DNA from: an uncultured Oscillospiraceae bacterium
GTDB lineage: Bacteria > Bacillota > Clostridia > Oscillospirales > Oscillospiraceae
Direction of reading: 5' to 3'
NCBI GenBank assembly: GCA_947169975.1
Contig: CAMVRT010000003.1
Span: forward strand, 1 to 64,000
DNA length: 64,000 nucleotides
The translations under genes were made by a program, and so were the position numbers. Numbering within the stretch: the first letter of the stretch is position 1; every line of letters starts with the position of its first letter. Below are positions 1 to 64,000 of this stretch, in pieces. The notes below the pieces were generated by a model that had not been told where the DNA came from, made no database searches, and saw nothing but the letters and a program-made list of their open reading frames with translations.

Positions 1-1
1 T

Positions 2-160
2 TTGATCATACTGTGCGGCGTTGGTTTGATTGCCTATAGACGGTGGGAGATTCGCTGGCGCGAGAAGCAGGAGCAGATGCGGGACCGCCGGATCGAGAAA
101 AAATACGGCTCTGTCAAAAGTGAAGGTCCGAAGAAGATGGGGAAAAGGCGGCGGAAGTAG
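2..160 (+). CDS. C-terminal end of an unidentified membrane protein (partial)
   Basis: An open frame runs in from the left edge and stops at TAG 158-160, giving at least 52 residues. It opens with a hydrophobic run (LIILCGVGLIAYRRW) and continues with a strongly basic tail rich in Arg, Lys and Glu that ends KKMGKRRRK. This looks like a last transmembrane helix followed by a cytoplasmic tail. It is read + and sits directly before a strong terminator hairpin, which supports it as the real end of a gene. The rest is outside the window, so no function can be given. Confidence 0.55.
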   Translation: MIILCGVGLIAYRRWEIRWREKQEQMRDRRIEKKYGSVKSEGPKKMGKRRRK

Positions 161-175
161 CCCCTTATATTACAT

Positions 176-212
176 AAAAAGCTGTGAGATCCGCCGGATC
201 TCACAGCTTTTT
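176..212. terminator. Bidirectional intrinsic terminator
   Basis: A perfect 13-bp stem (GCTGTGAGATCCG paired with CGGATCTCACAGC, 181-207) is flanked by AAAAA on the left and TTTTT on the right. It can end both the + gene stopping at 160 and the - aminopeptidase gene stopping at 233. Confidence 0.9.
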
Positions 213-232
213 CATTACTGATGTTTTCCTTC

Positions 233-1456
233 TCAGAACGCCCAGTTGCCGTCGCGGAAGATGGGAACCACCTTGCCGCCTTCGCAGATGGCGTCGATGC
301 TCATGTCGGCGGCGCCGATCATGAAGTCCTCGTGGACCATGGACTCGTTGACGCCCAGCGCGCGAACCTCCTCCAGCGTCTTGTTCTGGAAGTCCTCAAT
401 GGTGTCCATGAAGCCCTTGCCCAGTGCCAGGTGGCACACGGCGTTCTCATCGAACAGGGTGTTGTAGAACAGCAGGCCGGTGTTGTTGATGGGGGAATCG
501 TAGGGCACCAGAGCGCACTCGCCCAGATAGGCGCTGCCCTCGTCCATGTTGATGATCTCGCCCAGCAGCTTCTCGTTCTTGTCGGCGTGCCACTCCACAG
601 CCTTGCCCTCATGGAAGCGGATCCAGAAGCCCTCGATGAGCTGGCCCTGATAGCAAAGGGGCTTGGTGGCGTAGACGATGCCCTCGGCCTCGCCCTTCAT
701 GGGGGAGATGAAGCACTCCTCGGTGGGCATGTTGGGGTTGAAGACGATGTGCTGCAGGGACTCCTCGCAGCCGCCGGTGAACCGGGCCTGGGGGATCATG
801 CCCACGGTGAAGTCGGTGCCGTTGGAGGCGGTGTAGTGCAGCTTTTCAATGTGCAGGGAGTTGAGATACGCACAGTGATCCTGCAGGGACTTGTTGTGCT
901 TTTCCCACTCGGCAACGGGATCGTCCCACACGCGGCAGGTGTCCAGAATGGCCTGCCACAGCTTCTCCACCGCCTGACTGGTGCGCATGCCGGGGAACAG
1001 CTTTCTGGCCCAGGCCTCGCCGGGCACGGCGGCGATGCACCACTGATACTTGTTCTCCATCTGATCGCGATAGCCCTTGATGATGGGGTATTTGGCCTGC
1101 TGGGACTTGGCCATCTTCACGGGGTTCACGCCGTTCAGGCCGTCCGGATCGTCGGAATCCAGGAAGATGCGGCAGGGCAGCACCTCGGCGTAGTGAGCCC
1201 AGCGGGCTTCCTCGTAGTTGTCCATCTTGTTCAGCGTGCGCTGGGTGCGATAGCGATAGTGCAGCTTGGTCAGAGGCTGATAGCTCCAGTCCACCACCAC
1301 CTTCTTGGCCTTGCAGCGATAGCACTCCTCCACCACCATTTTCACGAACTCCGGCTGATCCAGACCGGCGGTGATGAACACCTCCTGGCCCGGCTGGACG
1401 TTGACGCCCATGCGGGCGATGAGCTGAGCGTACTTGCGCAAAACGGTCTTCTTCAT
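233..1456 (-). CDS. Family M29 aminopeptidase (AmpS/PepS type)
   Basis: A 407-residue metallo-exopeptidase that removes N-terminal amino acids from peptides in the cytoplasm. The M29 metal-ligand pattern is visible: NMPTEE near residue 247, YLGECALVP near 310, a conserved His in NAVCHLALG near 340, and the C-terminal VHEDFMIGAADMSID block with the HxD pair. Length is normal for M29 enzymes (about 400-415). The start at 1456 is preferred over an in-frame ATG 42 nt upstream because AGGAGG lies nine bases before it. It is transcribed alone and divergently from the MATE gene. The family is certain; substrate preference cannot be read. Confidence 0.93.
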   Translation of the reverse strand: MKKTVLRKYAQLIARMGVNVQPGQEVFITAGLDQPEFVKMVVEECYRCKAKKVVVDWSYQPLTKLHYRYRTQRTLNKMDNYEEARWAHYAEVLPCRIFLDSDDPDGLNGVNPVKMAKSQQAKYPIIKGYRDQMENKYQWCIAAVPGEAWARKLFPGMRTSQAVEKLWQAILDTCRVWDDPVAEWEKHNKSLQDHCAYLNSLHIEKLHYTASNGTDFTVGMIPQARFTGGCEESLQHIVFNPNMPTEECFISPMKGEAEGIVYATKPLCYQGQLIEGFWIRFHEGKAVEWHADKNEKLLGEIINMDEGSAYLGECALVPYDSPINNTGLLFYNTLFDENAVCHLALGKGFMDTIEDFQNKTLEEVRALGVNESMVHEDFMIGAADMSIDAICEGGKVVPIFRDGNWAF

Positions 1457-1525
1457 TTTTGCGGCCTCCTGTGTGTTATTTTGTATGCGGGACGGCATGG
1501 CCCCGCCGGTTTACTTGCGCTCTGA

Positions 1526-1555
1526 TTGACAATCATATACCAATTGTGGTAAATT
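1526..1555 (+). promoter_or_regulatory. Sigma-A-like promoter of the MATE gene with an overlapping inverted repeat
   Basis: TTGACA (1526-1531) is followed after 18 bp by TAAATT (1550-1555). A TACCA-ATTG-TGGTA inverted repeat (1538-1551) overlaps the -10 and could be an operator. This operator reading is inference. Confidence 0.55.
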
Positions 1556-1587
1556 TTCAAGAGATTTACAGATAAAGGGGTGGACTT

Positions 1588-2994
1588 ATGCGGGAGGATC
1601 ATCTGGAGCGCCTGCGCCGGGGCGAGACGTTGACCTGGCGTCAGCAGATCCTGCTGACGCTGCGGCTCAGCGTGCCTGCCATTCTGGCCCAGCTGTCCAC
1701 CATCGCCATGCAGTATATCGACGCCTCCATGGTAGGGCAGCTCGGCGCCAACGACTCCGCCTCCATCGGTCTGGTAGCATCCACCACATGGCTCTTCGGC
1801 GGGCTCTGCACCGCCGCCGTGCTGGCCTTTACGGTGCAGGTGGCCCAGCGCATCGGCGCCGGGGATGAAAAGGACGCCCGGAACCTGATGAAGCAGGGCA
1901 TGGTCATCGCGCTGCTGATCTCCCTGCTGCTGGCCGCAGCCGGCGCCGCCATCTCCGGTCCTCTGCCGGTCTGGCTGCGCTCCGATCCGGCCATTCAGCC
2001 CAATGCCACCGCCTATTTCCTTATTTTTGCCCTTTCCCTGCCCATTATGACATTGAGTTCTCTGGGGGCGGGAATGCTGCAGTCCAGCGGCAATATGCGC
2101 ACGCCCAGCATCCTGATGGCTCTCTCCTGTGGGCTGGACGTGGTGTTCAACGCCCTGCTGATTTTCCCCACCCGCACCCTCTGGGGCATCACGGTTCCCG
2201 GCGCGGGACTGGGCGTCATCGGCGCTGCTCTGGGCACCAGCCTTTCCCATCTGGTCAACGCCGTGCTGCTGCTCTATTTCCTGCTGCGCCGCTCCCCTGC
2301 TCTCCATTTGCGGCGGGGTGAGAAGCTGCGCTTCGTGCCCGAGCAGCTGCGCCTGGGCTGGAAGCTGGCTCTGCCCGTTGCGGCGGAGCGGATCATTATG
2401 TGCTCGGCCCAGATCGTGTCCACCGGCATCATTGCCCCCATCGGCACAGTGGCCATCGCCGCCCACTCCTTCGCCGTCACCGCGGAAGCCCTCTGCTACA
2501 TGCCCGGCTACGGCATGGAGCCCGCCGCCTCCACCCTCATCGGCCAGAGCGTCGGCGCCGGACGCAAGGACCTCACCTATCGTCTGGGCTGGCTGGTCAC
2601 CGCTCTGGCCATGGTCATCATGGGCGTGTCCGCCGTGGTGCTCTACTTCGCCGCGCCGTATCTCATCGGCATCATGACGCCGGATCGGGAGGTAGTGCTG
2701 CTTGCCACCACCGTTCTGCGGATCGTCCTGCTGGCCGAGCCGCTGTACGGCGCGTCCATCGTGGCCTCCGGCGCTTTTCAGGGCGCCGGCAACACCCTGC
2801 CCTCCACCGTGTTGAATCTGGCCAGCATGTGGTGCGTCCGCATCCCTCTCACCGCACTGCTGGCGGCGCGGTACGGCCTGCCCGGTGCGTGGATCGCCAT
2901 GACCATCGAGCTGGCAGTGCGGGGCACGCTGTTCCTTCTGTGGCTGGGCAGCAAACGCTGGCTGCCCAAAGAATGGCGGGCAAAACAGATATGA
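1588..2994 (+). CDS. MATE family multidrug/sodium antiporter
   Basis: A 468-residue membrane exporter with about twelve hydrophobic segments arranged as two similar halves, as expected for MATE proteins that use Na+ or H+ gradients to expel cationic drugs or metabolites. The N-terminal block RQQILLTLRLSVPAILAQL followed by YIDASMVGQLG is the family's typical opening, and the second half repeats the pattern (GWKLALPVAAERIIM, then AAHSFAVTAEALCYMPGYG). The start ATG follows AAAGGGGTGG. It stands alone between its own promoter and terminator. The substrate cannot be told from sequence. Confidence 0.93.
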   Translation: MREDHLERLRRGETLTWRQQILLTLRLSVPAILAQLSTIAMQYIDASMVGQLGANDSASIGLVASTTWLFGGLCTAAVLAFTVQVAQRIGAGDEKDARNLMKQGMVIALLISLLLAAAGAAISGPLPVWLRSDPAIQPNATAYFLIFALSLPIMTLSSLGAGMLQSSGNMRTPSILMALSCGLDVVFNALLIFPTRTLWGITVPGAGLGVIGAALGTSLSHLVNAVLLLYFLLRRSPALHLRRGEKLRFVPEQLRLGWKLALPVAAERIIMCSAQIVSTGIIAPIGTVAIAAHSFAVTAEALCYMPGYGMEPAASTLIGQSVGAGRKDLTYRLGWLVTALAMVIMGVSAVVLYFAAPYLIGIMTPDREVVLLATTVLRIVLLAEPLYGASIVASGAFQGAGNTLPSTVLNLASMWCVRIPLTALLAARYGLPGAWIAMTIELAVRGTLFLLWLGSKRWLPKEWRAKQI

Positions 2995-2998
2995 TTTC

Positions 2999-3030
2999 AA
3001 AACGGCCGGAACTCCGGCCGTTTTCCTTTT
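2999..3030 (+). terminator. Intrinsic terminator after the MATE gene
   Basis: AAAACGGCCGG and CCGGCCGTTTT form an 11-bp stem with an AACT loop, followed by CCTTTT. Confidence 0.85.
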
Positions 3031-3038
3031 CTTCCCTA

Positions 3039-3099
3039 TTGACAGCGATATGCTGCGGTGTTATCATTTCGTATGCTAACTTTTAGGACGCTAACTTTT
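3039..3099 (+). promoter_or_regulatory. Promoter and direct-repeat operator of the marR-ABC operon
   Basis: TTGACA (3039-3044), a 17-bp spacer and TATCAT (3062-3067) make a near-consensus promoter. Just downstream the decamer GCTAACTTTT occurs twice in the same direction (3075-3084 and 3090-3099), 15 bp apart, between the start region and the ribosome binding site. The natural reading is a binding site for the MarR protein encoded next. The promoter is seen; autoregulation is inferred. Confidence 0.75.
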
Positions 3100-3116
3100 T
3101 GAGAGGAGGTGCCGTC

Positions 3117-3575
3117 ATGGATCACCTTTGTTCCTGCGTGCCGGAGCATTTCGGCCCGCTGCTGGGCTTCTGCGACCATCAGGCCCAGACGCTGATGGGC
3201 AAGCTGCTGCGGCAGTATGACGTGTCCCCCATGCAGTGCCGGACGCTGACGTATCTGCACCGGCAGACGGAGGAGGTCAACCAGAAGATGCTGGAGCAAT
3301 TCCTGATGGTAAAGCCCTCCACGGTCAACGGCATTGTAGACCGGCTGGAGGAGAAGGGACTGCTCCGGCGCACCGCCGGAAAGAGCGACGGACGCTGCCG
3401 GATCCTGACCCTGACGGAGCAGGGAGAGGCGTTTTACGACCGCCTCACCGCCGTGCTGTGGCAGGTGCAGGACCGGATGGAGGAGGGCTTCACAGCCGAG
3501 GAGCTGGAAACGCTGAAGAGCTATCTCCTGCGCGTGGCGCATAACCTGTGCCGGGAGGAGGATGAGACGTGCTGA
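3117..3575 (+). CDS. MarR family transcriptional regulator
   Basis: A 152-residue winged-helix repressor. The central segment SPMQCRTLTYLHRQTEEVNQ, then LMVKPSTVNGIVDRLEEKGL (recognition helix), then LLRRTAGKSDGRCRILTLTEQG (wing) follows the MarR layout. The start at ATG 3117 has GAGAGGAGG seven bases upstream; an upstream TTG at 3099 lies inside the operator repeat and is less likely. Its stop overlaps the start of the first ABC exporter gene, so the three genes form one operon in which this protein probably senses a toxic ligand and derepresses the exporter. Confidence 0.93.
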   Translation: MDHLCSCVPEHFGPLLGFCDHQAQTLMGKLLRQYDVSPMQCRTLTYLHRQTEEVNQKMLEQFLMVKPSTVNGIVDRLEEKGLLRRTAGKSDGRCRILTLTEQGEAFYDRLTAVLWQVQDRMEEGFTAEELETLKSYLLRVAHNLCREEDETC

Positions 3576-5305
3576 AAAAACTGTTTCCCTATACAAAAGG
3601 CTACCGGCTCTGGATCCTGGGCGGCATTCTCTGCTCCATTCTGGAGTCCATCTTCGAGCTGCTTCTGCCCAAGGCCATGAGCAACATCGTGGACGTGGGC
3701 ATGGCCAGCGGCGACCGGAACTATATTCTCATCATGGGACTGCGGATGGTGCTGCTGGCGCTGGCCGCTCTGGCCGGCGGCGTAGGCGCGGCGCTGTTCG
3801 CCGCCAAGGCGGGCATGGGCTTCGGCGCCCAGCTGCGTCAGGCGGAATACGAGCAGGTGCAGCGCTTCAGCTTCGCCAACATCGAGCACTTCTCCACCGC
3901 TTCTCTTATTACGCGCCTCACCAGCGATGTAGCCTCCATGCAGGTGACGCTGATGATGAGCATGCGCATCTTCGTCCGCGCCCCGGCCATGCTGATCACG
4001 GCCCTCATCATGGCGCTCACCATCTCTCTCGACCTGAGTCAGGTGTTCCTGGTGTCCATCCCCCTGCTGGCTTTGGGCGTGCTTCTGGTGATCACCAAGG
4101 TGGGCCCGTTCTTCAGCGCCCTGCAGAAGGCCACCGACGATGTGAACCTGGTGGTGCAGGAGGATCTGAACGCCATCCGGGTGGTCAAATCCTTCGTCCG
4201 GGAGGACCGGGAGCGGGAGAAGTTCGCCGACCGCAGCGAGCATCTTCGGGACACCGCCCTGCGGGCCTTTGGCTTCGTGGTGATCTTCACGCCGCTGATC
4301 ACCCTGATCATGGGCGGCACCATTGTGGCCATCAACTGGATCGGCGGACACTACGTGTATGGCGGGCTCATGCAGTCCGGCGACCTGATCGCCTTTTTCA
4401 CCTACGCCAGCGAGATCCTCATGAGCCTGATGATGGTGTCCATGGTGATGATGATGCTGACCCGTTCCATTGCCTGCGCCAAGCGTATCGTTGAGGTGCT
4501 GGACGAGGAGCCGGAGATCACCGACGACGCCGCGGACAGCGGCCTCACCGTGGAAAACGGCTCCATCCGCTTTGACCACGTCTATTTCAAGTATCACCCC
4601 ACTGCCGAGGCATGGAACCTGGACGACGTGTCCCTGGAGATCCCCAGCGGCGCCACCGTGGGCATCCTGGGCGGCACCGGCAGCGCCAAGACCACGCTGG
4701 TGAGTCTGATTCCCCGCCTTTATGAGGCCACCGAGGGCACCGTGTCCGTAGGCGGCCACAATGTGAAGGAGTACACCATGGAGGCCCTGCGGCAGGGCTG
4801 CGCCATGGTGCTGCAGAAGAACACCCTGTTTTCCGGCACCATCGCCGAGAACCTGCGCTGGGGCCGGGACGACGCCACCGATGAGGAGCTGCGTCAGGCC
4901 TGCGCCGTAGCCTGCGCCGACGAGTTCATCGACAGGATGCCGGAGGGCTACGACACCCGCATCGAGCGGGGCGGCGCCAACGTGTCCGGCGGGCAGAAGC
5001 AGCGGCTCTGTATTGCACGGGCCATTCTCCGCCGGCCGAAGATCCTGATTCTGGACGACTCCACCTCTGCGGTGGATACCGCCACCGACGCCAAGATCCG
5101 GGCCGGTCTGCGCAGCACCCTGCCCGGCGCCACCAAGCTGATCATCGCCCAGCGGATCGCCTCCGTCATGGACGCCGATCTCATCATCGTCATGGACGAC
5201 GGAAAGATCTCCGCCATGGGCACCCACGATGAGCTGATGGAGCGCAGTGAGATCTACCGCGAGGTCTATCAATCCCAGCAGGAAGGGGTGAGCATCGATG
5301 GCTGA
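3569..5305 (+). CDS. ABC exporter half-transporter, degenerate-site subunit
   Basis: A 578-residue fusion of a six-helix membrane domain (about residues 10-310) and a nucleotide-binding domain. The Walker A is GGTGSAKTT, with Ala where Gly is usual, and the Walker B ends LILDDSTSAVDT, with Asp in place of the catalytic Glu; the signature is VSGGQKQRL. This pattern marks the partner carrying the degenerate ATP site in heterodimeric exporters of the TM287/288, BmrC/BmrD type. GTG start with GGAGGAGG upstream, overlapping marR by 7 nt. It overlaps the next gene, which has a canonical site. Confidence 0.92.
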   Translation: MLKKLFPYTKGYRLWILGGILCSILESIFELLLPKAMSNIVDVGMASGDRNYILIMGLRMVLLALAALAGGVGAALFAAKAGMGFGAQLRQAEYEQVQRFSFANIEHFSTASLITRLTSDVASMQVTLMMSMRIFVRAPAMLITALIMALTISLDLSQVFLVSIPLLALGVLLVITKVGPFFSALQKATDDVNLVVQEDLNAIRVVKSFVREDREREKFADRSEHLRDTALRAFGFVVIFTPLITLIMGGTIVAINWIGGHYVYGGLMQSGDLIAFFTYASEILMSLMMVSMVMMMLTRSIACAKRIVEVLDEEPEITDDAADSGLTVENGSIRFDHVYFKYHPTAEAWNLDDVSLEIPSGATVGILGGTGSAKTTLVSLIPRLYEATEGTVSVGGHNVKEYTMEALRQGCAMVLQKNTLFSGTIAENLRWGRDDATDEELRQACAVACADEFIDRMPEGYDTRIERGGANVSGGQKQRLCIARAILRRPKILILDDSTSAVDTATDAKIRAGLRSTLPGATKLIIAQRIASVMDADLIIVMDDGKISAMGTHDELMERSEIYREVYQSQQEGVSIDG

Positions 5306-7178
5306 AAACAACAACAATTCCCGTCCCCAGCGCGGTCCCCGGGGCCACGGCTATCAGCGGCCCCAGAACCTGTGGGGCACGGTCAGACGTCTCCTGAAAT
5401 ATCTGGCCAAATACCGGCTGCTGCTGGTGTTCGTGCTGCTGTGCCTGGTGCTCAGCTCCGTGGGCGGCATTGCCAGCAGCTATATGCTCAAGCCCCTGAT
5501 CAACGACTATATCCTGCCCGGCGACTTTGCCGGCCTTGCAAAGATGCTGGTGCTGATGGGCGGCATTTTCGCCGTCAGCTCCCTGTGCTCCTTCATCTAT
5601 GCCCGCACCATGGTGCGTATCTCCCAGAACACCGTGGTGGAGCTGCGCAAGGATCTGTTCGACAAGCTCCAGACCCTGCCCATCCGCTACTTTGACACCC
5701 ACCAGTCCGGCGATCTCATGAGCCGATTCACCAACGACATCGACACCGTCAGCGAGCTGATCAACAGCTCTCTTGCCAACATCCTCTCCAGCATACTGAC
5801 CTTCTTCGGCACGCTGATCATGATGTTCGTGCTGAACTGGCGGCTGACCCTCATCACGGTGTTCTTCCTGCTGATGATGGGCTTCGTGGTCAAGTTCGTG
5901 GGCGGACGCAGCCGCACCAATTTCCGGAAGCAGCAGGCCGCTCTCGGCTCCCTCAACGGCTACATTGAGGAGATGATCGAGGGGCAGAAGGTCATCAAGG
6001 TGTTCCACCACGAGGACAAGGCCGTGGAGCATTTCTCCGACCTCAATGTCGCCTATCGCGATGCTGCCCGGCGCGCCCAGTCCTATGCCGGCTCCATGAT
6101 GCCGGCCATGGCCAATCTGGGACGCATCAACTACGCCGCCACCTGCTGCATCGGCGGTCTGCTGGCCCTGCGGGGCATCTTTGACGTGGGCACCATGGGC
6201 GCTTATCTGATCTATGTCCGCCAGGTCTCCCAACCGGTGGCCCAGATCAGCCAGCAGGTCAACGTGCTGCTGGCCGCCATGGCCGGCGCCGAGCGCATCT
6301 TCGCCGTCATGGACGCCCAGCCGGAGACCGACGAGGGCGGCACCGTGCTGGTGCGCGTGGAAAAGAACGGCGACAAGCTTACCGAGACGGAACGCCGCAC
6401 CGGCCACTGGGCGTGGAAGCGTCCGGACGGTACGCTGGTGGAGCTGCGTGGTGACGTCCGGTTCCGGGACGTGGACTTCGGCTACACCGACGACAAGACG
6501 GTGCTCCATGATGTGTCCCTGTACGCCAAGCCCGGCCAGAAAATCGCTTTTGTGGGCTCTACCGGTGCGGGCAAGACCACCATCACCAACCTGATCAACC
6601 GCTTTTACGACATCCAGGACGGCGTCATCACCTATGACGGCATCGACGTCAAGGAGATCCGCAAGGAGTCCCTGCGCCGCTCCCTGGGCATCGTGCTGCA
6701 GGAGACCAATCTGTTCACCGGCACCATCGCCGACAACATCCGCTACGGCAAGCTGGACGCCACCGACGAGGAGGTTCGCGCCGCGGCAAGGCTGGCCAAC
6801 GCCGACACCTTTATCCGCCACCTGCCCCAGGGCTACGACACGGTGATCACCGACAACGGCGGCTCTCTGAGCCAGGGCGAGCGGCAGCTGCTGGCCATCG
6901 CCCGGGCGGCGGTGTCCGATCCCCCGGTGCTGATTCTGGACGAGGCCACCTCCTCCATCGACACCCGCACCGAAAAGCTCATCGAAAAGGGCATGGACTC
7001 CCTGATGGAGGGGCGCACCGTCTTCGTCATCGCCCACCGGCTGTCCACCGTCCGCAACGCCCGGGCCATTCTGGTTCTGGAGCAGGGGCGTATCATCGAG
7101 CGGGGCGATCACGCCCAGCTTCTGGCCGAAAAGGGTCGCTACTACCAGCTCTACACCGGTCAGGCGCAATTGGGATAA
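5298..7178 (+). CDS. ABC exporter half-transporter, catalytic subunit
   Basis: A 626-residue membrane-plus-ATPase protein forming the second half of the exporter. It carries consensus Walker A (GSTGAGKTT), signature LSQGERQLL and Walker B VLILDEATSSIDT with the catalytic Glu, followed by the switch His in FVIAHRLST. The Asn/Arg/Gly-rich N-terminal tail of about 30 residues before the first helix is typical of this subunit. It overlaps the upstream subunit gene by 8 nt, implying coupled translation and a heterodimer. Likely role is drug or peptide export under MarR control; the substrate is not readable. Confidence 0.93.
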   Translation: MAENNNNSRPQRGPRGHGYQRPQNLWGTVRRLLKYLAKYRLLLVFVLLCLVLSSVGGIASSYMLKPLINDYILPGDFAGLAKMLVLMGGIFAVSSLCSFIYARTMVRISQNTVVELRKDLFDKLQTLPIRYFDTHQSGDLMSRFTNDIDTVSELINSSLANILSSILTFFGTLIMMFVLNWRLTLITVFFLLMMGFVVKFVGGRSRTNFRKQQAALGSLNGYIEEMIEGQKVIKVFHHEDKAVEHFSDLNVAYRDAARRAQSYAGSMMPAMANLGRINYAATCCIGGLLALRGIFDVGTMGAYLIYVRQVSQPVAQISQQVNVLLAAMAGAERIFAVMDAQPETDEGGTVLVRVEKNGDKLTETERRTGHWAWKRPDGTLVELRGDVRFRDVDFGYTDDKTVLHDVSLYAKPGQKIAFVGSTGAGKTTITNLINRFYDIQDGVITYDGIDVKEIRKESLRRSLGIVLQETNLFTGTIADNIRYGKLDATDEEVRAAARLANADTFIRHLPQGYDTVITDNGGSLSQGERQLLAIARAAVSDPPVLILDEATSSIDTRTEKLIEKGMDSLMEGRTVFVIAHRLSTVRNARAILVLEQGRIIERGDHAQLLAEKGRYYQLYTGQAQLG

Positions 7179-7207
7179 ACTTTTTCCCCAATCTTTCCGA
7201 AATCCGG

Positions 7208-7237
7208 TTGCAAATTGAGAAGAAAAGCGTCTATTTA
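7208..7237 (+). promoter_or_regulatory. Possible promoter before cytidine deaminase
   Basis: TTGCAA (7208-7213), an 18-bp spacer and TATTTA (7232-7237) lie in the 127-bp gap after the ABC operon. No clear terminator is seen in this gap. Confidence 0.4.
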
Positions 7238-7305
7238 ATCAGAAGGAGGAAAAGGCAGCCGCCTTGGCAAGCCCTTTTCACGCTCTTTCATTAAGGAGGA
7301 TTCCC

Positions 7306-7695
7306 ATGACAGAACAGGAACTGTGCCAGAAGGCCATCGACATGCTGGATATGGCCTATATCCCCTATTCCCACTTCCCCGTGGGCGCCGCGCTGGAGTG
7401 CAGCGACGGCACCGTCTACACCGGGTGCAACATCGAAAACGCCGCCTACGGGGCCACCATCTGCGCCGAGCGCACCGCCATCGTCAAGGCGGTCAGCGAG
7501 GGGCACCGGGACTTCGTGCGCATTGCCATCGCCGGGAAGTCGGAGGACTACTGCGTGCCCTGCGGCACCTGCCGCCAGGTGATGATGGAGTTCGCCCCGG
7601 AGCTGGAGGTCATCTGTCTCAACGGCAAGGGCGAGGCGAAGAAGTTTGCCCTGCGGGAGCTGCTGCCCTACGGCTTCGACCGGAGCTGGCTGTAA
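7306..7695 (+). CDS. cdd: Cytidine deaminase
   Basis: A 129-residue enzyme that hydrolyses cytidine and deoxycytidine to uridine and deoxyuridine in pyrimidine salvage. The zinc site is complete: CNIENAAYGATICAERTA supplies one Cys and the catalytic Glu (CAE), and PCGTCRQ supplies the other two Cys. Length matches the homotetrameric bacterial enzymes (about 130). The start at 7306 was chosen because AAGGAGG lies eight bases upstream; an in-frame ATG-like start 42 nt earlier adds an unconserved peptide. The lipoprotein gene follows after 44 nt, though no functional link is evident. Confidence 0.95.
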   Translation: MTEQELCQKAIDMLDMAYIPYSHFPVGAALECSDGTVYTGCNIENAAYGATICAERTAIVKAVSEGHRDFVRIAIAGKSEDYCVPCGTCRQVMMEFAPELEVICLNGKGEAKKFALRELLPYGFDRSWL

Positions 7696-7739
7696 CCCCC
7701 TCCCCCGTACCAAAACGAAAGAAACGGAGGCGACTGTCC

Positions 7740-9296
7740 GTGGTACGATCAACCGTTCGAAAAGCAGTAGCGCTCCTTCTGGCGGCGGCAATGGGACTTG
7801 TCCTGCTGGCAGGCTGTCAGAGCGCGCCTCCCTCCCCGGCTCCAAAACCGGAGCCGGTTACACAGGAACCGCAGCCGGAGCCGGCGGATCACTCCCGCGA
7901 CATTCCCTATACCACCGCATTTGTCACTCCCTCCGCCCCGGAGGGATATGCCACGCCGGACACCATTGCGTTTTATACAGAGGACGAAGATGGCAACGCC
8001 ACCGTGCAAAACGTCTCGCCGGAGGAGATCGCCGCCTTTTCCGCCCAAAGGGAGACGCTGCCCCGCACCGACCATTTTGACAGCTATCTGCCGGAAAACC
8101 TGCTCTCGCTCCTGCCCATTCTGGACTATTCCATCTACCACGGTTACAGCAAGATCTGTATCCCCACTTCGGAATTTACAGGCTCCGAGGTGATCGCCGC
8201 CGACCGATATCTGTGGATGATCTACCACATCAACGGCTCGGGCGTGGCCGGGCGGAACGTGGGCAGCTTTGAAAACGAGGCGGGGGAAACGGTCAACTAC
8301 GTTTTCGTGGCGATCATGGGGCTGAAAAACGCCGGCGCCGCCCACTACCGGGAGGCGCTGGAGGAGGCCGGACGGATCGTGGACTCCGTGCCGGAGGGCT
8401 ACGGAGAGTATGAAACGGCCCTGTATCTGTACCGCTATCTGACGGATAACGTGCGGTATTATTACAAAGGCGGTACCGCATACTACGACGATACGGACTG
8501 GAATCTCCTATACGACGCGCTCATCAAAAAATCCACCGTCTGCGCGGGGTACAGCGAGGCGCTGTACGTGCTGTACAATCTGGCAGGGATCGAATGCTTC
8601 TCCATCGAAGGGTACATCCCCATGAGCGACTACAATGAAAAGCGCTATAACGGGTCGCACATCTGGAACGTCGCCCGGATCAACGGCGTGTATTACGAGT
8701 TCGACCCCACCTGGGATGAGGGATACGGCGTCGCGGACTATCGCTTTTTCGCCGTCTCCACCGAGGATCTGGTGTATTATTACCCGCGGACCATCGACGC
8801 CTTCACCGACGAGTACTGCCCGCCCAGAACGGAGTCCATTTTCCCGCGGATGGAGCCGGGCGACGATTCCATGGATTACCAGCTCCTCGACGCCGCTCTC
8901 GCGACCTGCAACATCTTCCGCTCCAACCCGTCTCTGATGCTCCGCCTCTACGGGTATAAGACGGACGTCAGTAAGCTGAAGGAGACCGACGACGGCTGGA
9001 AAATCACAAAAATCGATTACAATTCGTTCCGTCAGGATATCCTCATCGTCTTCTCTGAGGAGGTGGCCGACGAGCTGTTCGGTAAATACATCCGGAACGA
9101 GCACGGCAAGCTGGCCTACGACCCTCAGGTCTCCGCCAGTCCATTCTATCGTTTGTGCGGCTTGGAGGACGGTGTCCCCGTGGTATATGCCATCGATCCA
9201 CAGGGCCATTCCACCCGGTATCATGTGGAATACTCCATCGGCAGAAGCAGCGTGTCCGCCTATGTTATCGATGCCCTCTCCTTTATCCCGGATTGA
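7740..9296 (+). CDS. Transglutaminase-like cysteine protease-fold lipoprotein
   Basis: A 518-residue exported protein. It begins with a lipoprotein signal (basic start, hydrophobic core, LLAGC lipobox near residue 24) followed by a Pro/Glu linker. A transglutaminase-like core lies near residues 250-340 with the Cys in KKSTVCAGYSEALYVL, the His in GSHIWNVARI and the Asp in YYEFDPTWDEG, in the order expected for the Cys-His-Asp triad. Such domains act as surface peptidases or crosslinkers. The GTG start at 7740 has GGAGG nine bases upstream; the frame stays open further upstream through cdd, which is not coding. The substrate is unknown. Confidence 0.85.
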   Translation: MVRSTVRKAVALLLAAAMGLVLLAGCQSAPPSPAPKPEPVTQEPQPEPADHSRDIPYTTAFVTPSAPEGYATPDTIAFYTEDEDGNATVQNVSPEEIAAFSAQRETLPRTDHFDSYLPENLLSLLPILDYSIYHGYSKICIPTSEFTGSEVIAADRYLWMIYHINGSGVAGRNVGSFENEAGETVNYVFVAIMGLKNAGAAHYREALEEAGRIVDSVPEGYGEYETALYLYRYLTDNVRYYYKGGTAYYDDTDWNLLYDALIKKSTVCAGYSEALYVLYNLAGIECFSIEGYIPMSDYNEKRYNGSHIWNVARINGVYYEFDPTWDEGYGVADYRFFAVSTEDLVYYYPRTIDAFTDEYCPPRTESIFPRMEPGDDSMDYQLLDAALATCNIFRSNPSLMLRLYGYKTDVSKLKETDDGWKITKIDYNSFRQDILIVFSEEVADELFGKYIRNEHGKLAYDPQVSASPFYRLCGLEDGVPVVYAIDPQGHSTRYHVEYSIGRSSVSAYVIDALSFIPD

Positions 9297-9358
9297 CCGG
9301 CCGCTGTGACCGCGCCGCCGCGCCGGGCATAAACTGTCCCGGGAGGAGGTGGCGCAGC

Positions 9359-9583
9359 GTGGCAAAAACGCTGGCCGGTCTGGACGTGGGCGAGACCGCC
9401 CGGGTGAAAGCGGTATCTCTGGACGGCGCCAAGCGCGTCCGGCTGCAGGAGCTGGGCTTTCTCCCCGGCGCCCGGGTCGCCGCTCTGCACGTCAGTCCCT
9501 TCGGCGATCCGGTGGCCTACGCCGTGCTGGACACGGTCATCGCCCTGCGCCGCAGCGACGCGGCGTGTATCGAGATCGAATAA
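9359..9583 (+). CDS. feoA: FeoA family protein (orphan)
   Basis: A 74-residue SH3-like beta-barrel protein. The FeoA pattern is clear: LDVGETARVKAVS, then RLQELGFLPGARVAAL, then FGDPVAYAV and IALRRSDAACIEIE. FeoA normally assists FeoB in ferrous iron uptake. No feoB lies beside it; the gene is followed directly by a terminator. The GTG start at 9359 has GGGAGGAGG upstream. It may serve a FeoB coded elsewhere or be one of the small stand-alone FeoA-domain proteins common in Clostridia. Confidence 0.85.
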   Translation: MAKTLAGLDVGETARVKAVSLDGAKRVRLQELGFLPGARVAALHVSPFGDPVAYAVLDTVIALRRSDAACIEIE

Positions 9584-9616
9584 AAAACGTGCCATCCGCC
9601 GGATGGCACGTTTTTT
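9583..9616. terminator. Bidirectional terminator after feoA
   Basis: AAAACGTGCCATCCG pairs with CGGATGGCACGTTTT, with A-run and T-run on opposite sides. It serves feoA on + and lies beyond the repeat element downstream of the - strand GTPase gene. Confidence 0.9.
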
Positions 9617-9619
9617 CAG

Positions 9620-9930
9620 CTTGTCAAAAAAGCCTCGCAGATAAGTGAGTGCCCAAATCTCTGATTTGGCTGCACGAACTAATGCGTTAGCTGTTCGCGC
9701 CGCGCACGGCGCGAAGACATTTAATCGTATTTTGCCGCGGCGTTAAGTGAGCGCCCAAATCTGTGATTTGGCTGCGCGAACTAATGCATGCGAGCGAAGC
9801 GAGTCGTAGTACGTGGCAAAATACACCTCTCAGACTACGAAGTGTGCGAATTGTCCGCCATTGGCGGACAATGAGTGCGCGCAGTAGGCTGCAAGCCTTT
9901 TGCCTAAAAACGGCGAGCCGTTTTTAGGCA
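9620..9930 (-). repeat. Dispersed structured element, copy A (311 nt)
   Basis: Read on -, the copy begins 2 nt after the GTPase stop with hairpin P0 (TGCCTAAAAACGGC arm, 9901-9930). P1 pairs AGCCTAC (9890-9884) with GTAGTCT (9838-9832). P2 pairs GTATTTTGCC (9824-9815) with GGCAAAATAC (9736-9727). P3 is a hairpin at 9694-9715, and the tail ends GCTTTTTTGACAAG at 9620. The P1 loop holds a private ATTGTCCGCC hairpin, the P2 loop holds one hairpin module, and a second module is inserted between P3 and the tail (9643-9693). This accounts for the whole 9617-9932 gap. Confidence 0.85.
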
Positions 9931-9932
9931 GT

Positions 9933-10862
9933 TTAGAAGGAGACGACCTCCTGCTTGGGCTTCTGGCAGTAGCCGATCTTGCTGACGTACAGCACGGGGC
10001 CTTCTCCCTGATAGGCGGGGGACTCCTCCTTCTTGACGGTGGCGGTGATCTCCACCCAGTCACGGTCTTTAAACTTGTCCATGCCCTTGCCCTTGCAAAC
10101 CAAGGCCAGGAACTGCATATCATTCTCACAGCACACCATGGCGAAGCGGCCGGGCACGTCGGTGCCCTTGAACTTCTTGGAGTGGCACATGAGGGCCTTG
10201 AAGGTCACCTGAACGCCGTCGTAGCTCTCCGGGTGGTCCATCAGATCCACGTACCAGACGCCGTAGTCGTCGTCGGGCACGTCCAGCTTGCCGGAGGACA
10301 GGTCAAACGGCCGCATATCCTCGGTGACGTACTCCTCGCTGGTGCCGTCGGCGTTCTCCAGATAGATGTCGGCGCGGCGGTTCACCATGCGCAGGTTGCG
10401 GCTCCGCAGGGCGGCGCGCAGCTCGGCGTTGCAGCGGTTGAAGATCAGCATGTCCGCGTTGGTGATCTTCTCCATCATCAGCTGGCCCATGTTCTTCACG
10501 TACATCTCGAAGGTGTTGGCGTCCACCAGGGTCATGATCTGATAGAGGATCCAGTTGGCGGGCAGGCCGGTGCGGTACAGGGGCTCGATCATCCACATGC
10601 CGTTGTACTCGATGATGACCTGCTTGGGCTTATACTGCTTCTCCAGTTTCTTGAGAAAGTCCGGCGTCAGCTGCTCCGGATCGTCCACCGTATAGGTGAA
10701 CACGTTGCCCAGCACCTTGGGGTCGTACTCCTCCTCGCCCTCCTCGCAGCAGATCAGCAGCGTCCGGTCATCCCGGGCGAAGCCGTCCTGGAGAATGCCG
10801 TTGATGAAATTGGTCTTGCCGGCGTCCAGAAAACCGGCAACCAGATAGACAGGAATATCCAT
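9933..10862 (-). CDS. COG0523-type GTPase fused to a C-terminal TIGR03943-like domain
   Basis: A 309-residue protein. It starts with a P-loop (VYLVAGFLDAGKTNF) of the CobW/UreG-like SIMIBI class. The CxCC metal motif of true CobW proteins is not seen; a CCEEGEEEYD stretch follows at the matching place. From about residue 215 it carries an OB-like segment (PGRFAMVCCENDMQFLALVC, then DWVEITATV) resembling the C-terminal half of YcgQ/TIGR03943 proteins that partner with YcgR permeases. It follows the His-rich GTPase by 16 nt in one operon, so a joint role in metal handling is likely. The exact metal is unknown. Confidence 0.75.
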   Translation of the reverse strand: MDIPVYLVAGFLDAGKTNFINGILQDGFARDDRTLLICCEEGEEEYDPKVLGNVFTYTVDDPEQLTPDFLKKLEKQYKPKQVIIEYNGMWMIEPLYRTGLPANWILYQIMTLVDANTFEMYVKNMGQLMMEKITNADMLIFNRCNAELRAALRSRNLRMVNRRADIYLENADGTSEEYVTEDMRPFDLSSGKLDVPDDDYGVWYVDLMDHPESYDGVQVTFKALMCHSKKFKGTDVPGRFAMVCCENDMQFLALVCKGKGMDKFKDRDWVEITATVKKEESPAYQGEGPVLYVSKIGYCQKPKQEVVSF

Positions 10863-10878
10863 GGGGTCTCGCTTCTCC

Positions 10879-12057
10879 TTACAGCTTGAACAGCTCTTTC
10901 AGTTTCTCTTCCTTCAGCTCCGAGCCGATGACGCAGATGCGGCCGGTATAGTCCGCCGGGCCGTAGCGTACCTCGTGCTCCTCGGGCACGAAGTCGTAAT
11001 GGAGCCAGCGGCCGTCGGCGGCGGGCACGATGCCCTTGGCCCGGAGGATGGCGCCGTAATCGCCGCTGTCCAGCGCGGTGAGGATGGCATCGATCTCGCT
11101 CTCGGTGTAGCGGCGCACCGTCTCCACGCCCCAGCTGGTGAACACCTCATCGGCGTGGTGATGATGGTGATGGTGGCAGGCGCAGTCGGGATCGTCGCAC
11201 TCCTCGCCGTCATGGTGATGATGGTGATGCTCGTGCTCCTCATCGTGATCATGATGGTGATGCTCATGCTCCGCCTCATCATGATCGTGGTGATGGTGAT
11301 GCTCGTGCTCCTCATCGTCGTGATCGTCGTGATCGTGGTGATGGTGATGCTCGTGCTCCTCATCGTCGTGATCGTGGTGATGGTGATGCTCGTGCTCATG
11401 CTCCGCCTCATCTGCCTCATGCTCGGCGCGCATCTTTTCCAGCATCTCGTCGGCCAGGGAGACCTTCTCCACGGCGGAGAGCACGGTCTTGCCGTCCAGC
11501 TGATCCCAGGGGGTGGTCAGGATGGCGGCGGTGGGGTTCTTTTCCCGCAGCAGCGCCACGGCGGCCTCCAGCTTCTCCTGGCTCAGCTTCTGGGTACGGG
11601 AGAGGATGATGGTGCCGGCAGACTCGATCTGGTTGTTGTAGAACTCGCCGAAGTTCTTCATGTAGACCTTCACCTTGCCGGCGTCGGCCACGGTAACAAA
11701 GCTGTTGAGCTTCATGTCCGGCACGTCCTTGACGGTGTTCTCCACCGCCACGATCACGTCGCTGAGCTTGCCCACGCCGGAGGGCTCGATGAGGATGCGG
11801 TCGGGGTGGAACTGCTGCTGCACGTCCTTCAAAGCCGTGGCGAAGTCGCCCACCAGGGAGCAGCAGATACAGCCGGAGGACATCTCGCTGATCTCCACGC
11901 CGGAATCCTTCAGAAAGCCGCCGTCGATGCTGATCTCGCCGAACTCATTTTCGATCAGCACGATTTTCTCGCCCTGATAGGCCTCGGCCAGCATTTTCTT
12001 GATGAGGGTGGTCTTGCCGGCGCCAAGGAAGCCGGAGACGATGTCAATTTTAGTCAT
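10879..12057 (-). CDS. COG0523 (CobW/ZNG1-like) metallochaperone GTPase with a large His-rich loop
   Basis: A 392-residue GTPase. It has Walker A GFLGAGKTTL, ENEFGEISID, the metal-binding SGCICCS (CxCC) motif near residue 63, and SRTQKLS as the guanine-recognition area. Residues about 217-300 are a linker with more than 40 His mixed with Asp/Glu (for example HDHDDEEHEHHHHH) plus a CDDPDCAC Cys cluster, followed by the CobW C-terminal domain (TSWGVETVRRYTESEIDAIL). Such proteins insert or store zinc or a related metal under limitation. The start at 12057 has AGAAGG eight bases upstream; an upstream ATG at 12114 would fall in the promoter area. Confidence 0.92.
   Translation of the reverse strand: MTKIDIVSGFLGAGKTTLIKKMLAEAYQGEKIVLIENEFGEISIDGGFLKDSGVEISEMSSGCICCSLVGDFATALKDVQQQFHPDRILIEPSGVGKLSDVIVAVENTVKDVPDMKLNSFVTVADAGKVKVYMKNFGEFYNNQIESAGTIILSRTQKLSQEKLEAAVALLREKNPTAAILTTPWDQLDGKTVLSAVEKVSLADEMLEKMRAEHEADEAEHEHEHHHHHDHDDEEHEHHHHHDHDDHDDEEHEHHHHHDHDEAEHEHHHHDHDEEHEHHHHHHDGEECDDPDCACHHHHHHHADEVFTSWGVETVRRYTESEIDAILTALDSGDYGAILRAKGIVPAADGRWLHYDFVPEEHEVRYGPADYTGRICVIGSELKEEKLKELFKL
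11156..11410. repeat. Imperfect tandem repeats coding for the His/Asp/Glu-rich loop
   Basis: On the + strand, units of about 39 nt built from GTGATGGTGATGCTCGTG and CTCATCGTCGTGATC recur four to five times with small changes. They code for the acidic His-rich loop of the GTPase, suggesting growth by slippage or unequal recombination. Confidence 0.8.
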
Positions 12058-12100
12058 AGCAAAAACCTTCTTTTCCCTCGCGCCGGAAAGCCGTGCGCGA

Positions 12101-12149
12101 TAATTTATTTCCAATCAAATTATTATAATTAATTCCCTGAAAAAAACAA
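12101..12149 (-). promoter_or_regulatory. Promoter and possible metal-responsive operator of the GTPase pair
   Basis: On -, TTGTTT (12149-12144), a 16-bp spacer and TATAAT (12127-12122) form a good promoter. Immediately downstream is an inverted repeat TAATTT-N10-AAATTA (12101-12122), placed where a repressor would block initiation. It differs from the palindrome before the Fur-family gene at 20515, so shared control is not shown. Confidence 0.6.
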
Positions 12150-12289
12150 GTAATTTGTGCCGCGATGGGGAAAAATTTACAAAAAGGAAAACATTTTACC
12201 GCCGGGAACTTGCATTTTCGGTGGGAATCCTGTAATCTTTTTGGTTGTGTTCGTCCGAAAAAAAGCGGACGCGCTGCAAGGAGGACGGT

Positions 12290-13702
12290 ATGGAAGGAAT
12301 TGTCAACGGAGTCAAAACGGCCAATGACTGGCTGAACAACATTGTCTGGGGCGCGCCGGCCATGGTGCTGATCCTTGCCACCGGGCTGCTGCTGTCGGTC
12401 ATGACACGGTTCCCCCAGTTTACCCATTTCGGCTACGCCATCAAAAATACCATCGGCAAGGCCTTTGAAAAGAAAAAGGTCGCCGCCGGCGCCGTGTCCC
12501 CCTTCAAGGCCATGTGTACGGCTCTGGCCGCCTCTCTGGGCACAGGCAACATCGCCGGTGTGTCCGGCGCTATCGCTATCGGCGGACCGGGCGCTGTGTT
12601 CTGGATGTGGGTCTCCGCCCTCTTCGGCATGTGCACCAAGTACTCCGAGGTCACGCTGGCCATCCGGTACCGGGAACGAAACGCAAACGGTGAATGGGTG
12701 GGCGGCCCCATGTACTATATTAGGAACGGACTGGGCCGCGGCTGGAGCTGGCTGGCCTACGTGTTTGCTTTTCTGGGCGGCGTGGCCTGCTTCGGCATCG
12801 GCAACATGGCCCAGGTGAACACCATCGCCTCCACCGTCAACTCCGCCGTCAGAGAGTTTACGGTCACCGACGCAGGGCAGCAGAAGACCATCGCCCTGGC
12901 GGTGGGCGTCATCTGCGCCGTCATCATCGCGGTTGTTCTGCTGGGCGGCGTCAGCCGCATCGCCGACGTGTGCGCTCTGCTGGTGCCCGCCATGGCCATC
13001 GTCTATATCCTGGCCTCCTTCACCGTCATCGCACTGAACATTACCGCCGTTCCCGCCGCTTTCGCCGCTATTGTCAAGGGCGCCTTCCACCCCTCTGCCG
13101 TAGCGGGCGGCCTGGCCGGTGTTGGCGTCCGTACCGCCATCCGGAAGGGCGTGGGCCGCGGCATCTTCTCCAATGAGGCGGGTCTGGGCTCGGCGCCCAT
13201 GGCCCATGCCGCCGCCGACGTGGATCACCCTGTGAAGCAGGGCCTGTACGGTATCTTCGAGGTGTTCATGGACACCATTGTGGTCTGCACCATCACCTCT
13301 CTGGTGGTGCTGCTGGGCAACGGCGTGGAGAACATCCACTACGGCACCGATATCGGCGCGCAGCTGACCATCAACGGCTTCCAGAGCGTGTTCGGCGGAC
13401 CGCTGCCCGCCGTGGTGGTGGCCGTCTGCCTGAGTCTGTTCGCCCTGTCCACCATCCTCAGCTGGGGTCTCTACGGCGTGCGGTGCTGGGAGTTCCTCGC
13501 CGGTCCCCGGTCCGTCCGCGTTTTTCAGATATTCTTCGTCATCTTCGTGGTGATCGGCGCCGTCATCAAGCTGGATCTGGCCTGGGGCATCGCCGACACC
13601 CTCAACGGCCTCATGGCCATTCCCAACCTGATGGGTGTGATCCTTTTGAGTCCTGTGGTGGCAAAGCTGACGCGGGAGTACTTCCACTCTCATCGGAGAT
13701 GA
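12290..13702 (+). CDS. Sodium:alanine/glycine symporter, AGCS family
   Basis: A 470-residue transporter with about ten to eleven hydrophobic helices that imports small neutral amino acids with sodium. Family blocks are intact: FPQFTHFGYAIK, TALAASLGTGNIAGVSGAIA (substrate and Na+ binding), GPGAVFWMWVSALFGMCTKY, GGPMYYIRNGLG and the IFSNEAGLGSAPMAHAAA motif. Length is typical (450-480). The start at 12290 has AAGGAGG upstream. It is transcribed divergently from the metal GTPases across a 232-bp AT-richer gap in which only the - promoter is clear. Confidence 0.95.
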   Translation: MEGIVNGVKTANDWLNNIVWGAPAMVLILATGLLLSVMTRFPQFTHFGYAIKNTIGKAFEKKKVAAGAVSPFKAMCTALAASLGTGNIAGVSGAIAIGGPGAVFWMWVSALFGMCTKYSEVTLAIRYRERNANGEWVGGPMYYIRNGLGRGWSWLAYVFAFLGGVACFGIGNMAQVNTIASTVNSAVREFTVTDAGQQKTIALAVGVICAVIIAVVLLGGVSRIADVCALLVPAMAIVYILASFTVIALNITAVPAAFAAIVKGAFHPSAVAGGLAGVGVRTAIRKGVGRGIFSNEAGLGSAPMAHAAADVDHPVKQGLYGIFEVFMDTIVVCTITSLVVLLGNGVENIHYGTDIGAQLTINGFQSVFGGPLPAVVVAVCLSLFALSTILSWGLYGVRCWEFLAGPRSVRVFQIFFVIFVVIGAVIKLDLAWGIADTLNGLMAIPNLMGVILLSPVVAKLTREYFHSHRR

Positions 13703-13710
13703 GCCCCAGC

Positions 13711-13742
13711 ACGCAATTTGGTGTTGCCAACGGCGTTTTTTT
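13711..13742 (+). terminator. Terminator after the AGCS gene
   Basis: ACGC-aat-TTGG, a TGTTG loop, CCAA-cg-GCGT and T7 make a modest hairpin with one internal loop. It overlaps the promoter of the SRP RNA gene. Confidence 0.6.
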
Positions 13743-13752
13743 GTAGTAGAAT
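13724..13752 (+). promoter_or_regulatory. Promoter of the SRP RNA gene
   Basis: TTGCCA (13724-13729), exactly 17 bp, then TAGAAT (13747-13752). A start near 13760 agrees with the folded RNA beginning at 13764. Confidence 0.75.
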
Positions 13753-13763
13753 AGTCGCACGAC

Positions 13764-13904
13764 AGCTCCTCCGCGTGCAGCTGCGGAGCCGGTCTCGCGC
13801 AATGGATACCCACGAATCATGTCAGGCGGGGAACCGAGCAGCATTAAGAGGGACCATCCATGTGCCGCGAGGGCGCCGGCTCCGTGGCTTCATGCGGAGG
13901 AGCT
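13764..13904 (+). ncRNA. ffs: Signal recognition particle RNA (small bacterial type)
   Basis: The RNA that binds Ffh to target nascent membrane proteins. The domain IV hairpin is unmistakable: GTCAGGCGGGGAACCGAGCA (13820-13839) holds the GGAA tetraloop, CGG/CCG stem and the symmetric CAGG/AGCA internal loop. The arms fold into a rod: AGCTCCTCCGC (13764-13774) with GCGGAGGAGCT (13894-13904), GGAGCCGG with CCGGCTCC, CTCGCG with CGCGAG, and ATGGAT with ATCCAT. At about 141 nt with no Alu-like domain it differs from the longer Bacillus scRNA, but it keeps the conserved Firmicutes place just upstream of dnaX. Ends are set by pairing and are approximate. Confidence 0.93.
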
Positions 13905-13910
13905 ATCTTC

Positions 13911-14080
13911 ATCCCGAAAACGCTTCGCTGGTTTTCGGGATGAGTTGGTTTGCGGTCTGCTGCAGCGCACTCGCTTCGCTCGCACGTTTGCAGACCGAGA
14001 TGTATTTTTCTGACGCGCATGTCGTCAGAAAAATGATTTGATATCTTCGCGCCTGCGGGCGCGAAATCTGCGATGCTTTC
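13911..14080 (+). repeat. Dispersed structured element, copy E (170 nt, shortest)
   Basis: It starts 6 nt after the SRP RNA. P0 is the ATCCCGAAAAC / GTTTTCGGGAT hairpin (13911-13941). P1 pairs CGGTCTGC (13953-13960) with GCAGACCG (13990-13997). P2 pairs ATTTTTCTGAC (14004-14014) with GTCAGAAAAAT (14024-14034). P3 is TTCGCGCC-TGCG-GGCGCGAA (14046-14065), and the tail is ATCTGCGATGCTTTC. No AAGT...ACTT hairpin module is present, so this copy shows the bare core. No terminator follows before dnaX. Confidence 0.85.
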
Positions 14081-14107
14081 TCATCTTTCTTTGGGAGGTG
14101 TGCCGGG

Positions 14108-15784
14108 ATGTATCAGGCGCTGTACCGCAAATGGCGGCCCAAGACCTTTGACGAGGTGGTGGGACAGGCCCATATCACCGAGACGCTGCGCCGTCAGGTG
14201 GCCGAAGGACGCACCGCCCACGCCTACCTCTTCACCGGCACCCGGGGCACCGGCAAAACCACCTGCGCCCGGATCCTGGCCAAGGCCGTCAACTGCCTCA
14301 ATCCCGTAGACGGCGCGCCATGCTGTCGGTGCGAAGCCTGCCGCAGCATCGACGAGGGACGCGCTCTGGACGTGACGGAGCTGGATGCCGCCAGCAACAA
14401 CGGCGTGGATCAGGTCCGCGCCCTGCGGGAGGAGGCGGTCTACACCCCCTCCGTGCTGCGCCGCCGGGTCTACATCATCGACGAGGTGCACATGCTGTCC
14501 ACCGCGGCCTTCAACGCTCTGCTGAAGATCCTGGAGGAGCCGCCGGAGCATCTGCTGTTCATCCTGGCCACCACGGAGCTGCACAAGGTGCCCGCCACCA
14601 TTCTCTCCCGGTGCCAGCGTTTTTCCTTCAAGCGTATCCTGCCCCGGGACATGGAGCGCCAGCTCCTGAATGTTGCCCGGGCGGAGTCCATCGACCTGAC
14701 GGCCGACGGCGCCGAGATCCTGGCGCGCATGGCAAACGGCGCGCTGCGAGACGCGCTGAGTCTGCTGGATCAGTGCCGCGTGGCGGAGGGTACGCTGAAC
14801 GCCGCCGCCGTGCTGGACGTGCTGGGTCTTGCCGGCAGCATTCAGACCATGGAGCTGATGCGGCTCATTCTGAACCGGGACACCGCCGGTGTGCTGGAGC
14901 ATTTTGACAAGCTGTACCGGGGCGGCAAGGACATCGCCGCAACGCTGGGTGAGCTTAGCGATCTGGGCCGTGATCTGACTGTTCTCAAGGCCGCGCCGGA
15001 AAGCGGCGCCGACCTGCTGACCGGTCTCTACGACCGCAAAACCCTCATTGAGCTGGGGAAAGACGAATCCATGGCCCGCTTCCTCTATCTGACTGCCACC
15101 CTGCAAGCCTGCTGTGCCGCCCTGCCGGACAGCTTCCACCCCCGTACCGACGCGGAGCTGTGCCTGCTGAAGCTGTGTGACGAGAGCCTCTGCGGCGACC
15201 TCTCCGCCCTCTCCCGGCGCATTGAGCGTCTGGAAGCGCGGCTGGACAGCGGCGATATTCCCGTTCCCAGGCATCCCGCCCGGCAGACAAAGCCCACGCC
15301 TCCCGCTCCGGAGCCGGAGGAACAGCCGCCTCTGCCCGAGGAGCCGGCTGACGCCCAGCGGGTCTTTGACGTGCCCGACGAGGCGCCGGTCAAGCCGGCA
15401 CCGGCCAGGCCCGCCACGCCCCCGCCGGCGGGCGACGCCACGTGGGGACAGCTGCTGAATCAGTACAAGGCGCGGCTGCCGGTAAACCACCGGGTCTTTT
15501 TGAACATGGCCACAGGCGTTCTGGTTGGCGACAAGCTGACGGTATACTGCAACAACGATTTCGTCCGCAGCTCTCTGGACAACACCACCGTGCTGACGGT
15601 GCTGCGGGACGTCACCTCCGACGCGGCAAAGCACCCCGTCCGGGTAGAGCTGACAGTGGGACAGCCCCCCGCCGCCTCTGCCGCCGGTTCGGCGCCGGCT
15701 GTTGAGGCCGCTCCGCCGGCCCGGGACCCGCTGGACGAGCTGGCGCGAAACGGCAGTGAGCTGGATCATTTCAGAGTGAAATAA
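14108..15784 (+). CDS. dnaX: DNA polymerase III subunit gamma/tau
   Basis: A 558-residue clamp-loader ATPase that loads the sliding clamp at the replication fork. It opens with MYQALYRKWRPKTFDEVVGQ and has Walker A GTRGTGKTT, the four-Cys zinc knuckle (C..C..CEAC near 70-80), Walker B YIIDEVHML, and the SRC sensor in ILSRCQRFSF. A Pro-rich linker (about 385-450) leads to the tau C-terminal region. GGGAGGTG precedes the ATG. It lies 31 nt before ybaB, as in other Firmicutes. recR, the usual next gene, is not here. Confidence 0.96.
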   Translation: MYQALYRKWRPKTFDEVVGQAHITETLRRQVAEGRTAHAYLFTGTRGTGKTTCARILAKAVNCLNPVDGAPCCRCEACRSIDEGRALDVTELDAASNNGVDQVRALREEAVYTPSVLRRRVYIIDEVHMLSTAAFNALLKILEEPPEHLLFILATTELHKVPATILSRCQRFSFKRILPRDMERQLLNVARAESIDLTADGAEILARMANGALRDALSLLDQCRVAEGTLNAAAVLDVLGLAGSIQTMELMRLILNRDTAGVLEHFDKLYRGGKDIAATLGELSDLGRDLTVLKAAPESGADLLTGLYDRKTLIELGKDESMARFLYLTATLQACCAALPDSFHPRTDAELCLLKLCDESLCGDLSALSRRIERLEARLDSGDIPVPRHPARQTKPTPPAPEPEEQPPLPEEPADAQRVFDVPDEAPVKPAPARPATPPPAGDATWGQLLNQYKARLPVNHRVFLNMATGVLVGDKLTVYCNNDFVRSSLDNTTVLTVLRDVTSDAAKHPVRVELTVGQPPAASAAGSAPAVEAAPPARDPLDELARNGSELDHFRVK

Positions 15785-15815
15785 TGAATTATATCAATCA
15801 AAAGGAGTTACGATC

Positions 15816-16178
15816 ATGGCAAAGGGATACAGTGCAAGAGGCGGTTTTACCGGCGGCTCCGGCATGATGCGCCAGCAGCAGCAGATGCAGCAGAAGCTGC
15901 TGAAGATGCAGGAGGAGATGGCCAAGGCCCAGGAAGAGGTGGAGAGCCGCACCTTTACCTCCTCTGTGGGAGGCGGCGTGGTGCAGGCCACCGTGAACGG
16001 CAAGAAGGAATTGACGGATCTGGTCATCAAGCCGGAGGCCGTGGACAGCGACGACGTGGAGATGCTGCAGGATCTGATCCTCTCCGCCGTCAACGAGGCG
16101 CTGCGTCAGGCCGAGGAGGCCATGAGCAGCTCCATGAATTCCTTTACCGGCGGGCTGAACATCCCCGGGCTTTTGTAA
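15816..16178 (+). CDS. YbaB/EbfC family nucleoid-associated protein
   Basis: A 120-residue small DNA-binding protein, normally a dimer. After a Gly/Gln-rich start (GMMRQQQQMQQKLLKMQEEM) comes the family core: an amphipathic helix, then TSSVGGGVVQATVNGKKELTDLVIKPEAVDSDDVEMLQDLI. It belongs to the dnaX operon in many bacteria and is presumed to affect DNA structure or replication-linked recombination. AAAGGAG precedes the ATG by eight bases. The stop codon is followed without gap by the P0 hairpin of repeat copy B. Confidence 0.94.
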   Translation: MAKGYSARGGFTGGSGMMRQQQQMQQKLLKMQEEMAKAQEEVESRTFTSSVGGGVVQATVNGKKELTDLVIKPEAVDSDDVEMLQDLILSAVNEALRQAEEAMSSSMNSFTGGLNIPGLL

Positions 16179-16417
16179 TCACGCAAAATGGCAGGGCCAT
16201 TTTGCGTGAAAGGGGTTTGCAGCCCACTGCGCGCACTCGCTTCGCTCGCACACTGCGTGGTCTGAGTGGTGTAATTTGCCACGTACTACGACTCGCTTCG
16301 CTCGCATGCATAAGTTCGCGCAGCCAAATCACAGATTTGGGCGCTCACTTAACGCCGCGGCAAATTACGATTTCAAATCTTCGCGCCGTGCGCGGCGCGA
16401 AATCTGCGATGCTTTTT
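16179..16417 (+). repeat. Dispersed structured element, copy B (239 nt)
   Basis: P0 TCACGCAAAATGGC / GCCATTTTGCGTGA (16179-16209) abuts the ybaB stop. AGCCCAC (16221-16227) pairs with GTGGTCT (16257-16263) as P1. GTAATTTGCC (16271-16280) pairs with GGCAAATTAC (16359-16368) as P2, with one hairpin module in its loop around 16313-16351. P3 follows at about 16380-16401 and the tail ATCTGCGATGCTTTTT ends at 16417. Confidence 0.85.
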
Positions 16418-16426
16418 CCCGAATAG

Positions 16427-16469
16427 GAACTGCCCATCCCGGAGTACTCCGGGATGGGCAGTTCTTTTT
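16427..16469 (+). terminator. Intrinsic terminator beyond repeat copy B
   Basis: GAACTGCCCATCCCGGAG is the left arm of a perfect palindrome (16427-16464) followed by TTTTT. The T-run is on + only, so it best serves transcripts coming from dnaX-ybaB through the repeat; it may also act weakly for the - gene ending at 16476. Confidence 0.85.
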
Positions 16470-16475
16470 GTTCAG

Positions 16476-17561
16476 TCATCCGTAGTAGGCCAGCAGCAGA
16501 TCCACCACCATGCCGTAGCTCCGCACGCCGTTGGGATCGCCGTTGGACTTGATGAAGGAGTCGTATGCCTTCTGGCTGGTGTCGGTAAACCTGGTGTGAT
16601 GGGCATCCCAATAGGCGTTGTTGGCCCGGATATCCGCCCGGACACCCTCAGGCAGCGCAGACGCAATCTCCCAGTACGCCTCCGGGTCGACCTCGTACAA
16701 AGCGCCGGCCAGGTGGACATAGCCCATCAGCAGGCCGGAATACCGGAAGACCGGATCGTCGCTCCGGCAGCAAACAGCCACGGCAACGAAATTGCACTCC
16801 TGCTCCAGGGCGATCTGCCGCTGGTGGGCCATCTCGTGGATGGCGGTGGAGGGCAGGAAGGCCGCCGGACAGTCCATGTTGAGATTGGCCTCCCCGGTGA
16901 ACGGGAAATAAAAGCCGGTGAAATCCATGGCCGTCATTGCCCGGGAGCACACGAAGGCCTTGGGCGTCACATCGTCCATGCGGAGGCAGGGAAAGGTGTC
17001 AAAGGCGTCCGCCATGACGGCGGGGGCGGCGGCCAGAATGGCGCGGCGATCGGCGGAAAAAACGCCGTCCTCGTCCCGGGGCACGTCATCCGCCGCCTCG
17101 GCAAGCTCCACAGCGAAACGCTCCGTCAGGCTGCGAAGCTCCGCCGGGCTGCCCTGCCGGGCTGCGATGCCGGAGCGGTCCTGAAAGGTATCTGTGTGGT
17201 AGTTGACGCCCCACAGCAGGCAAAACCCGGCGTAGACCGTCAGTACAAAGCAGACTGCCGTCAGCACGAAGCGGCCCAGAAGCTCCCACTTGTCGCTGCC
17301 CCGGGTGAAAAAGCGCCGGAGTATGCCTGCCACATAGAAGATCGCTCCGGCGATCAGCGACAGATAGATCACCTCGGCCACGGACACATCCACCGCGCTG
17401 CACAGATGGGACATCAGGCTCTTGAAGGGCGTGGTCACCCAGCGGGTCAGCGCGTTCATCAGCGGCCGGCTCTGCCGCAGCAGAAAGTAAGCCGCCAGGA
17501 ACACCGTGACGCATCCCAGCCAGATATACAGGTTTCTGTGGTGTTTCATTTGCGCTTTCAT
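16476..17561 (-). CDS. DUF3810 family membrane protein with a zincin-like motif
   Basis: A 361-residue protein with three hydrophobic segments near the N-terminus (about residues 11-27, 60-85 and 97-120) and a long soluble part. The soluble part contains HEMAHQRQIALEQECNFVA near residue 240, an HExxH-type zinc-binding motif with a downstream Glu that is typical of DUF3810. This suggests a membrane-anchored metallopeptidase, but the family has no settled substrate that I know of. ATG 17561 has GGGGAGAAG upstream. The thioesterase gene lies 21 nt upstream in the same direction. Confidence 0.8.
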   Translation of the reverse strand: MKAQMKHHRNLYIWLGCVTVFLAAYFLLRQSRPLMNALTRWVTTPFKSLMSHLCSAVDVSVAEVIYLSLIAGAIFYVAGILRRFFTRGSDKWELLGRFVLTAVCFVLTVYAGFCLLWGVNYHTDTFQDRSGIAARQGSPAELRSLTERFAVELAEAADDVPRDEDGVFSADRRAILAAAPAVMADAFDTFPCLRMDDVTPKAFVCSRAMTAMDFTGFYFPFTGEANLNMDCPAAFLPSTAIHEMAHQRQIALEQECNFVAVAVCCRSDDPVFRYSGLLMGYVHLAGALYEVDPEAYWEIASALPEGVRADIRANNAYWDAHHTRFTDTSQKAYDSFIKSNGDPNGVRSYGMVVDLLLAYYG

Positions 17562-17582
17562 GGCTTCTCCCCGTACCGCCGG

Positions 17583-18005
17583 TCAGAGCGTCAGCGGCTG
17601 TCCCGTAAAGTACATGGTGACGTTGATCCGGCACAGCAGGGTGTTCCCCTCATCCCGGATCTCCGCGGCGCAGAAGCACAGCTTGTTTCCGCAGCGGAGA
17701 ACACGTCCCTCAGCCCGGATGACGCCTTCGCCTCCGGCGGCGGCGATGAAATCGGCGGAGGCGCTGACGCTGACCATGGCCTCTCGCCGCAGGCTGATGG
17801 CTGCCATGCCGCAGGCCACATCCGCCAATGTGAACAGAAGCCCGCCGTGAGGCGTGCCCCAGGAGTTCAGGCTCTCAGTCTGCAGCGTCACCTCGACGAC
17901 GGCGGTGCCGTCGCCCACATCGGTGACACGCAGGCCGTTGTGGTTGTCAAAGGGGTTGCAGGTATTCCCCATTTTGATCAGTTGTTCCTTCAGTTCCGGT
18001 GTCAT
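17583..18005 (-). CDS. PaaI-type hotdog thioesterase
   Basis: A 140-residue hotdog-fold protein that hydrolyses acyl-CoA thioesters. The diagnostic stretch is LNSWGTPHGGLLFTLADVACG, with HGG ahead of the central helix, followed by the strands VSVSASADFIAAAGGEGVIRAEG and LLCRINVTMYF. Length fits the PaaI/YdiI group. ATG 18005 has AAGGAG seven bases upstream; a longer upstream reading has no conserved residues. Substrate unknown; its neighbours do not suggest a pathway. Confidence 0.88.
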   Translation of the reverse strand: MTPELKEQLIKMGNTCNPFDNHNGLRVTDVGDGTAVVEVTLQTESLNSWGTPHGGLLFTLADVACGMAAISLRREAMVSVSASADFIAAAGGEGVIRAEGRVLRCGNKLCFCAAEIRDEGNTLLCRINVTMYFTGQPLTL

Positions 18006-18020
18006 GAATATGCTCCTTCC

Positions 18021-18049
18021 AAAAGGAAGTCCGCCCTGCCGGGCGGACT
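18021..18049 (-). terminator. Intrinsic terminator after the AI-2E permease gene
   Basis: On -, AGTCCGCCC and GGGCGGACT form a 9-bp stem with a GGCA loop (18028-18049), followed by TTCCTTTT. Confidence 0.75.
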
Positions 18050-18066
18050 GTCCGTGGGTCGACATT

Positions 18067-19329
18067 TTATCCGTTTTGTTTCTCTTCCGGCGGTTTGGTC
18101 GGTGGGGTGGGATCCTCCTTGTCCCGGTCCACATAGGCATATGCCTCCACCGGCATGCCGCGCTTTTGCAGCCGCAGATTGACGATATAGCGGGTAAGGG
18201 CCTGGAGGCAGGCGCAAATGGGAACACCCAGGAACATGCCCATCAAGCCGCCGAAGCCGCCGCCCACCAGAATGGCCACCACCACCCAGAAGCTGGAAAT
18301 ACCGGTAGAGGGGCCAAGGATCCTGGGGCCGATGACATTGCCGTCCAGCTGCTGCAGGATGAATACGAAAATAACAAAATAGAGGCACTTGAGGGGGCTG
18401 ACCAGCAGGATCAGAAATGCACTGGGAACAGCGCCCAGAAACGGGCCGAAGAAGGGGATCACGTTGGTGACACCCACGATGAGGCTGACAAGCGGCGTGT
18501 ACGGGATGCCGAGAATAGAGCAGCCGATGAAGCACAGTATGCCGATGATCAGTGAATCCAGCAGCTTGCCGCGGACAAAGCCGGAGAAGATCCTGTCCAC
18601 TCTGCGGGTGCCGCGCACGATCAAGCGTGCCCGTTCCTCGGTAAACATGCCGTAAACCAGCTTGGCACACCTGGCCGCACTGCGCTCCTTCATGGCCAGC
18701 ATGTAGATGGACACAACAATGCCGATGACAAAGTTCTTTACAAAGGTCACAACGCCGAGGATGCCGCTCCAGATGCCGCCGGTCAGGCTTGTCAAAAGAG
18801 CCTGCGCCCAGGGCAGAATGTTCTTTTCCAACAGATCCAGGGCATTGTCGTAATAGCGGTCGATCATCTCCGTGGCCCAGCTTCCCACGCCGGATTTGGC
18901 GTTGAGCAGCTCGTTGACCCAGTCATAGACCTGCTGATAATAGAGCTGGGCATTGTCAATCAGCATGGTGATGCTCTCAACCAGCTGGGGAATCAGCATC
19001 ACCAGCAGCAGATAAATCAGAAACAGCACAAAGGCCCACGTCAGAAAGATGCTGAGCGCCCGCAGCCACCGGTTGGGCACGGTTAAGCCCTTTCCCTTGA
19101 GCGCACGGTTGGCCCCGCCGGTGAGCGCGCGCTCCAGCCAATTGACGATGGGCGCAAGCAGGTACGCCATGGCAAATCCGTAGAGAACAGGGGCCAAAAT
19201 GTCAGTCAGCTTTGCCAGAAAGCTCTGCAATGTGCCGACCTTATAAAATGTATCATAAAAAACCAGAGCCCCGCAGGCTGCCAGAAACAGCGTCAACCCC
19301 AGCTGGGTATACTTTTTCCACTCCTTCAA
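18067..19329 (-). CDS. AI-2E family transporter (PerM/YtvI-like permease)
   Basis: A 420-residue membrane protein with seven to eight hydrophobic segments, in the AI-2 exporter (UPF0118) family. Typical blocks are APVLYGFAMAYLLAPIVNWLE, the long amphipathic middle with NAQLYYQQVYDWVNELL, GILCFIGCSILGIPYTPLVS, VIPFFGPFLGAVPS and LQQLDGNVIGPRILG. The start is TTG 19329, preceded by GGAGGG; no ATG nearby keeps the conserved N-terminus. Members have been linked to signal export or Na+/H+ exchange, so the substrate is open. Confidence 0.92.
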   Translation of the reverse strand: MKEWKKYTQLGLTLFLAACGALVFYDTFYKVGTLQSFLAKLTDILAPVLYGFAMAYLLAPIVNWLERALTGGANRALKGKGLTVPNRWLRALSIFLTWAFVLFLIYLLLVMLIPQLVESITMLIDNAQLYYQQVYDWVNELLNAKSGVGSWATEMIDRYYDNALDLLEKNILPWAQALLTSLTGGIWSGILGVVTFVKNFVIGIVVSIYMLAMKERSAARCAKLVYGMFTEERARLIVRGTRRVDRIFSGFVRGKLLDSLIIGILCFIGCSILGIPYTPLVSLIVGVTNVIPFFGPFLGAVPSAFLILLVSPLKCLYFVIFVFILQQLDGNVIGPRILGPSTGISSFWVVVAILVGGGFGGLMGMFLGVPICACLQALTRYIVNLRLQKRGMPVEAYAYVDRDKEDPTPPTKPPEEKQNG

Positions 19330-19367
19330 GGGAATCCCTCCGATTGCGCATTTTTTCTCTAATACCT

Positions 19368-19396
19368 ATCATACTCAACAAATGCAACAATTGCAA
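19368..19396 (-). promoter_or_regulatory. Promoter of the AI-2E permease gene
   Basis: On -, TTGCAA (19396-19391), 17 bp, TATGAT (19373-19368). Confidence 0.65.
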
Positions 19397-19438
19397 CCGT
19401 TTTTCTCCACTTTTCTTGCATCTGCAGACCATATCCTG

Positions 19439-19467
19439 TTGAATTCTTCCCGGAGACATAGTATAAT
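19439..19467 (+). promoter_or_regulatory. Promoter of the lipid kinase gene
   Basis: TTGAAT (19439-19444), 17 bp, TATAAT (19462-19467). It is divergent from the permease promoter. Confidence 0.75.
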
Positions 19468-19522
19468 CTGAACGAAAAACCGCTCTGCGGACTCCCAACA
19501 ACAAAATGAGGTCGACTTTGCC

Positions 19523-20431
19523 ATGGATCATTACGAGAAAAAACTGCTGTTCATTGTCAATCCCCGCTCCGGGCGCACCAAGTCCCGGGCGCCTCTGTTC
19601 GACGCGGCGGAGTGCTTCTCCCGCGCCGGCTATCTGGTTTACATCCGCATGACCGAAGGCCCGGGCGACGCCACCCGGCTGGCCCGGGAACTGGGATCGG
19701 ACTTTGATTTGGTGGTCTGCTCCGGCGGAGACGGCACCCTCAACGAGACCATCTCCGGTCTGATGCAGCTGGAGAACCGTCCGCCCGTGGGCTATCTGCC
19801 CAACGGCAGCACCAACGACTTTGCCGCCAGCCTGCGCATCCCCGCGCTGACGGAGAAGGCGGCTGCCAATGTGACGGATGGCGTGCCCACCGCCCTGGAC
19901 ATCGGATCCCTCAACGACCGCTATTTTGCCTACGTGGCCTCCTTCGGTGCCTTTACCCACACGTCCTACTCCGCACCGCAGGCCGCCAAGAACGTGCTGG
20001 GTCACTTTGCCTACATTTTAGGCGGCATCGGCGAGCTGACCAACCTGAAGCCCTGCCACTGCCGCATCACCGCCGACGGCGAGGTATTCAGCGGGGACTA
20101 TATTTTCGGCGCCGTGTGCAACTCCACCTCCCTGGGCGGCGTCGTCAAGCTCCGCTCCGAGGTGGTGGATATGAGCGACGGCCTCTTTGAGCTCCTGCTC
20201 CTCCAGTCTCCCAAGACAGCCCAGGATCTCCAGAACCTTATTGTGGCCGTGACCTCTATGAATTACGACCAGCCTGGCGTGATCCTGCGCCATGCCCGCT
20301 CCATCACCGTGGAGACGGAGGATGATCTCCCCTGGTCTCTGGACGGCGAGTTTGCCCCCAGTGCGCCCCGGGTGGAGATTCAAAACCATCCCGGCGGTAT
20401 CCGCCTGATGCTGCAGCCGAGTGCGAAGTAA
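19523..20431 (+). CDS. Diacylglycerol/lipid kinase family protein (DagK/YegS type)
   Basis: A 302-residue kinase that phosphorylates diacylglycerol or a related lipid at the membrane, returning it to phospholipid synthesis. Seen are the N-terminal FIVNPRSGRTKS nucleotide loop, the VVCSGGDGTLNETISGLM motif of the DAGK catalytic fold, and LPNGSTNDFAASLRIP. The C-terminal beta-sandwich ends in WSLDGEFAPSAPRVEIQ, which carries the usual DGE. GAGGTC lies ten bases before the ATG. It is a single-gene unit with its own promoter and terminator. The lipid substrate cannot be set by sequence. Confidence 0.92.
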   Translation: MDHYEKKLLFIVNPRSGRTKSRAPLFDAAECFSRAGYLVYIRMTEGPGDATRLARELGSDFDLVVCSGGDGTLNETISGLMQLENRPPVGYLPNGSTNDFAASLRIPALTEKAAANVTDGVPTALDIGSLNDRYFAYVASFGAFTHTSYSAPQAAKNVLGHFAYILGGIGELTNLKPCHCRITADGEVFSGDYIFGAVCNSTSLGGVVKLRSEVVDMSDGLFELLLLQSPKTAQDLQNLIVAVTSMNYDQPGVILRHARSITVETEDDLPWSLDGEFAPSAPRVEIQNHPGGIRLMLQPSAK

Positions 20432-20444
20432 AAACCGTATGACG

Positions 20445-20475
20445 CCCGCCGGATTGCATTCCGGCGGGTTTTTTT
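20445..20475 (+). terminator. Intrinsic terminator after the lipid kinase gene
   Basis: CCCGCCGGA / TCCGGCGGG stem with T7 following. Confidence 0.9.
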
Positions 20476-20485
20476 CATTTTCCCG

Positions 20486-20529
20486 TTGACAATCCGGCAA
20501 AAGGCGGTATAATTTGAAAACGGTTTTCA
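20486..20529 (+). promoter_or_regulatory. Promoter and palindromic operator of the fur-znu operon
   Basis: TTGACA (20486-20491), 16 bp, TATAAT (20508-20513). Two bases later comes a perfect 7-1-7 palindrome TGAAAAC-G-GTTTTCA (20515-20529), at the start of transcription. Its place before a Fur-family gene and a zinc-type transporter suggests a Zur-like autoregulatory box. Confidence 0.75.
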
Positions 20530-20554
20530 TTTTCAGATTTGGAGGATCGTTCTC

Positions 20555-20962
20555 ATGTCCGTTACCTATATGACCCGCCAGCAGCGGGAGGTGCTGCAAT
20601 GCATCGAGAGCTGCGCCGACGGCGCCAGCGCCGCGGAGCTGGCTGATCTGCTCCACGCCCAGGGCAGCCGGGTGGGACTGACCACCGTGTACCGCCAGCT
20701 GGAGCGGCTGGAGCAGCAGGGGCTGGTGCACAAGGTGGTCACCGACGAAGGCGCGCGCTATCAGTTCTGCCGGGCACATCACGCCGGGCGGGACTGCTTT
20801 CTGCTCAAATGCGAGCACTGCGGCAGGATCGAGCATCTGGACTGTTCTCATCTGGGGGAGCTGTACCGCCATCTGGCGGAGGAGCACCACTTTGTCATCA
20901 ATCCCCGCCGCACCCTGTTCTACGGTCTGTGTGAGGAATGCGCCCGGGAGGATCAGACATGA
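20555..20962 (+). CDS. Fur family metalloregulator, probably Zur
   Basis: A 135-residue repressor. The N-terminal winged helix (MTRQQREVLQCIESCADGASAAELADLL, then RVGLTTVYRQLERLEQQGLVHKV) is followed by a dimerisation domain with two CxxC pairs (CEHCG and CEEC) forming a structural zinc site and a His-rich area (RAHHAGRDC). The gene heads an operon with a zinc-type ABC transporter, overlapping the binding-protein gene by four bases, so Zur is more likely than Fur or PerR. With metal it should bind the palindrome at 20515 and shut the operon off. Confidence 0.9.
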   Translation: MSVTYMTRQQREVLQCIESCADGASAAELADLLHAQGSRVGLTTVYRQLERLEQQGLVHKVVTDEGARYQFCRAHHAGRDCFLLKCEHCGRIEHLDCSHLGELYRHLAEEHHFVINPRRTLFYGLCEECAREDQT

Positions 20963-21906
20963 AAAAGCGTTTGATCTCCCTGGCGCTGGCGCTGGTACTG
21001 GCGCTCCCGCTGGCAGGCTGCGCCGTGGATCGGTCCCGCAGCAGCGGTAAGCTGCAGGTGGTCTGCACCCTGTTCCCCTACTACGACTTCGTCCGTCAGA
21101 TCGGCGGCGACGACGTGGACGTGACGCTGCTGGTGGCCGCCGGACGGGAGGTACACAGCTTTGAGCCCACGCCGCTGGACGCCGTGACCATATCCGAGGC
21201 AGACGTGTTCATCTGCAACGGCGGCGAGAGCGAGGCGTGGGTGGGCGACATGCTCAGCGCCGCCGGCGAGAACATCGGCACGGTGCTGGTCATGATGGAT
21301 CACGCCGACGTACTGGCCGAGGAGATCCAGGAGGGCATGCAGGTGCGCTCGCACGATGAGGAAGACGAGGATGAGGTCGAGTACGACGAGCACATCTGGA
21401 CGTCCCCCGTCATCGCCATGGAGCTGTGCCGCGTCATCGGCAGCGCGCTGATGGAGGCCGATCCCGCTCATGCCGCCGCCTATCAGGCGCGGCTGGACAG
21501 CTATCTTACCCGGCTGGAGGCATTGGATCGGGACTTCCGGCAGGTGGTGGACGGCGCCAAGCGCACCACGCTGATCTTCGGCGACCGGTTCCCCCTGCTG
21601 TACTTCTGCCGCACCTATGGTCTGGACTACCGGGCGGCCTTCCACGGCTGCGCCGGCGACACGGAGCCCAGCCTGGCCACGCTGAAATACCTCATCGACC
21701 GGGTGAACGAAGAGGGGATCCCGGTGGTGTACACCATCGAGCTGAGCAGCCGGAAGATCGCCGACGCCATCGCCGAGACCACCGGAGCCCGTGTGCTGAC
21801 CTTCCAGTCCTGCCAGACCGTCAGCCGTGCCGATTTCAACAGCGGCGAGACGTACCTGAGTCTCATGCGCCGCAACGTGGAAGCCCTGAAGGAGGGCCTG
21901 CAATGA
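20959..21906 (+). CDS. znuA: Zinc/manganese ABC transporter substrate-binding lipoprotein (ZnuA-like)
   Basis: A 315-residue cluster A-I metal-binding protein. The signal ends in the lipobox LPLAGC near residue 19. Metal-ligand positions of ZnuA/TroA proteins are present: the His in REVHSFEPTP, the second His in DEHIWTSP, a third in AAFHGC, and a late acidic position. Between the first two His lies an acidic, His-containing loop (RSHDEEDEDEVEYDEH), the usual zinc-family charged insert. ATG 20959 overlaps the regulator stop. It delivers metal to the ZnuBC pair. Confidence 0.92.
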   Translation: MKKRLISLALALVLALPLAGCAVDRSRSSGKLQVVCTLFPYYDFVRQIGGDDVDVTLLVAAGREVHSFEPTPLDAVTISEADVFICNGGESEAWVGDMLSAAGENIGTVLVMMDHADVLAEEIQEGMQVRSHDEEDEDEVEYDEHIWTSPVIAMELCRVIGSALMEADPAHAAAYQARLDSYLTRLEALDRDFRQVVDGAKRTTLIFGDRFPLLYFCRTYGLDYRAAFHGCAGDTEPSLATLKYLIDRVNEEGIPVVYTIELSSRKIADAIAETTGARVLTFQSCQTVSRADFNSGETYLSLMRRNVEALKEGLQ

Positions 21907-22628
21907 ACGAAAAGAAAAACGACAAACTGTGGATCGACTGCCGGGACGTCTCCCTGGGCTACGAGGGCCACGCCATCTGGCAGGGACTGACCTTTCAGGT
22001 GCGCAGCGGCGACTACCTCTGCATCGTGGGCGAGAACGGCAGCGGCAAGTCTACCCTGCTCAAGAGCCTGCTGGGCCTCTTAAAGCCCCTGTCCGGCGCC
22101 ATCACATGGGATGAGGCACTGCGTCGGGGCGCTATCGGGTATCTGCCCCAGCAAACCAAGGCCCAGAAGGACTTTCCCGCCACGGTATATGAGGTGGTGC
22201 TCAGCGGCTTTCTGAGCCGGGGCGGCATCCGCCTGTTCCACACCCCCGCCGAGAAGAGTGCGGCGCTCATGAACATGGGCAAGCTGGGCATTCTGGAGCT
22301 GAAGGACCGCTGCTACCGGGAGCTCTCCGGCGGTCAGCAGCAGCGGGTACTGCTGGCCCGGGCCCTGTGCGCCGCCGGCGAGCTGCTGGTGCTGGACGAG
22401 CCGGTGACGGGTCTGGATCCCGCCGCCGCGCTGGATCTCTACCGCACGCTGGACTACCTCCACAAGCAGGAGGGCATCGCCATCGTCATGGTGACCCATG
22501 ATATCCGCAGCGCCCTGCGCTACGCCACCAAGATCCTCCACGCCGGACAGAACAAATGGTTCTGCGGCACGCCGGAGGAATATCTGGCCTCGCCCCTCGG
22601 CAAACGGTTTGGGGGTGATCGGGTATGA
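21903..22628 (+). CDS. znuC: Zinc ABC transporter ATP-binding protein (ZnuC-like)
   Basis: A 241-residue ATPase. Walker A GENGSGKSTLL, Q-loop GYLPQQTKAQKDFP, signature LSGGQQQRVLLARAL and Walker B LLVLDEPVTGLD are all intact, with the switch His in VMVTHD. The QQ after GYLP is typical for metal-family ATPases. Its ATG overlaps the znuA stop (ATGA) and its own stop overlaps znuB in the same way, giving tightly coupled translation. Confidence 0.94.
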   Translation: MNEKKNDKLWIDCRDVSLGYEGHAIWQGLTFQVRSGDYLCIVGENGSGKSTLLKSLLGLLKPLSGAITWDEALRRGAIGYLPQQTKAQKDFPATVYEVVLSGFLSRGGIRLFHTPAEKSAALMNMGKLGILELKDRCYRELSGGQQQRVLLARALCAAGELLVLDEPVTGLDPAAALDLYRTLDYLHKQEGIAIVMVTHDIRSALRYATKILHAGQNKWFCGTPEEYLASPLGKRFGGDRV

Positions 22629-23437
22629 GATTGCTGCTGCAAATGTTCATGTATCCCTTTATCGTCCGGGCCTTTGTGGTGGGCATTCTGGTGTCGTTGT
22701 GCGCGGCGCTGCTGGGCGTACCGCTGGTGCTCAAGCGCTACTCCATGATCGGCGACGGATTGAGCCACGTGTCCTTCGGCGCACTGTCCATTGCCCTGGC
22801 CTGCGGCTGGGCGCCGCTGCCGGTGTCCATCCCCGTGGTGATCGCCGCGGCCATCGTGCTGCTGCGGATGACGGAGAACAGTCCCATGGGCGCTGACGCC
22901 GCCATTGCCGTGGCCAGCGCATCGGCCCTGGCCATCGGCGTCATCGTCACGTCGGTGACCACCGGCATGACCACCGACGTGGACAGCTACATGTTCGGCT
23001 CCATTCTGGCCATGGACCGCTCCGACGTGGCATTGAGCGTGGGTTTAAGCGTGGCAGTGCTGGTGCTGTTCGGTCTGTTCTACCACAAGCTCTTCGCCAT
23101 CACCTTTGACGAGAGCTTTTCCCGGGCCACCGGCGTGAAGGTGGGCCTCTACAACACCCTCCTGTCCGTGCTGACGGCGCTGACCATTGTGCTGGGCATG
23201 CGGATGATGGGCGCCATGCTGATCTCCAGTCTGGTGATCTTCCCTGCCCTGAGCGCCATGCGCATCCGCAAGAGCTTCCGGGGCGTGGTGATCTGCGCCG
23301 GGATCATGAGCGTGATCTCCTTCTGCGTGGGGCTGACCCTCTCCTACCTGATCAGCACACCGGTGGGCGCCACCGTGGTGGTGGTGAATCTGGCGGTATT
23401 CCTGTGCTGCTGCATTGTCCGCGCACTGAAAAAATGA
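22625..23437 (+). CDS. znuB: Zinc ABC transporter permease (ZnuB-like)
   Basis: A 270-residue ABC-3 family permease with about eight hydrophobic helices. Family blocks are RAFVVGILVSLCAALLGVPLVLKRYSMIGDGLSHVSFG (GDGLSH is diagnostic), DVDSYMFGSILAM, and TVLGMRMMGAMLISSLVIFPALSAM-like text near the end (here IVLGMRMMGAMLISSLVIFP). Last gene of the operon, followed by a strong terminator. It forms the membrane channel for the metal carried by ZnuA. Confidence 0.94.
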   Translation: MRLLLQMFMYPFIVRAFVVGILVSLCAALLGVPLVLKRYSMIGDGLSHVSFGALSIALACGWAPLPVSIPVVIAAAIVLLRMTENSPMGADAAIAVASASALAIGVIVTSVTTGMTTDVDSYMFGSILAMDRSDVALSVGLSVAVLVLFGLFYHKLFAITFDESFSRATGVKVGLYNTLLSVLTALTIVLGMRMMGAMLISSLVIFPALSAMRIRKSFRGVVICAGIMSVISFCVGLTLSYLISTPVGATVVVVNLAVFLCCCIVRALKK

Positions 23438-23477
23438 AAAAACCGGCCGGTGGATGGCTCCATCGGCCGGTTTTTTT
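23438..23477 (+). terminator. Intrinsic terminator after znuB
   Basis: AAAACCGGCCG and CGGCCGGTTTT arms with an inner TGGATGG/CCATC extension and a T-run directly after the stop codon. Confidence 0.88.
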
Positions 23478-23520
23478 GGAAAAATAGGCCCGTTTCGCCC
23501 TTTTTCAAGGGGAAAAACCC

Positions 23521-23549
23521 TTGCATTTCCCTATTAAATGTGGTATAGT
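23521..23549 (+). promoter_or_regulatory. Promoter of the rimP-nusA-infB operon
   Basis: TTGCAT (23521-23526), exactly 17 bp, TATAGT (23544-23549). Confidence 0.7.
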
Positions 23550-23576
23550 CCGTACAGTAAGGTAGTATGCTTGACA

Positions 23577-23602
23577 GAGTGGACGGGATGTCCGCTCTTT
23601 TT
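23577..23602 (+). terminator. Leader terminator (possible attenuator) before rimP
   Basis: GAGTGGAC-GGGAT-GTCCGCTC followed by TTTTT lies 28 nt downstream of the -10 and 47 nt before rimP. A terminator inside the leader of an operon that encodes NusA suggests NusA-sensitive attenuation; this is inference. Confidence 0.65.
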
Positions 23603-23649
23603 ATTGGGCAAATTTCAAGGCTCAAAATTTTCTGCAGCGGAGGTCAGAG

Positions 23650-24111
23650 ATGAAAAAGGTGACCGAGATCGTGGCGGAGCTGGCCGCCCCGGTGGCGGCG
23701 GAAAACGGCTGCCGCCTGTGGGATGTGGAATATGTCCGGGAGGCCGGTCAGTGGTATCTGCGGATCTATCTGGACAAGGACGGCGGCGTGGATATTCTGG
23801 ACTGCGAGGCCGTCAGCCGCAAGGTCAGCGACCTGCTGGACGAGGTGGATCCCATCGAGGGCAGCTACATGTTCGAGGTGTCCTCCGCCGGCGCTGAGCG
23901 TCCCCTCAAGCGCCCCTCGGATTTTGAGCAGTTCATGGGCAGTCCCGTGCTGGTGAAGACCTACAAGAACCGGGACGGCCGCAAGGAGTTCGCCGGCAGG
24001 CTGGCCGGGTACGAGGACGGCGCCGTGCTGCTGGACGTGGGCACGGCAGAGCCCCTGCGCTTTGAGAAGAGCGAGGTCGCTCTGGTCCGCCTGCGCATCG
24101 AGTTTGATTGA
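23650..24111 (+). CDS. rimP: Ribosome maturation factor RimP
   Basis: A 153-residue protein that helps build the 30S subunit. The N-terminal domain shows CRLWDVEYVREAGQWYLRIYLDKDGGVDI followed by DCEAVSRKVSDLLDEVDPIEGSYMFEVSSAGAERPL, the family's hallmark block, and the C-terminal SH3-like domain ends FEKSEVALVRLRIEFD. Length is standard. GGAGG precedes the ATG. First gene of the conserved nusA-infB operon, 23 nt before nusA. Confidence 0.95.
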   Translation: MKKVTEIVAELAAPVAAENGCRLWDVEYVREAGQWYLRIYLDKDGGVDILDCEAVSRKVSDLLDEVDPIEGSYMFEVSSAGAERPLKRPSDFEQFMGSPVLVKTYKNRDGRKEFAGRLAGYEDGAVLLDVGTAEPLRFEKSEVALVRLRIEFD

Positions 24112-24134
24112 TAACCGGATAAGGAGAAACGATA

Positions 24135-25196
24135 ATGAAATGTGATGAGATCTTTGCCGCTCTGGCCATGCTGGAAAAGGAGCGGAACATCCCCCAGAAC
24201 TTCATGATGAGCAAGATCATTCAGGCGCTGACCACCGCCTATAAGAAGGATCACGAGGGCGTGGAGAACGTCATCGTGGACGTGGACGAGGCCAAGCGCG
24301 ACCTCAGGATGTACGTGCAGAAGGAGGTCGTGGAAGAGGTTGAGAATCCCGGCACCCAGCTGTCTCCCGAGCAGGCGAAGGCCATGTCCGCCAAGTATCA
24401 GGTGGGCGACATTGTGAACATCCCCGTTACCAACGTGGATTTCGGCCGCATCGCCGCCGGCATCGGCAAGCAGGTCATCATTCAGGGCCTGCGGGAGGCC
24501 GAGCACGGCATGGTCTATGATGAGTTCAACTCCAAGCAGCACGAGATCCTCACCGGCACCGTCACCCGTATCGACGAGCGCAGCGGCAACGTGATGCTGC
24601 GCATCGGCATCGGCAGCGAGTCCACCGAGGCGGTGCTGACCCTCAACGAGCAGGTGCCCGGCGAGGAGCTGCGGGAGGGGCAGCTGGTGAAGGTCTATCT
24701 GGTGGAGGTCCGCCGCACCACCCGCGGTCCCCAGGTGCTGATCTCCCGCACCCACCCCGGTCTGGTGAAGCGCCTGTTCGAGCTGGAGGTCCCCGAGGTA
24801 TACGACGGCATCGTGGAGATCCGCAGCATTGCCCGCGAGGCCGGCAACCGCACCAAGATGGCCGTGTGGTCCGAGGATCCCAATGTGGATCCCATCGGTG
24901 CCTGCATCGGTCCGCGCGGTCAGCGCGTCAATGCCATTGTGGATGAGCTGCGGGGCGAGAAGATCGATATCATCCGCTGGTCCGAGGATCCCGCCCAGTT
25001 TATCGCCGCCGCTCTGGCCCCGTCCGACGTGGTGAACGTGATGCTCTCTGACGAGGGCAAGGTCTGCCGCGTCATCGTGCCCGACGATCAGCTGTCCCTG
25101 GCCATCGGCAAGGAGGGCCAGAACGCCCGTCTGGCCGCCCGGCTCACCGGGTATAAGATCGACATCAAGCCCGAATCCTATCACGAGGCGGAATAA
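24135..25196 (+). CDS. nusA: Transcription termination/antitermination protein NusA
   Basis: A 353-residue RNA polymerase-binding elongation factor, the short Firmicutes form without the C-terminal acidic repeats of enterobacteria. Domains in order: N-terminal domain (ALAMLEKERNIPQNFMM), S1 domain (ILTGTVTRIDERSGNVMLRIG), KH1 (SIAREAGNRTKMAVWS, then DPIGACIGPRGQRVNAIVDELRGEKIDII) and KH2 (AIGKEGQNARLAARLTGYKIDIK). AAGGAG precedes the ATG. It may act on its own leader terminator at 23577. Confidence 0.97.
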   Translation: MKCDEIFAALAMLEKERNIPQNFMMSKIIQALTTAYKKDHEGVENVIVDVDEAKRDLRMYVQKEVVEEVENPGTQLSPEQAKAMSAKYQVGDIVNIPVTNVDFGRIAAGIGKQVIIQGLREAEHGMVYDEFNSKQHEILTGTVTRIDERSGNVMLRIGIGSESTEAVLTLNEQVPGEELREGQLVKVYLVEVRRTTRGPQVLISRTHPGLVKRLFELEVPEVYDGIVEIRSIAREAGNRTKMAVWSEDPNVDPIGACIGPRGQRVNAIVDELRGEKIDIIRWSEDPAQFIAAALAPSDVVNVMLSDEGKVCRVIVPDDQLSLAIGKEGQNARLAARLTGYKIDIKPESYHEAE

Positions 25197-25213
25197 AGCA
25201 GAGGAGGTGCGGC

Positions 25214-25486
25214 ATGCAGAAAGTGAAGAAGATCCCCCAGCGCCAGTGCGTGGGCTGCCGCACCATGAAGGATAAAAAGGCGCTGATCCGGGTGGTTCGG
25301 ACGCCGGAGGGCCAGATCGTGCTGGACGCCACCGGCAAGAAATCCGGCCGAGGCGCATACCTGTGCCCGGATATGGCATGCCTGAAGAAGGCAAGAAAAT
25401 CCCGTGCGCTGGAGCGGGCTTTTGCTCTGGAGATCCCGGACGCCGTATATGACGCCCTGGAGGCCCAGATGGCCCAGGAGGTCTGA
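25214..25486 (+). CDS. ylxR: YlxR family RNA-binding protein
   Basis: A 90-residue protein. The family marks RQCVGCRTMKDKKALIRVV and SGRGAYLCPDMACLKKARK are intact. YlxR is a nucleic-acid-binding fold that sits between nusA and infB in most Firmicutes and has been tied to RNase P activity or gene regulation. GAGGAGGTG precedes the ATG, 17 nt after nusA. It is followed after two bases by the L7Ae-like gene. Confidence 0.93.
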   Translation: MQKVKKIPQRQCVGCRTMKDKKALIRVVRTPEGQIVLDATGKKSGRGAYLCPDMACLKKARKSRALERAFALEIPDAVYDALEAQMAQEV

Positions 25487-25488
25487 AT

Positions 25489-25911
25489 ATGGAGAAGATC
25501 CTTTCGATGATCGGCCTTGCCAAAAAGGCCGGCCGCGCGGAGATCGGCGAGGAACCGGTGGGCGCCGCCGCCCGGGCCAAAAAAGCGCGCCTCATCCTGC
25601 TGGCCTCCGACGCCGCGCCATCCTCACAGCGGCGGGCGGCATCCTTTGCAGAGGTGGGCGCCACGGTGCTGCTGACCATCCCCGCCGACAAGGCGCAGCT
25701 TGGCGCCGTGCTGGGCCGCACCAGCGTGGCCATGGCCGCCATCACGGACATCGGCTTCGCCGAGGCCATCGCGAAAAAACTGGCCGAGCTGGACAGCGAC
25801 ACCTATTCCGCCGCCGCCGAGCAGCTGGCGGTAAAGGCCCGGCGGGCCATGGAGCGCCGCCGCGAGCAGGCACAGCATGAGAAGAATGTCCGCCGCGGCA
25901 AAAAGCGCTGA
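25489..25911 (+). CDS. L7Ae/L30e-family ribosomal-like protein (YlxQ)
   Basis: A 140-residue member of the L7Ae family that binds kink-turn RNA. The core MIGLAKKAGRAEIGEEPVGAAARAKKARLILLASDAA matches YlxQ. The usual protein is about 100 residues; here a Lys/Arg-rich tail (ARRAMERRREQAQHEKNVRRGKKR) extends it, perhaps adding RNA affinity. ATG lies 2 nt after ylxR, and infB follows after 72 nt. Confidence 0.9.
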   Translation: MEKILSMIGLAKKAGRAEIGEEPVGAAARAKKARLILLASDAAPSSQRRAASFAEVGATVLLTIPADKAQLGAVLGRTSVAMAAITDIGFAEAIAKKLAELDSDTYSAAAEQLAVKARRAMERRREQAQHEKNVRRGKKR

Positions 25912-25983
25912 CTGGCGCAGATTCTGAAAATTCCGTGCGCATGACGCGTGCGTTTCCTATCACAAACATGGAGGTGGCTATAT

Positions 25984-28359
25984 TTGGCTATCGTAGGTAA
26001 CAAATACAGAGTTCACGAGGTGGCAAAGGATTTCGGCATCCCCACCAAGCAGGTCACAGAGATTTTGACCAAATACGCGGAAACGCCCAAAAACCACATG
26101 CAGGTGCTGGGTGACCGGGAGCTGTCCCTCATCTTTGAGTATCTGACGCAGCACAATCAGGTCTCCGGCATTCAGGTGATCTTCGCCGAGGGCGTCAAAG
26201 CCGAGGAGGAGAAGAAAAAGCCCGCCGAGGCCGCCAAGCAGCCGGCAGCCGCCCCCGCCAAGGCCGGCGGAAAGACGCCTGCTCAGCAGAGCGCCGCTCC
26301 CGCCAAGCAGGAGAAGAAGCCGGAGAACAGCAAGCCCGTCTCCCGCGTACCCCAGACCAAGGTGGTGGATACCCGCAAGGCCACCAACGTGAATCTGGAC
26401 AAATACGACGAGAAGCTGCAGGATATGGCCGAGGGCCGCAACGCCCGTCCTGCCGGCAGCAACAAGCGCCGGGATCAGCAGGTGCAGGGCAAGGAGAAGT
26501 TCCGCAACAGCAAGCAGCGCCAGCAGGGCAATTTCGGCGCCAACAAGCGCCGTCAGGAGGAGGCCGACCGCATGCGCCGGCTCCAGCTGGAGATCATCAA
26601 GAAGACCCCCGTCACCGTGCAGATCCCCGATGAGATCAGCGTGGGTGAGCTGGCCAGCCGCATGAAGAAAACCGGTACCGAGGTGGTCAAATGCCTGATG
26701 AAGAACGGCGTCATGGCCTCCCTGAGCCAGATGATCGACTTTGACACCGCTGCCATCATCGCCGAGGAGATGGGCTGCAAGGTGGAAAAGGAAGTCGTGG
26801 TCACCATCGAGGAGAAGCTGATCGACGACCATCAGGACGCCGAGGAGGATCTGGTGCCCCGCGCCCCCGTTGTGGTGGTCATGGGCCATGTCGACCACGG
26901 CAAGACCAGTCTGCTGGACTATATCCGCAACGCCCACGTCGCCTCCGGCGAGGCCGGCGGCATTACCCAGCACATCGGCGCCTACCAGGTGCAGGTGAAC
27001 GGCAAGCCCATCACCTTCCTGGACACCCCGGGCCACGAGGCCTTCACCTCCATGCGTGCCCGCGGCGCCATGGTCACCGATATTGCCATTCTGGTGGTGG
27101 CCGCCGAGGACGGCATCATGCCCCAGACCGTGGAGTCCATCAACCACGCCAAGGCCGCCGAGATCCCCATCATCGTGGCCATTAACAAGATGGATAAGCC
27201 CGACGCCAACCCCGAGCGCATCAAGCAGCAGCTCACCGAGTACGGCCTGGTGTGCGAGGAGTGGGGCGGCGACACCATCGTGTGTCCCATCTCCGCCAAG
27301 ACCGGTATGGGCATCGACAATCTGCTGGAAATGCTGACCCTGACCGCCGAGGTGGGCGAGCTGAAGGCCAACCCCAACCGCGCCGCCCAGGGCACCGTCA
27401 TTGAGGCCCGGCTGGACAAGGGCCGCGGCCCTGTGGCCACGCTGCTGGTGCAGAACGGTACGCTGAAGCAGGGCGACATCATCATCGCCGGCACCAGCGT
27501 GGGCCGTGTCCGCGCCATGATCAGCGACAAGGGCCAGAAGATCACCTCTGCCGGACCTTCCGTGCCTGTGGAGATCACCGGCCTCAGTGAGGCGCCCTCC
27601 GCCGGCGCCACCTTCAACGCCGTGGCCGACGAGAAGCTGGCTCGCGAGCTGGTGGAGCAGCGCAAGGAGGAGGCCAAGGCCAAGGCCAACGCCCCTGTCA
27701 CCAAGGTCTCTCTGGAGGACCTGTTCAGCCAGATCCAGGACGGTGAGATGAAGAACCTGAACCTGATCGTCAAGGCAGACGTGCAGGGCAGCGTGGAGGC
27801 CGTCAAGTCCTCTTTGGAGAAGCTGAGCAACGACGAGGTCCGCGTCCGCGTGATCCACGGCGGCGTCGGCGCCATCAACGAGTCCGACGTGATGCTGGCC
27901 GCCACCTCCCAGGCCATCATCGTGGGCTTCAACGTCCGCCCGGACAATGCCGCCCGGGACAGCGCCGCCCGCGCCAACGTGGATATGCGGATGTACCGCG
28001 TGATCTACGACGCCATCAACGAGATCGAAGCCGCCATGAAGGGCATGCTGGCCCCCAAGTTCCGGGAGGCTCTGCTGGGCCACGCCGAGGTGCGCCAGAC
28101 CTACAAGGTCTCCGGCGTGGGCACCGTGGCCGGCTGCTACGTGCAGGACGGCAAGCTCCAGCGCAAGGACTGCCAGGTCCGCCTGGTCCGCGACGGTATC
28201 GTGGTCCACGAGGGCACTCTGGCCTCTCTCCAGCGGTTCAAGGACTCCGTCAAGGAGGTCGTGGCCGGCTACGAGTGCGGCCTCTCCATTGAGAAGTTCA
28301 ACGACATCAAGGAGGGCGACATCATCGAGGCCTTCACCATGGAGGAAATACCGCAATAA
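25984..28359 (+). CDS. infB: Translation initiation factor IF-2
   Basis: A 791-residue GTPase that brings initiator tRNA to the 30S subunit. The N-terminal helix ([23 protein letters not shown]) is followed by an Ala/Lys/Pro linker to about residue 210, then IF2-N, then the G domain with G1 [12 protein letters not shown]3 DTPGHEA and G4 NKMDKPD, and the C-terminal domains ([32 protein letters not shown]). The start is TTG 25984 with GGAGG nine bases upstream; the ATG at 25948 precedes that ribosome site and is rejected. Repeat copy C follows the stop by eight bases. Confidence 0.97.
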
Positions 28360-28367
28360 AAATGACT

Positions 28368-28647
28368 TCGCTCAAAATCTGCGGATTTTGAGCGAGAAGG
28401 CTTGCAGCCCGCTGCGCGCACAGCTAACGCATAAGTTCGCCCACCCAAATCAAAGATTTGGGTGCTCACTTATCGCTTGCGTGAGACGCTCGCACAGCTT
28501 CGCTGCGCTACGCATAAGTTCACCCAACCAAATCAAAGATTTGGGGGTTCACTTAACTTGCGGACTGAGAAGTATTTTTCGCCACGTACACGCCGCGGCG
28601 AAAAATGATTTCATATCTTCGCGCAGAGCGCGAAATCTGCGATGCTT
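28368..28647 (+). repeat. Dispersed structured element, copy C (280 nt)
   Basis: P0 TCGCTCAAAATC-TGCG-GATTTTGAGCGA (28368-28395). P1 pairs AGCCCGC (28406-28412) with GCGGACT (28560-28566); its loop holds two hairpin modules in tandem (28433-28471, 28516-28554). P2 pairs ATTTTTCGCC (28574-28583) with GGCGAAAAAT (28597-28606) and its loop is empty. P3 is TTCGCGC-AGA-GCGCGAA (28618-28634); the tail is ATCTGCGATGCTT. The element splits infB from rbfA, which are normally adjacent. Confidence 0.85.
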
Positions 28648-28654
28648 AACCCTT

Positions 28655-28689
28655 GCAAGGGCGGGCGTGTACGCTCGCCCTTGCTTTTT
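28655..28689 (+). terminator. Intrinsic terminator between infB and rbfA
   Basis: GCAAGGGCG-g-GCGT-gt-ACGC-t-CGCCCTTGC followed by TTTTT, lying between repeat copy C and rbfA. It could lower or end read-through from the infB operon. Confidence 0.8.
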
Positions 28690-28712
28690 ACCCCGAGAAA
28701 GGAGCAATTACC

Positions 28713-29096
28713 ATGGCATCCAACCGTATCGGCCGCATCAACGCCGAGATCCAGCAGGAGCTCTCCGCCCTGCTGCGCACCGTCAAGGACCCCCGGGTCA
28801 GTGACGCCATGCTCACCGTCACCCACGTGGACACCACCAGCGACCTGCGCTACGCCCGCATTTATATCAGCGCCCTGGACCGCACCGACGAGAAGGACCT
28901 GATGCGGGGTCTCAAATCCGCCGCCGGGTACCTCCGCCGGGAGCTGGGCAGCCGTCTGGGCCTCCGCTACACCCCGGAGCTCCAGTTTTTCGCCGATGAC
29001 TCCATTGCCCACGGCGCCCACATTCTGGAGATGCTGAACAACGTCAAGCCCGCCAACCCCGCCAACGAGGACATCATCTTACCGGACGAGAAGTAA
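28713..29096 (+). CDS. rbfA: Ribosome-binding factor A
   Basis: A 127-residue 30S assembly factor with a KH-like fold that binds near the 16S 5' helix. Family text is plain: RIGRINAEIQQELSALLRTVKDPRV, then LTVTHVDTTSDLRYARIYIS, YLRRELGSRLGLRYTPELQFFADDSI. ATG 28713 follows GAAAGGAG by eight bases; a GTG/ATG upstream would read through the terminator arm. The gene is 21 nt before the DHH phosphoesterase gene. Confidence 0.95.
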   Translation: MASNRIGRINAEIQQELSALLRTVKDPRVSDAMLTVTHVDTTSDLRYARIYISALDRTDEKDLMRGLKSAAGYLRRELGSRLGLRYTPELQFFADDSIAHGAHILEMLNNVKPANPANEDIILPDEK

Positions 29097-29117
29097 TCTC
29101 GCGGAAAGAGGTTTCTT

Positions 29118-30059
29118 ATGAACATTTCTGAAACCGCCCAATATCTGAAAACGCTGGACCGCGTGCTGATCCTGACCCACGTGCGGCCGGACGGCGACAC
29201 CGTCGGCTCCGCCGCCGCATTGTGTCAGGCGCTGCGGGATCTGGGCAGGGAGGCATACCTCCTTGACAACCCGGAAATCACCGCCACTTACGCGGCATAC
29301 GCCGAACCTTACTGGGCAACCGAGGGCTTTACACCCGACAGCGTGATCGCGGTGGATATTGCCGCGCCCGGTCTGCTGCCGGAGAATGCCAAGATCTATG
29401 CCGACCGTGTGGAGCTGTGTATCGACCACCACCCCAGCAACAGCGGCTACGCCCGGCGCATCTGTCTGGACGCTTCCGCCGCAGCCGCCGGGGAGATCGT
29501 CTATGCCGTGATCCGGGAGCTGACAGCCGTCACGCCCGCCATTGCCCTGCCGCTGTACGTGGCCATTGCCACCGACTGCGGCTGCTTCCAGTACGCCAAC
29601 ACCACCGCCCGCACCCACCGCATCGCAGCGGAACTGATGGAGCAGATCGACGTCTCCGCCGTCAACAAGGCGCTGTTCCGCACCAAGAGCAAGGTGCGCC
29701 TTGCCATGGAGAGCCGCATGGTGGCGGACATGGAGCTGTACGACAACGACCGGGTGGTGGTGATGCAGATCCCCCTGTCCCTGCGGCAGGAGTACCACGC
29801 CACCGAAGCGGACATCGAGGAGCTCTCCTCCCTGGCCGCTCTGGTGGAGGGCACCGACTGCGGCATCACCCTGCGGGAGCTGAAGCCGGGCACGGTGAAG
29901 ATCTCCGTGCGCTCGGGACCCCGTGTGGACGCCTGTGCCGCCTGTGCCCTGCTGGGCGGCGGCGGACACCGTGCTGCCGCAGGCGCCACTGTGGAGGGTA
30001 CTATGGCCCAGGCCAAGGCCGCCATTCTGCAGGCCGTGGAGCGCGTGACGGAGGCGTAA
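29118..30059 (+). CDS. DHH/DHHA1 family phosphoesterase (NrnA-like nanoRNase/pAp phosphatase)
   Basis: A 313-residue Mn-dependent phosphoesterase that degrades 2-5 nt RNA or cyclic dinucleotide products and dephosphorylates pAp. The DHH domain carries THVRPDGDTVGSAAAL, an Asp in VIAVDIAAP, CIDHHPSNSGYA and ATDCGCFQYANT; the DHHA1 domain has LLGGGGHRAAAG. It stands between rbfA and truB, the same place as in many Firmicutes. Its stop TAA directly meets the truB ATG. Confidence 0.93.
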   Translation: MNISETAQYLKTLDRVLILTHVRPDGDTVGSAAALCQALRDLGREAYLLDNPEITATYAAYAEPYWATEGFTPDSVIAVDIAAPGLLPENAKIYADRVELCIDHHPSNSGYARRICLDASAAAAGEIVYAVIRELTAVTPAIALPLYVAIATDCGCFQYANTTARTHRIAAELMEQIDVSAVNKALFRTKSKVRLAMESRMVADMELYDNDRVVVMQIPLSLRQEYHATEADIEELSSLAALVEGTDCGITLRELKPGTVKISVRSGPRVDACAACALLGGGGHRAAAGATVEGTMAQAKAAILQAVERVTEA

Positions 30060-30929
30060 ATGGCAGACGGGATCATCATCATGGACAAGCCCGCCGGCTG
30101 GACCTCCATGGACGTGTGCGCCAAGCTGCGGGGCATTCTGAAGACGAAAAAAGTGGGCCATGCCGGGACGCTGGATCCCATGGCCACCGGTGTGCTGCCG
30201 GTGTTCGTAGGGCAGGCCACCCGCGCCGTCAGCTTTGCCGAGAACGGCGAGAAGGAGTACGTGGCCGGTCTGCGGCTGGGTCTTGTCACCGACACCCAGG
30301 ACACCGAGGGTCAGGTTCTGACCCAGGCCCCTGTCACCGCGACGGCGGCAGATCTGCTGTCCGTTCTGCCCCAATTCACCGGGGAGATCCGGCAAGTGCC
30401 TCCCATGTACAGCGCCGTAAAAATCGGGGGAAAGAAGCTCTATGAGCTGGCCCGCTCCGGCAAGGAGATCCAGCGGCAGGCCCGCCCGGTGACCATTCAC
30501 GAGCTGGAGCTGGTGGAGCAGGTCTCCCCCGCCGATTTCATCCTGCGCATCCGCTGCTCCAAGGGCACCTATGTCCGCACATTGTGCCACGACATCGGCG
30601 CGGAGTTGGGCTGCGGCGGGTGCATGTACTCCCTGCGCCGGACCATGGCCGCCGGGTTCACTCTGGCGGAGAGCCACACGCTGGAGGAGGTGCAGGAGCA
30701 GGGCGAATCGCTGCTGCGGCCCACCGACTCCCTGTTCCGGGACTATCCCGCCTATCACATCAACCACCCGCGGGTGGACTTTCTGTGCCGCTGCGGCAAT
30801 CCCCTCCGCATCCGGGAGGAGCTGCGGTCGGGCACGTACCGGGTCTATGGACTGGACGGCACATTTTTGTGCCTGAGCCGATTGGAAAACGGCACCATGA
30901 CCTCTATCAAAAACTTTTTCGGAGCGTGA
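30060..30929 (+). CDS. truB: tRNA pseudouridine-55 synthase
   Basis: A 289-residue enzyme that converts uridine 55 in the T-loop of tRNAs to pseudouridine. The catalytic Asp is in KKVGHAGTLDPMATGVLPV; other family blocks are DKPAGWTSMDVCAKLR, VPPMYSAVKIGGKKLYELAR and CSKGTYVRTLCHDIGAELGC. The C-terminal segment ends in a PUA-like domain. No spacer separates it from the upstream gene, so translation is probably coupled. Confidence 0.96.
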   Translation: MADGIIIMDKPAGWTSMDVCAKLRGILKTKKVGHAGTLDPMATGVLPVFVGQATRAVSFAENGEKEYVAGLRLGLVTDTQDTEGQVLTQAPVTATAADLLSVLPQFTGEIRQVPPMYSAVKIGGKKLYELARSGKEIQRQARPVTIHELELVEQVSPADFILRIRCSKGTYVRTLCHDIGAELGCGGCMYSLRRTMAAGFTLAESHTLEEVQEQGESLLRPTDSLFRDYPAYHINHPRVDFLCRCGNPLRIREELRSGTYRVYGLDGTFLCLSRLENGTMTSIKNFFGA

Positions 30930-30935
30930 ATCGCC

Positions 30936-31835
30936 TTGAATCATCAACCAACCGTCATCGCCCTGGGCTTTTTCGACGGCGTACACCGGGGCCACGGCGC
31001 CCTGCTGCGGCGTACCGTGGAGCGGGCCGCCCAACTGGGCGCCGCACCCGCTGTATTTACCTTTGACCGTCCGCCCAAGGAGGTGGTCACCGGCAAGCCC
31101 GTGCCCCTTATCAATTCCCCGGAGGACCGCCGGGAGCTGATCCGCCGGATCTACGGCATCGAGCAGGTCATTATGGCGCCCTTTGACCGGGCCATGATGA
31201 CCATGAACTGGCAGGATTTCATCACCTCGCTGGTGGAGCAATACGGCGCCATCCATCTGGTTGCCGGACACGACTACCACTTCGGCTACAAAAACGAGGG
31301 TACCCCGGAACGGCTGCAGCAGCGCTGCAGCCAGCTGGGACTGGGCTGTGACATCATCCCCAAGGTGGAATACGACGGCATCACCGTCAGCTCCACCTAC
31401 ATCCGCACCCTGGTGGAGGCGGGCGACGTGGAGCGGGCGGCGGCGTTTCTGGATCATCCCCACTGCCTGACCCAGACCGTCACCCACGGGCGGCGCATCG
31501 GTCACACCATCGGCGTACCCACCATCAACTTCACGCTGCCGCCCTCGGTGCTGGTGCCAAATCACGGCGTCTATATCACCCGGGTAACGCTGCCCGACGG
31601 CACAAGCTGTCCCGGCGTCACCAATGTGGGCGTCCGACCCACCGTCAGCGACAGCGGCGAGGTGTCAGTGGAGACCTTCCTGCTGGACTTTGACGGCGAC
31701 CTGTACGGCCAGCGCATCCGGCTGGAGTTCTGCCGCCGGCTGCGCAATGAGCGGCGGTTTGCGTCGCTGGAGGAGCTGAAGGATCAAATCCTCCGGGATA
31801 TTGAGGATGCACAGGCATATTTCAGCGAAAACTGA
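30936..31835 (+). CDS. ribF: Bifunctional riboflavin kinase/FAD synthetase
   Basis: A 299-residue enzyme that phosphorylates riboflavin to FMN and adenylates FMN to FAD. The N-terminal nucleotidyltransferase has LGFFDGVHRGHGALL and the pair FVVGHDYHFG-like (here LVAGHDYHFGYK), then ITVSSTYIRTLVEAG. The C-terminal kinase has GRRIGHTIGVPTINF and GVTNVGVRPTV, ending EFCRRLRNERRFASLEEL. The start is TTG 30936, six bases after truB, with GGAG upstream. Last gene of the long operon, followed by a terminator. Confidence 0.95.
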   Translation: MNHQPTVIALGFFDGVHRGHGALLRRTVERAAQLGAAPAVFTFDRPPKEVVTGKPVPLINSPEDRRELIRRIYGIEQVIMAPFDRAMMTMNWQDFITSLVEQYGAIHLVAGHDYHFGYKNEGTPERLQQRCSQLGLGCDIIPKVEYDGITVSSTYIRTLVEAGDVERAAAFLDHPHCLTQTVTHGRRIGHTIGVPTINFTLPPSVLVPNHGVYITRVTLPDGTSCPGVTNVGVRPTVSDSGEVSVETFLLDFDGDLYGQRIRLEFCRRLRNERRFASLEELKDQILRDIEDAQAYFSEN

Positions 31836-31848
31836 ATAGACTTGCCAT

Positions 31849-31889
31849 AGGGGCGGGAGTTTGTAAAAATTCCCGCCCCTCCTTTTTTT
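31849..31889 (+). terminator. Intrinsic terminator after ribF
   Basis: AGGGGCGGGA pairs with TCCCGCCCCT (31849-31880), then CC and T7. Confidence 0.92.
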
Positions 31890-31954
31890 CTCCTATTCCC
31901 CGACGGTTTTCCCCACGGTACGGCGCTACAATGGGGGAAAGGAGGAAAACGCCC

Positions 31955-33946
31955 ATGAAACGAATCCCGCCCAAGTGGCTGCGCCTGTTCAAGCTTCTGG
32001 CTGTACCGACCGTGCAGGTGACGCTGTCCTTTTTGCTGACCGCCGGACGTCTCTCCGGCATATATGCCCCCTTTTCTCTGGCGCTGGTGGCCGCCGCCGG
32101 GCCGCGTCTGCCGGGTCTGTTGTGTCTGGCAGGAGCCGGCGCAGGCTCTCTGGTCTTTCTTGATTTTCAATCCGGTTTGCGGCACTTTGCCGCCGCCGTG
32201 CTGATCTACGCCGCCAACACCAGCTTTTACGATACGAAGCTGTATCGCTCTCCCATGTTTCGCAGCGCGGTTGCCGCCGGTATGATGCTGCTGGTGCAGT
32301 CTATCTATCTGCTGCACCGCAGCACGGAGCAGTGGATGCTGTGCCTGATCTCTGCCGCCGTGCTGGCCGGGTGCGTCCGGGTGTGGCGGGAGCTCTGGCA
32401 AAAGCCGGACAAGCCTTCCATTGCATTGCTGCTGGCAGCGACGGCGGTGGCGGCCCAGCCGGTGGCGCTGCTGGGTGCGGTGTCTCTGGGCCGTGTGCTG
32501 GCCGCCGGTCTGACCCTGTGGATTGCCCTGGACGCCGCACCCGCTGTGGCGATTTCCGCCAGCGCGGCCGCAGGACTCCTGCTGGATCTGGCCATTCCCG
32601 GCGGCTATCTGCTGTTCTCTGTGACCTACGGCGCTGCCGCAGCGGCATGCGCCCTGTGCCGCGACCGTTTCCGCTTTGCCGCCGTGCCCGCCTTCTGCCT
32701 GACCGCGGGACTGTGCGCCGTGGTTTTTCGTGCGGATGTGCCCGGCGCCGTCTTCTATGAGACGGTGGTCGCCGGGTTTGTGCTGCTGCCCCTCCGGCGG
32801 AGGATCCACACCGAGCTTCCCGCCCCGGAGCGCGAAAAGCCGGCCGGAGAGCCCTTTCTGCACCGATCTGCTGCCGCGTTCCGGGATCTGTATGACAGCT
32901 TCTTCCGCGGCACACCTGCCGAACCGCCGGAAAACCCCTCCGTTCTCTTCGACCAGGCGGCCGAGCGGGTGTGCCGGGGCTGTGTGCTGTGTTCCTCCTG
33001 TTGGCAGCAGAATTATTCCTCTACTTACAACGCCTTCAATGACGCCTGCCCCAAGCTGCTGCAGCGGGGCTGGGCGGACGCCAAGGACTTTCCCCTCTAC
33101 TTCTCCTCCCGGTGCGTCCACTTCACAGAGTTCCTGAGCGCGGTAAACGTGGAGCTGCGGGCCTTTCTCATGCGCCGCCAGTACCGTCAGCGGCTGCTGG
33201 ATGTGCGCCGGGAGGCCCAGGATCAATACCAGCAGCTGGGCGAGGCACTGGCCAGCACTGCCGTCCACGCCGTAGCCAACGTGACGTCCCCCATGGGCTA
33301 CCGGGTGGGCTCCGCTTTGCGGCCCAAGGACGGCGAGCGGCTGTGCGGCGATCAGCTCGCCACCTTCGAGGTGGGCTCCACCCTCTACCTGCTGCTGTCG
33401 GACGGCATGGGCAGCGGTGAGAGCGCCCACCGGGAGTCGGCCATGGCCGTGCGGCTTCTGCAGCAGTTTCTGGAGGCGGGGATCGATCCCTCCCCGGCTT
33501 TGCAGACGCTGAACGGTGCGCTGCACCTGCGGGGCGAGGAGGGCGGCAGCTTCACCACCATTGACCTGCTGGCCATGGAGCGCAGCACCGGCACGGCCAC
33601 CGTGTACAAATACGGCGCGGCTCCCTCCTACATCAAGCGGACAGGCACCGTAACGCGCATCACCGGGCGCAATCTGCCCGCCGGTCTGCAGCGCCAGCCG
33701 CCGGAGGCCACACGCGTCACCCTGCAGCCGGGGTGCTGCTTCGTGATGATCTCCGACGGCGTGGCCGATGAGGAAAACGACGAGTGGCTGCAAAACCTGA
33801 TCGCGGGCTGGCAGGGCGGCGGAGCGGACGGACTGGCCGCTCTGATCCTCCGGGAATCCCGCACCCGCAAGGGGCTCTCCGACGACTGCGCCGTGCTGAT
33901 TTTACAGCTGCCGCAGCCCGGAGAAAATGGCAAAAAACAGGTATAA
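31955..33946 (+). CDS. spoIIE: Stage II sporulation protein E (PP2C phosphatase)
   Basis: A 663-residue protein. The N-terminal third holds about ten hydrophobic helices, the middle is a regulatory region with several Cys (CRGCVLCSSCWQQNY), and the C-terminal 200 residues are a PP2C phosphatase: GDQLATFEVGSTLYLLLSDG, MGSGESAHRESAMAVRLLQQ and CCFVMISDGVADEEN supply the metal-binding Asp residues. In sporulation it dephosphorylates SpoIIAA and so activates sigma-F in the forespore, besides acting at the septum. ATG 31955 has AAAGGAGG upstream. A TACAAT -10 lies at 31927. It marks the host as an endospore former. Confidence 0.93.
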   Translation: MKRIPPKWLRLFKLLAVPTVQVTLSFLLTAGRLSGIYAPFSLALVAAAGPRLPGLLCLAGAGAGSLVFLDFQSGLRHFAAAVLIYAANTSFYDTKLYRSPMFRSAVAAGMMLLVQSIYLLHRSTEQWMLCLISAAVLAGCVRVWRELWQKPDKPSIALLLAATAVAAQPVALLGAVSLGRVLAAGLTLWIALDAAPAVAISASAAAGLLLDLAIPGGYLLFSVTYGAAAAACALCRDRFRFAAVPAFCLTAGLCAVVFRADVPGAVFYETVVAGFVLLPLRRRIHTELPAPEREKPAGEPFLHRSAAAFRDLYDSFFRGTPAEPPENPSVLFDQAAERVCRGCVLCSSCWQQNYSSTYNAFNDACPKLLQRGWADAKDFPLYFSSRCVHFTEFLSAVNVELRAFLMRRQYRQRLLDVRREAQDQYQQLGEALASTAVHAVANVTSPMGYRVGSALRPKDGERLCGDQLATFEVGSTLYLLLSDGMGSGESAHRESAMAVRLLQQFLEAGIDPSPALQTLNGALHLRGEEGGSFTTIDLLAMERSTGTATVYKYGAAPSYIKRTGTVTRITGRNLPAGLQRQPPEATRVTLQPGCCFVMISDGVADEENDEWLQNLIAGWQGGGADGLAALILRESRTRKGLSDDCAVLILQLPQPGENGKKQV

Positions 33947-34000
33947 TGCGGGAACAGACCGGCCATAATGACAGCAGGAAATGACAAAGGAGGCAGTCTC

Positions 34001-34264
34001 TTGGTAAAAGGTATCTCCCGGCGGGTGGTCGTGGTGGACTCCCCGGATCCCAACATTTTTGAACAGGCTATTTTCATCATTCGCAACGACTCCGCTGACG
34101 GCGTCAGCTCCCAGCAGCTGGTGGAGCAGGCGGTACGCATCGCCAAGAGCTATGCCCGCACCCATACCGCTCCCCGCAGACGGCTGCAGGTCACGCCGGT
34201 AATGGCCGCCCTGGCCGGCGCGGCCGCCATTGCGCTGATCTGGCTCCTGGTGGAGCTTTTGTGA
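34001..34264 (+). CDS. Small conserved membrane protein of unknown function
   Basis: An 87-residue protein. The soluble N-terminal part (GISRRVVVVDSPDPNIFEQA, then IFIIRNDSADGVSSQQLVEQAVRIAKSYA) is followed by a basic stretch (APRRRLQV) and one C-terminal hydrophobic helix (AALAGAAAIALIWLLVELL), so it should sit in the membrane with the N-terminus inside. The start was put at TTG 34001 because AAAGGAGG lies seven bases before it; an ATG at 33968 lies upstream of that site. It follows spoIIE by 54 nt and ends at a terminator, so a sporulation link is possible but unproven. Confidence 0.7.
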   Translation: MVKGISRRVVVVDSPDPNIFEQAIFIIRNDSADGVSSQQLVEQAVRIAKSYARTHTAPRRRLQVTPVMAALAGAAAIALIWLLVELL

Positions 34265-34292
34265 ACCCACAGCAGATCTCCTCTCCCTTCGA

Positions 34293-34332
34293 GGCGTGCA
34301 GCAAGCGAATTTGCCGCACGCCCCCTTTTTTT
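34293..34332 (+). terminator. Intrinsic terminator before dusB
   Basis: GGCGTGC-a-GCAA / TTGC-c-GCACGCC (34293-34322), then CCC and T7. Confidence 0.85.
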
Positions 34333-34345
34333 CTCTCCGCAGACG

Positions 34346-34354
34346 TGGTATAAT
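34346..34354 (+). promoter_or_regulatory. Extended -10 promoter of dusB
   Basis: TGGTATAAT matches an extended -10 (TGnTATAAT). No good -35 is seen because the T-run of the preceding terminator occupies that place. Confidence 0.55.
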
Positions 34355-34384
34355 GCGTTATCAGTCTGCGACAGGAGGGGCGTC

Positions 34385-35353
34385 ATGAAGATCGGCAGCG
34401 TAGAAATCACATCCCGGCTGGCACTGGCGCCTATGGCAGGCGTCACGGATCTGGCCTTCCGGCAGATTTGCCGGGAGCTGGGCGCCGGCATGACCACCAC
34501 GGAGCTGGTCAGCGCCAAGGCCCTGTGCTATCAGGATCAGAAGAGCCGGGGCCTCCTGAAGCTGGGTCCCGGCGAGCATCCCGCCGCCGCCCAGATCTTC
34601 GGCAGCGACATCACGTGCATGGCCGAGGCCGCCCAGATCGCGGCGGAGGTGTCCGGCGCCGACTTCATTGACATCAACATGGGCTGCCCGGTGGGCAAGG
34701 TGGTGGCCAACGGCGACGGCTGCGCCCTGATGAAGGACCCCGAGAAGGCAGCACGCATCGCCGAGGCGGTTGTGAAGGCCTCCCCCGTGCCCGTGACGGT
34801 GAAGATGCGCCGGGGCTGGGACAAGGGCAGCATCAACGCCGTGGCGCTGTCCCAAATGCTGGAGCAGGTGGGCGTGGCGGCCGTCGCCGTACACGGCCGC
34901 ACCCGCACCCAGATGTACGCCGGACAGGCCGACTGGACCACCATCCGGGAGGTGAAGGCGGCGGTGAATATCCCCGTCATCGCCAACGGCGACGTGTTCT
35001 CCGGCGAGGACGCCGTGGCCATTCTGGCCTTCACCGGAGCCGACATGGCCATGATCGGCCGGGGCAGCTTCGGCAACCCCTGGATCTTTCAGCAGGCCCA
35101 GGCCGCGCTGGACGGCGCACCCATCCCGCCGCTCCCCCCGCTGGCGGAGCGGTTCGACACCGCCGTGCGTCAGGTAGAACTGGCGGCGGAGGACAAGGGC
35201 GAGCATATCGCCGTGCTGGAGGCCCGGAAGCAGCTTTGCTGGTATCTGAAAGGCGTGGCCTACGCCAACTACTACAAGGAGCAGATCGTGCGGATGAACA
35301 CTTTGGACGACGTCCACCGCATCGCCCAGGGCGTCAAGCGGGATCTGAGATGA
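34385..35353 (+). CDS. dusB: tRNA-dihydrouridine synthase (DusB family)
   Basis: A 322-residue FMN-dependent enzyme that reduces uridines in tRNA D-loops. Seen are LALAPMAGVTDLAFRQICRE at the start, ADFIDINMGCPVGKVVANGDG with the catalytic Cys, VTVKMRRGWD, VAVHGRTRTQMYAGQADW (FMN and tRNA contacts), IPVIANGDVFSGEDA and MIGRGSFGNPWIF. Length fits the DusB/Dus1 class. CAGGAGGGG lies six bases before the ATG. Single-gene unit between its own promoter and terminator. Confidence 0.94.
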   Translation: MKIGSVEITSRLALAPMAGVTDLAFRQICRELGAGMTTTELVSAKALCYQDQKSRGLLKLGPGEHPAAAQIFGSDITCMAEAAQIAAEVSGADFIDINMGCPVGKVVANGDGCALMKDPEKAARIAEAVVKASPVPVTVKMRRGWDKGSINAVALSQMLEQVGVAAVAVHGRTRTQMYAGQADWTTIREVKAAVNIPVIANGDVFSGEDAVAILAFTGADMAMIGRGSFGNPWIFQQAQAALDGAPIPPLPPLAERFDTAVRQVELAAEDKGEHIAVLEARKQLCWYLKGVAYANYYKEQIVRMNTLDDVHRIAQGVKRDLR

Positions 35354-35366
35354 TCTTATCTCATCG

Positions 35367-35401
35367 AACAGGCGGTTTTCTACGGAAAACCGCCTGTTTT
35401 T
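35367..35401 (+). terminator. Intrinsic terminator after dusB
   Basis: AACAGGCGGTTTTC / GAAAACCGCCTGTT followed by T-rich sequence. Confidence 0.85.
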
Positions 35402-35414
35402 GTGCAAAAAAAGC

Positions 35415-35442
35415 TTGACTTTTTTCCCCGATCCGATATAAT
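35415..35442 (+). promoter_or_regulatory. Promoter of the rpsF-ssb-rpsR operon
   Basis: TTGACT (35415-35420), 16 bp, TATAAT (35437-35442). The 80-nt leader to rpsF contains GGCTCGC and GCGAG-g-GGCC segments able to pair around a smaller CTCGC/GCGAG hairpin; S6 operons often carry an S6:S18-binding leader, but I cannot confirm that motif here. Confidence 0.75.
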
Positions 35443-35523
35443 AAATAGGCTCGCGTATCAGCGGGTAAATCCTTGCTCTCGCCTGTGAGCGAGGGCCATT
35501 TGTCCAGAAGGAGGTGCAAAAGT

Positions 35524-35820
35524 ATGGCTAAGATTTCTGCCAACTACGAGGTCGTTTACATCATCGACCCTGCACAGGGTGAGGAGGCTATTGCCGCTAC
35601 CGTGGCAAAGTTCCAGGCTCTGGCTGAGCAGAACGGTACCAACGTGGTCGTAGACGAGTGGGGCACGCGCAAGCTGGCCTATGCCATCGACTACAAGACC
35701 GAGGGACACTATGTTCTGATGTCCTTCACCAGCGGTCCCGAGTTCCCCAAGGAGCTGGATCGTATCCTCGGCATTACCGAGGGCATCATGCGTTCCATGA
35801 TCGTCTGCAAGGGCGAGTAA
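35524..35820 (+). CDS. rpsF: Ribosomal protein bS6
   Basis: A 98-residue 30S protein of the platform that pairs with bS18. Family text: ANYEVVYIIDPAQGEEAIAA, NVVVDEWGTRKLAYAIDYKTEGHYVLM and DRILGITEGIMRSMIV. ATG 35524 has AAGGAGG eight bases upstream; an upstream in-frame ATG would read through the leader hairpin. First gene of the classical rpsF-ssb-rpsR operon. Confidence 0.97.
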   Translation: MAKISANYEVVYIIDPAQGEEAIAATVAKFQALAEQNGTNVVVDEWGTRKLAYAIDYKTEGHYVLMSFTSGPEFPKELDRILGITEGIMRSMIVCKGE

Positions 35821-35832
35821 GGGAGGAGCGTC

Positions 35833-36279
35833 ATGCTGAACAGAATCGTTATCATGGGCCGTCTGGCCCGTGATCCCGAGCTGCGTCGGACCCAGAGCGG
35901 CATCGCGGTAACCTCTTTCCGTATCGCCTGCGACCGGGATTTCAAGTCCCAGAACGGCGAAAAGGGTACGGATTGGATCGACGTGGTTGCCTGGCGTCAG
36001 ACCGCCGAGTTCGTGTCCAAGTACTTCAGCAAGGGCCGCATGGCCATTGTGGAAGGTCGGCTGCAGAGCCGCGACTGGACGGACAAGGACGGGAACAAGC
36101 GCACGGCCATTGAGGTCGTTGCCGACAACGTCTATTTTGGTGACAGCAAGCGTGACGGCGCTGACCGGGGCGACAGCTTCGGCGGCTTCAACGCCCCTGC
36201 CGGCGGTTATTCCGCCCCCATCGGCGGCACTTCCGAGTTTGCCGAGATCGACGACGAGGACGGCGAGCTGCCGTTCTAA
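35833..36279 (+). CDS. ssb: Single-stranded DNA-binding protein
   Basis: A 148-residue OB-fold protein that coats single-stranded DNA and recruits repair and replication partners. The OB domain (MLNRIVIMGRLARDPELRRTQSG, then WIDVVAWRQTAEFVSKYFSKG, VEGRLQSRDWTDKDGNKR) is followed by a Gly/Pro-rich linker and the acidic partner-binding tip DDEDGELPF. GGGAGGAG precedes the ATG, 12 nt after rpsF. It is the housekeeping copy by context. Confidence 0.97.
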   Translation: MLNRIVIMGRLARDPELRRTQSGIAVTSFRIACDRDFKSQNGEKGTDWIDVVAWRQTAEFVSKYFSKGRMAIVEGRLQSRDWTDKDGNKRTAIEVVADNVYFGDSKRDGADRGDSFGGFNAPAGGYSAPIGGTSEFAEIDDEDGELPF

Positions 36280-36324
36280 CGTGCCTTTGAGCACAACATA
36301 CTTTTGTTGAAGGAGGAAAATTCC

Positions 36325-36576
36325 ATGGCTATGGAACGCGAAAATAGAGCTCCCCGCGCCAATATCCGCAAGCGCAAGAAGGTCTGCCAGTTCTGCGTGG
36401 ATAAGGTCGAGTGCATCGACTATAAGGATGCTGCCAAGCTGCGCCGCTTCATCAGCGAGCGCTCCAAGATCCTGCCCCGCCGCACCACCGGCACCTGCGC
36501 CATGCATCAGCGCCAGCTGACCGAGGCCATCAAGCGCGCCCGTCAGATCGCCCTGCTGCCTTTCGTGACCGAGTAA
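36325..36576 (+). CDS. rpsR: Ribosomal protein bS18
   Basis: An 83-residue 30S protein. The core [48 protein letters not shown] matches bS18. It keeps Cys residues (CQFC, C, C), the zinc-binding-type form, as opposed to the Cys-free form some genomes hold as a spare. ATG 36325 has AAGGAGG upstream, 45 nt after ssb. Followed by a strong terminator. Confidence 0.96.
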
Positions 36577-36592
36577 TTTGGCCGAATAGTTG

Positions 36593-36630
36593 AAAAAAAG
36601 CTCCGGATCCTGTGGATCCGGAGCTTTTTT
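36593..36630. terminator. Bidirectional terminator between rpsR and dCMP deaminase
   Basis: AGCTCCGGATCC-TGT-GGATCCGGAGCT with A7 on the left and T6 on the right, between convergent genes. Confidence 0.93.
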
Positions 36631-36640
36631 ATTTCGTTTT

Positions 36641-37123
36641 CTACCGCGCCAGCTGGGGCAGGTCGTCCTCCTTGACCCAATCCTGCACATCCACCACCTC
36701 GTACTCGGTGGGGGTGCGGCGGATCACCACCCGGGCGATGCCGGCATTGATGACGGTGCGGCGGCACATGGAGCAGCTGGTGGCGTCGGAGAGCAGCTCG
36801 CCGGTCTGGGCGTTGCGGCCCACCAGATAGAGGGTGGCGCCCACCATATCCCGCCGGGCGGCGGAGATGATGGCGTTGGCCTCGGCGTGGACGCTGCGGC
36901 ACAGCTCGTACCGTTCCCCACGGGGCACGGCCATGGCCTCCCGGGTGCAGTAGCCCATATCCACGCAGTTGCGGCGGCCGCGGGGCGCGCCGTTGTAGCC
37001 GGTGGAGATGATCTCGTCATTCTTCACGATGATGGCGCCGTACACACGCCTGAGGCAGGTAGCTCGCTCCAGCACCGTCTGGGCGATATCCAGATAGTAG
37101 TTCTCCTTGCTGATGCGCTCCAT
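36641..37123 (-). CDS. dCMP deaminase (ComEB-like)
   Basis: A 160-residue zinc enzyme that turns dCMP to dUMP, feeding dTMP synthesis. The zinc site is complete: SVHAEANAIISAARRD (His plus catalytic Glu) and ATSCSMCRRTVINAG (two Cys). The N-terminal RATCLRRVYGAIIVKNDEIISTGYNGAPRGRRNCVD block is typical, with an extra Cys/His zinc pair. ATG 37123 has AAGGAGG upstream. It works in the same nucleotide pool as the cytidine deaminase at 7306. Confidence 0.93.
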   Translation of the reverse strand: MERISKENYYLDIAQTVLERATCLRRVYGAIIVKNDEIISTGYNGAPRGRRNCVDMGYCTREAMAVPRGERYELCRSVHAEANAIISAARRDMVGATLYLVGRNAQTGELLSDATSCSMCRRTVINAGIARVVIRRTPTEYEVVDVQDWVKEDDLPQLAR

Positions 37124-37190
37124 GGGCAGGCCCTCCTTGCTGGTTTTTTCTCAATATAGCATACGCGGCGGTGGGTTGCAAGCCTTACTA

Positions 37191-38294
37191 TCAGAATGCC
37201 AGCCAGAACAGGTTTGTGTCAGCGGCAAAGTTGCTCATCTCATACAGTACCAGCACGTCGGTGACATTCTCTCCCGCGATCAGATCCGATACGGAATCGG
37301 TATATGACCGCAGATCCAGCATGATGATGGTCTCGTAATCCTCTGTCAGAAACGGCACGAAGGAGTTGGCAAAGGAGTCCTTCACCACCAGCAGCGTTTT
37401 CCCGTTCTTCACGCCCGTGTCGATGGTCACCCGGGGCCAGTTGCCGCCGAAGAACACAGCGTATTTGTCCTTCTCGGACAGCTTATCGCGATCGTACATG
37501 GAGTCTGTCACCGTGCCGCCACAGTCCACCGAGCGCACGGTGGCCCCCTCGGCCAGAGAAATGGTGTCCCGGGCGCTGTCCGGCAGCAGCACCTTGGAGT
37601 ACAGAGTACCCCGGAAGCTGTCCGTTGCCGGCGTCAGCGGCATGCTGCGGCGGGTGTGTCCGGTGGCGTCGCACCAGACGCCGTAAGCGCTCTGCGCCCC
37701 CTCGGTGGTCCAGTGGTGGTCGGTGCGGTAGTAGGGCTGATCCAGCGCAGACAGCGCGCCGCGCACGTCGATCACCCGGTCCTCTCCCACCGTCTGCGCC
37801 AGCTGATCGTGACGCGATGCGGCGTCGTACATGGGGGCATTGGCGGGAAGAAGGTCGGACAGCACCGTGGACGGCGATGGCACCAGCAGGATGCGGCAGT
37901 CCACGTCTTTGTTGTCATCAAAAAACATGGCCACCAGCTGAAGGTTTTTTTCGTATTGCTTCTGGTTAAACTCGTTCTCCGTCAGCCGCGCGAAAAAGTA
38001 GCCGTCGCGCCCCAGATAGACGCCGCCGATGTCCTGCTTTCCGGCAAGACGCTGGAACCAGGAGGCGGTGCCCATCCACACATCCCGCAGAGCGATCTGG
38101 TCGCTCTCATACTTTTCCGCCTCCGCCGTGAATTTGCCGGAGAAAACCCGCTCCTTCGTCAGAGCCGGGGCTTGCTGGAGGACACGGTTCTCATTGGGGG
38201 AAAACTCCCTGTCGGGAAGCAAAAGGGTGGCGATGGACAGGCCCAGCAGGATCACCGCAATGGCGATGAGGGGCGGCAATTCTCTTTTTATCAT
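37191..38294 (-). CDS. DHHW family protein (AlgJ/AlgX-like, SGNH fold)
   Basis: A 367-residue protein with one N-terminal transmembrane segment (LPPLIAIAVILLGLSIATLLL) and an extracellular domain with the DHHW signature (YYRTDHHWTTEGAQSAYGVW) near residue 190. The later KTLLVVKDSFANSFVPFL holds the DSF of the SGNH-like active site. DHHW proteins act with MBOAT acyltransferases, passing acetyl groups to secreted polysaccharide or wall polymers. It lies 11 nt after the MBOAT gene in one operon. AAGGAGGGG precedes the ATG. The polymer acted on is unknown. Confidence 0.88.
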   Translation of the reverse strand: MIKRELPPLIAIAVILLGLSIATLLLPDREFSPNENRVLQQAPALTKERVFSGKFTAEAEKYESDQIALRDVWMGTASWFQRLAGKQDIGGVYLGRDGYFFARLTENEFNQKQYEKNLQLVAMFFDDNKDVDCRILLVPSPSTVLSDLLPANAPMYDAASRHDQLAQTVGEDRVIDVRGALSALDQPYYRTDHHWTTEGAQSAYGVWCDATGHTRRSMPLTPATDSFRGTLYSKVLLPDSARDTISLAEGATVRSVDCGGTVTDSMYDRDKLSEKDKYAVFFGGNWPRVTIDTGVKNGKTLLVVKDSFANSFVPFLTEDYETIIMLDLRSYTDSVSDLIAGENVTDVLVLYEMSNFAADTNLFWLAF

Positions 38295-38305
38295 ATTGCC
38301 CCTCC

Positions 38306-39706
38306 TTAAAACCGGAAATACAAAAACGGGTTGTAGCTGTCGCCCACCAAAAAGGCGATGCTCAGCAGCAGGATCACCGTGACGCCCACGGTGCGCAGAG
38401 CCACCGCCGCTCCCTCGGAGACGCGGCCGGACAGCTTCTCCCAGGCCTTAACAGGCAGCGTGGTGCTGCCGATCAGCGCCAGTACCAGCAGCACGGCGTT
38501 GGAGCGCAGCAGATACAGAGCGGTGCCGTCGGCAAAGCGGGCGGTGAACATATGGCTCACGTACGCGCCCAGCTGGGCAAAATCGGTGATGGCAAACAGC
38601 ACCCAGCCCATGACAAAGCACAGGCATGTATAGATATGCCCGAACACACGGGGGATGCGCTCCAGCCAGCGAAGCAGAAACGTCTTCTCCGCGATCAGCA
38701 GCACGGCGTAGTAGACGCCCCAGAGCACGAAGTTCCAGCTGGCGCCGTGCCAGAGGCCGGTGAGGAACCAGACGATGGCCAGATTCAGGATCTGCCGGGC
38801 CATGCCCTTCCGGTTGCCGCCCAGGGGAATATACACATATTCCCGGAACCAGGTACCCAGACTGATGTGCCAGCGGCGCCAGAACTCCGTGACACTGCGG
38901 GACTCATAGGGATAGCGGAAGTTCTCCAGAAACGTAAATCCGAACAGATGGCCCAAGCCGATGGCCATGTCGGAGTAGCCGGAGAAATCGAAGTAGATCT
39001 GGAAGGTGAAGGCAATGGCGCCCAGCCACGCCGTCAAGGCCGAGGGCTGGGGCATGGCGGAGATGGTCTCCCAGATAGCGCCCGCCTGATTGGCGATCAG
39101 CACCTTCTTGCCCAGTCCGATAACAAAGCGCTGCATGCCGCGGCTGGCCTCCAGCCAGTTCTCCTGCCGCGCATGGAGCTGGTGCTCCACTGTTTTGTAC
39201 TGAACGATGGGGCCGGCAATGAGCTGGGGGAACAGCGTCACGTAAGCGGCGAAGTCCACAATATTCCGCTGGGACGCCACCTGTCCGCGGTAGACGTCAA
39301 TGGTATAGGACATGGTCTGGAAGGTGTAGAAGGAGATGCCGATGGGCAGCGCCAGCCCCAGCGCGGGGATGCCCTGGGACAGCAGACTGTTGATGTTGGC
39401 GATGGCAAAATCGGTGTATTTGAAGAAGCCCAGGATCCCCAGGTTGCCCACCACAGAAAGGATCAGCACGGCTTTGGCGCCCCACTCCCTGTTATGGCGG
39501 CGGAAATACCCGATGCCCAGACCGTTGCAGTAGTCGAACACCGTGGAGAAGAGCATGATGAGGATGTATTTGGGCTCGCCCCAGCCATAAAACAGCAGGC
39601 TGGCCAGCAGCAGCACGACATTGCGGCCTTTGCGGGGGCAGAGATAGTACAAAATCGCCACCAGCGGCAAAAACAGCAGCAGAAAAACGGTGCTGGAAAA
39701 AACCAT
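38306..39706 (-). CDS. MBOAT family O-acyltransferase (AlgI/DltB-like)
   Basis: A 466-residue polytopic membrane enzyme with about eleven helices that moves acyl groups across the membrane. Typical blocks: LPLVAILYYLCPRKGRNVVLLLASLLFYGWGEPKY, LPIGISFYTFQTMSYTIDVYRG, YFDFSGYSDMAIGLGHLFGF, ENFRYPYESRSVTEFWRRWHISLGTWFREYVYIPLGG and the catalytic His in FLTGLWHGASWNFVLWG. It is flanked by two DHHW genes, giving an AlgI-AlgJ-like machine. ATG 39706 has AAAGGA upstream. Confidence 0.94.
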   Translation of the reverse strand: MVFSSTVFLLLFLPLVAILYYLCPRKGRNVVLLLASLLFYGWGEPKYILIMLFSTVFDYCNGLGIGYFRRHNREWGAKAVLILSVVGNLGILGFFKYTDFAIANINSLLSQGIPALGLALPIGISFYTFQTMSYTIDVYRGQVASQRNIVDFAAYVTLFPQLIAGPIVQYKTVEHQLHARQENWLEASRGMQRFVIGLGKKVLIANQAGAIWETISAMPQPSALTAWLGAIAFTFQIYFDFSGYSDMAIGLGHLFGFTFLENFRYPYESRSVTEFWRRWHISLGTWFREYVYIPLGGNRKGMARQILNLAIVWFLTGLWHGASWNFVLWGVYYAVLLIAEKTFLLRWLERIPRVFGHIYTCLCFVMGWVLFAITDFAQLGAYVSHMFTARFADGTALYLLRSNAVLLVLALIGSTTLPVKAWEKLSGRVSEGAAVALRTVGVTVILLLSIAFLVGDSYNPFLYFRF

Positions 39707-39738
39707 GTGCGCGGATTCCTTTCAAAATTCATGCAGAA

Positions 39739-39763
39739 ATGGGACAGAAGGGCTCTGTCCCAT
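39739..39763 (-). terminator. Hairpin between repeat copy D and the MBOAT gene
   Basis: ATGGGACAGA and TCTGTCCCAT form a 10-bp stem. On - it is followed by TTCTGC, a poor T-run, so it may be a weak terminator or a leader hairpin of the MBOAT gene. Confidence 0.5.
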
Positions 39764-39770
39764 TCCTCAT

Positions 39771-40071
39771 CTTGTCAAAAAGCATCGCAGATTTCGCGCC
39801 GTGCGCGGCGCGAAGACATTTCATCGTATTTTGCCGCGGCATTAAGTGAGCGCCCAAATCTGTGATTTGGCTGCGCGAACTTATGCATGCGAGCGAAGCG
39901 AGTCGTAGTACGTGGCAAAATACACCTCTCAGCCTGCCAGTGTGCGAGCGTCTCACGCAAGCGATAAGTAAGCCCCCAAATCTTTGATTTGGCTGGGCGA
40001 ACTTATGCGTTAGCTGTGCGCGCAGCAGGCTGCAAGCCTTTTATCAAAAAACGGCATTGCCGTTTTTTGAT
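39771..40071 (-). repeat. Dispersed structured element, copy D (301 nt)
   Basis: On -, it starts 4 nt after the DHHW stop: P0 ATCAAAAAACGGC / GCCGTTTTTTGAT (40043-40071). P1 AGCCTGC (40031-40025) pairs with GCAGGCT (39937-39931), with one hairpin module in its loop (39966-40004). P2 GTATTTTGCC (39923-39914) pairs with GGCAAAATAC (39835-39826), with a second module in its loop (39844-39882). P3 is at 39793-39814 and the tail ends GCTTTTTGACAAG at 39771, the same end as copy A. Confidence 0.85.
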
Positions 40072-40075
40072 AGTT

Positions 40076-41275
40076 TTAGCCGACCATGAGCTGCAGATCC
40101 CCCATGAGGGAGCTGTTGCGAATGGCGGAAAGGTTGTTGATGAACACCACGTCCTGTGCGCCCTTCTCCCGGACGAACGTCTGGAGATCGCCGCTCCAGT
40201 AGCGGTAGTCCAGTACGTACACCGTGTGGTAATGATCCACCAGATAGGGCACCATGGCGTTGCCGAAGGACTCCTTGATGACCACGCAGACGGAGTCGTC
40301 CTCCACCTCCGGGTTGTTGATGACGGTGAAGGGGTTATCGCCGCCGATGAAGGTATTGTACTTCATGCCGGAATCCCAGTCGCTGACGTCGTAGATGATC
40401 CGCCAGGGGGTCTCCTGTCCTTTGCGGTCCGTGAAGACCAGCTGGGCAGTGGTGGTGACAGGGCGATATACCACCACCGTGTCGGGGTTGGCGCCCATCT
40501 GCTCATTTTTGTTGCTGTCCTTGTAGAAGGAACCCAGGAAGCCGGGGAACTCCTCCGTCCTGTAATCCGTCAGGGCATGGGGGGTGATCCCCTGGGCCTG
40601 GCATAGGGCACGGTAGCCGTAGTAGGCGCCCAGCGCCGTCCAGTGGTGGTCGGTGCGGTAGTAGATATACTCGCCGCGATGGCTCATCAGCGCATCGTAC
40701 AGCGGCACGGCCGTCACCTTGTCGCCCAGCATGGCAACGATCTTCTCCTCGGCCTTCTTCTGATCGCCGAAAATATCCTTGCCCAAAAGGTCGTCCGGCA
40801 GGGTGATGCCGGAGGACAGCGGCACGATCACAGCATAGACATTCACACCGGTCAGCTTCTCCCCTGCGGCATTCACCGCACTGGCGTATTTCCCGGCCGT
40901 GCTGTCGACATACGTGTACATCTCAAAACCGCTGTCGCCGATGCGATAGACCGCCGGGTACTGCTCCTGATCGCCGTTGATCTCGATGCGCGTATAGCCG
41001 CCCGGCTCCACCGGATCGGTAGGCGTTACGGGATCGGTGGGCGTCACAGGGTCGGTGGGCTTAACGGGATCGGTGGGCTGCGCAGGATCGGTCTGCCGGC
41101 CGGGATCCTTCGGCGCTGCGGATTTCTCCGAGCCGCCCAGCACGCCGGTCAGCAGCAGGACAGACACCACGCCCAGACATACGATCAGCATTGGGAGGAT
41201 GGCGACAAGACCGCCTCCCCCCCGGCGTCTGCGGCCGCGGGAGGAGCTGCGCTGTCCCTGGTAGGCGTTTTTCAT
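40076..41275 (-). CDS. DHHW family protein (second copy)
   Basis: A 399-residue protein. A basic N-terminus (SSSRGRRRRGGGG) leads to one transmembrane helix (LVAILPMLIVCLGVVSVLLL), then a Pro/Thr/Asp linker built from repeated PTDPV units, then the DHHW domain (YYRTDHHWTALGAYYGYRAL, about residue 215) and VVIKESFGNAMVPYLVDHY. It differs clearly from the copy at 37191, so it is not a recent duplicate; the two probably act at different steps or on different acceptors. Its ATG overlaps the DUF4358 stop by 4 nt. Confidence 0.88.
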   Translation of the reverse strand: MKNAYQGQRSSSRGRRRRGGGGLVAILPMLIVCLGVVSVLLLTGVLGGSEKSAAPKDPGRQTDPAQPTDPVKPTDPVTPTDPVTPTDPVEPGGYTRIEINGDQEQYPAVYRIGDSGFEMYTYVDSTAGKYASAVNAAGEKLTGVNVYAVIVPLSSGITLPDDLLGKDIFGDQKKAEEKIVAMLGDKVTAVPLYDALMSHRGEYIYYRTDHHWTALGAYYGYRALCQAQGITPHALTDYRTEEFPGFLGSFYKDSNKNEQMGANPDTVVVYRPVTTTAQLVFTDRKGQETPWRIIYDVSDWDSGMKYNTFIGGDNPFTVINNPEVEDDSVCVVIKESFGNAMVPYLVDHYHTVYVLDYRYWSGDLQTFVREKGAQDVVFINNLSAIRNSSLMGDLQLMVG

Positions 41276-41769
41276 CCCAGATACCCCTTGATGATCTGCT
41301 CGGCGGTGTCGGCGTCATCGGTGATGCAGAGCGCCACATAGACGCCCTTCTGGATCAGGACCGGATTCTCCAGACGGGGAACAGCGTCGGGCTGATAACG
41401 CTGCGCATCCGCAAGCAGATCGGCCACCTGCGTCTCCAGCATGGACTTCAGCGCAGCGGCATCCTTCTCACTGGCACACCTGGCGGTAATGATCTCCTCC
41501 TTGGTCTCCCCGTCGCCCCGATAGTAGGCGCCCTGGGTTCCCTCAGGCAGGTCGAAAACAAGGTCCATTTTGTCCGTGAGATCCTTCATTTCACCGGATT
41601 CAAACTTCACCTTTTCAGCCAGCTCCGCGGCCATTGCGGTCACGTCCACGGTTTTTCCCGTATCCTTGGTTTCGTTATCGGTTGTGTCCTTGGACTCGTT
41701 CTTACCGCCGCAGGCAACCAGAGCCACCGTCAGCAGCAGGGCCAGCAGCAGGGAAAATGCTTTTTTCAT
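41272..41769 (-). CDS. DUF4358 lipoprotein
   Basis: A 165-residue exported protein. MKKAFSLLLALLLTVALVACGG is a clear lipoprotein signal (VAC lipobox). The rest (VTAMAAELAEKVKFESGEM, then YYRGDGETKEEIITARCASEKDAAALKSML) matches the DUF4358 domain, which in Clostridia is commonly found next to DHHW/MBOAT genes. Its function is not established. It is first in the operon and overlaps the next gene, suggesting a fixed stoichiometry with the DHHW protein. Confidence 0.85.
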   Translation of the reverse strand: MKKAFSLLLALLLTVALVACGGKNESKDTTDNETKDTGKTVDVTAMAAELAEKVKFESGEMKDLTDKMDLVFDLPEGTQGAYYRGDGETKEEIITARCASEKDAAALKSMLETQVADLLADAQRYQPDAVPRLENPVLIQKGVYVALCITDDADTAEQIIKGYLG

Positions 41770-41793
41770 GTTATCCCATCCCTTTCTCTCATC

Positions 41794-41824
41794 GTCCGGA
41801 CCGGCCGGACAATTACATATTATA
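41794..41824 (-). promoter_or_regulatory. -10 element and leader hairpin of the DUF4358-DHHW operon
   Basis: On -, TATAAT at 41824-41819; no clear -35 at the right distance. The leader then forms GTCCGG-CCGGT-CCGGAC (41810-41794). Confidence 0.5.
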
Positions 41825-41874
41825 GTGCAAAACCGTCGGAATTAAAAGCAACAATCGGTAACAGTTTCGCGTGT

Positions 41875-43095
41875 TTACCGCTTGGCAAACCAGTCCACAA
41901 TGGCCTCCAGCACCTGCACCGCCTTGTCCATCTGCTGGACGGAGGTGTGCTCGAAGGGGCCGTGGAAGCTGTAGCCGCCGGTGCCCAGATTGGGGCAGGG
42001 CAGGCCGCGGAAGGAGAGCTGAGCGCCGTCGGTGCCGCCGCGGATGGGGTTGCTCACCGGCTGAAGGCCGATGCTGCGGACGGCGTCAAAGGCGGCCTCC
42101 ACCGTCTCCGGGTACTGGGCGATGATCTCCGCCATGTTGCGGTACTGATCCACCAGAGTCAGCGTGGCCGTGCCGACGCCGTAACGCTCGTTGATGGCCT
42201 TCTCCACGTCCCGCATCACCTGCTTGCGCTTTTCGAACATCACCGCGTCGTGGTCGCGGATGATGTAATTGATTTTGGCGTGGCTGACATCGCCGCTCAT
42301 GTCGGTCAGGTGATAAAAGCCCTCACGGCCTTCGGTATCACGGGGACGCTCGCCCGCGGGCACCATGTGGTCGATCTCCGTGGCCACCCGGGCGGCGTTG
42401 ACCATCACGTCCTTGGCGCTGCCGGGATGGACGGACACGCCCCGGATCTCCCACTTGGCGGCGGCGGCATTGAAGGTCTCGCTCTCGATCTCGTGAACGG
42501 CAGAGCCGTCCGCGGTGTAGCCGAACTTGGCGCCGAAGCGCTCCAGATCCAGCAGAGCGGCGCCGTGACCGATCTCCTCGTCGGGGGTGAAGCAGACGCT
42601 GATGGGGCCGTGAGGCCGGTCGCTGTGAAGCAGATGCTCGCACATGGTCAGAATCTCGGCGATGCCTGCCTTGTCGTCAGCGCCCAGCACCATGGTGCCG
42701 TCGGTGGTAATGAGGGTCTCTCCCACCATGTCCTTCAGGTGGGGGAACATCTCCGGCGACAGGCTGTTGCCGCTCTCGCCCAGAGCCACCGCGCCGCCGT
42801 CGTAATTGGGGATGATCTGATAGGCCGCGGGACCGTTCTTGCCGGTGGTCACCGTGTCCAGATGGGCGATGAAGCCGATGGGGGTCTTGTTCTCATAGCC
42901 GGGTGTGGCGGGCAGCTTGCCGTAGACGTAGGCGTGGTCGTCCAGATACACGTCCTGCAGCCCCATCTCCCTCATCTCGCGCTCCAGCTCCCGGGCCAGG
43001 TCGAACTGCTTGGCGGTGGAGGGTGTGGTTTCGCTCTCCTCGTCGCTGACGGTGTCAAATCCGATGTAACGGATCAGTCTCTCATATGCTTCCAT
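41875..43095 (-). CDS. pepT: Peptidase T (tripeptide aminopeptidase, M20B)
   Basis: A 406-residue di-zinc cytoplasmic enzyme that removes the N-terminal residue of tripeptides. Metal ligands are in GFIAHLDTV (His), LGADDKAGIAEIL (bridging Asp), FTPDEEIGHGAAL (catalytic Glu pair), and FHGPFEHTSVQQMD (His near the C-terminus), with the lid-dimer domain between (RGVSVHPGSAKDVMVNA). ATG 43095 has GGAGG upstream; an in-frame ATG six codons earlier lacks one. It lies near the opp peptide importer and PepV, a peptide-use neighbourhood. Confidence 0.95.
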   Translation of the reverse strand: MEAYERLIRYIGFDTVSDEESETTPSTAKQFDLARELEREMREMGLQDVYLDDHAYVYGKLPATPGYENKTPIGFIAHLDTVTTGKNGPAAYQIIPNYDGGAVALGESGNSLSPEMFPHLKDMVGETLITTDGTMVLGADDKAGIAEILTMCEHLLHSDRPHGPISVCFTPDEEIGHGAALLDLERFGAKFGYTADGSAVHEIESETFNAAAAKWEIRGVSVHPGSAKDVMVNAARVATEIDHMVPAGERPRDTEGREGFYHLTDMSGDVSHAKINYIIRDHDAVMFEKRKQVMRDVEKAINERYGVGTATLTLVDQYRNMAEIIAQYPETVEAAFDAVRSIGLQPVSNPIRGGTDGAQLSFRGLPCPNLGTGGYSFHGPFEHTSVQQMDKAVQVLEAIVDWFAKR

Positions 43096-43142
43096 AAGTA
43101 CCTCCCAAGTCATAAAACTCCATATTAGACCATTATAGAATG

Positions 43143-43171
43143 ATTATAGCCCCGCATCCCACAAAGGTCAA
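43143..43171 (-). promoter_or_regulatory. Promoter of pepT, embedded in the preceding hairpin
   Basis: On -, TTGACC (43171-43166), exactly 17 bp, TATAAT (43148-43143). The -35 lies in the loop and the spacer in the descending arm of the hairpin at 43149-43183. Confidence 0.7.
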
Positions 43172-43183
43172 GGGATGCGGGGC
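43149..43183 (-). terminator. Terminator-like hairpin after the phosphoesterase gene
   Basis: GCCCCGCATCCC and GGGATGCGGGGC form a 12-bp stem around an 11-nt loop. No T-run follows on -, so termination may be weak. Confidence 0.6.
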
Positions 43184-43189
43184 ATTTCT

Positions 43190-43747
43190 TTACAGTTGAG
43201 GCATCAGCTCGTCCAGCGTCCGGGGCGTATAATCCATGTAGGAAACCATGGCGCCCACGTTGGCCATGCGGCATACGTCGGTGCGGAGATACAGCTTTTT
43301 CACCAGTCGTTTGGCGTTCTCCGCAATGTTCCACTCAAAGGCGGTGTGGACGTGACCGTACAGGTGATACCAGCCCATATAGTGATCCCGGAAGGCGGGG
43401 ATGGGATAATGACACAACACCACGTGGCGGCCGTTGTCCTCCATCTCCCGGTAGTCCGCCGCGTCCTCCAGCAGGTCAGCCACAGCGGCGGCAGCCGTCC
43501 GGTCATCGTGGTTCCCGAGGACGAGGCGCTTGCGGCCGTTGAGGCGGGTCAGATGCTGTCGCCAGCGGTCGGCATCCCCGGCGCAGAAGTCGCCCAGAAT
43601 ACAGGTCAGGTCCTCCGGGCCCACCACGCTGTTCCAGTTGCGGATCAGTGCCTCGTTCATCTCCTCCACCGTATCGAAGGGGCGGTTGTCGTAGGCGATG
43701 ATGTCGGCGTGGTCAAAGTGCAGATCGGCGATATAGCGAATGGTCAT
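43190..43747 (-). CDS. Calcineurin-like metallophosphoesterase
   Basis: A 185-residue two-metal phosphoesterase. Ligand motifs run in order: YIADLHFDHADII (DxH), LGDFCAGD (GD), LGNHDD (GNHD), VVLCHYPIPAF (His) and YGHVHTAFE (GHxH). The small size fits the group related to phage and bacterial YfcE/MJ0936-like enzymes. GGGGG lies a few bases before ATG 43747. It ends the opp operon, 10 nt after oppF, but no link to peptide uptake is evident. The substrate is unknown. Confidence 0.88.
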   Translation of the reverse strand: MTIRYIADLHFDHADIIAYDNRPFDTVEEMNEALIRNWNSVVGPEDLTCILGDFCAGDADRWRQHLTRLNGRKRLVLGNHDDRTAAAAVADLLEDAADYREMEDNGRHVVLCHYPIPAFRDHYMGWYHLYGHVHTAFEWNIAENAKRLVKKLYLRTDVCRMANVGAMVSYMDYTPRTLDELMPQL

Positions 43748-43757
43748 GGGAACCCCC

Positions 43758-44498
43758 TTACTCTGCCGCGGCCAGGAGCTTTTTGGTGTACTCCTGCTGC
43801 GGGTGGTCAAATACCTGCTCAATGGTGCCCTGCTCCACGATACGGCCGGACTTCATGACCAGTACCCGGTCGCAGAGCTGATAGACCACGTTGAGGTCGT
43901 GGGAGATGAACAGGTAGCTCAGGTCCAGCTCCTCCCGGAGATTGCGCATCAGCCGCAGGATCTGTGCCTGGATGGTCACGTCCAGGGCAGACACCGGCTC
44001 GTCGGCAATAATGAAGCGGGGGCGGCGGATCAGTGCGGCGGCGATGCTGACGCGCTGGCGCTGACCGCCGGAGAGCTCGTCGGGCTTGGCCTTCAGGCAC
44101 TCCTCCGGCAGCTCCACACGCTCCAGCATCTCCCGGACGCGGCGCTTGCGCTCGGCAGCGTCGTACTTGCCGTAGATCCGCAGGGGCTCCTCCAGACTCC
44201 ACTCCACCGTGTAGGCGGGGTTCAGGGAGCTGTAGGGGTCCTGAAAAATGATTTGAGGCCGGGGCGTATGGTGGATGATCTCGCCCTGCTCCGGCTTCAC
44301 CAGACCCAGGATCATCCGGGCCAGGGTGGATTTGCCGGTGCCGCTCTCCCCCACCAGGCCCAGGATCTCCCCGTGATAGACGGTGAAATCCACGTCATGG
44401 AGCACCTCATGATAGTTGTTTTTGCCGCGGCTGAACAGGGACGGCGTATGATAGCCGCCGGTGACGTGCCGCACCTCCAATACAGGTTCCTGGCTCAT
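43758..44498 (-). CDS. oppF: Oligo/dipeptide ABC transporter ATP-binding protein (OppF/DppF type)
   Basis: A 246-residue ATPase. Walker [13 protein letters not shown]-loop [12 protein letters not shown], signature [15 protein letters not shown] and Walker [13 protein letters not shown] are intact, with the switch His in FISHDLN. The protein is shorter than usual OppF (about 300) because it lacks the C-terminal extension after the switch region, although it keeps [13 protein letters not shown] 44498 overlaps the oppD stop. Confidence 0.93.
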
Positions 44499-45286
44499 AG
44501 GGTCTCCTTTCCGTGGCGGGTGGGGATGGCCTCGATGAGGCGTTTGGTGTAGGGGTGCTGCGGACGGAAAAACACCTGATCGGTGCTGCCCGCTTCCACC
44601 AGCTCGCCCCGCTGCATCACCGCCACGCGGCGGCACAGCTTGCGCACCACATTGAGGTTGTGGGAGATGAACAGCATGGAGATGCCCCACTCGGCGTTCA
44701 GCTTCTTCAGCAGCTCCAGGATCTGGGCCTGAATGGTCACGTCCAGCGCCGTGGTGGGCTCATCCAGCAGCAGCAGCGTGGGGTGGATGACAATGGCTGC
44801 GGCGATCATGGCGCGCTGCAGCATGCCGCCGGACAGCTCGTGGGGGTACTTGTCGTACACCGCCTCGGGATCGGACAGCTCCACCGCCTGCAGCACCTCC
44901 AGCACCCGGGCGCGGCGCTCTTCCTTGCTCATCCTGGTGTGGATGCGCAGCACCTCGCCCACCTGCTCGCCCACCTTCATCAGCGGGTCCATGGCGCTCA
45001 TAGGCTCCTGGAACACCACGCCGATCTTCCGGCCGTGGATCTGGCGCAGAGCGCTGCGGGGTGCGTGGAGCAGATCCTCCCCGTCCAGCAGGATGTCGCC
45101 GGACAGATCGCACTGCTTCCGGGGCAGCAGACCGGCAATGCTCATGGCGGTGACGCTCTTGCCGCTGCCGCTCTCGCCCACCAGACCTACGATCTCGCCG
45201 TCGCCGATGGTGAGGGAGATGCCGGCCACCGCTTCCCGGTCCCGGTTGTGGAATTTCACGTGGAGATCACGAATTTCCAGCATCAT
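44495..45286 (-). CDS. oppD: Oligo/dipeptide ABC transporter ATP-binding protein (OppD/DppD type)
   Basis: A 263-residue ATPase with Walker [13 protein letters not shown]-loop [12 protein letters not shown], signature [15 protein letters not shown] and Walker [13 protein letters not shown]. The C-terminal end is short ([20 protein letters not shown]), without the Cys cluster some OppD proteins carry. The start at 45286 overlaps the oppC stop as ATGA, matching the spacing used throughout this operon. Confidence 0.93.
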
Positions 45287-46098
45287 GCCACCTCCCTGTC
45301 CATCTTCTGCAGACCCTCGCCGATGAGGCCTACGCCGAACACCAGCAGCGCGATGACGGTGCCGGTGCACAGGGCGTACCAGGGCGCAAGGGCCAGCATA
45401 CTCTGCGCCTCCTTGAGGAGATAACCCAGAGAGGCGTCCGGCGGGGTGACGCCGATGCCCAGAAAGCTCATGCTGGCCTCCGCCAGCACGGCGTTGTTGA
45501 AGCCGATAGTGACGGCCGGCAGCAGCACACGCGCCGTATTGGGCAGCATATGGATCAGCAGGATCCGGCCGTTGGATGCGCCCATAAGCCGGGCGCTGGT
45601 GATATAGTTCGCGTCCCGGAGGCCGGCAAAGGCGGTGCGGGTGACGCGGGCAAAGCTGGGGATGAACACGATGCCCAGGGCCAGCACCACGTTGTACTTG
45701 TTCTCCGGCCCGACGATGCTGATGACCAGCAGGGCCAGCAATATGCTGGGGAAGGCGGTCAAGGCGTCGTTGAGCCGCATGAGGGCGTCATCCACCACGC
45801 CGCCGAAGAAGCCGGTGACAGCACCCACCAGTGTGCCGACGACGGCGCCGATGGCCACGGTGGCCAGGGCAATGGCCAGGGTGGTTCCGCTGCCCTTGAG
45901 GACGCGGCTGAAAATGTCCCGTCCGAATCTGTCCGTGCCGAAAAGGTGGGCAAGGGACGGAGCCTGGAACTTCTCCGTCGCGCTCATGGCGTTGGGATCC
46001 CAAGGCGTGTGGAAGGCCCCGATCAGGGTCATGAGCAGCAGCGCTCCGGTGATGATGAGGCCCACCAGCAGATAGCCGTTGATCTTTCTCTTCCTCAT
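45283..46098 (-). CDS. oppC: Oligo/dipeptide ABC transporter permease (OppC/DppC type)
   Basis: A 271-residue permease with about six helices. The N-terminal HTPWDPNAMS and HLFGTDRFGRDIFSRVLKG are diagnostic for DppC/OppC, and the coupling loop EASMSFLGIGVTPPDASLGYLL is intact. Start overlaps the oppB stop. Confidence 0.94.
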   Translation of the reverse strand: MRKRKINGYLLVGLIITGALLLMTLIGAFHTPWDPNAMSATEKFQAPSLAHLFGTDRFGRDIFSRVLKGSGTTLAIALATVAIGAVVGTLVGAVTGFFGGVVDDALMRLNDALTAFPSILLALLVISIVGPENKYNVVLALGIVFIPSFARVTRTAFAGLRDANYITSARLMGASNGRILLIHMLPNTARVLLPAVTIGFNNAVLAEASMSFLGIGVTPPDASLGYLLKEAQSMLALAPWYALCTGTVIALLVFGVGLIGEGLQKMDREVA

Positions 46099-47045
46099 AC
46101 CGCACCTCCCAGCCGCAGCCGCGGATCGATGCGCTGGTTGATGAGGTCGGCCAGCGTGCCTGCCAGCACCACCCAGAAGGCCAGGATCACCACCAGCGTC
46201 TCAACCACCGGATAGTCCCGGTTGGAGATGGAGTAGACCAGCAGGCGGCCCAGGCCGGGGATGCCGAACACCTGCTCCACCACCACGCTGCCGCCGATGA
46301 GCTCCGCCATGGTCTGGCCCAGGAAGGTGACGGCGGAGGTCAGGGAATTCTTCAGCACGTGGCGCGTCAGCACGCCGCGGCGGTCGTTGCCCCGGGAAAT
46401 GGCGGTGCGGACGTAGGCCTTCTGCATCTCGCCGATGACGGTGCTGCGCATCATGCGCACGGTCATGGCTGCGCGGGGGATGCCCAGGCAGATGGCGGCG
46501 AAAAAGAGGTGCGTCACGGCCTCTCCGAAGTCAGTGCGGAGATCCGGGAAGTCGCCGGGGATGAACAGCCGCATCACGATGCCGAAGAAGTAGGACATGA
46601 GGATGCCGGTGAAAAAGGGCGGCACCGCCATGCACAGCTGGTTGAAGGCCGTGCGCACGGCGTCAAAGGCCGTGCCCGTCCAGCGATAGGACCAGATGGC
46701 CAGGGGAATGGACACCGCGGTGATGAGCACGAAACTCAGAAGACACAGGCAGAGGGTGACCTCCAGCTTGGGGGCAATCAGCTCCCACACCGGCATATCG
46801 TAGTTATAAGACGTGCCGAGATCGCCGGAGACAAAGCCGGCCAGCCAGCTGACGTAGCGGACCGGGAACGGGCGGTCCAGTCCCATCTCATGGCGCAGGG
46901 CGGCCAGACGCTCCGGCGTGGCCTCGGTGCCCAGCTTGGCCTCCGCCGGGTCGCCGGAGATCAGCTCAAAGGCCAGAAATGTCAAAAACGACACGATGAC
47001 CATGGTGAGCACCAGCATAAGGATTCGTTTGAGGGCGTATTTCAC
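46095..47045 (-). CDS. oppB: Oligo/dipeptide ABC transporter permease (OppB/DppB type)
   Basis: A 316-residue permease. The start is GTG 47045 with GGAGG upstream. The N-terminal helix leads to DPAEAKLGTEATPERLAALR-like text and GLDRPFPVRYVSWLAGFVSGDLGTSY, typical of DppB; later blocks are RMMRSTVIGEMQKAYVRTA and FGIPGLGRLLVYSISNRDYPV. First gene after a partial terminator that separates it from the binding-protein gene. Confidence 0.94.
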   Translation of the reverse strand: MKYALKRILMLVLTMVIVSFLTFLAFELISGDPAEAKLGTEATPERLAALRHEMGLDRPFPVRYVSWLAGFVSGDLGTSYNYDMPVWELIAPKLEVTLCLCLLSFVLITAVSIPLAIWSYRWTGTAFDAVRTAFNQLCMAVPPFFTGILMSYFFGIVMRLFIPGDFPDLRTDFGEAVTHLFFAAICLGIPRAAMTVRMMRSTVIGEMQKAYVRTAISRGNDRRGVLTRHVLKNSLTSAVTFLGQTMAELIGGSVVVEQVFGIPGLGRLLVYSISNRDYPVVETLVVILAFWVVLAGTLADLINQRIDPRLRLGGAV

Positions 47046-47066
47046 GGGGGTTTTCCTCCCATACCG

Positions 47067-47099
47067 AAAAGGGCAGGGGCATACTGGGCCCCTGCCCTT
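47067..47099 (-). terminator. Partial terminator between oppA and oppB
   Basis: On -, AAGGGCAGGGGC and GCCCCTGCCCTT form a 12-bp stem (47069-47099) followed by a TTTT within CCCTTTTCGG. A strong stem with a short T-run fits a leaky terminator that keeps oppA transcripts above oppBCDF. Confidence 0.75.
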
Positions 47100-47111
47100 C
47101 TCTATTTCTCT

Positions 47112-48644
47112 TTACTTATCCCAGTACAGGGTGGACACGTCCAGCACGTACAGCGGGTAGAAGGTCAGGCCCTTCACGCCGTTGCGGACGGCCACCAGAT
47201 CCGCCATGTCCTGAATATAGACGTTGGCGGCGTTCTCGGTGAGGTGGCGCTCCATCTGACGGTAGATGGCGGTCTGCGCCGCGTCGTCGGTGGCGGCGAC
47301 AGCCTGGGCAAACAGCTCATCGTACTTGGGATTGTTGTACTTGGTGAAGTTGTTGCCGGCCTGGGTGTTGAACCGCTCCAGCAGCTTGCGGGCGGTCATG
47401 TTGTCGCTGGTCAGGCCTGTGATGGTGCTCTGGAACTCGCTCTTGCCGTACACATCGCTGAGCCAGGTATCCCACTCCACGGGGATGATGGTGGCGGTGA
47501 TGCCTGTCTCCTTGAGCTGCTCCACGATCACCTGGGCGGTGTCCACATGGGGCTGGTAGTTGGAGGGCACGGTGATGGTCATCTCAAAGCCGTTGGGATA
47601 GCCGGCCTGGGCCAGCAGCTCCTTGGCCTTGGCCACGTCGTGGGGATAGTAGTCGGTCAGGCTGTCGTCGTAGTACTTGCCGAAGGAGGGGAACATGGAG
47701 GTGCCCAGAGGGATGCCGTAGCCGTCAAAGGCCATGTCGATGATGCCCTGCTTGTCGATGGCATAGCAAAGTGCCTGACGCACGCGGACATCGTCAAAAG
47801 GCTTGACGGAGTTGTTCAGATACAGGGCCTGCACCAGATTCATGCTGCCCTCTTCCACATGGAAATCGTTTTTGTCCAGCTGGGAGATCTGGGTGTAGGT
47901 CATGTGGGAGACCAGATCCAGAGCGCCGCTCTGCAGGCCGCGCACCAGGCCGGATTCATCCTCGATGATCTTGAAGGTGACCTTCTGCAGCTTGGCGGGG
48001 GTGCCCCAGTAGTCGTCAAACCGCTCCAGAACCACGTTGTCCTGGGCGGCGCGGGAGACGAACTTGAACGGACCGGTGCCCACGGGAGCGGTGGCCTGCT
48101 GATCGTAGTCCGCCGGCAGGATGGCCAGGGTCATATAGGCCAGGAACTCCAGGTTGGGCTCGCTGAGGGTGATGGTGAGGGTGTCGCCCTCGCCCTGGAT
48201 GTCGGCGATCACGGCCAAGGCCGGGACCAGCGGCTCAGCGCCGTCCTCCAGCAGGCCGGCGCAGCGGCGGACAGAATACAAAACGTCCTGCATCTCTACC
48301 GTTTTGCCGTTGTGGAATTTGACGCCCTGACGCAGTGTGAACACATAGGTCAGGCCGCCGTCCTCCACGCTGACGTTGGAAGCGACTGCAGGAACGAGAT
48401 TGCCATCGGAAGTGGGCTTGACAAGCCCTTCAAATACGTTGAACATGACCTCTTTGGTTCCTGCCGCCACCGCCAGGTGGGGGTCAAGACTGTCAAGGTC
48501 CTGGGCAATGCCGATGGTGATCTCGTTGGCTGTTGTCCGCTCCTTCACGGCAGGCGGTGTCTCGCCTCCCTTGCGGCCGCATGCGGCCAGCAGAGCCATG
48601 AGCATCCCCAGAACAAGGATGACTGCCAAAATTTTCTTCTTCAT
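47112..48644 (-). CDS. oppA: Peptide ABC transporter substrate-binding lipoprotein (family 5)
   Basis: A 510-residue solute-binding protein held on the outer face of the membrane. The signal MKKKILAVILVLGMLMALLAACG has an LAAC lipobox. Family 5 marks are present: TIGIAQDLDSLDPHLAV, GLTYVFTLRQGVKFHNGKTVEMQDVLYS, GTGPFKFVSRAAQDNVVLERFDDYWG and VRQALCYAIDKQGIIDMAFDGYG. It binds peptides for the OppBCDF importer. AAAGGAG precedes the ATG. The 125-nt leader holds three hairpins. Confidence 0.95.
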   Translation of the reverse strand: MKKKILAVILVLGMLMALLAACGRKGGETPPAVKERTTANEITIGIAQDLDSLDPHLAVAAGTKEVMFNVFEGLVKPTSDGNLVPAVASNVSVEDGGLTYVFTLRQGVKFHNGKTVEMQDVLYSVRRCAGLLEDGAEPLVPALAVIADIQGEGDTLTITLSEPNLEFLAYMTLAILPADYDQQATAPVGTGPFKFVSRAAQDNVVLERFDDYWGTPAKLQKVTFKIIEDESGLVRGLQSGALDLVSHMTYTQISQLDKNDFHVEEGSMNLVQALYLNNSVKPFDDVRVRQALCYAIDKQGIIDMAFDGYGIPLGTSMFPSFGKYYDDSLTDYYPHDVAKAKELLAQAGYPNGFEMTITVPSNYQPHVDTAQVIVEQLKETGITATIIPVEWDTWLSDVYGKSEFQSTITGLTSDNMTARKLLERFNTQAGNNFTKYNNPKYDELFAQAVAATDDAAQTAIYRQMERHLTENAANVYIQDMADLVAVRNGVKGLTFYPLYVLDVSTLYWDK

Positions 48645-48784
48645 CGTTTTTCTCCTTTCATCACTGCCTCCGTAAGGAGGTCAATGTGCGGCGCTCACGG
48701 CGCCCGGTTTTCGCAAGAAAACTCTGACTCGCTATTCAGTTTTCAAGCCGCGCGTATTATACTACTTTCCCCTTCAAAACGCAA
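48645..48784 (-). promoter_or_regulatory. Promoter and structured leader of the opp operon
   Basis: On -, TTGCGT (48784-48779), 17 bp, TATAAT (48761-48756). The leader then holds three hairpins in a row: GTTTTC-TTGC-GAAAAC, GGCGC-CGTGA-GCGCC and CCTCC-TTAC-GGAGG, the last about 20 nt before the ribosome binding site. Confidence 0.7.
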
Positions 48785-48796
48785 GAGATTATTTGA

Positions 48797-48828
48797 AAAC
48801 CCGCTGTGCCTTGCGGCACAACGGGTTT
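48797..48828 (-). terminator. Terminator after the flavin reductase-like gene
   Basis: On -, AAACCCG-tt-GTGCC-GCAA-GGCAC-ag-CGGGTTT followed by TCAAAT; a weak T-run. Confidence 0.7.
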
Positions 48829-48841
48829 GGCATTTTTTGAG

Positions 48842-49321
48842 TTACCGGATCACGTTGATGACCTCGCCGATATACATGCGGTGAGGCGCTTCTGTCTGGT
48901 AATAGGTCTTCACGGCGTCGGCGGGGATCCGCTCGAGATCCAGATCCTGTGCGTAGATCTTTTTGCACAGCAGCGTCACCTCCGCCTGGGCGTAGGTGGT
49001 GCTCTCCCCGGCGGGGATCGGCGTCAGGCCGGCAGCGGCGTCCTTGTCACAGTCCCGACCGGACACGCTGCCCATGACGGCCAGCGCCTTGCGGCAGCTC
49101 TCCGGGTAGAAGCTGACGGTGAAATACTCGTTCTCCTCCAGGAACTGCCAGGTGTGGCGCACGGGCTTGACGTACACCGTGGCCACAGGCCGGCTCCACA
49201 GGGTGCCCAGGCCGCCCCAGCTGATGGTCATGGCGTTGTGGCGCTCCACGGTTCCGGCACAGACCAGCGCCCATTTCTTATCGAACTGGGCAAAGGCGTC
49301 AACAACGGGAAACTCCTTCAT
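48842..49321 (-). CDS. Flavin reductase-like (DIM6/NTAB) FMN-binding protein
   Basis: A 159-residue split-barrel flavoprotein. Seen are VERHNAMTISWGGLGTLWSRPVATVYVKPVRHT, the FMN-phosphate region, followed by ENEYFTVSFYPESCRKALAVMGSVSGRD and the C-terminal HRMYIGEVINV. Proteins of this type bind FMN and may reduce it with NAD(P)H. AGGAGGAG lies a few bases before ATG 49321. It is the last gene of a - run with pepV and the small membrane protein; partner unknown. Confidence 0.85.
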   Translation of the reverse strand: MKEFPVVDAFAQFDKKWALVCAGTVERHNAMTISWGGLGTLWSRPVATVYVKPVRHTWQFLEENEYFTVSFYPESCRKALAVMGSVSGRDCDKDAAAGLTPIPAGESTTYAQAEVTLLCKKIYAQDLDLERIPADAVKTYYQTEAPHRMYIGEVINVIR

Positions 49322-49355
49322 ATTCTCCTCCTAATCCGCTCAATACGCTATCTAT

Positions 49356-49655
49356 TCAGCCCGGGGAATGATCGCTCTTTCCCTTCTTTCGGACATATGC
49401 CGCTCTAAACCGGATCGCTCCCCACACAAGAAGGAACAGTCCGAACAGAATGACGATACCTCCGCCAAGCAGTGTTCTCCTGCACGCAACGATTCCCATC
49501 CAAATCAGCAAACTGATCACCGCAAGGAAAAACAGCGCAATCAGCAGGACGAGCACATATCGAATCAGCTTGGGGGTCCTTCTGTCTTTGCTTGCCTCCA
49601 TGCCGCCCTCCAAAAGCAAGGTCAGCACAAATTCCATCACAAGATCCATCGTCAT
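49356..49655 (-). CDS. Small two-helix membrane protein, unknown function
   Basis: A 99-residue protein with no family that I recognise. It has a weakly hydrophobic start, a basic segment (ASKDRRTPKLIR), then two strong hydrophobic helices (YVLVLLIALFFLAVISLLIW and GGGIVILFGLFLLVWGAI) and a basic C-terminus (FRAAYVRKKGKSDHSPG), so both ends should face the cytoplasm. It begins 8 nt after the pepV stop with only a weak ribosome site (AAGG), suggesting coupled translation. Codon use is slightly less GC-rich than its neighbours. Confidence 0.65.
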   Translation of the reverse strand: MTMDLVMEFVLTLLLEGGMEASKDRRTPKLIRYVLVLLIALFFLAVISLLIWMGIVACRRTLLGGGIVILFGLFLLVWGAIRFRAAYVRKKGKSDHSPG

Positions 49656-49663
49656 TCTCTGCC

Positions 49664-51064
49664 TTATCCGCACAGGTCCACAATGGCCTGGGCGAACATC
49701 TGGGCGCTGAGGATCAGATCGTCTACGATGGCAAACTCATCGGCGCCGTGGAGGTGGTTGTCCACGCCGGGCATGGCACAGCCGAAGGCCACGCCGTTCT
49801 TGAGGTTGTGGACATAGGTGCCGCCGCCGATGGCCAGAGGCTCACCCTTGCGCCCGGTATACTGCTCGTAGCACTTCAGCAGCTCGGTGACGATGGGGGC
49901 GTCCGCCGGAACATGGTGCTCCGGGCGGTGGCGGCAGACAAGCTCCATACCCCGGGCTTCCATGGCGGCGATCAGCACGTCGCAGGTATTCTCCTGATTG
50001 GCGCCGATGGCGGTGCGGCCGTCAAACTCACCCGTCAGCTCACAGCCCTCCAGATGGAGCACGGTGCAGGCCAGGGTGGTGTCGCCGGAGAGGTCGTCGT
50101 GCCGATCCACGCCGGCCGCGATGCCCCGCCAGTCCCCGTGGGGGAACAGCTCATTCAGGCCGTGAATGCGCTCCATGGCGCCGTCACGGGCCAGGGGCAG
50201 GCGGCACAGCAGGGTCAGGAGACCCGTCAAGGCGTTGTTGCCGTCAGCAGGCAGAGATCCGTGGGCGCTCTCGCCGTGGGCGGTGATCTTTGTTTCAGTG
50301 GCATGCTCCGTCAGGTCAAAGGTGATCCCGGTCTCGGCTGTGACAAGCTGGGCGGCGGAATGGATGATCTCGGCGCTGACGCCCGTCACCACAGCCTCTG
50401 CCAATCCCGGCACCACGTTGGCCCGGGTGCCGGCGTGGAAGCTCACCAGTCGGGGCAAGGCCTCGCTTGCCTCCCACTTGGCGGTAAACTCACCGTGGGC
50501 ACGGCCCTTTTCGATGTTGATGACCGGGAAATCCGCGTCCGGGGAGAAGGTCATGGGGGCCTCGGCCTCACGCTGATAGTAGTGGGCGATGTCGGCGCTG
50601 CCGCTCTCCTCATCGGTGCCCAGGATCAGCCGCACGCTCTTTTGCAGAGGGATGCCCAGATCCTTGACGGCACGCATGGCGTACAGGGCCGCCACGGCCG
50701 GGCCCTTGTCGTCCGCGGTGCCGCGGCCGTAGAGCATGCCGTCCTTTTCCACCGGCACAAAGGGGGCGGTGACGGTCCAGTCGTCGCCTACAGGCACCAC
50801 GTCCAGATGGGCCAGCATATCCAGCTGCCGCTCACCGGGGCCGAAGTCCACAGTGCCCACGTAGCCGTCCCAGTTCTTCACGGCAAAGCCCATGTCCCGG
50901 GCCATGGCCAGCGCCTCCTCCAGGGCGGCGGCAGGGCCCGCGCCGAAGGGCATACCGGGCCGGGGCTCGCCCTTCACGCTGTCAATGCGCACCAGGCGGC
51001 AAATATCGTCCACCATCTCCTGCCGGTGGGCGGCAAAATAGTCGTTCAACTGATTCTGAATCAT
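49664..51064 (-). CDS. pepV: Dipeptidase PepV-like, M20 family (Sapep type)
   Basis: A 466-residue zinc or manganese dipeptidase. Ligands are in DMLAHLDVVPVGDDW (His), YGRGTADDKGPAVAALYAM (bridging Asp), LGTDEESGSADIAHY (catalytic Glu), FPVINIEKGRAHGEF and the late HNLKNGVAFGCAMPG (AIGGGTYVHNL). The DDKGP and FPVINIEKG blocks mark the Sapep/PepV branch. GGAGG precedes ATG 51064. With PepT, the M29 enzyme and the Opp importer it completes a peptide uptake and hydrolysis set. Confidence 0.94.
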   Translation of the reverse strand: MIQNQLNDYFAAHRQEMVDDICRLVRIDSVKGEPRPGMPFGAGPAAALEEALAMARDMGFAVKNWDGYVGTVDFGPGERQLDMLAHLDVVPVGDDWTVTAPFVPVEKDGMLYGRGTADDKGPAVAALYAMRAVKDLGIPLQKSVRLILGTDEESGSADIAHYYQREAEAPMTFSPDADFPVINIEKGRAHGEFTAKWEASEALPRLVSFHAGTRANVVPGLAEAVVTGVSAEIIHSAAQLVTAETGITFDLTEHATETKITAHGESAHGSLPADGNNALTGLLTLLCRLPLARDGAMERIHGLNELFPHGDWRGIAAGVDRHDDLSGDTTLACTVLHLEGCELTGEFDGRTAIGANQENTCDVLIAAMEARGMELVCRHRPEHHVPADAPIVTELLKCYEQYTGRKGEPLAIGGGTYVHNLKNGVAFGCAMPGVDNHLHGADEFAIVDDLILSAQMFAQAIVDLCG

Positions 51065-51101
51065 ATCGTTTATCCTCCGTATTTTTCTCTCATTCCGCCT
51101 G

Positions 51102-52553
51102 TCAGCTCCGCTTCCAGCGGGCGCCGCCTGCCACGTCGGTGATTTCGATGCCCTGTGCCTTCAGCTCGTCGCGGATGCGGTCGGCCTCGGCGAAGTTCTT
51201 GGCTTTCTTGGCCTCGGCCCGCTGACGGATCAGCGCCTCGATCTCGGCGTTTTCCTCACCGTCCTCGCTGACGACGGTGTACCCGGATGATGCCGACGCC
51301 GCCTTGGCCTGCTGGGCACGCTGGGCAGCGGCCTTTTCGGTCAGCTTCAGGCCCAGCACCTCGTCCACCGCCTCCACGGCGGCCCACTTGGTGGCGCCGC
51401 TGCATTTGGCCTTGAGGATGTCATAGAGCACGGTGACGCCGTTGGGGGTGTTGAGGTCGTTGTCCATGGCCTTGGAGAACTTCTCCTTCAGCTCGGTAAG
51501 CGCCGCCTCGTCCACAGTGCCATCCTTGGGGTCGGTGGAGGCCAGACGGGCGATCAGCTTGTTGTAGGCCACCACGGCGTTGTCCAGATTCTCCCAGGTG
51601 AACACCAGGTTCTTGCGGTAGTGGCTCTGGAGGCAGAAGAAGCGGTAGGCCAAGGGATCGTATCCCTTCTCCTCCAGCAGGGACACGGTGAGAAATTCGC
51701 CCTTAGACTTGCTCATCTTGCCGTCCTCGGTGTTCAGGTGGGCCACATGGGTCCAGTGGGTGCACCAGGGGTGGCCCAGATAGCTCTCGGACTGGGCGAT
51801 CTCGTTGGTGTGGTGGGGGAAGGCGTTGTCCACGCCGCCGCAGTGGAGATCCAGATACTCGCCGTTATACTTCATGGAGATGCCGGAGCACTCGATGTGC
51901 CAGCCGGGATAGCCAACGCCCCAGGGGGAGTCCCATTTCAGGGCCTGGTCCTCGAACTTGGACTTGGTGAACCACAGCACGAAGTCGTTGCGGTTGCGCT
52001 TGTTGGTGTCCTCCTCCACGCCCTCCCGGACGCCCACGGCCAGATCCTCCTCCTTGTGGTCGTTGAACACGTAGTAGCGATCCAGCTTGCTGGTGTCGAA
52101 GTACACGTTTCCGCCGGCCACGTAGGCGTAGCCCTTGTCAATGAGGGTGCTGACGATGTGGATATAGTCGTCGATAAGGCCGGTGGCGGGCTGCACCACG
52201 TCGGGGCGCTTGATATTCAGCTTGCGGCAGTCATCAAAGAAGGCGTCGGTATAGTACCGGGCGATCTCCATGACGGTCTTGTGCTCCCGGCGGGCGCCCT
52301 TGAGCATCTTGTCCTCGCCCTCATCGGCGTCGGAGGTCAGGTGGCCCACGTCGGTGATATTCATGACCCGGTTCACGTCGTACCCGGCAAAGCGCAGGTA
52401 CTTCTCCAGCACGTCCTCCATGATGTAGGAGCGCAGGTTGCCGATGTGGGCAAAGTGGTACACCGTGGGGCCGCAGGTATACATCTCCACGTGGCCGGGG
52501 GTGTGGGTTTTGAACTCCTCTTTTTTGTGTGTGGCGGAATTATACAGATACAT
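51102..52553 (-). CDS. cysS: Cysteinyl-tRNA synthetase
   Basis: A 483-residue class I synthetase that charges tRNA-Cys. The zinc-site Cys is in TCGPTVYHFAHIGNLRSYIM (with the HIGH-type motif HIGN), GWHIECSGISMKY gives the other zinc ligands with HTNEIAQSES, and KMSKSKGEF is the KMSKS loop. The C-terminal part (RQRAEAKKAKNFAEADRIRDELKAQGIEI) is the standard tail. AAAGGAG precedes the ATG. Expression is set by the T-box in the 5' leader. Confidence 0.97.
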   Translation of the reverse strand: MYLYNSATHKKEEFKTHTPGHVEMYTCGPTVYHFAHIGNLRSYIMEDVLEKYLRFAGYDVNRVMNITDVGHLTSDADEGEDKMLKGARREHKTVMEIARYYTDAFFDDCRKLNIKRPDVVQPATGLIDDYIHIVSTLIDKGYAYVAGGNVYFDTSKLDRYYVFNDHKEEDLAVGVREGVEEDTNKRNRNDFVLWFTKSKFEDQALKWDSPWGVGYPGWHIECSGISMKYNGEYLDLHCGGVDNAFPHHTNEIAQSESYLGHPWCTHWTHVAHLNTEDGKMSKSKGEFLTVSLLEEKGYDPLAYRFFCLQSHYRKNLVFTWENLDNAVVAYNKLIARLASTDPKDGTVDEAALTELKEKFSKAMDNDLNTPNGVTVLYDILKAKCSGATKWAAVEAVDEVLGLKLTEKAAAQRAQQAKAASASSGYTVVSEDGEENAEIEALIRQRAEAKKAKNFAEADRIRDELKAQGIEITDVAGGARWKRS

Positions 52554-52584
52554 GGCAGGTTCTACTCCTTTTACCTTGTTTTTT

Positions 52585-52824
52585 CAAATAAAAACGCCTC
52601 CCATGCCCGCAGGGCATGAGAGGCGAGGGATTCTCGCGGTTCCACTCTCGTTTATCGCTTTTCCGTTTCGCGGTACGGTCGACCGGGAGGCGTCTACATC
52701 CTCCGCGCTCACGGACGCACTTTCGGTTCCGCCGGGCGGGATGGCTTGCAGCCGGTGGCCTTCCCTCTCTTGGCCCGGATATAAGAACGTACTCTTTCCG
52801 ATCACAGCGCTATGCGATTTTGCA
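52585..52824 (-). promoter_or_regulatory. T-box riboswitch (tRNA-Cys sensing) in the cysS leader
   Basis: On -, the leader holds a stem I with GAAAGAGTACG at its base, the AAGAGAGGG / GGCTGCAAGCC distal region, and a putative specifier TGC (52719-52717), a Cys codon, in GAAAGTGCGTCC. The T-box bulge TGGAACCGCG (52644-52635) is diagnostic. It overlaps the antiterminator side of a terminator CGCCTC-tc-ATGCCC...GGGCAT-GGGAGGCG (52625-52595) followed by TTTTT. Uncharged tRNA-Cys should pair with the specifier and bulge and allow read-through into cysS. Confidence 0.94.
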
Positions 52825-52830
52825 AGGGTT

Positions 52831-52859
52831 ATTCTAACAGGGATTTTCAGATGTGTCAA
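52831..52859 (-). promoter_or_regulatory. Promoter of the T-box-cysS transcript
   Basis: On -, TTGACA (52859-52854), exactly 17 bp, TAGAAT (52836-52831). The -35 overlaps the last codons of pgsA. Confidence 0.8.
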
Positions 52860-53389
52860 GACTCCTGAAACACGTCCCAGTTCTTCACGAAATACTCCAC
52901 GCCGGAGTAGACGGTGGTCACCAGAATGACGCCCTGGCACACCAGATTCAGCCACCGGGGCTCCGGGCCAAAGAACATCATCAGGCAGATGCACACCATG
53001 GTGCTGGCAGTCTTCACCTTGCCGGACCAGCCGGCGGCGATGACGCGGCCTTTCTCCACGGCGACCAGGCGCATGCCGGACACGGCGAACTCCCGCAGCA
53101 GCACGATGGCCAGGATCCAGCCGAACATCTCCCCCGTCTCCACAAACCAGCACAGAGCCGCCATCACCAGGCACTTGTCGGCCAGGGGATCGGCGAACTT
53201 GCCGAAGTCGGAGATCTGATTGTAGTGCCGGGCGATGTAGCCGTCCAGCAGGTCGGTGAGGCTGGCCACGATGAACACGCCCAGCGCCACGTAGCGGTGG
53301 CCGGGGAAATCCAGATAGGCGATCACCAGAAACACGGGGATCAGAAAGACCCGCAGCAGGGTCAGCTTGTTGGCAGTTGTCATCGGCAT
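52856..53389 (-). CDS. pgsA: CDP-diacylglycerol-glycerol-3-phosphate 3-phosphatidyltransferase
   Basis: A 177-residue membrane enzyme making phosphatidylglycerophosphate. The CDP-alcohol phosphotransferase motif is complete: SLTDLLDGYIARHYNQISDFGKFADPLADK gives D-G-A-R...G...D...D. Five to six hydrophobic helices. NKLTLLRVFLIPVFLV is the typical start. ATG 53389 has GGAGGAGG eight bases upstream and lies 3 nt after rimO. Belongs to the prmC-recA-recX-rimO-pgsA transcription run. Confidence 0.95.
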   Translation of the reverse strand: MPMTTANKLTLLRVFLIPVFLVIAYLDFPGHRYVALGVFIVASLTDLLDGYIARHYNQISDFGKFADPLADKCLVMAALCWFVETGEMFGWILAIVLLREFAVSGMRLVAVEKGRVIAAGWSGKVKTASTMVCICLMMFFGPEPRWLNLVCQGVILVTTVYSGVEYFVKNWDVFQES

Positions 53390-53392
53390 GGT

Positions 53393-54715
53393 TCAGTCCT
53401 CCTCCTCTTCACCGGTCAGCTCTCCGTCCATGGCGCCGGTGATGCGCACCATGACGAACCGTCCGGGGTCGATCTCCCGGTCGGAAGTGAAGTAAATACG
53501 GCCGTCGATCTCCGGGCTCTCGGCGTAGCTGCGGCCCACGTAGCACATGGCCTGGGGGTCGAAGCCGTCGCACAGCACCTCCACCGTCTCGCCCATACGG
53601 CTTTCGTTGAAGTCGTCCATAATCTCCGACTGGACGTCCACCACCAGCTCGGCGCGGCGCTCGGCCTCGGCGGTGTCCACCCGGTTGCCCATCTTGGCGG
53701 CGGGCGTGCCCTCCTCCGGAGAGTAGGGGAACACGCCGGCCCGCTCGATGCGCACCTCGCGCAGGAACTGGCACAGCTCGTTGAAGGCGTCCTCGTCCTC
53801 ATAGGGCAATCCGGTGATCAGGCTGGTACGCAGCACCAGATGGGGGATCCGCTCACGCAGCCTGGCAAACAGCTGGATCAGCTCCGCCTTGGTGTCACGC
53901 CGGTTCATGGCGGCAAGCACCTTGTCGTTGCAGTGCTGGATGGGCAGATCCAGATAGTTCAGGATCTTGGGCTCTCCGGCAATGGTGTCGATGAGCTCGT
54001 CGGTGATCTCGTCGGGGTAGAGATAGTGGAGCCGCACCCACCGGAAGTCCAGTCTGCACAAACGGCGCAGCAGCTCCGGCAGCATCTTCTTGTTATAGAG
54101 ATCGGTGCCGTATCGGGTGATATCCTGGGCGATAACGATGCACTCCTTGACCCCGGCATCTGCCAGCTTCTCCGCCTCATGGATCACATCCTCGATCCGG
54201 CGGCTGCGGTATTTGCCCCGCAGGGACGGGATGACGCAGTAGGCGCAGTGGTTGTCGCAGCCCTCGGCAATGCGCAGATAGGCGTAGTGGGACGGGGTGG
54301 TCAGTACCCGGTCCAGCTCCTCCACTGGAGCATGGATGCTGCCGAAGCGGCAGACCGTACCGCCGGAGACCACCTCACGCAGTGCCGGGACGATCTCGCC
54401 GTAGCTGCCGGTGCCCATAATGCCGTCCACCTCCGGCAGTTCCCGGAGGATCTCCTCCTTATACCGCTGGCTCAGACAGCCTGTGACCAGGATCTTGCCC
54501 ACCTGGCCGGCCGCTTTCTGCTCCGCCACGGACAATATGGTGTCGATGGCCTCGCTCTTGGCACTGTCAATAAAGCCGCAGGTGTTGATGACCACCACGT
54601 CGGCCCCGGCGCCCTCCGGCAGCAGCTCCATGCCGGCGTCCCGGCACAGGGCCATCATCTGCTCGGTGTTCACCAGATTTTTGGCGCAGCCCAGGGAGAT
54701 AAATGAAACTTTCAC
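53393..54715 (-). CDS. rimO: Ribosomal protein S12 methylthiotransferase
   Basis: A 440-residue radical SAM enzyme that methylthiolates an Asp of ribosomal protein S12. The N-terminal UPF0004 cluster Cys are in ISLGCAKNLVNTE, VVINTCGFIDSAKSEAI and ILVTGCLSQRYKEE; the radical SAM motif is GCDNHCAYCVIPSLRGKYRSR; the TRAM domain is at the C-terminus, ending in an acidic tail (GEEEED). The start is GTG 54715 with AGAGGAT upstream. The first cluster block (LGCAKN, EGCDNHCAYC) separates it from MiaB. Confidence 0.95.
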   Translation of the reverse strand: MKVSFISLGCAKNLVNTEQMMALCRDAGMELLPEGAGADVVVINTCGFIDSAKSEAIDTILSVAEQKAAGQVGKILVTGCLSQRYKEEILRELPEVDGIMGTGSYGEIVPALREVVSGGTVCRFGSIHAPVEELDRVLTTPSHYAYLRIAEGCDNHCAYCVIPSLRGKYRSRRIEDVIHEAEKLADAGVKECIVIAQDITRYGTDLYNKKMLPELLRRLCRLDFRWVRLHYLYPDEITDELIDTIAGEPKILNYLDLPIQHCNDKVLAAMNRRDTKAELIQLFARLRERIPHLVLRTSLITGLPYEDEDAFNELCQFLREVRIERAGVFPYSPEEGTPAAKMGNRVDTAEAERRAELVVDVQSEIMDDFNESRMGETVEVLCDGFDPQAMCYVGRSYAESPEIDGRIYFTSDREIDPGRFVMVRITGAMDGELTGEEEED

Positions 54716-54727
54716 GTTCTCTATCCT

Positions 54728-55348
54728 CTATTCTTCTATTTCCGTCTCGCCCAAACGGTTCAGGGCGGGGCGGATCTCATTCCAACTGTAGCCCCGGCGC
54801 AGCAGGGCGTCCGACAGGCGCTTCAGCTCGGCACGGTCGGGCTGGCGGCCCTTCAGCTTGCTGCGCAGAAAGGCATCGATGGCTTCGCCGCTGTCCGGCA
54901 GCTCACGGAGCGCGTCCTCCCAAAGCTCCCTGGGAATGCCCCGGCGGAAGAGCTCCTGCTCCACGCGGCCCCGGCCGTAGCCCATGGCGGCGTAGTGGCG
55001 CACCACCACGCCGGCGTAGGCGCTGTCGTTGACGGCGCCCAGCTCCTCCATCCGCTTCGCAGCCTCCGCCGCCTCGTCCGGCTCGGCGCCCTTGCGCCGC
55101 AGGCGATCCGTCAGTTCCTTTTTGCTGAGCATCCGGCTGGATGCCATATGCGCCGCACGCAGCTTCGTCTCCGAGCGGCGGGCGGCCTCACGCAGCGCAT
55201 CCACCTGCTGGTCGGTCAGCTCGGCGCCGGGATAAATGCCAAAGGGCAGGAGCTCGGCCTCGGTGATCCGGAGGAGATCCCCCTCCTCCGGAAACACCAG
55301 AACGCGCCCCTGCTTGTGTTTTGATTTTTCGACCTTCGCGATCCTCAT
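54728..55348 (-). CDS. recX: Regulatory protein RecX
   Basis: A 206-residue RecA modulator built of three-helix repeats: [71 protein letters not shown] and [36 protein letters not shown]. It binds RecA filaments and limits them. ATG overlaps the recA stop by four bases, so the two are made together. Confidence 0.92.
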
Positions 55349-56454
55349 TCGGCGGCGTCGTCAAAGTCGTCGGCGGACACGTCCACCGCCCGGCCGGCGG
55401 CCTTGGCGGCAATGCGGGACTGGGCGCCCATGAGCTTGTGGAAGTTCTCCCGCACCTTGCGTTCCAGCTCCTCGGCCTCGTCGGGATGGTCGCGGAAATA
55501 CTGCTTGGCGGCATCCTTGCCCTGGCCCAGACGGATCTCGCCCATATTGAACCAGCTGCCGCTCTTCTGCACCAGATCCAGCTTCACCGCCAGATCGATC
55601 ATCTCGCCCAGCTTGCTGATGCCCTCGCCGTACATGATGTCAAACTCCGCCTCACGGAAGGGAGGCGCCACCTTGTTTTTCACCACCTTGGCCCGGACGT
55701 GGTTGCCCACCACCTCGCCGTCGGCCTTCAGGGACTCTACACGCCGCACGTCGATGCGGACGGAGGCGTAGAACTTCAGCGCGCGGCCGCCGGTGGTGAC
55801 CTCGGGGTTGCCGTACATGACGCCCACCTTCTCGCGGAGCTGGTTGATGAAGATGACGATGGTGTTGGTCTTATTGATGACGCCCGTGAGCTTGCGCAGC
55901 GCCTGACTCATGAGCCGGGCATGGAGGCCCACAAAGCTGTCGCCCATCTCGCCTTCGATCTCGGCACGGGGAACCAGCGCGGCCACAGAGTCCACCACCA
56001 CCACGTCGATGGCGCCGGAGCGAACCAGCGCCTCGGTGATCTCCAGGGCCTGCTCGCCGGTGTCCGGCTGGGAGATGAGCATGTCCTCCACGTTGACGCC
56101 CAGGGCCTTGGCATAGGTGGGATCCAGCGCGTGCTCGGCGTCCACAAAGGCCACCTCGCCGCCCTTTTTCTGGGCCTCGGCCAGCACGTGGAGGGCCAGC
56201 GTGGTCTTGCCGGAGGACTCGGGGCCGTAGATCTCCACCACGCGGCCCCGGGGCAGACCACCGATGCCCAGTGCCAGATCCAGCGCCAGAGAGCCGGTGG
56301 GGATCACCTCTACATTGGCCACCTGTCCGTCGCCGTAGCGCATGATGGAACCCTTGCCGTACATCTTCTCGATCTGCTGCATGGCGGTAGCCAGCGCCTT
56401 TTTCTTATCGCTTGTCACAGGAGCCGGGGTCGGGATCTCTTTCTTCACTGCCAT
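55345..56454 (-). CDS. recA: Recombinase RecA
   Basis: A 369-residue ATP-dependent strand-exchange protein. Walker [12 protein letters not shown], Walker [23 protein letters not shown] with the L1 loop, and L2 ([39 protein letters not shown]) are all intact. The N-terminus has an extra 15 residues or so before [30 protein letters not shown] precedes the ATG. No clear Firmicutes-type LexA box is seen upstream; a CTGTCC/GGACAG inverted repeat lies at 56502-56521. Confidence 0.98.
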
Positions 56455-56501
56455 TTTATCGTCCTCCTTCGCTTTTTCTTGCCTCTATTCTCTCAGAAGA
56501 T

Positions 56502-56521
56502 CTGTCCAAAAATCAGGACAG
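56502..56521 (-). other. Inverted repeat between prmC and recA
   Basis: On -, directly after the prmC stop, CTGTCC-TGATTTTT-GGACAG. It has no T-run after it, so it is a weak hairpin or an operator for recA; neither is certain. Confidence 0.45.
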
Positions 56522-57391
56522 TTAATAGACGCTTTCCATCGCCGTCCCGAACACCACCCGGGGAATGTCATTGGTGTCGGGGATCACCTGAATATCGCCG
56601 AAGCCGGCGGCGCGCATGAGCCGCAGCACCGGATCGGCCTGGCCGATGCCCACCTCGAAATAGAGGCGGCCGCCGGTGCGGAGCGCCTGACGCCACTTGT
56701 CGCATACGGCGCGGTAAAAATCCAGACCGTCCTCGCCGCCGTCCAGCGCCAAATGGGGCTCGTAGTCCCGCACGGACACGTCCAGTCCGGCGATGTCGTC
56801 GTGGGGAATGTAGGGCGGGTTGCACACGATGCAGTCGAACTCCCCCAGATTGACCGAGGGCTTGGCCAGAGCGTCCAGCTGACAGGTCACCACCCGGGCC
56901 GTGAGGCCGTTGCGGCGGATGTTCTGTCGGCAGACACGCAGGGCACCCTCGCTGATCTCCCCCAGCACCACCGTGCTGTTTTCCGCGTGGGCGGCAACGG
57001 CAAGACCTACGCAGCCGCTTCCGGCGCACAGGTCCAGCACACGGGGCTTTTCCAGTTTGCTGACGTATTCGATGGCCTGCTGGGCCAGCACCTCCGTGTC
57101 GGTCCGGGGGATCAGCACGCTTTCGGAGATGTCCAGCGGCATGCCGTAGAACTCCCACTCGCCGATGAGATAGGCCACCGGCTCGCCGGCCAGATGGCGG
57201 GCCACCAGGTCCCGGGTGCGATCCTCGATCTCCCGGGGCACATACAGCCGGGAATCCCGGCTCAGCTCCTCCCGGGTCTTGCCGGAGGCGAAGCAAACCA
57301 GCTCCCGGGCCTCCAGCGTGGCCGCCTCGATGCCGCTGTTCCGGAAGATCTGGCGGATGTCCATATAGAGATTGTTATAGGTGATGGCCAT
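56522..57391 (-). CDS. prmC: Release factor glutamine methyltransferase
   Basis: A 289-residue SAM enzyme that methylates the Gln of the GGQ loop of RF1 and RF2. The SAM-binding LDLCAGSGCVGLAVAAH and the catalytic CIVCNPPYIPHDDI (NPPY) are clear, with the N-terminal helical domain (REELSRDSRLYVP, GEPVAYLIGEWEFYGMPLDI) that recognises release factor. AGGAG precedes ATG 57391. It lies 12 nt after the DUF1385 gene and 67 nt before recA. Confidence 0.94.
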   Translation of the reverse strand: MAITYNNLYMDIRQIFRNSGIEAATLEARELVCFASGKTREELSRDSRLYVPREIEDRTRDLVARHLAGEPVAYLIGEWEFYGMPLDISESVLIPRTDTEVLAQQAIEYVSKLEKPRVLDLCAGSGCVGLAVAAHAENSTVVLGEISEGALRVCRQNIRRNGLTARVVTCQLDALAKPSVNLGEFDCIVCNPPYIPHDDIAGLDVSVRDYEPHLALDGGEDGLDFYRAVCDKWRQALRTGGRLYFEVGIGQADPVLRLMRAAGFGDIQVIPDTNDIPRVVFGTAMESVY

Positions 57392-57403
57392 GGCACTCTC
57401 CTT

Positions 57404-58363
57404 TTACCACTCGTCCTTACCCTTCTCCTCCGGAATCACCAGCTTCAGCGCCTCAATGGCCACCTCCAGCATGGCCTCGTCCGGCTCGTTGGTGGTGAAG
57501 TTCTGCATCCACAGGCCGGGGGCGGACAGAAAACGGGTCAGGGCGTTGTCGTGGCGGCCCACCCAGCGGTTGAACTCATAGGTCACGCCCACCACCGGGA
57601 TCAGCAGAAGAAGATGCACCAGCACCCGCACGCCGAAATTGCGCCACTCCACATAGGACAGCACCAGGCTGGAAAACAGGATGGACACGATCACCACCAC
57701 GAACAGGAAGCTGGTGCCGCAGCGGGGATGGTGCTTGCTCTGGCGGCGGGCGTTCTCCACTGTCAGCTCCAGCCCCGCCTCATAGCAGAAAATGGTCTTG
57801 TGCTCGGCGCCGTGGTACTGGAACACCCGGGCCACGTCCTTCTGCCTGGAGATCAGGATCATGTAGCCCATGAAGATGGCGATCTTCACCACGCCCTCGA
57901 TGAGATTGTGTACGGCGGCGGAGTGAAGCCAGGGATCCACCAGGCCGGCCAGAAACGTGGGCAGCAGCATGAACAGGCCCAGAGACAGCGCCAGCGACAG
58001 CACCACGGACACCCACACGATGACGCCCTGGAGCTTCTCCTCCGGCACGTGCTTCTCCAGCCACAGGTCCAGCTTGCCCGGCTCCGTCTGCTCCTCCTCG
58101 GGGAGATAGTCCGCCGAGAACATCAGCGCCTTGACGCCGTTGACCATGGAGCTGATGAAGGTCACCGAGCCCCGCAGGATGGGCAGCTTCAAAATGGGGT
58201 ATTTGTCGCCGATCAGCTTCAGCTCCTCCACCTTGGTGACCAGCCCGTCCTTGGAGCGCACCACGATGGCCTGCTTATCCGGCCCGCGCATCAGGATGCC
58301 CTCGATCAGCGCCTGTCCTCCGATGGATGTGCGGAAGCCGCAGCTTCCCTGTTTCTTCGCCAT
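57404..58363 (-). CDS. DUF1385 family membrane protein (YqhQ-like)
   Basis: A 319-residue protein. Family blocks are IGGQALIEGILMRGPDKQAIVVRS, a charged middle, four to five hydrophobic helices, and the conserved FQYHGAEHKTIFCYEAGLELTVENAR with HPRCGTSFLFVVV near residue 210. The HGAEHK motif suggests a metal or catalytic site, but no role is fixed for the family. In many Firmicutes it sits before prmC, as here. Confidence 0.9.
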   Translation of the reverse strand: MAKKQGSCGFRTSIGGQALIEGILMRGPDKQAIVVRSKDGLVTKVEELKLIGDKYPILKLPILRGSVTFISSMVNGVKALMFSADYLPEEEQTEPGKLDLWLEKHVPEEKLQGVIVWVSVVLSLALSLGLFMLLPTFLAGLVDPWLHSAAVHNLIEGVVKIAIFMGYMILISRQKDVARVFQYHGAEHKTIFCYEAGLELTVENARRQSKHHPRCGTSFLFVVVIVSILFSSLVLSYVEWRNFGVRVLVHLLLLIPVVGVTYEFNRWVGRHDNALTRFLSAPGLWMQNFTTNEPDEAMLEVAIEALKLVIPEEKGKDEW

Positions 58364-58386
58364 GAATTTGAACCCTCTCTGTCTTT

Positions 58387-58415
58387 ATCTTATCACATCG
58401 CGTCGCAAAATGCAA
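58387..58415 (-). promoter_or_regulatory. Promoter of the DUF1385-prmC-recA run
   Basis: On -, TTGCAT (58415-58410), exactly 17 bp, TAAGAT (58392-58387). Confidence 0.65.
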
Positions 58416-58430
58416 CACTTGTTCTATTCT

Positions 58431-59858
58431 TTATTGGTTTTCGATGGGCAGGCGGATGGTGACCACCGCGCCGCCGCCCTCGGCGTTGCCGATCTCAAAG
58501 GTGCCGCCGTGGCGCTGGACGATCTCATCGCACACGGCCAGGCCGATGCCGCTGCCCCGGGCCTTGGAGGAGCCCTTGTAGAACTTCTGCTTCACGAAGG
58601 GCAGCTCCGCCTCGGGGATACCGGGACCGTAGTCCCGGATGCGGATGGCGTACTCGTCGCCCTCCCGGGTCATGGAGGCGGTGATGCGCTTGCCGCTGCC
58701 GCCGTGCTTGGCGGCATTGTCCAGCACGTTGCAGAACACCTGCTTGAGACGCTCGGGATCGCCGGTAATGGGCTGGTCGTATACCTGATCGCCGTCTTCA
58801 TATTCCAGCGTAATGCCGTCCTGGCGGAACAGCTCCCGGTAGGTGTAGACGGCGTCCTCGAACTCCGCCTGCAGATCCACCGGCTCCACCCGCAGGGTGA
58901 AGCGGCCGTCCTGCATTTTGGAGAATTCCAGCAGCTCCTCCACCATGTTGGTCAGCCGGCGGGACTCCTTGAGAATGATGCTCACGCCCCGGCGGAGCTG
59001 GCGTCTGTCCCCGCTCTCATCGGAGAGCAGCGTCTCGCCCCAGCCGTTGATGGCGGTCAGGGGTGTGCGCAGCTCATGGGACACAGACGAGATGAACTCT
59101 GTCTGCATCTTCTCGCTCTGGCTGATCTTCAGGGACATGTCGTTGATGTTGTCCACCAGTTCTCCCATCTCATCGGAATACCGGTTGGGAATCTGGATGC
59201 CGTAGCTGCCGCCGGAGATGCGCTTGGCAGCGTCCGTGACCTCGGCCACAGGCCGCACCACGTTATTGATAAACAGCAGGTTGGACACTACCACCAGCAA
59301 GATGACGCCAAGAACCGCGCCTACGATGGCCAAATCCACCAGCATCACCTGCCGGTCGATCTGACGAATGGAGGTCACATAGCGCATAACGCCCACCACG
59401 GTGCCGTTGAACACCAGGGGGCTGGATACAGCCAGGATCCGTTCCCCGGTCACGGGATCGGGCCCGCTGTAGGAAGAGATGGTTTTCGTCTCCAATGCGC
59501 GCTCAATCTCCGCGGTTCCGGGGGCAGAGCCCGCCGTCAGGCCTCGGGTGGAGGTCTCGATCCGGCCCGAAACATTGAGGAACTGCAGCTCGATGACCTC
59601 GCTCTCCTCAAAGCTGGCCACGTACAGCGAGGCGGTGCGGTAGTACTCGCTGTAGCTGCTCATGGTATATGTATTGAAATAGTCTGCGCCGGCCTTGGCC
59701 TTTGCCTCCAGCGAGGCCTGTGCACTGCCGTAATAGGTGTTGTCCACGGCGGCTGCGCCCAGCACGGCCACCAGCAGCATCACCAGGACCACCGGGCCGA
59801 CGCTGCTCAAAAGCCAGCGCTTGCGCAAGCCGCGCACCACGGGCGGTCGTTTTGCCAT
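58431..59858 (-). CDS. Sensor histidine kinase
   Basis: A 475-residue membrane kinase. TM1 lies near residues 12-33 and TM2 near 168-190, enclosing an extracytoplasmic sensor domain of about 130 residues. A HAMP domain (VRPVAEVTDAAKRISGGSYGIQIPN) is followed by HisKA with the phospho-His in FISSVSHELRTPLTAINGWGE, then HATPase_c with N box (FCNVLDNAAKHGGSG), G1 (IRDYGPGIPEAELPFV) and G2 (GSGIGLAVCDEIV). It pairs with the response regulator 41 nt upstream. AGGAGG precedes ATG 59858. The signal is unknown. Confidence 0.95.
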   Translation of the reverse strand: MAKRPPVVRGLRKRWLLSSVGPVVLVMLLVAVLGAAAVDNTYYGSAQASLEAKAKAGADYFNTYTMSSYSEYYRTASLYVASFEESEVIELQFLNVSGRIETSTRGLTAGSAPGTAEIERALETKTISSYSGPDPVTGERILAVSSPLVFNGTVVGVMRYVTSIRQIDRQVMLVDLAIVGAVLGVILLVVVSNLLFINNVVRPVAEVTDAAKRISGGSYGIQIPNRYSDEMGELVDNINDMSLKISQSEKMQTEFISSVSHELRTPLTAINGWGETLLSDESGDRRQLRRGVSIILKESRRLTNMVEELLEFSKMQDGRFTLRVEPVDLQAEFEDAVYTYRELFRQDGITLEYEDGDQVYDQPITGDPERLKQVFCNVLDNAAKHGGSGKRITASMTREGDEYAIRIRDYGPGIPEAELPFVKQKFYKGSSKARGSGIGLAVCDEIVQRHGGTFEIGNAEGGGAVVTIRLPIENQ

Positions 59859-59899
59859 GACGCAACCTCCTCTCGTAAAAAGTCAATGGAAAACCGGTA

Positions 59900-60586
59900 T
59901 CAGAACCCCCACTTGTAGCCATAGCCCCACACGGTGGTAATATAGGTGGGGTTGGTGGGATTGTCCTCGATCTTCAGCCGCAGCCGGCGAATATTCACAT
60001 CCACGATCTTCAGCTCGCCGAAGTAGTCCCTGCCCCAGACCATATCCAGGATCTCCTCCCGGGACAGGGCCTTGCCGGGATTCTCCATGAACATCTTGAT
60101 GATGGCGTATTCCACCTGGGTCAGCTTGATGCGCTGGCCGTTCTTTTCCAGCGTGCGGTTGCGGGTGTTCAGCAGGAAGGGATCCTGCCGGATCTCGCCC
60201 TCGGTGGTGTCGTTTCCGCCGCCGCTGCGGCGCATGAGGGCGTCCACACGGGCGGTAAGCTCGGCAATGGAAAAGGGCTTGGTCACGTAGTCGTCGGCGC
60301 CGGTCATCAGTCCGGTGACCTTGTCCATTTCCTGGGAACGTGCCGTGAGCATAATGATGCCGATGTGGGGATTGCCGACGCGGATCCGGCGGCAGACCTC
60401 AAAGCCGTCGATACCGGGCAGCATGACATCCAGAAGCGCCACCCGGGTGTCCCGGTGATGCTCCAGCTTCTCCAGTGCTTCCTCTCCTGTCTCGGCCTCC
60501 ACCACCTCGTAGCCGGCGCGGCGCAGGTTAATGACAATAAAGCTTCGGATGCTGGACTCATCCTCCAGCACGAGTACCTTTTTCAT
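59900..60586 (-). CDS. OmpR/PhoB family response regulator
   Basis: A 228-residue DNA-binding regulator. Receiver: acidic pair ED near residues 7-9, phospho-Asp in VALLDVMLPGIDGFEV, switch Thr in IIMLTARSQEM, Lys in DDYVTKPFS. Winged-helix output: KLTQVEYAIIKMFMENPGKALSREEILDMVWG and VDVNIRRLRLKIEDNPTNPTYITTVWGYGYKW. It lies between the lipoprotein and kinase genes and is likely phosphorylated by the latter. Confidence 0.95.
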   Translation of the reverse strand: MKKVLVLEDESSIRSFIVINLRRAGYEVVEAETGEEALEKLEHHRDTRVALLDVMLPGIDGFEVCRRIRVGNPHIGIIMLTARSQEMDKVTGLMTGADDYVTKPFSIAELTARVDALMRRSGGGNDTTEGEIRQDPFLLNTRNRTLEKNGQRIKLTQVEYAIIKMFMENPGKALSREEILDMVWGRDYFGELKIVDVNIRRLRLKIEDNPTNPTYITTVWGYGYKWGF

Positions 60587-60616
60587 CTGTTCAGACCGTC
60601 CTTTCGCAAAGTCTCT

Positions 60617-61924
60617 TTATCCCGTAATCCATTCATTGCTGATCAGATTGAAGTTTTGTCGCAGGATCACGTCCGTCAGCCCGGCCTTCGCTCCGTCAGG
60701 CAGTACCTCTCCGGCATAAACAGTGCCGGGCTGCCGTTTGATCACCTGCCGGTTGCCCCGCAGCGCACGGTTCTCGCGATTCTCGCCAACGAGCGTGTAA
60801 ATCACGCCCACATCCCGGCCATTCACAGAGAAAATGGTCTGAATCTCGTTGTTTCGTTCGGCAGTCGTCACTGTAACGCGGCCGTGCCACTCCTTGGGAA
60901 GGGTAAAGAACCAGCCTCCGGAGAGATTGTGGTATGTCGTCATGGTCAGCTTGGCTCTCCCTTCGCCATCGTAAGCCATCCAGTCCACGATGCCGGTGGG
61001 CTGACCCTCCCGATCCACCTTCGGCGCCGGCACCTCCACCACTCCGTCAACGTTGATATCCTGCGGCCGCAGCTGCGCATAGGGGAATACCGCGCCGGAG
61101 CTGCCGGTCTGGGGGTCGAGGGCCACGTTGATGAGCCCCGTTCCGAAGTGGAAGGTGATGATATCCGTAACAGCCTGGGCGTCCTCTGTCACGCCGGTGA
61201 CGTATACCGCCGCCCGTCTGTTGGCCATCCGGCCGGATACCACATTGCCGCGGGTCAGATCTGCCATGGTGCCGGACAAGGTGGCAGAATAGGACACGGA
61301 CAGGGTTTCGTCCTGCCAGCTGTAAAACTCCGCCACGCTGTTGCCGTCATCATCCGGATGGAAGACCAGCAGACTCGGCATGCCGTCCCCGTTCAGATCC
61401 TCCAGGCTGTATCGCACGTAACCGCTTTGCATCAGCACCTTGGGATCTTTCTGCACGGAATAAGCCGCAACCGTCTGCACATCAGCGGCGATTCGCCAGC
61501 CCACAACCATCTCCAGCTGCTTGTCGCCGGTCAGGTCCTGATAGTAGACGCTCTCCACGGCGGTGCCGCTGCTCTCGATGGTGCAAAGCCGCTCATACTT
61601 TTCGCCGTTGGCGCTGAAAACAATTATTTTCAGGGGCTTTTCGTCGGTGCTGCGGCGGAAGAAGGCCACCGCCTCCTCGTCGCCGTCCCCGTCCAGATCC
61701 ACCATCTGCACAGACTGAATGTTCCGTCCGCCGGTGGGTGAGGCATATTCATAGCCCTGCTCGATCAGCGCATCGATCTGGCGTGACAGATCGCTGTACT
61801 CAAGGGGGAGCTGGGGCAGAGTAAACAGTTCCTCGGCGCTGGATGGCGCCGAGCAGCCGCCCAGCAGCAGCGCGCCGGCCAGCGCGAGTCCCGCCAGCGC
61901 GATCCGTTTCCACGGTCTGTTCAT
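60617..61924 (-). CDS. Lipoprotein with calcium-binding-like DxDGD repeats, upstream of a two-component system
   Basis: A 435-residue exported protein. The signal ends LLLGGCSAPSS (lipobox near residue 29). Spread through the mature part are several DxDGDG-type loops: MVDLDGDGDEEAVAFF, YYQDLTGDKQLEMVVGW, LEDLNGDGMPSLLVFHPDDDG and QDINVDGVVEVPAP, as in FG-GAP/VCBS beta-propeller repeats. ATG 61924 has AAGGGGG upstream; a start further upstream would spoil the signal peptide. As first gene of the operon it may be an envelope sensor or effector for the kinase below. Function unknown. Confidence 0.85.
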   Translation of the reverse strand: MNRPWKRIALAGLALAGALLLGGCSAPSSAEELFTLPQLPLEYSDLSRQIDALIEQGYEYASPTGGRNIQSVQMVDLDGDGDEEAVAFFRRSTDEKPLKIIVFSANGEKYERLCTIESSGTAVESVYYQDLTGDKQLEMVVGWRIAADVQTVAAYSVQKDPKVLMQSGYVRYSLEDLNGDGMPSLLVFHPDDDGNSVAEFYSWQDETLSVSYSATLSGTMADLTRGNVVSGRMANRRAAVYVTGVTEDAQAVTDIITFHFGTGLINVALDPQTGSSGAVFPYAQLRPQDINVDGVVEVPAPKVDREGQPTGIVDWMAYDGEGRAKLTMTTYHNLSGGWFFTLPKEWHGRVTVTTAERNNEIQTIFSVNGRDVGVIYTLVGENRENRALRGNRQVIKRQPGTVYAGEVLPDGAKAGLTDVILRQNFNLISNEWITG

Positions 61925-62050
61925 CTGTATTCCCCCTTTCGACGCCATGCGTCCATTTGAATTCATTTATATCATATCACAGTTCTTTCCGATTTGGTAG
62001 GAAAACTTTTTCAATTTCCCCGCAAATGGGTGCGGCCGATGAATTTCTAC

Positions 62051-62079
62051 TTGAATTTGCCTGCTTGATACGCTATAAT
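62051..62079 (+). promoter_or_regulatory. Promoter of the tRNA-Leu locus
   Basis: TTGAAT (62051-62056), exactly 17 bp, TATAAT (62074-62079), 16 bp before the first (broken) tRNA-Leu. Confidence 0.75.
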
Positions 62080-62094
62080 CGTTTTCGCTGACAC

Positions 62095-62134
62095 GCCGGT
62101 GTGATGGAATTGGCAGACGTGACGGACTCAAAAT
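62095..62134 (+). pseudogene. Interrupted tRNA-Leu 5' half, broken in the anticodon loop
   Basis: GCCGGTG acceptor strand, TGGAATTGGCAGACG D-arm and GGACTCAAAAT (anticodon stem and loop, anticodon CAA) match tRNA-Leu. The next bases, GTGTTGCG, do not supply the 3' anticodon stem, and no variable arm or T-arm follows. It shares most but not all bases with the intact copy at 62287 (differences in the D-arm and stem), so it is not a fresh tandem copy. Read as the host gene cut by integration. Confidence 0.8.
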
Positions 62135-62286
62135 GTGTTGCGTCCGTTCTCACCGGAGTGTGCGCAACCCCTTGGTACCACTGGGTTTTCAAAATTGCAA
62201 ATTACGCGTTTTTCGGAATCGACCTCCAAAACGACCTCCGATTTCCAGAGGGCGGTTGAAATGGCCGAAACCGTTGGTACGACAAT
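62135..62286 (+). other. Spacer between the broken and intact tRNA-Leu
   Basis: No gene is seen. It contains CGACCTCC twice (62220-62227, 62232-62239) separated by AAAA, which could be integrase arm sites, and no rho-independent terminator, so the upstream promoter can serve the intact tRNA. Confidence 0.5.
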
Positions 62287-62373
62287 GCCGGTGTGTTGGA
62301 ATTGGCAGACGAGGTGGACTCAAAATCCATTGGTGGCGACACCGTGCGGGTTCGACCCCCGCCACCGGCACCA
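62287..62373 (+). tRNA. tRNA-Leu (anticodon CAA)
   Basis: A complete 87-nt class II tRNA with encoded CCA. Acceptor GCCGGTG pairs with CACCGGC (62363-62369), then A-CCA. D-arm GGAATTGGCAGAC; anticodon arm TGGA-CTCAAAA-TCCA with CAA; long variable arm GGTG-GCGA-CACC; T-arm GCGGG-TTCGACC-CCCGC. Followed at once by a terminator. Confidence 0.96.
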
Positions 62374-62374
62374 T

Positions 62375-62413
62375 CCCGAAACCCTTGCGAGAGCAGGGTT
62401 TCGGGATTTTTTT
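62375..62413 (+). terminator. Intrinsic terminator after tRNA-Leu
   Basis: CCCGAAACCCT and AGGGTTTCGGG (62375-62405), then A and T7. Confidence 0.92.
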
Positions 62414-62430
62414 CGACCTTCCGGGGGACG

Positions 62431-62724
62431 ATATTTAAACTGGTCAAAAACAGCAATCTACGACAGTCCATGTCCCGGCGTGCCAACTGCTGGGATAACG
62501 CGCCGCAGGAGAGCTTCTTCGGCCACATGAAGGATGAAATTGACCTTTCTGAATGCACATCCTACGAAGATGTCTTTCATGTGATTGCGGAGTGGGCCGA
62601 CTACTACAATTATGAACGCTACCAATGGGATCTCGCCAGATTAGCTCCGGCAGAATACTATGATTATCTAACTACCGGGAAGTATCCTCTGCACATCCCA
62701 AAACCGAATGGCTCCAGGCATTAA
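62431..62724 (+). pseudogene. IS3-family transposase C-terminal fragment
   Basis: About 97 codons matching the end of an IS3/IS150-group OrfB integrase domain: FKLVKNSNLRQSMSRRANCW, then DNAPQESFFGHMKDEIDL with the catalytic Glu, and YYNYERYQWDLARLAPAEYY. The N-terminal and first two catalytic Asp parts are missing, so it is a dead remnant. The stop is at 62722-62724. The following 62725-62901 holds TGTCCTTGACAAAGGGTACA near 62758, which resembles an IS3 terminal repeat, and no gene. Confidence 0.88.
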
Positions 62725-62901
62725 GTCTTTGCCTGATCTTGATTTGAAAAACCCATTGTGTCCTTGACAAAGGGTACACTTTATTTGGTGCGGGTCCTTC
62801 TGTTTCATGCCCCAATTTTTTCCTTGTCGTCGGATTTTTCGGGTCTGCAATCCCTTGTCGCAGCGCTTCTCCCGGTTTTTTGGAGGTCGCTGGAGGACGA
62901 T

Positions 62902-64000
62902 TTATGCATTGGCCGACGCAGGGGACTCATCGGAGGCCGGAAAGAAGCCCAGGATCGCCTGGGCCGACGCCACCTTGGAGTTGTAATCCAGGTGGGTATA
63001 GATGTTGCTGGTGGTGCCGATGTCGCTGTGACCCAGCCACTCCTGAATGTCCTTCAGGGCAACGCCGTTGGCGTAGAGGAGGCTGACGCAGCTGTGCCGA
63101 AGATCGTGGAATCGGATGCGCCGCATACCGTGTCTCTCCAGGAAGGCCGGGAACGCCTGTGTCAGATAGCCGGGCTTGACCCGCTCCCCCAGATCGTTGA
63201 CGTAGATATAATCCAGGTATTTCTGGCAGTAGTCGTCCCGCAGATCAGTTGGTTTTCCTCCTGCCGCTTCTTCAGCGTCTTCAGCAGCTCCTCAAAGGGG
63301 GCCACCAGCGGCAGACTACGGTGGGAGGACTTGGTTTTGGTGCGGTTCTTCTCCACGATCACGCTCTTGCCCTCCAGACAGGTCTGGGTGACAGTGTGCT
63401 TGATGGTGATGATTTTTCGGTCAAAGTCAATGGCGTTCCACTTGAGTCCCACCACCTCGCTGCGGCGCAGGCCGTAGAAGGCCGCCAGGATCACACCCAG
63501 CTCCAGATCCGTCCCCTTGACCGCGGCAAACAGCTCTTTCAGCTCCCTGGCGTTGTATGGATCGCACTCGTGAGGGATCTTCTTCGGCCGCTGGACCTTG
63601 TCCGCCGGGTTGCTCTCGATCAGATCGGTCTTGTAGGCGTACTGCAGCGCCTTTCGGATGTTGGCGTGGCGATGGATGACCGTGTTGGCCGACACGCCGT
63701 TCTCGTTCATCTCGTAGGAGTAGTAGTCCTGGATGTGCTTGGGTGTGACATCCCGCAAAAGCAATCCGGGATAGTGCTTGTCGTAGTATGGGATGATCTT
63801 GTTGTGGATCGACCCGTTATAGGCCGCATAGGTGGTGGTCTCCAGACTGGGACGCATCATGCTTAGCCAGTCAGAGAGGAATGTTGTGAACCGGATATCC
63901 TCCGGCTGTTTTTTCCCGCCGCTCCTCTTCTCCATCAGGAGGCACTGCAGTTCCTCCTCTTTCTCCCGGCGTGCCTGGATCAGCATGGCCTCGGCGCGCT
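62902..64000 (-). pseudogene. Tyrosine recombinase (phage/ICE integrase), frameshifted, N-terminus beyond the window
   Basis: A core-binding domain (FTTFLSDWLSMMRPSLETTT, then YYSYEMNENGVSANTVIHRH) and catalytic domain with Arg in AFYGLRRSEVVGLKW, HxxR in RFHDLRHSCVSLLYANG, and LGHSDIGTTSNIYTH with the last His and nucleophile Tyr. The reading frame changes near 63238: upstream text ends ENQLICG, and the next frame reads DYCQKYLDYIYVNDLGERV. One base missing in the G-run (CCC at 63237-63239 on +) explains it. The frame is open to the right edge. It could be a real mutation or a read error. Confidence 0.85.

Follow-up and report, generated by a model that had tools for sequence, protein, structure and literature searches.

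REP and BIME sequences are extragenic palindromes of 3′ regions, as are the repeats analyzed here, but the two differ in length, ends and presumed enzyme. The pneumococcal BOX, RUP and SPRITE elements are folded interspersed repeats which are reported to be found inside one another (PMC3049150, PMC10969869). BOX shares its modularity with the present repeats, and SPRITE its terminator-like character and its location near gene 3′ ends, whereas all three are described there for streptococci, with sequence and ends unlike ours. Within the IS1182 family, IS1272 and TnSha1 of staphylococci are described in one study as targeting hairpins, often terminators, with little sequence preference (PMC4923244). 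They are IS1182-type and hairpin-targeting, as we infer for the elements here. IS1272 is reported there to make blunt cuts and to remove some of the stem-loop, leaving no target duplicate, whereas our class I elements copy the whole hairpin; it also encodes its own transposase and, unlike them, is not a MITE. Finally, IS1182-related MITEs of Methanosarcina acetivorans are listed with ISMac2 as partner, 160 and 169 bp long and present in 14 and 7 copies (PMC3852290). Compared by length, copy number and repeat sizes alone, these resemble our repeats in being short and non-autonomous with an IS1182 partner, and they differ in belonging to another domain of life. Here we describe a family of short repeats, made of hairpins and with no genes of their own, that occurs in tens of copies in some gut bacteria of one order and settles at gene ends, apparently moved by this known kind of transposase aiming at terminator hairpins.

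Architecture of the window copies

The window, the whole 64-kb stretch of DNA analyzed, holds five copies, A to E, placed where originally predicted and sharing the predicted order of parts: hairpin P0, stem P1, a GAG link, stem P2, hairpin P3 and a tail. Copy A (9617..9930, − strand) starts 3 nt beyond the stop codon of the gene at 9933–10862. Its P0 (9901–9930) is followed by P1, the GAG link (9828–9832), P2 with a module M, P3 (9694–9715), a second M and the tail (9630–9640). The expected succession of P3 and tail is therefore interrupted in this copy by M, and the tail has the class I form CTGCGAGGC. An IS1182-type right end, TTTTTTGACAAGCTG (9617–9631, −), has a terminator-like hairpin directly after it; copy A combines this end and a class I interior with its own P0 and a class II position. 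Copy E (13911..14080, +), which carries no M, lies between the SRP RNA gene (ffs, 13786..13885, +, 25 nt before the copy; the RNA control was drawn from its orthologues) and dnaX, with the P2 loop ACGCGCATGTCGT at 14013–14025, P3 at 14046–14065 and the tail at 14068–14078. The P0 of copy B (16179..16417, +) begins 0 nt past the ybaB stop; M sits in P2, and P3 (16380–16401) and the tail (16404–16414) precede a terminator-like hairpin. Copy C (28368..28648, +), between infB and rbfA and 9 nt past the infB stop, has two M modules in P1, P3 at 28618–28634 and the tail at 28637–28647, followed by the hairpin of the locus. Copy D (39771..40072, −), 3 nt after the stop of a DHHW-protein gene, has M in both P1 and P2, P3 at 39793–39814, the tail at 39780–39790 and an IS1182-type right end that is nearly intact, CTTTTTGACAAGATG, ahead of a terminator-like hairpin.

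Module M is a separate hairpin, inserted in either of the stems P1 and P2 or separating P3 from the tail. Much of the reported length range of 170–311 nt is due to M; from P0 through the tail, nine copies without M measure 166–187 nt, which leaves no room for a transposase gene. The GGCTTGCAG-like text said to open P1 is present, but it is not P1 itself; it is the tail's counterpart on the left, the two forming imperfect inverted repeats. Nor is P0 derived from the neighboring gene, as its description as gene-specific had implied: infB–rbfA sites without the element have no P0. For this reason P0 was also rejected as the terminator of the upstream gene, and copies A–D are each followed, by eye, by a further hairpin of their own. 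The right-hand hairpin and P0 differ in sequence, so they are not two copies of one target, and the varying neighbors of the copies led us to reject a single gene partner.

Distribution of the family

A covariance model of the repeat, R1, was run over the window, the 2.16-Mb source genome and related genomes, and found further copies in both the genome and its relatives. In the window it recovered all five copies; a sixth match (E 6e-4), weak and an echo of A on the opposite strand, was discarded. The source genome yielded 38 copies from 150 scored of 247 first-look candidates, a count that leaves out short remnants such as L025 and L029, and the few hundred copies first envisaged are thus too many. 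The window, with 5 copies per 64 kb versus about 1 per 57 kb genome-wide, is locally rich. Copies were found in 31 of the 32 genomes of the genus (46 candidates scored per genome) and in at least five families of the order (7 per genome), both surveys giving lower bounds; one of the wider surveys used E 1e-5. Among cultured carriers, Papillibacter cinnamivorans DSM 12816 and Flavonifractor sp. An82 gave model matches at loci L232, L189 and L205. Allowing up to 3 mismatches, the 21-base tail occurs at 29 places in the genome, versus 0 for a reversed-pattern control.

Rfam gave no match at gathering score over the window elements or in 18 other loci. A sub-threshold mir-59 match (24.1 bits against a gathering score of 80, E 0.19, from a search of 9500–16600) covers P0 of copy E; with weak sub-threshold matches only, a known RNA family was rejected. 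Among the open-access matches listed in a literature search, no paper treats such repeats in this order, which is weak evidence of absence.

Class I copies and their IS1182-type ends

Copies were assigned to classes by eye. Class I comprises 17 copies of the source genome with one P0, TGTCAAAAAACGGC..GCCGTTTTTTGACA (one copy has one substitution), and the ends GAGACTGTCAAAAAA / TTTTTTGACAAGCTG, the right end being kept with at most one change in 14 of 17. Exact duplicates of a terminator hairpin, 20–36 bp long, flank ten class I copies and none of the others among the 38, and 1 of 1406 mismatched flank pairs in this genome reaches even 12 bp. The remaining seven have duplicates below 20 bp (12, 11, 11, 6, 6, 6 and 5 bp), a point against the IS1182 explanation. 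In genome G018, duplicates of at least 12 bp accompany 10 of the 28 copies examined, versus 0 of 756 control pairs. Young copies are nearly alike, the 28 pairs among 8 copies being 97.3–100% identical.

The transposase at locus L051 belongs to the IS1182 family (NF033551, 397 bits, cut-off 270), and the right end there, TTCTTTGACAAGCTGA, adjoins a hairpin. In genome G031 the same 33-bp hairpin stands on two contig ends, one with the transposase start (CAGTCTGTCAAAAAAC) and the other with its finish (TTTGACAATCTG). These transposon ends resemble those of class I. Because the genus has an IS1182-family transposon with like ends and a 33-bp hairpin duplicate, class I is, on sequence grounds, an IS1182-type MITE. 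Five of the 32 genomes of the genus contain relatives of the L051 transposase, most of them fragmentary or located at a contig end, and none was found in G018, which has many copies; this, too, counts against the IS1182 explanation.

The original prediction saw no resemblance to an insertion sequence, which holds for the element itself but misses the link to IS1182. Its reading as a mobile palindromic element is supported by the ends common to class I and the transposon, the target hairpin duplicates, the near-identical young copies and the empty orthologous sites described below. Palindromes of REP/BIME type moved by a Y1 (RAYT) transposase would also be extragenic, lie past stop codons and form hairpin mosaics, and class II copies without duplicates would suit them. 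That reading is highly improbable, as the elements exceed REP units in length and both the ends and the duplicates of class I are those of a DDE-type transposon.

Class II copies and orthologous sites

Class II copies begin 0–9 nt past a stop codon, as A–D do, and have no duplicates. By a heuristic ORF caller, 15 of 36 source-genome copies (L066 and L081 being left out of this count) start within that distance of a same-strand stop, and L295 is one more by eye. None of these 15, and none of the 21 copies outside class I, reaches a 10-bp duplicate, and the infB–rbfA and groES–groEL flanks showed by eye no consistent short target duplicate. Some copies are inverted (L344; L011 and L167 by eye).

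These observations raise the alternative that class II is a different mobile family, whose own enzyme favors stop-codon edges, and that class I descends from it, having been captured by IS1182 ends. Besides the absent duplicates, 11 of the 15 class II copies are without a recognizable IS1182 right end, and in G018 one class II subfamily has a P0 of its own (TGGCGAAAAA..TTTTTCTGCCA) and several similar copies, most of them immediately past stop codons. The other 4 of 15 are within 4 changes of 15, two of them weakly, with all 4 changes. However, IS1182-type right ends are present in A and D and perhaps, decayed, in L052 and L053, and the interior and one P0 type are common to both classes, which makes a separate class II family rather unlikely.

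Site states at three loci were judged by eye in 30 loci each, the source genome included. At infB–rbfA there were 8 full elements, 3 partial, 1 inverted, 2 with P0-like sequence only and 16 with none; at ffs–dnaX, 5 full, 5 partial and 20 none or unclear; and at groES–groEL, 2 full, 6 partial and 22 none. Orthologous genes at these loci thus carry an element, a remnant or nothing, depending on the related species, and presence was constant at none of the three. At groES–groEL, relatives that lack the element show no hairpin as a target, which counts against the IS1182 explanation. Some class II copies appear long settled at their sites.

Base pairing and the scarcity of G-U pairs

In an alignment made to fit the structure of the model, a procedure that favors pairing, base pairing is conserved beyond chance: 91.8% of cells are paired, double changes occur at 43 of 53 pairs, none of 500 shuffles was as high on any of five measures, and slid structures were only 33–50% paired. 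The outer closing helix is weak (80.8% paired). P0 has 11 G-U among 850 standard pairs (1.3%) and a ratio of one-sided to double changes of 9:321, whereas the SRP RNA of the genus, the single RNA family used as control, has 134 G-U in 1402 pairs (9.6%) and a ratio of 49:75. P3, at 0.8% G-U, is likewise far below SRP RNA, so neither hairpin shows the G-U tolerance of RNA helices; P1 is not short of G-U (7.1%), and in P2 48 of 51 G-U pairs sit at the outermost pair. Of the two sets of copies, A3 was chosen by a pattern fixing the 3′ arm of P3, which biases P3 there, and includes several matches cut off at locus ends, while A4 was chosen by the model. Orthologous P0 hairpins at infB–rbfA gave a ratio of 1:16 in eight of ten, L142 and L151 being left out for want of a gap-free alignment. 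A native-hairpin control at 26 of 30 loci gave 8 one-sided changes and 1 double, with several rows out of register and hence little weight.

Few G-U pairs despite strong covariation point to upkeep of the palindromes at the DNA level rather than to RNA selection. The scarcity could instead reflect selection acting on a function of both strands; A-C mismatches, which correspond to G-U on the other strand, are also few (P0 has 7 in one set and 33 in the other).

The recurring 3′ UTR RNA of the original prediction would be a functional structured RNA (in stability, termination or as an sRNA), spread by mobility, with its fold kept by selection. The class II position past same-strand stops fits this, as do the strong pairing, the related copies at infB–rbfA and groES–groEL in several lineages and the conserved unpaired P2 text. 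However, the pairing is favored by the fitted alignment, P0 and P3 have few G-U pairs and P2 has nearly all of its own at the outermost pair, unlike SRP RNA, and the outer helix is weak. Moreover, 16, 20 and 22 of 30 loci at the three sites are without the element or unclear, neighbors differ and some copies are inverted. Both the way the bases change and the many relatives with no element at these loci speak against a conserved RNA function, and we consider this explanation improbable.

A model for spread and upkeep

We favor the view, with a probability of about 0.72, that the repeats are IS1182-type miniature transposons, non-autonomous and composed almost wholly of palindromes, because of the class I ends, the hairpin duplicates, the site differences between species and the near identity (97–100%) of young copies. 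An IS1182-family transposase would act in trans on the element ends and aim at hairpins, which would bring new copies to the ends of genes, where harm is slight. Class I would arise from duplication of the target hairpin to either side of the element, and class II by entry at the edge of the stop-to-hairpin interval, with the hairpin not copied. The arms of P0, P2 and P3 may be kept complementary largely at the DNA level, by template switching between arms or another palindrome-dependent process, and P0 would therefore look gene-specific yet stay a hairpin. Module M, a second hairpin, entered many copies in this genome. A host function is unnecessary to explain the family.

If right, this model accounts for a repeat that many genomes of a gut order carry in tens of copies and implies that an IS1182-type insertion can copy a whole terminator. 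It would also be a warning for RNA discovery, in that palindromic mobile DNA can yield strong covariation, with missing G-U pairs as a simple test.

More tentatively, the folded core (P1-P2-P3, the P2 loop and the tail) may be needed as a single-stranded DNA or RNA fold for mobility or host tolerance, riding on hairpin-targeting IS1182 transposition while its stems are renewed by template switching. We hold this to be possible though doubtful; if the core proves necessary, the repeats would be a new kind of structured mobile element. The core (P2 loop, GAG..GT.TTTT and tail) is kept in five families while stem sequences change, which is more than a MITE needs and counts against the IS1182-MITE explanation.

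Identification of the repeat family

The family is real and wide, and is best read as IS1182-type MITEs (miniature non-autonomous transposons). Judged at sequence level, the ends and flanking duplicates identify one kind of copy, class I, as such, and the other kind, class II, probably belongs with it. The five window copies (A, 9617–9930, −; B, 16179–16417, +; C, 28368–28648, +; D, 39771–40072, −; E, 13911–14080, +) lie, on inspection, where the original prediction placed them and share the part order it described: P0, GGCTTGCAG-like text, P1, GAG, P2, P3 and a conserved 21-base tail. With up to three mismatches allowed, the tail pattern has 29 hits in the genome, versus none for a reversed control. 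The proposed covariance-model search was performed with R1, built on alignment A2 of nine copies without module M, a separate inserted hairpin. It returned 39 places; the weakest (E 6e-4), which echoes copy A in antisense, was discarded, so that 38 copies remain in 2.16 Mb, the window's five among them, with 150 of 247 candidates scored.

Scans of the window elements and other loci gave no Rfam match at gathering scores. A permissive Rfam scan of 9500–16600 yielded weak matches only, and a sub-threshold mir-59 match covers P0 of copy E (24.1 bits; gathering score 80). No description of the element was found in Rfam or among the papers listed by the literature searches. New in the family are the palindromic build and the covariation.

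Architecture of the element

P0 is a hairpin; in the window copies its arms carry an A-run and a T-run, one each. AAAGGCTTGCAG and CTGCGA(T/G)GCTTT form imperfect inverted repeats enclosing P1, P2 and P3. Many copies show, by eye, a conserved P2 loop, ACG(T/C)(A/G)CA(C/T)G(C/T)CG, from which loci such as L204 and L209 depart. Module M (TAAGT..CCAAATCANAGATTTGG..ACTTA) is inserted in P1, P2 or the gap between P3 and the tail, and accounts for much of the length range. It also occurs at a distance from any model match, in L010 near 308 and in L028 near 523, 1344 and 2481 (−), and thus looks like a second small repeat nesting in the first.

Several unusual forms were seen. L007/L296 (G000:C8:18239-18551) is a two-tailed copy: its second tail stands behind an additional short hairpin, and its P0 region is unusual. 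Minimal remnants (CAAAATCTGCGATGCTTTT) directly follow stop codons in L025 and L029, near 1500, as might result from fusion of P0 with the tail through the AAATCTGCG they have in common. In the relative G042, loci such as L119, L297 and L321 carry extra long palindromes directly upstream of P0, differing among copies.

Two classes of copy

Class I comprises 17 copies in the source genome with one P0 type, a single copy having one substitution. The right end is within one change of TTTTTTGACAAGCTG in 14 of the 17, and eight copies without M are 97.3–100% identical over 28 pairs. Distances to the nearest upstream gene are 43–262 nt (15 copies measured), and that gene is on the class I strand for all 15 but L060. 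Exact flanking duplicates of 20–36 bp, holding a hairpin whole or partly, were found at 10 of the 17; the remaining seven have duplicates of 12, 11, 11, 6, 6, 6 and 5 bp, and just 1 of 1406 mismatched flank pairs reaches 12 bp. Target duplicates of the IS1182 family can span 0–60 bp. In G018, another species of the genus, 10 of 28 copies examined (71 found) have duplicates of at least 12 bp, versus 0 of 756 control pairs.

Class II copies start 0–9 nt past a same-strand stop codon (15 of 36 own copies, simple ORF caller; L295 is a further such start, by eye). Of the own copies, 21 fall outside class I, and none of these shows a 10-bp duplicate. In the window, B, C and D belong to class II, and copy E follows the SRP RNA. 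Copy A (9617–9930) has the interior and the intact right end of class I, but a class II position, its own P0 and no left hairpin copy, possibly through gene conversion of an older copy.

An IS1182 transposase as candidate partner

The source genome has one PF13751 transposase, assigned to IS1182 by NCBIfam (NF033551, 397 bits, cut-off 270). Its right end, TTCTTTGACAAGCTGA, adjoins a hairpin, and its left side appears truncated. In the relative G031, a left end (CAGTCTGTCAAAAAAC) lies at one contig end and a right end (TTTGACAATCTG) at another. A 33-bp hairpin of identical sequence flanks each, and the two may be read as two sides of one insertion. PMC4923244 reports hairpins and terminators as the target of an IS1182-family member; there, hairpin targeting occurs without duplication, whereas class I has hairpin duplicates. 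In L050 (about 1157–1400), a different short element has, by eye, a similar left end of IS1182 type and a right end that is palindromic; a terminator hairpin, present in two copies, flanks it.

Five of the 32 genus genomes have relatives of the transposase; none was found in G018. Multi-copy elements dropping out of draft assemblies perhaps explain this scarcity, although G018 comprises just three contigs. In a less probable reading of the family, the element needs its folded core for mobility or host tolerance while riding on IS1182 transposition. The sparse transposase, the seven of 17 class I copies lacking a 20-bp duplicate, core conservation exceeding the needs of a passive MITE, and a class II mobilizer that is only presumed together keep this alternative alive beside the MITE reading, which draws on the class I ends and duplicates.

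Covariation and G-U content

Across 81 named copies, in an alignment fitted to the model and thereby favoring pairing, 91.8% of cells are paired versus 33–50% for slid structures; double changes occur at 43 of 53 pairs, and 0 of 500 shuffles attain the observed values. G-U pairs are expected in functional RNA, and the SRP RNA control (28 distinct genus sequences) has 134 among 1402 standard pairs, with one-sided to double changes of 49:75. The corresponding values in the 81 copies are 11/850 and 9:321 for P0, 51/958 (48 at the outermost pair) and 15:301 for P2, and 5/634 and 5:20 for P3, the last biased by the way these copies were selected, with a pattern that spans the P3 3′ arm. A second set of 99 copies gave 12/1092 and 6:468 (P0), 74/1252 and 17:276 (P2), and 4/764 and 4:151 (P3). 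P0 folded alone has 20/1076 and 27/1346 G-U pairs. P1, which is not G-U-poor (38/538, 37:90; 48/742, 36:134 in the second set), and the G-U-rich outer helix (175/590, 88:9; 158/758, 125:46) do not fit the pattern of P0, P2 and P3.

Template switching between arms, which PMC8794818 proposes for RNA hairpins, would produce double changes without intermediates; the alternative source is selection that favors pairing on both strands. A set of distant copies can hide intermediates, so orthologous P0 hairpins matter: at infB-rbfA, eight of ten, leaving out two gapped ones, gave one-sided to double changes of 1:16. The native infB-rbfA hairpin gave 8:1 in an alignment partly out of register.

Turnover at fixed sites

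Site states were judged by eye, with the source genome counted in. At infB-rbfA, where 31 of the 32 genus genomes gave a match and 30 loci were read, eight loci are full, three partial, one inverted behind the locus hairpin, two have a P0-like hairpin only and 16 have none. The 30 ffs-dnaX loci comprise five full, five partial and 20 with none or unclear. At groES-groEL, with matches in 57 of the 60 relatives and a reading of 30 loci, two are full, six partial and 22 lack the element; the full ones are in the source genome, where the tail has decayed, and in G036, of another genus. The source copy and L423 have a common P0, AAAGGGGGAA..TTCCCCCTTTAGATCCCCC, with similar P0 in L415 and L417; this points to an insertion of some age that many lineages have since lost. 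The states at the three sites indicate that copies can persist long and are dispensable. Another dispersed repeat of genus intergenic regions, CTGTCATTG.GAG...CTCG.A(A/G)TGACA, is present in the groES-groEL gap of L408, L409, L411 and L412, and similar text in L018 and L051.

Distribution

R1 detects carriers in at least 35 of 60 relatives (31 of 32 genus genomes among them), at least 50 of 394 genomes across the order, in five families, and at least 3 of 391 sampled from the class, all of the source's own family; these lower bounds include the source genome. G042 has 69 copies and G018 71. Of the 80 loci listed in a search for named carriers, 75 match the model, and the carriers among them include Flavonifractor, Pseudoflavonifractor, Papillibacter cinnamivorans and Candidatus Intestinimonas. 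Three of eight IMG/VR viral-class loci also match: L283 (786–970 and 2054–2238), L285 (2265–2422) and, weakly, L287 (550–660).
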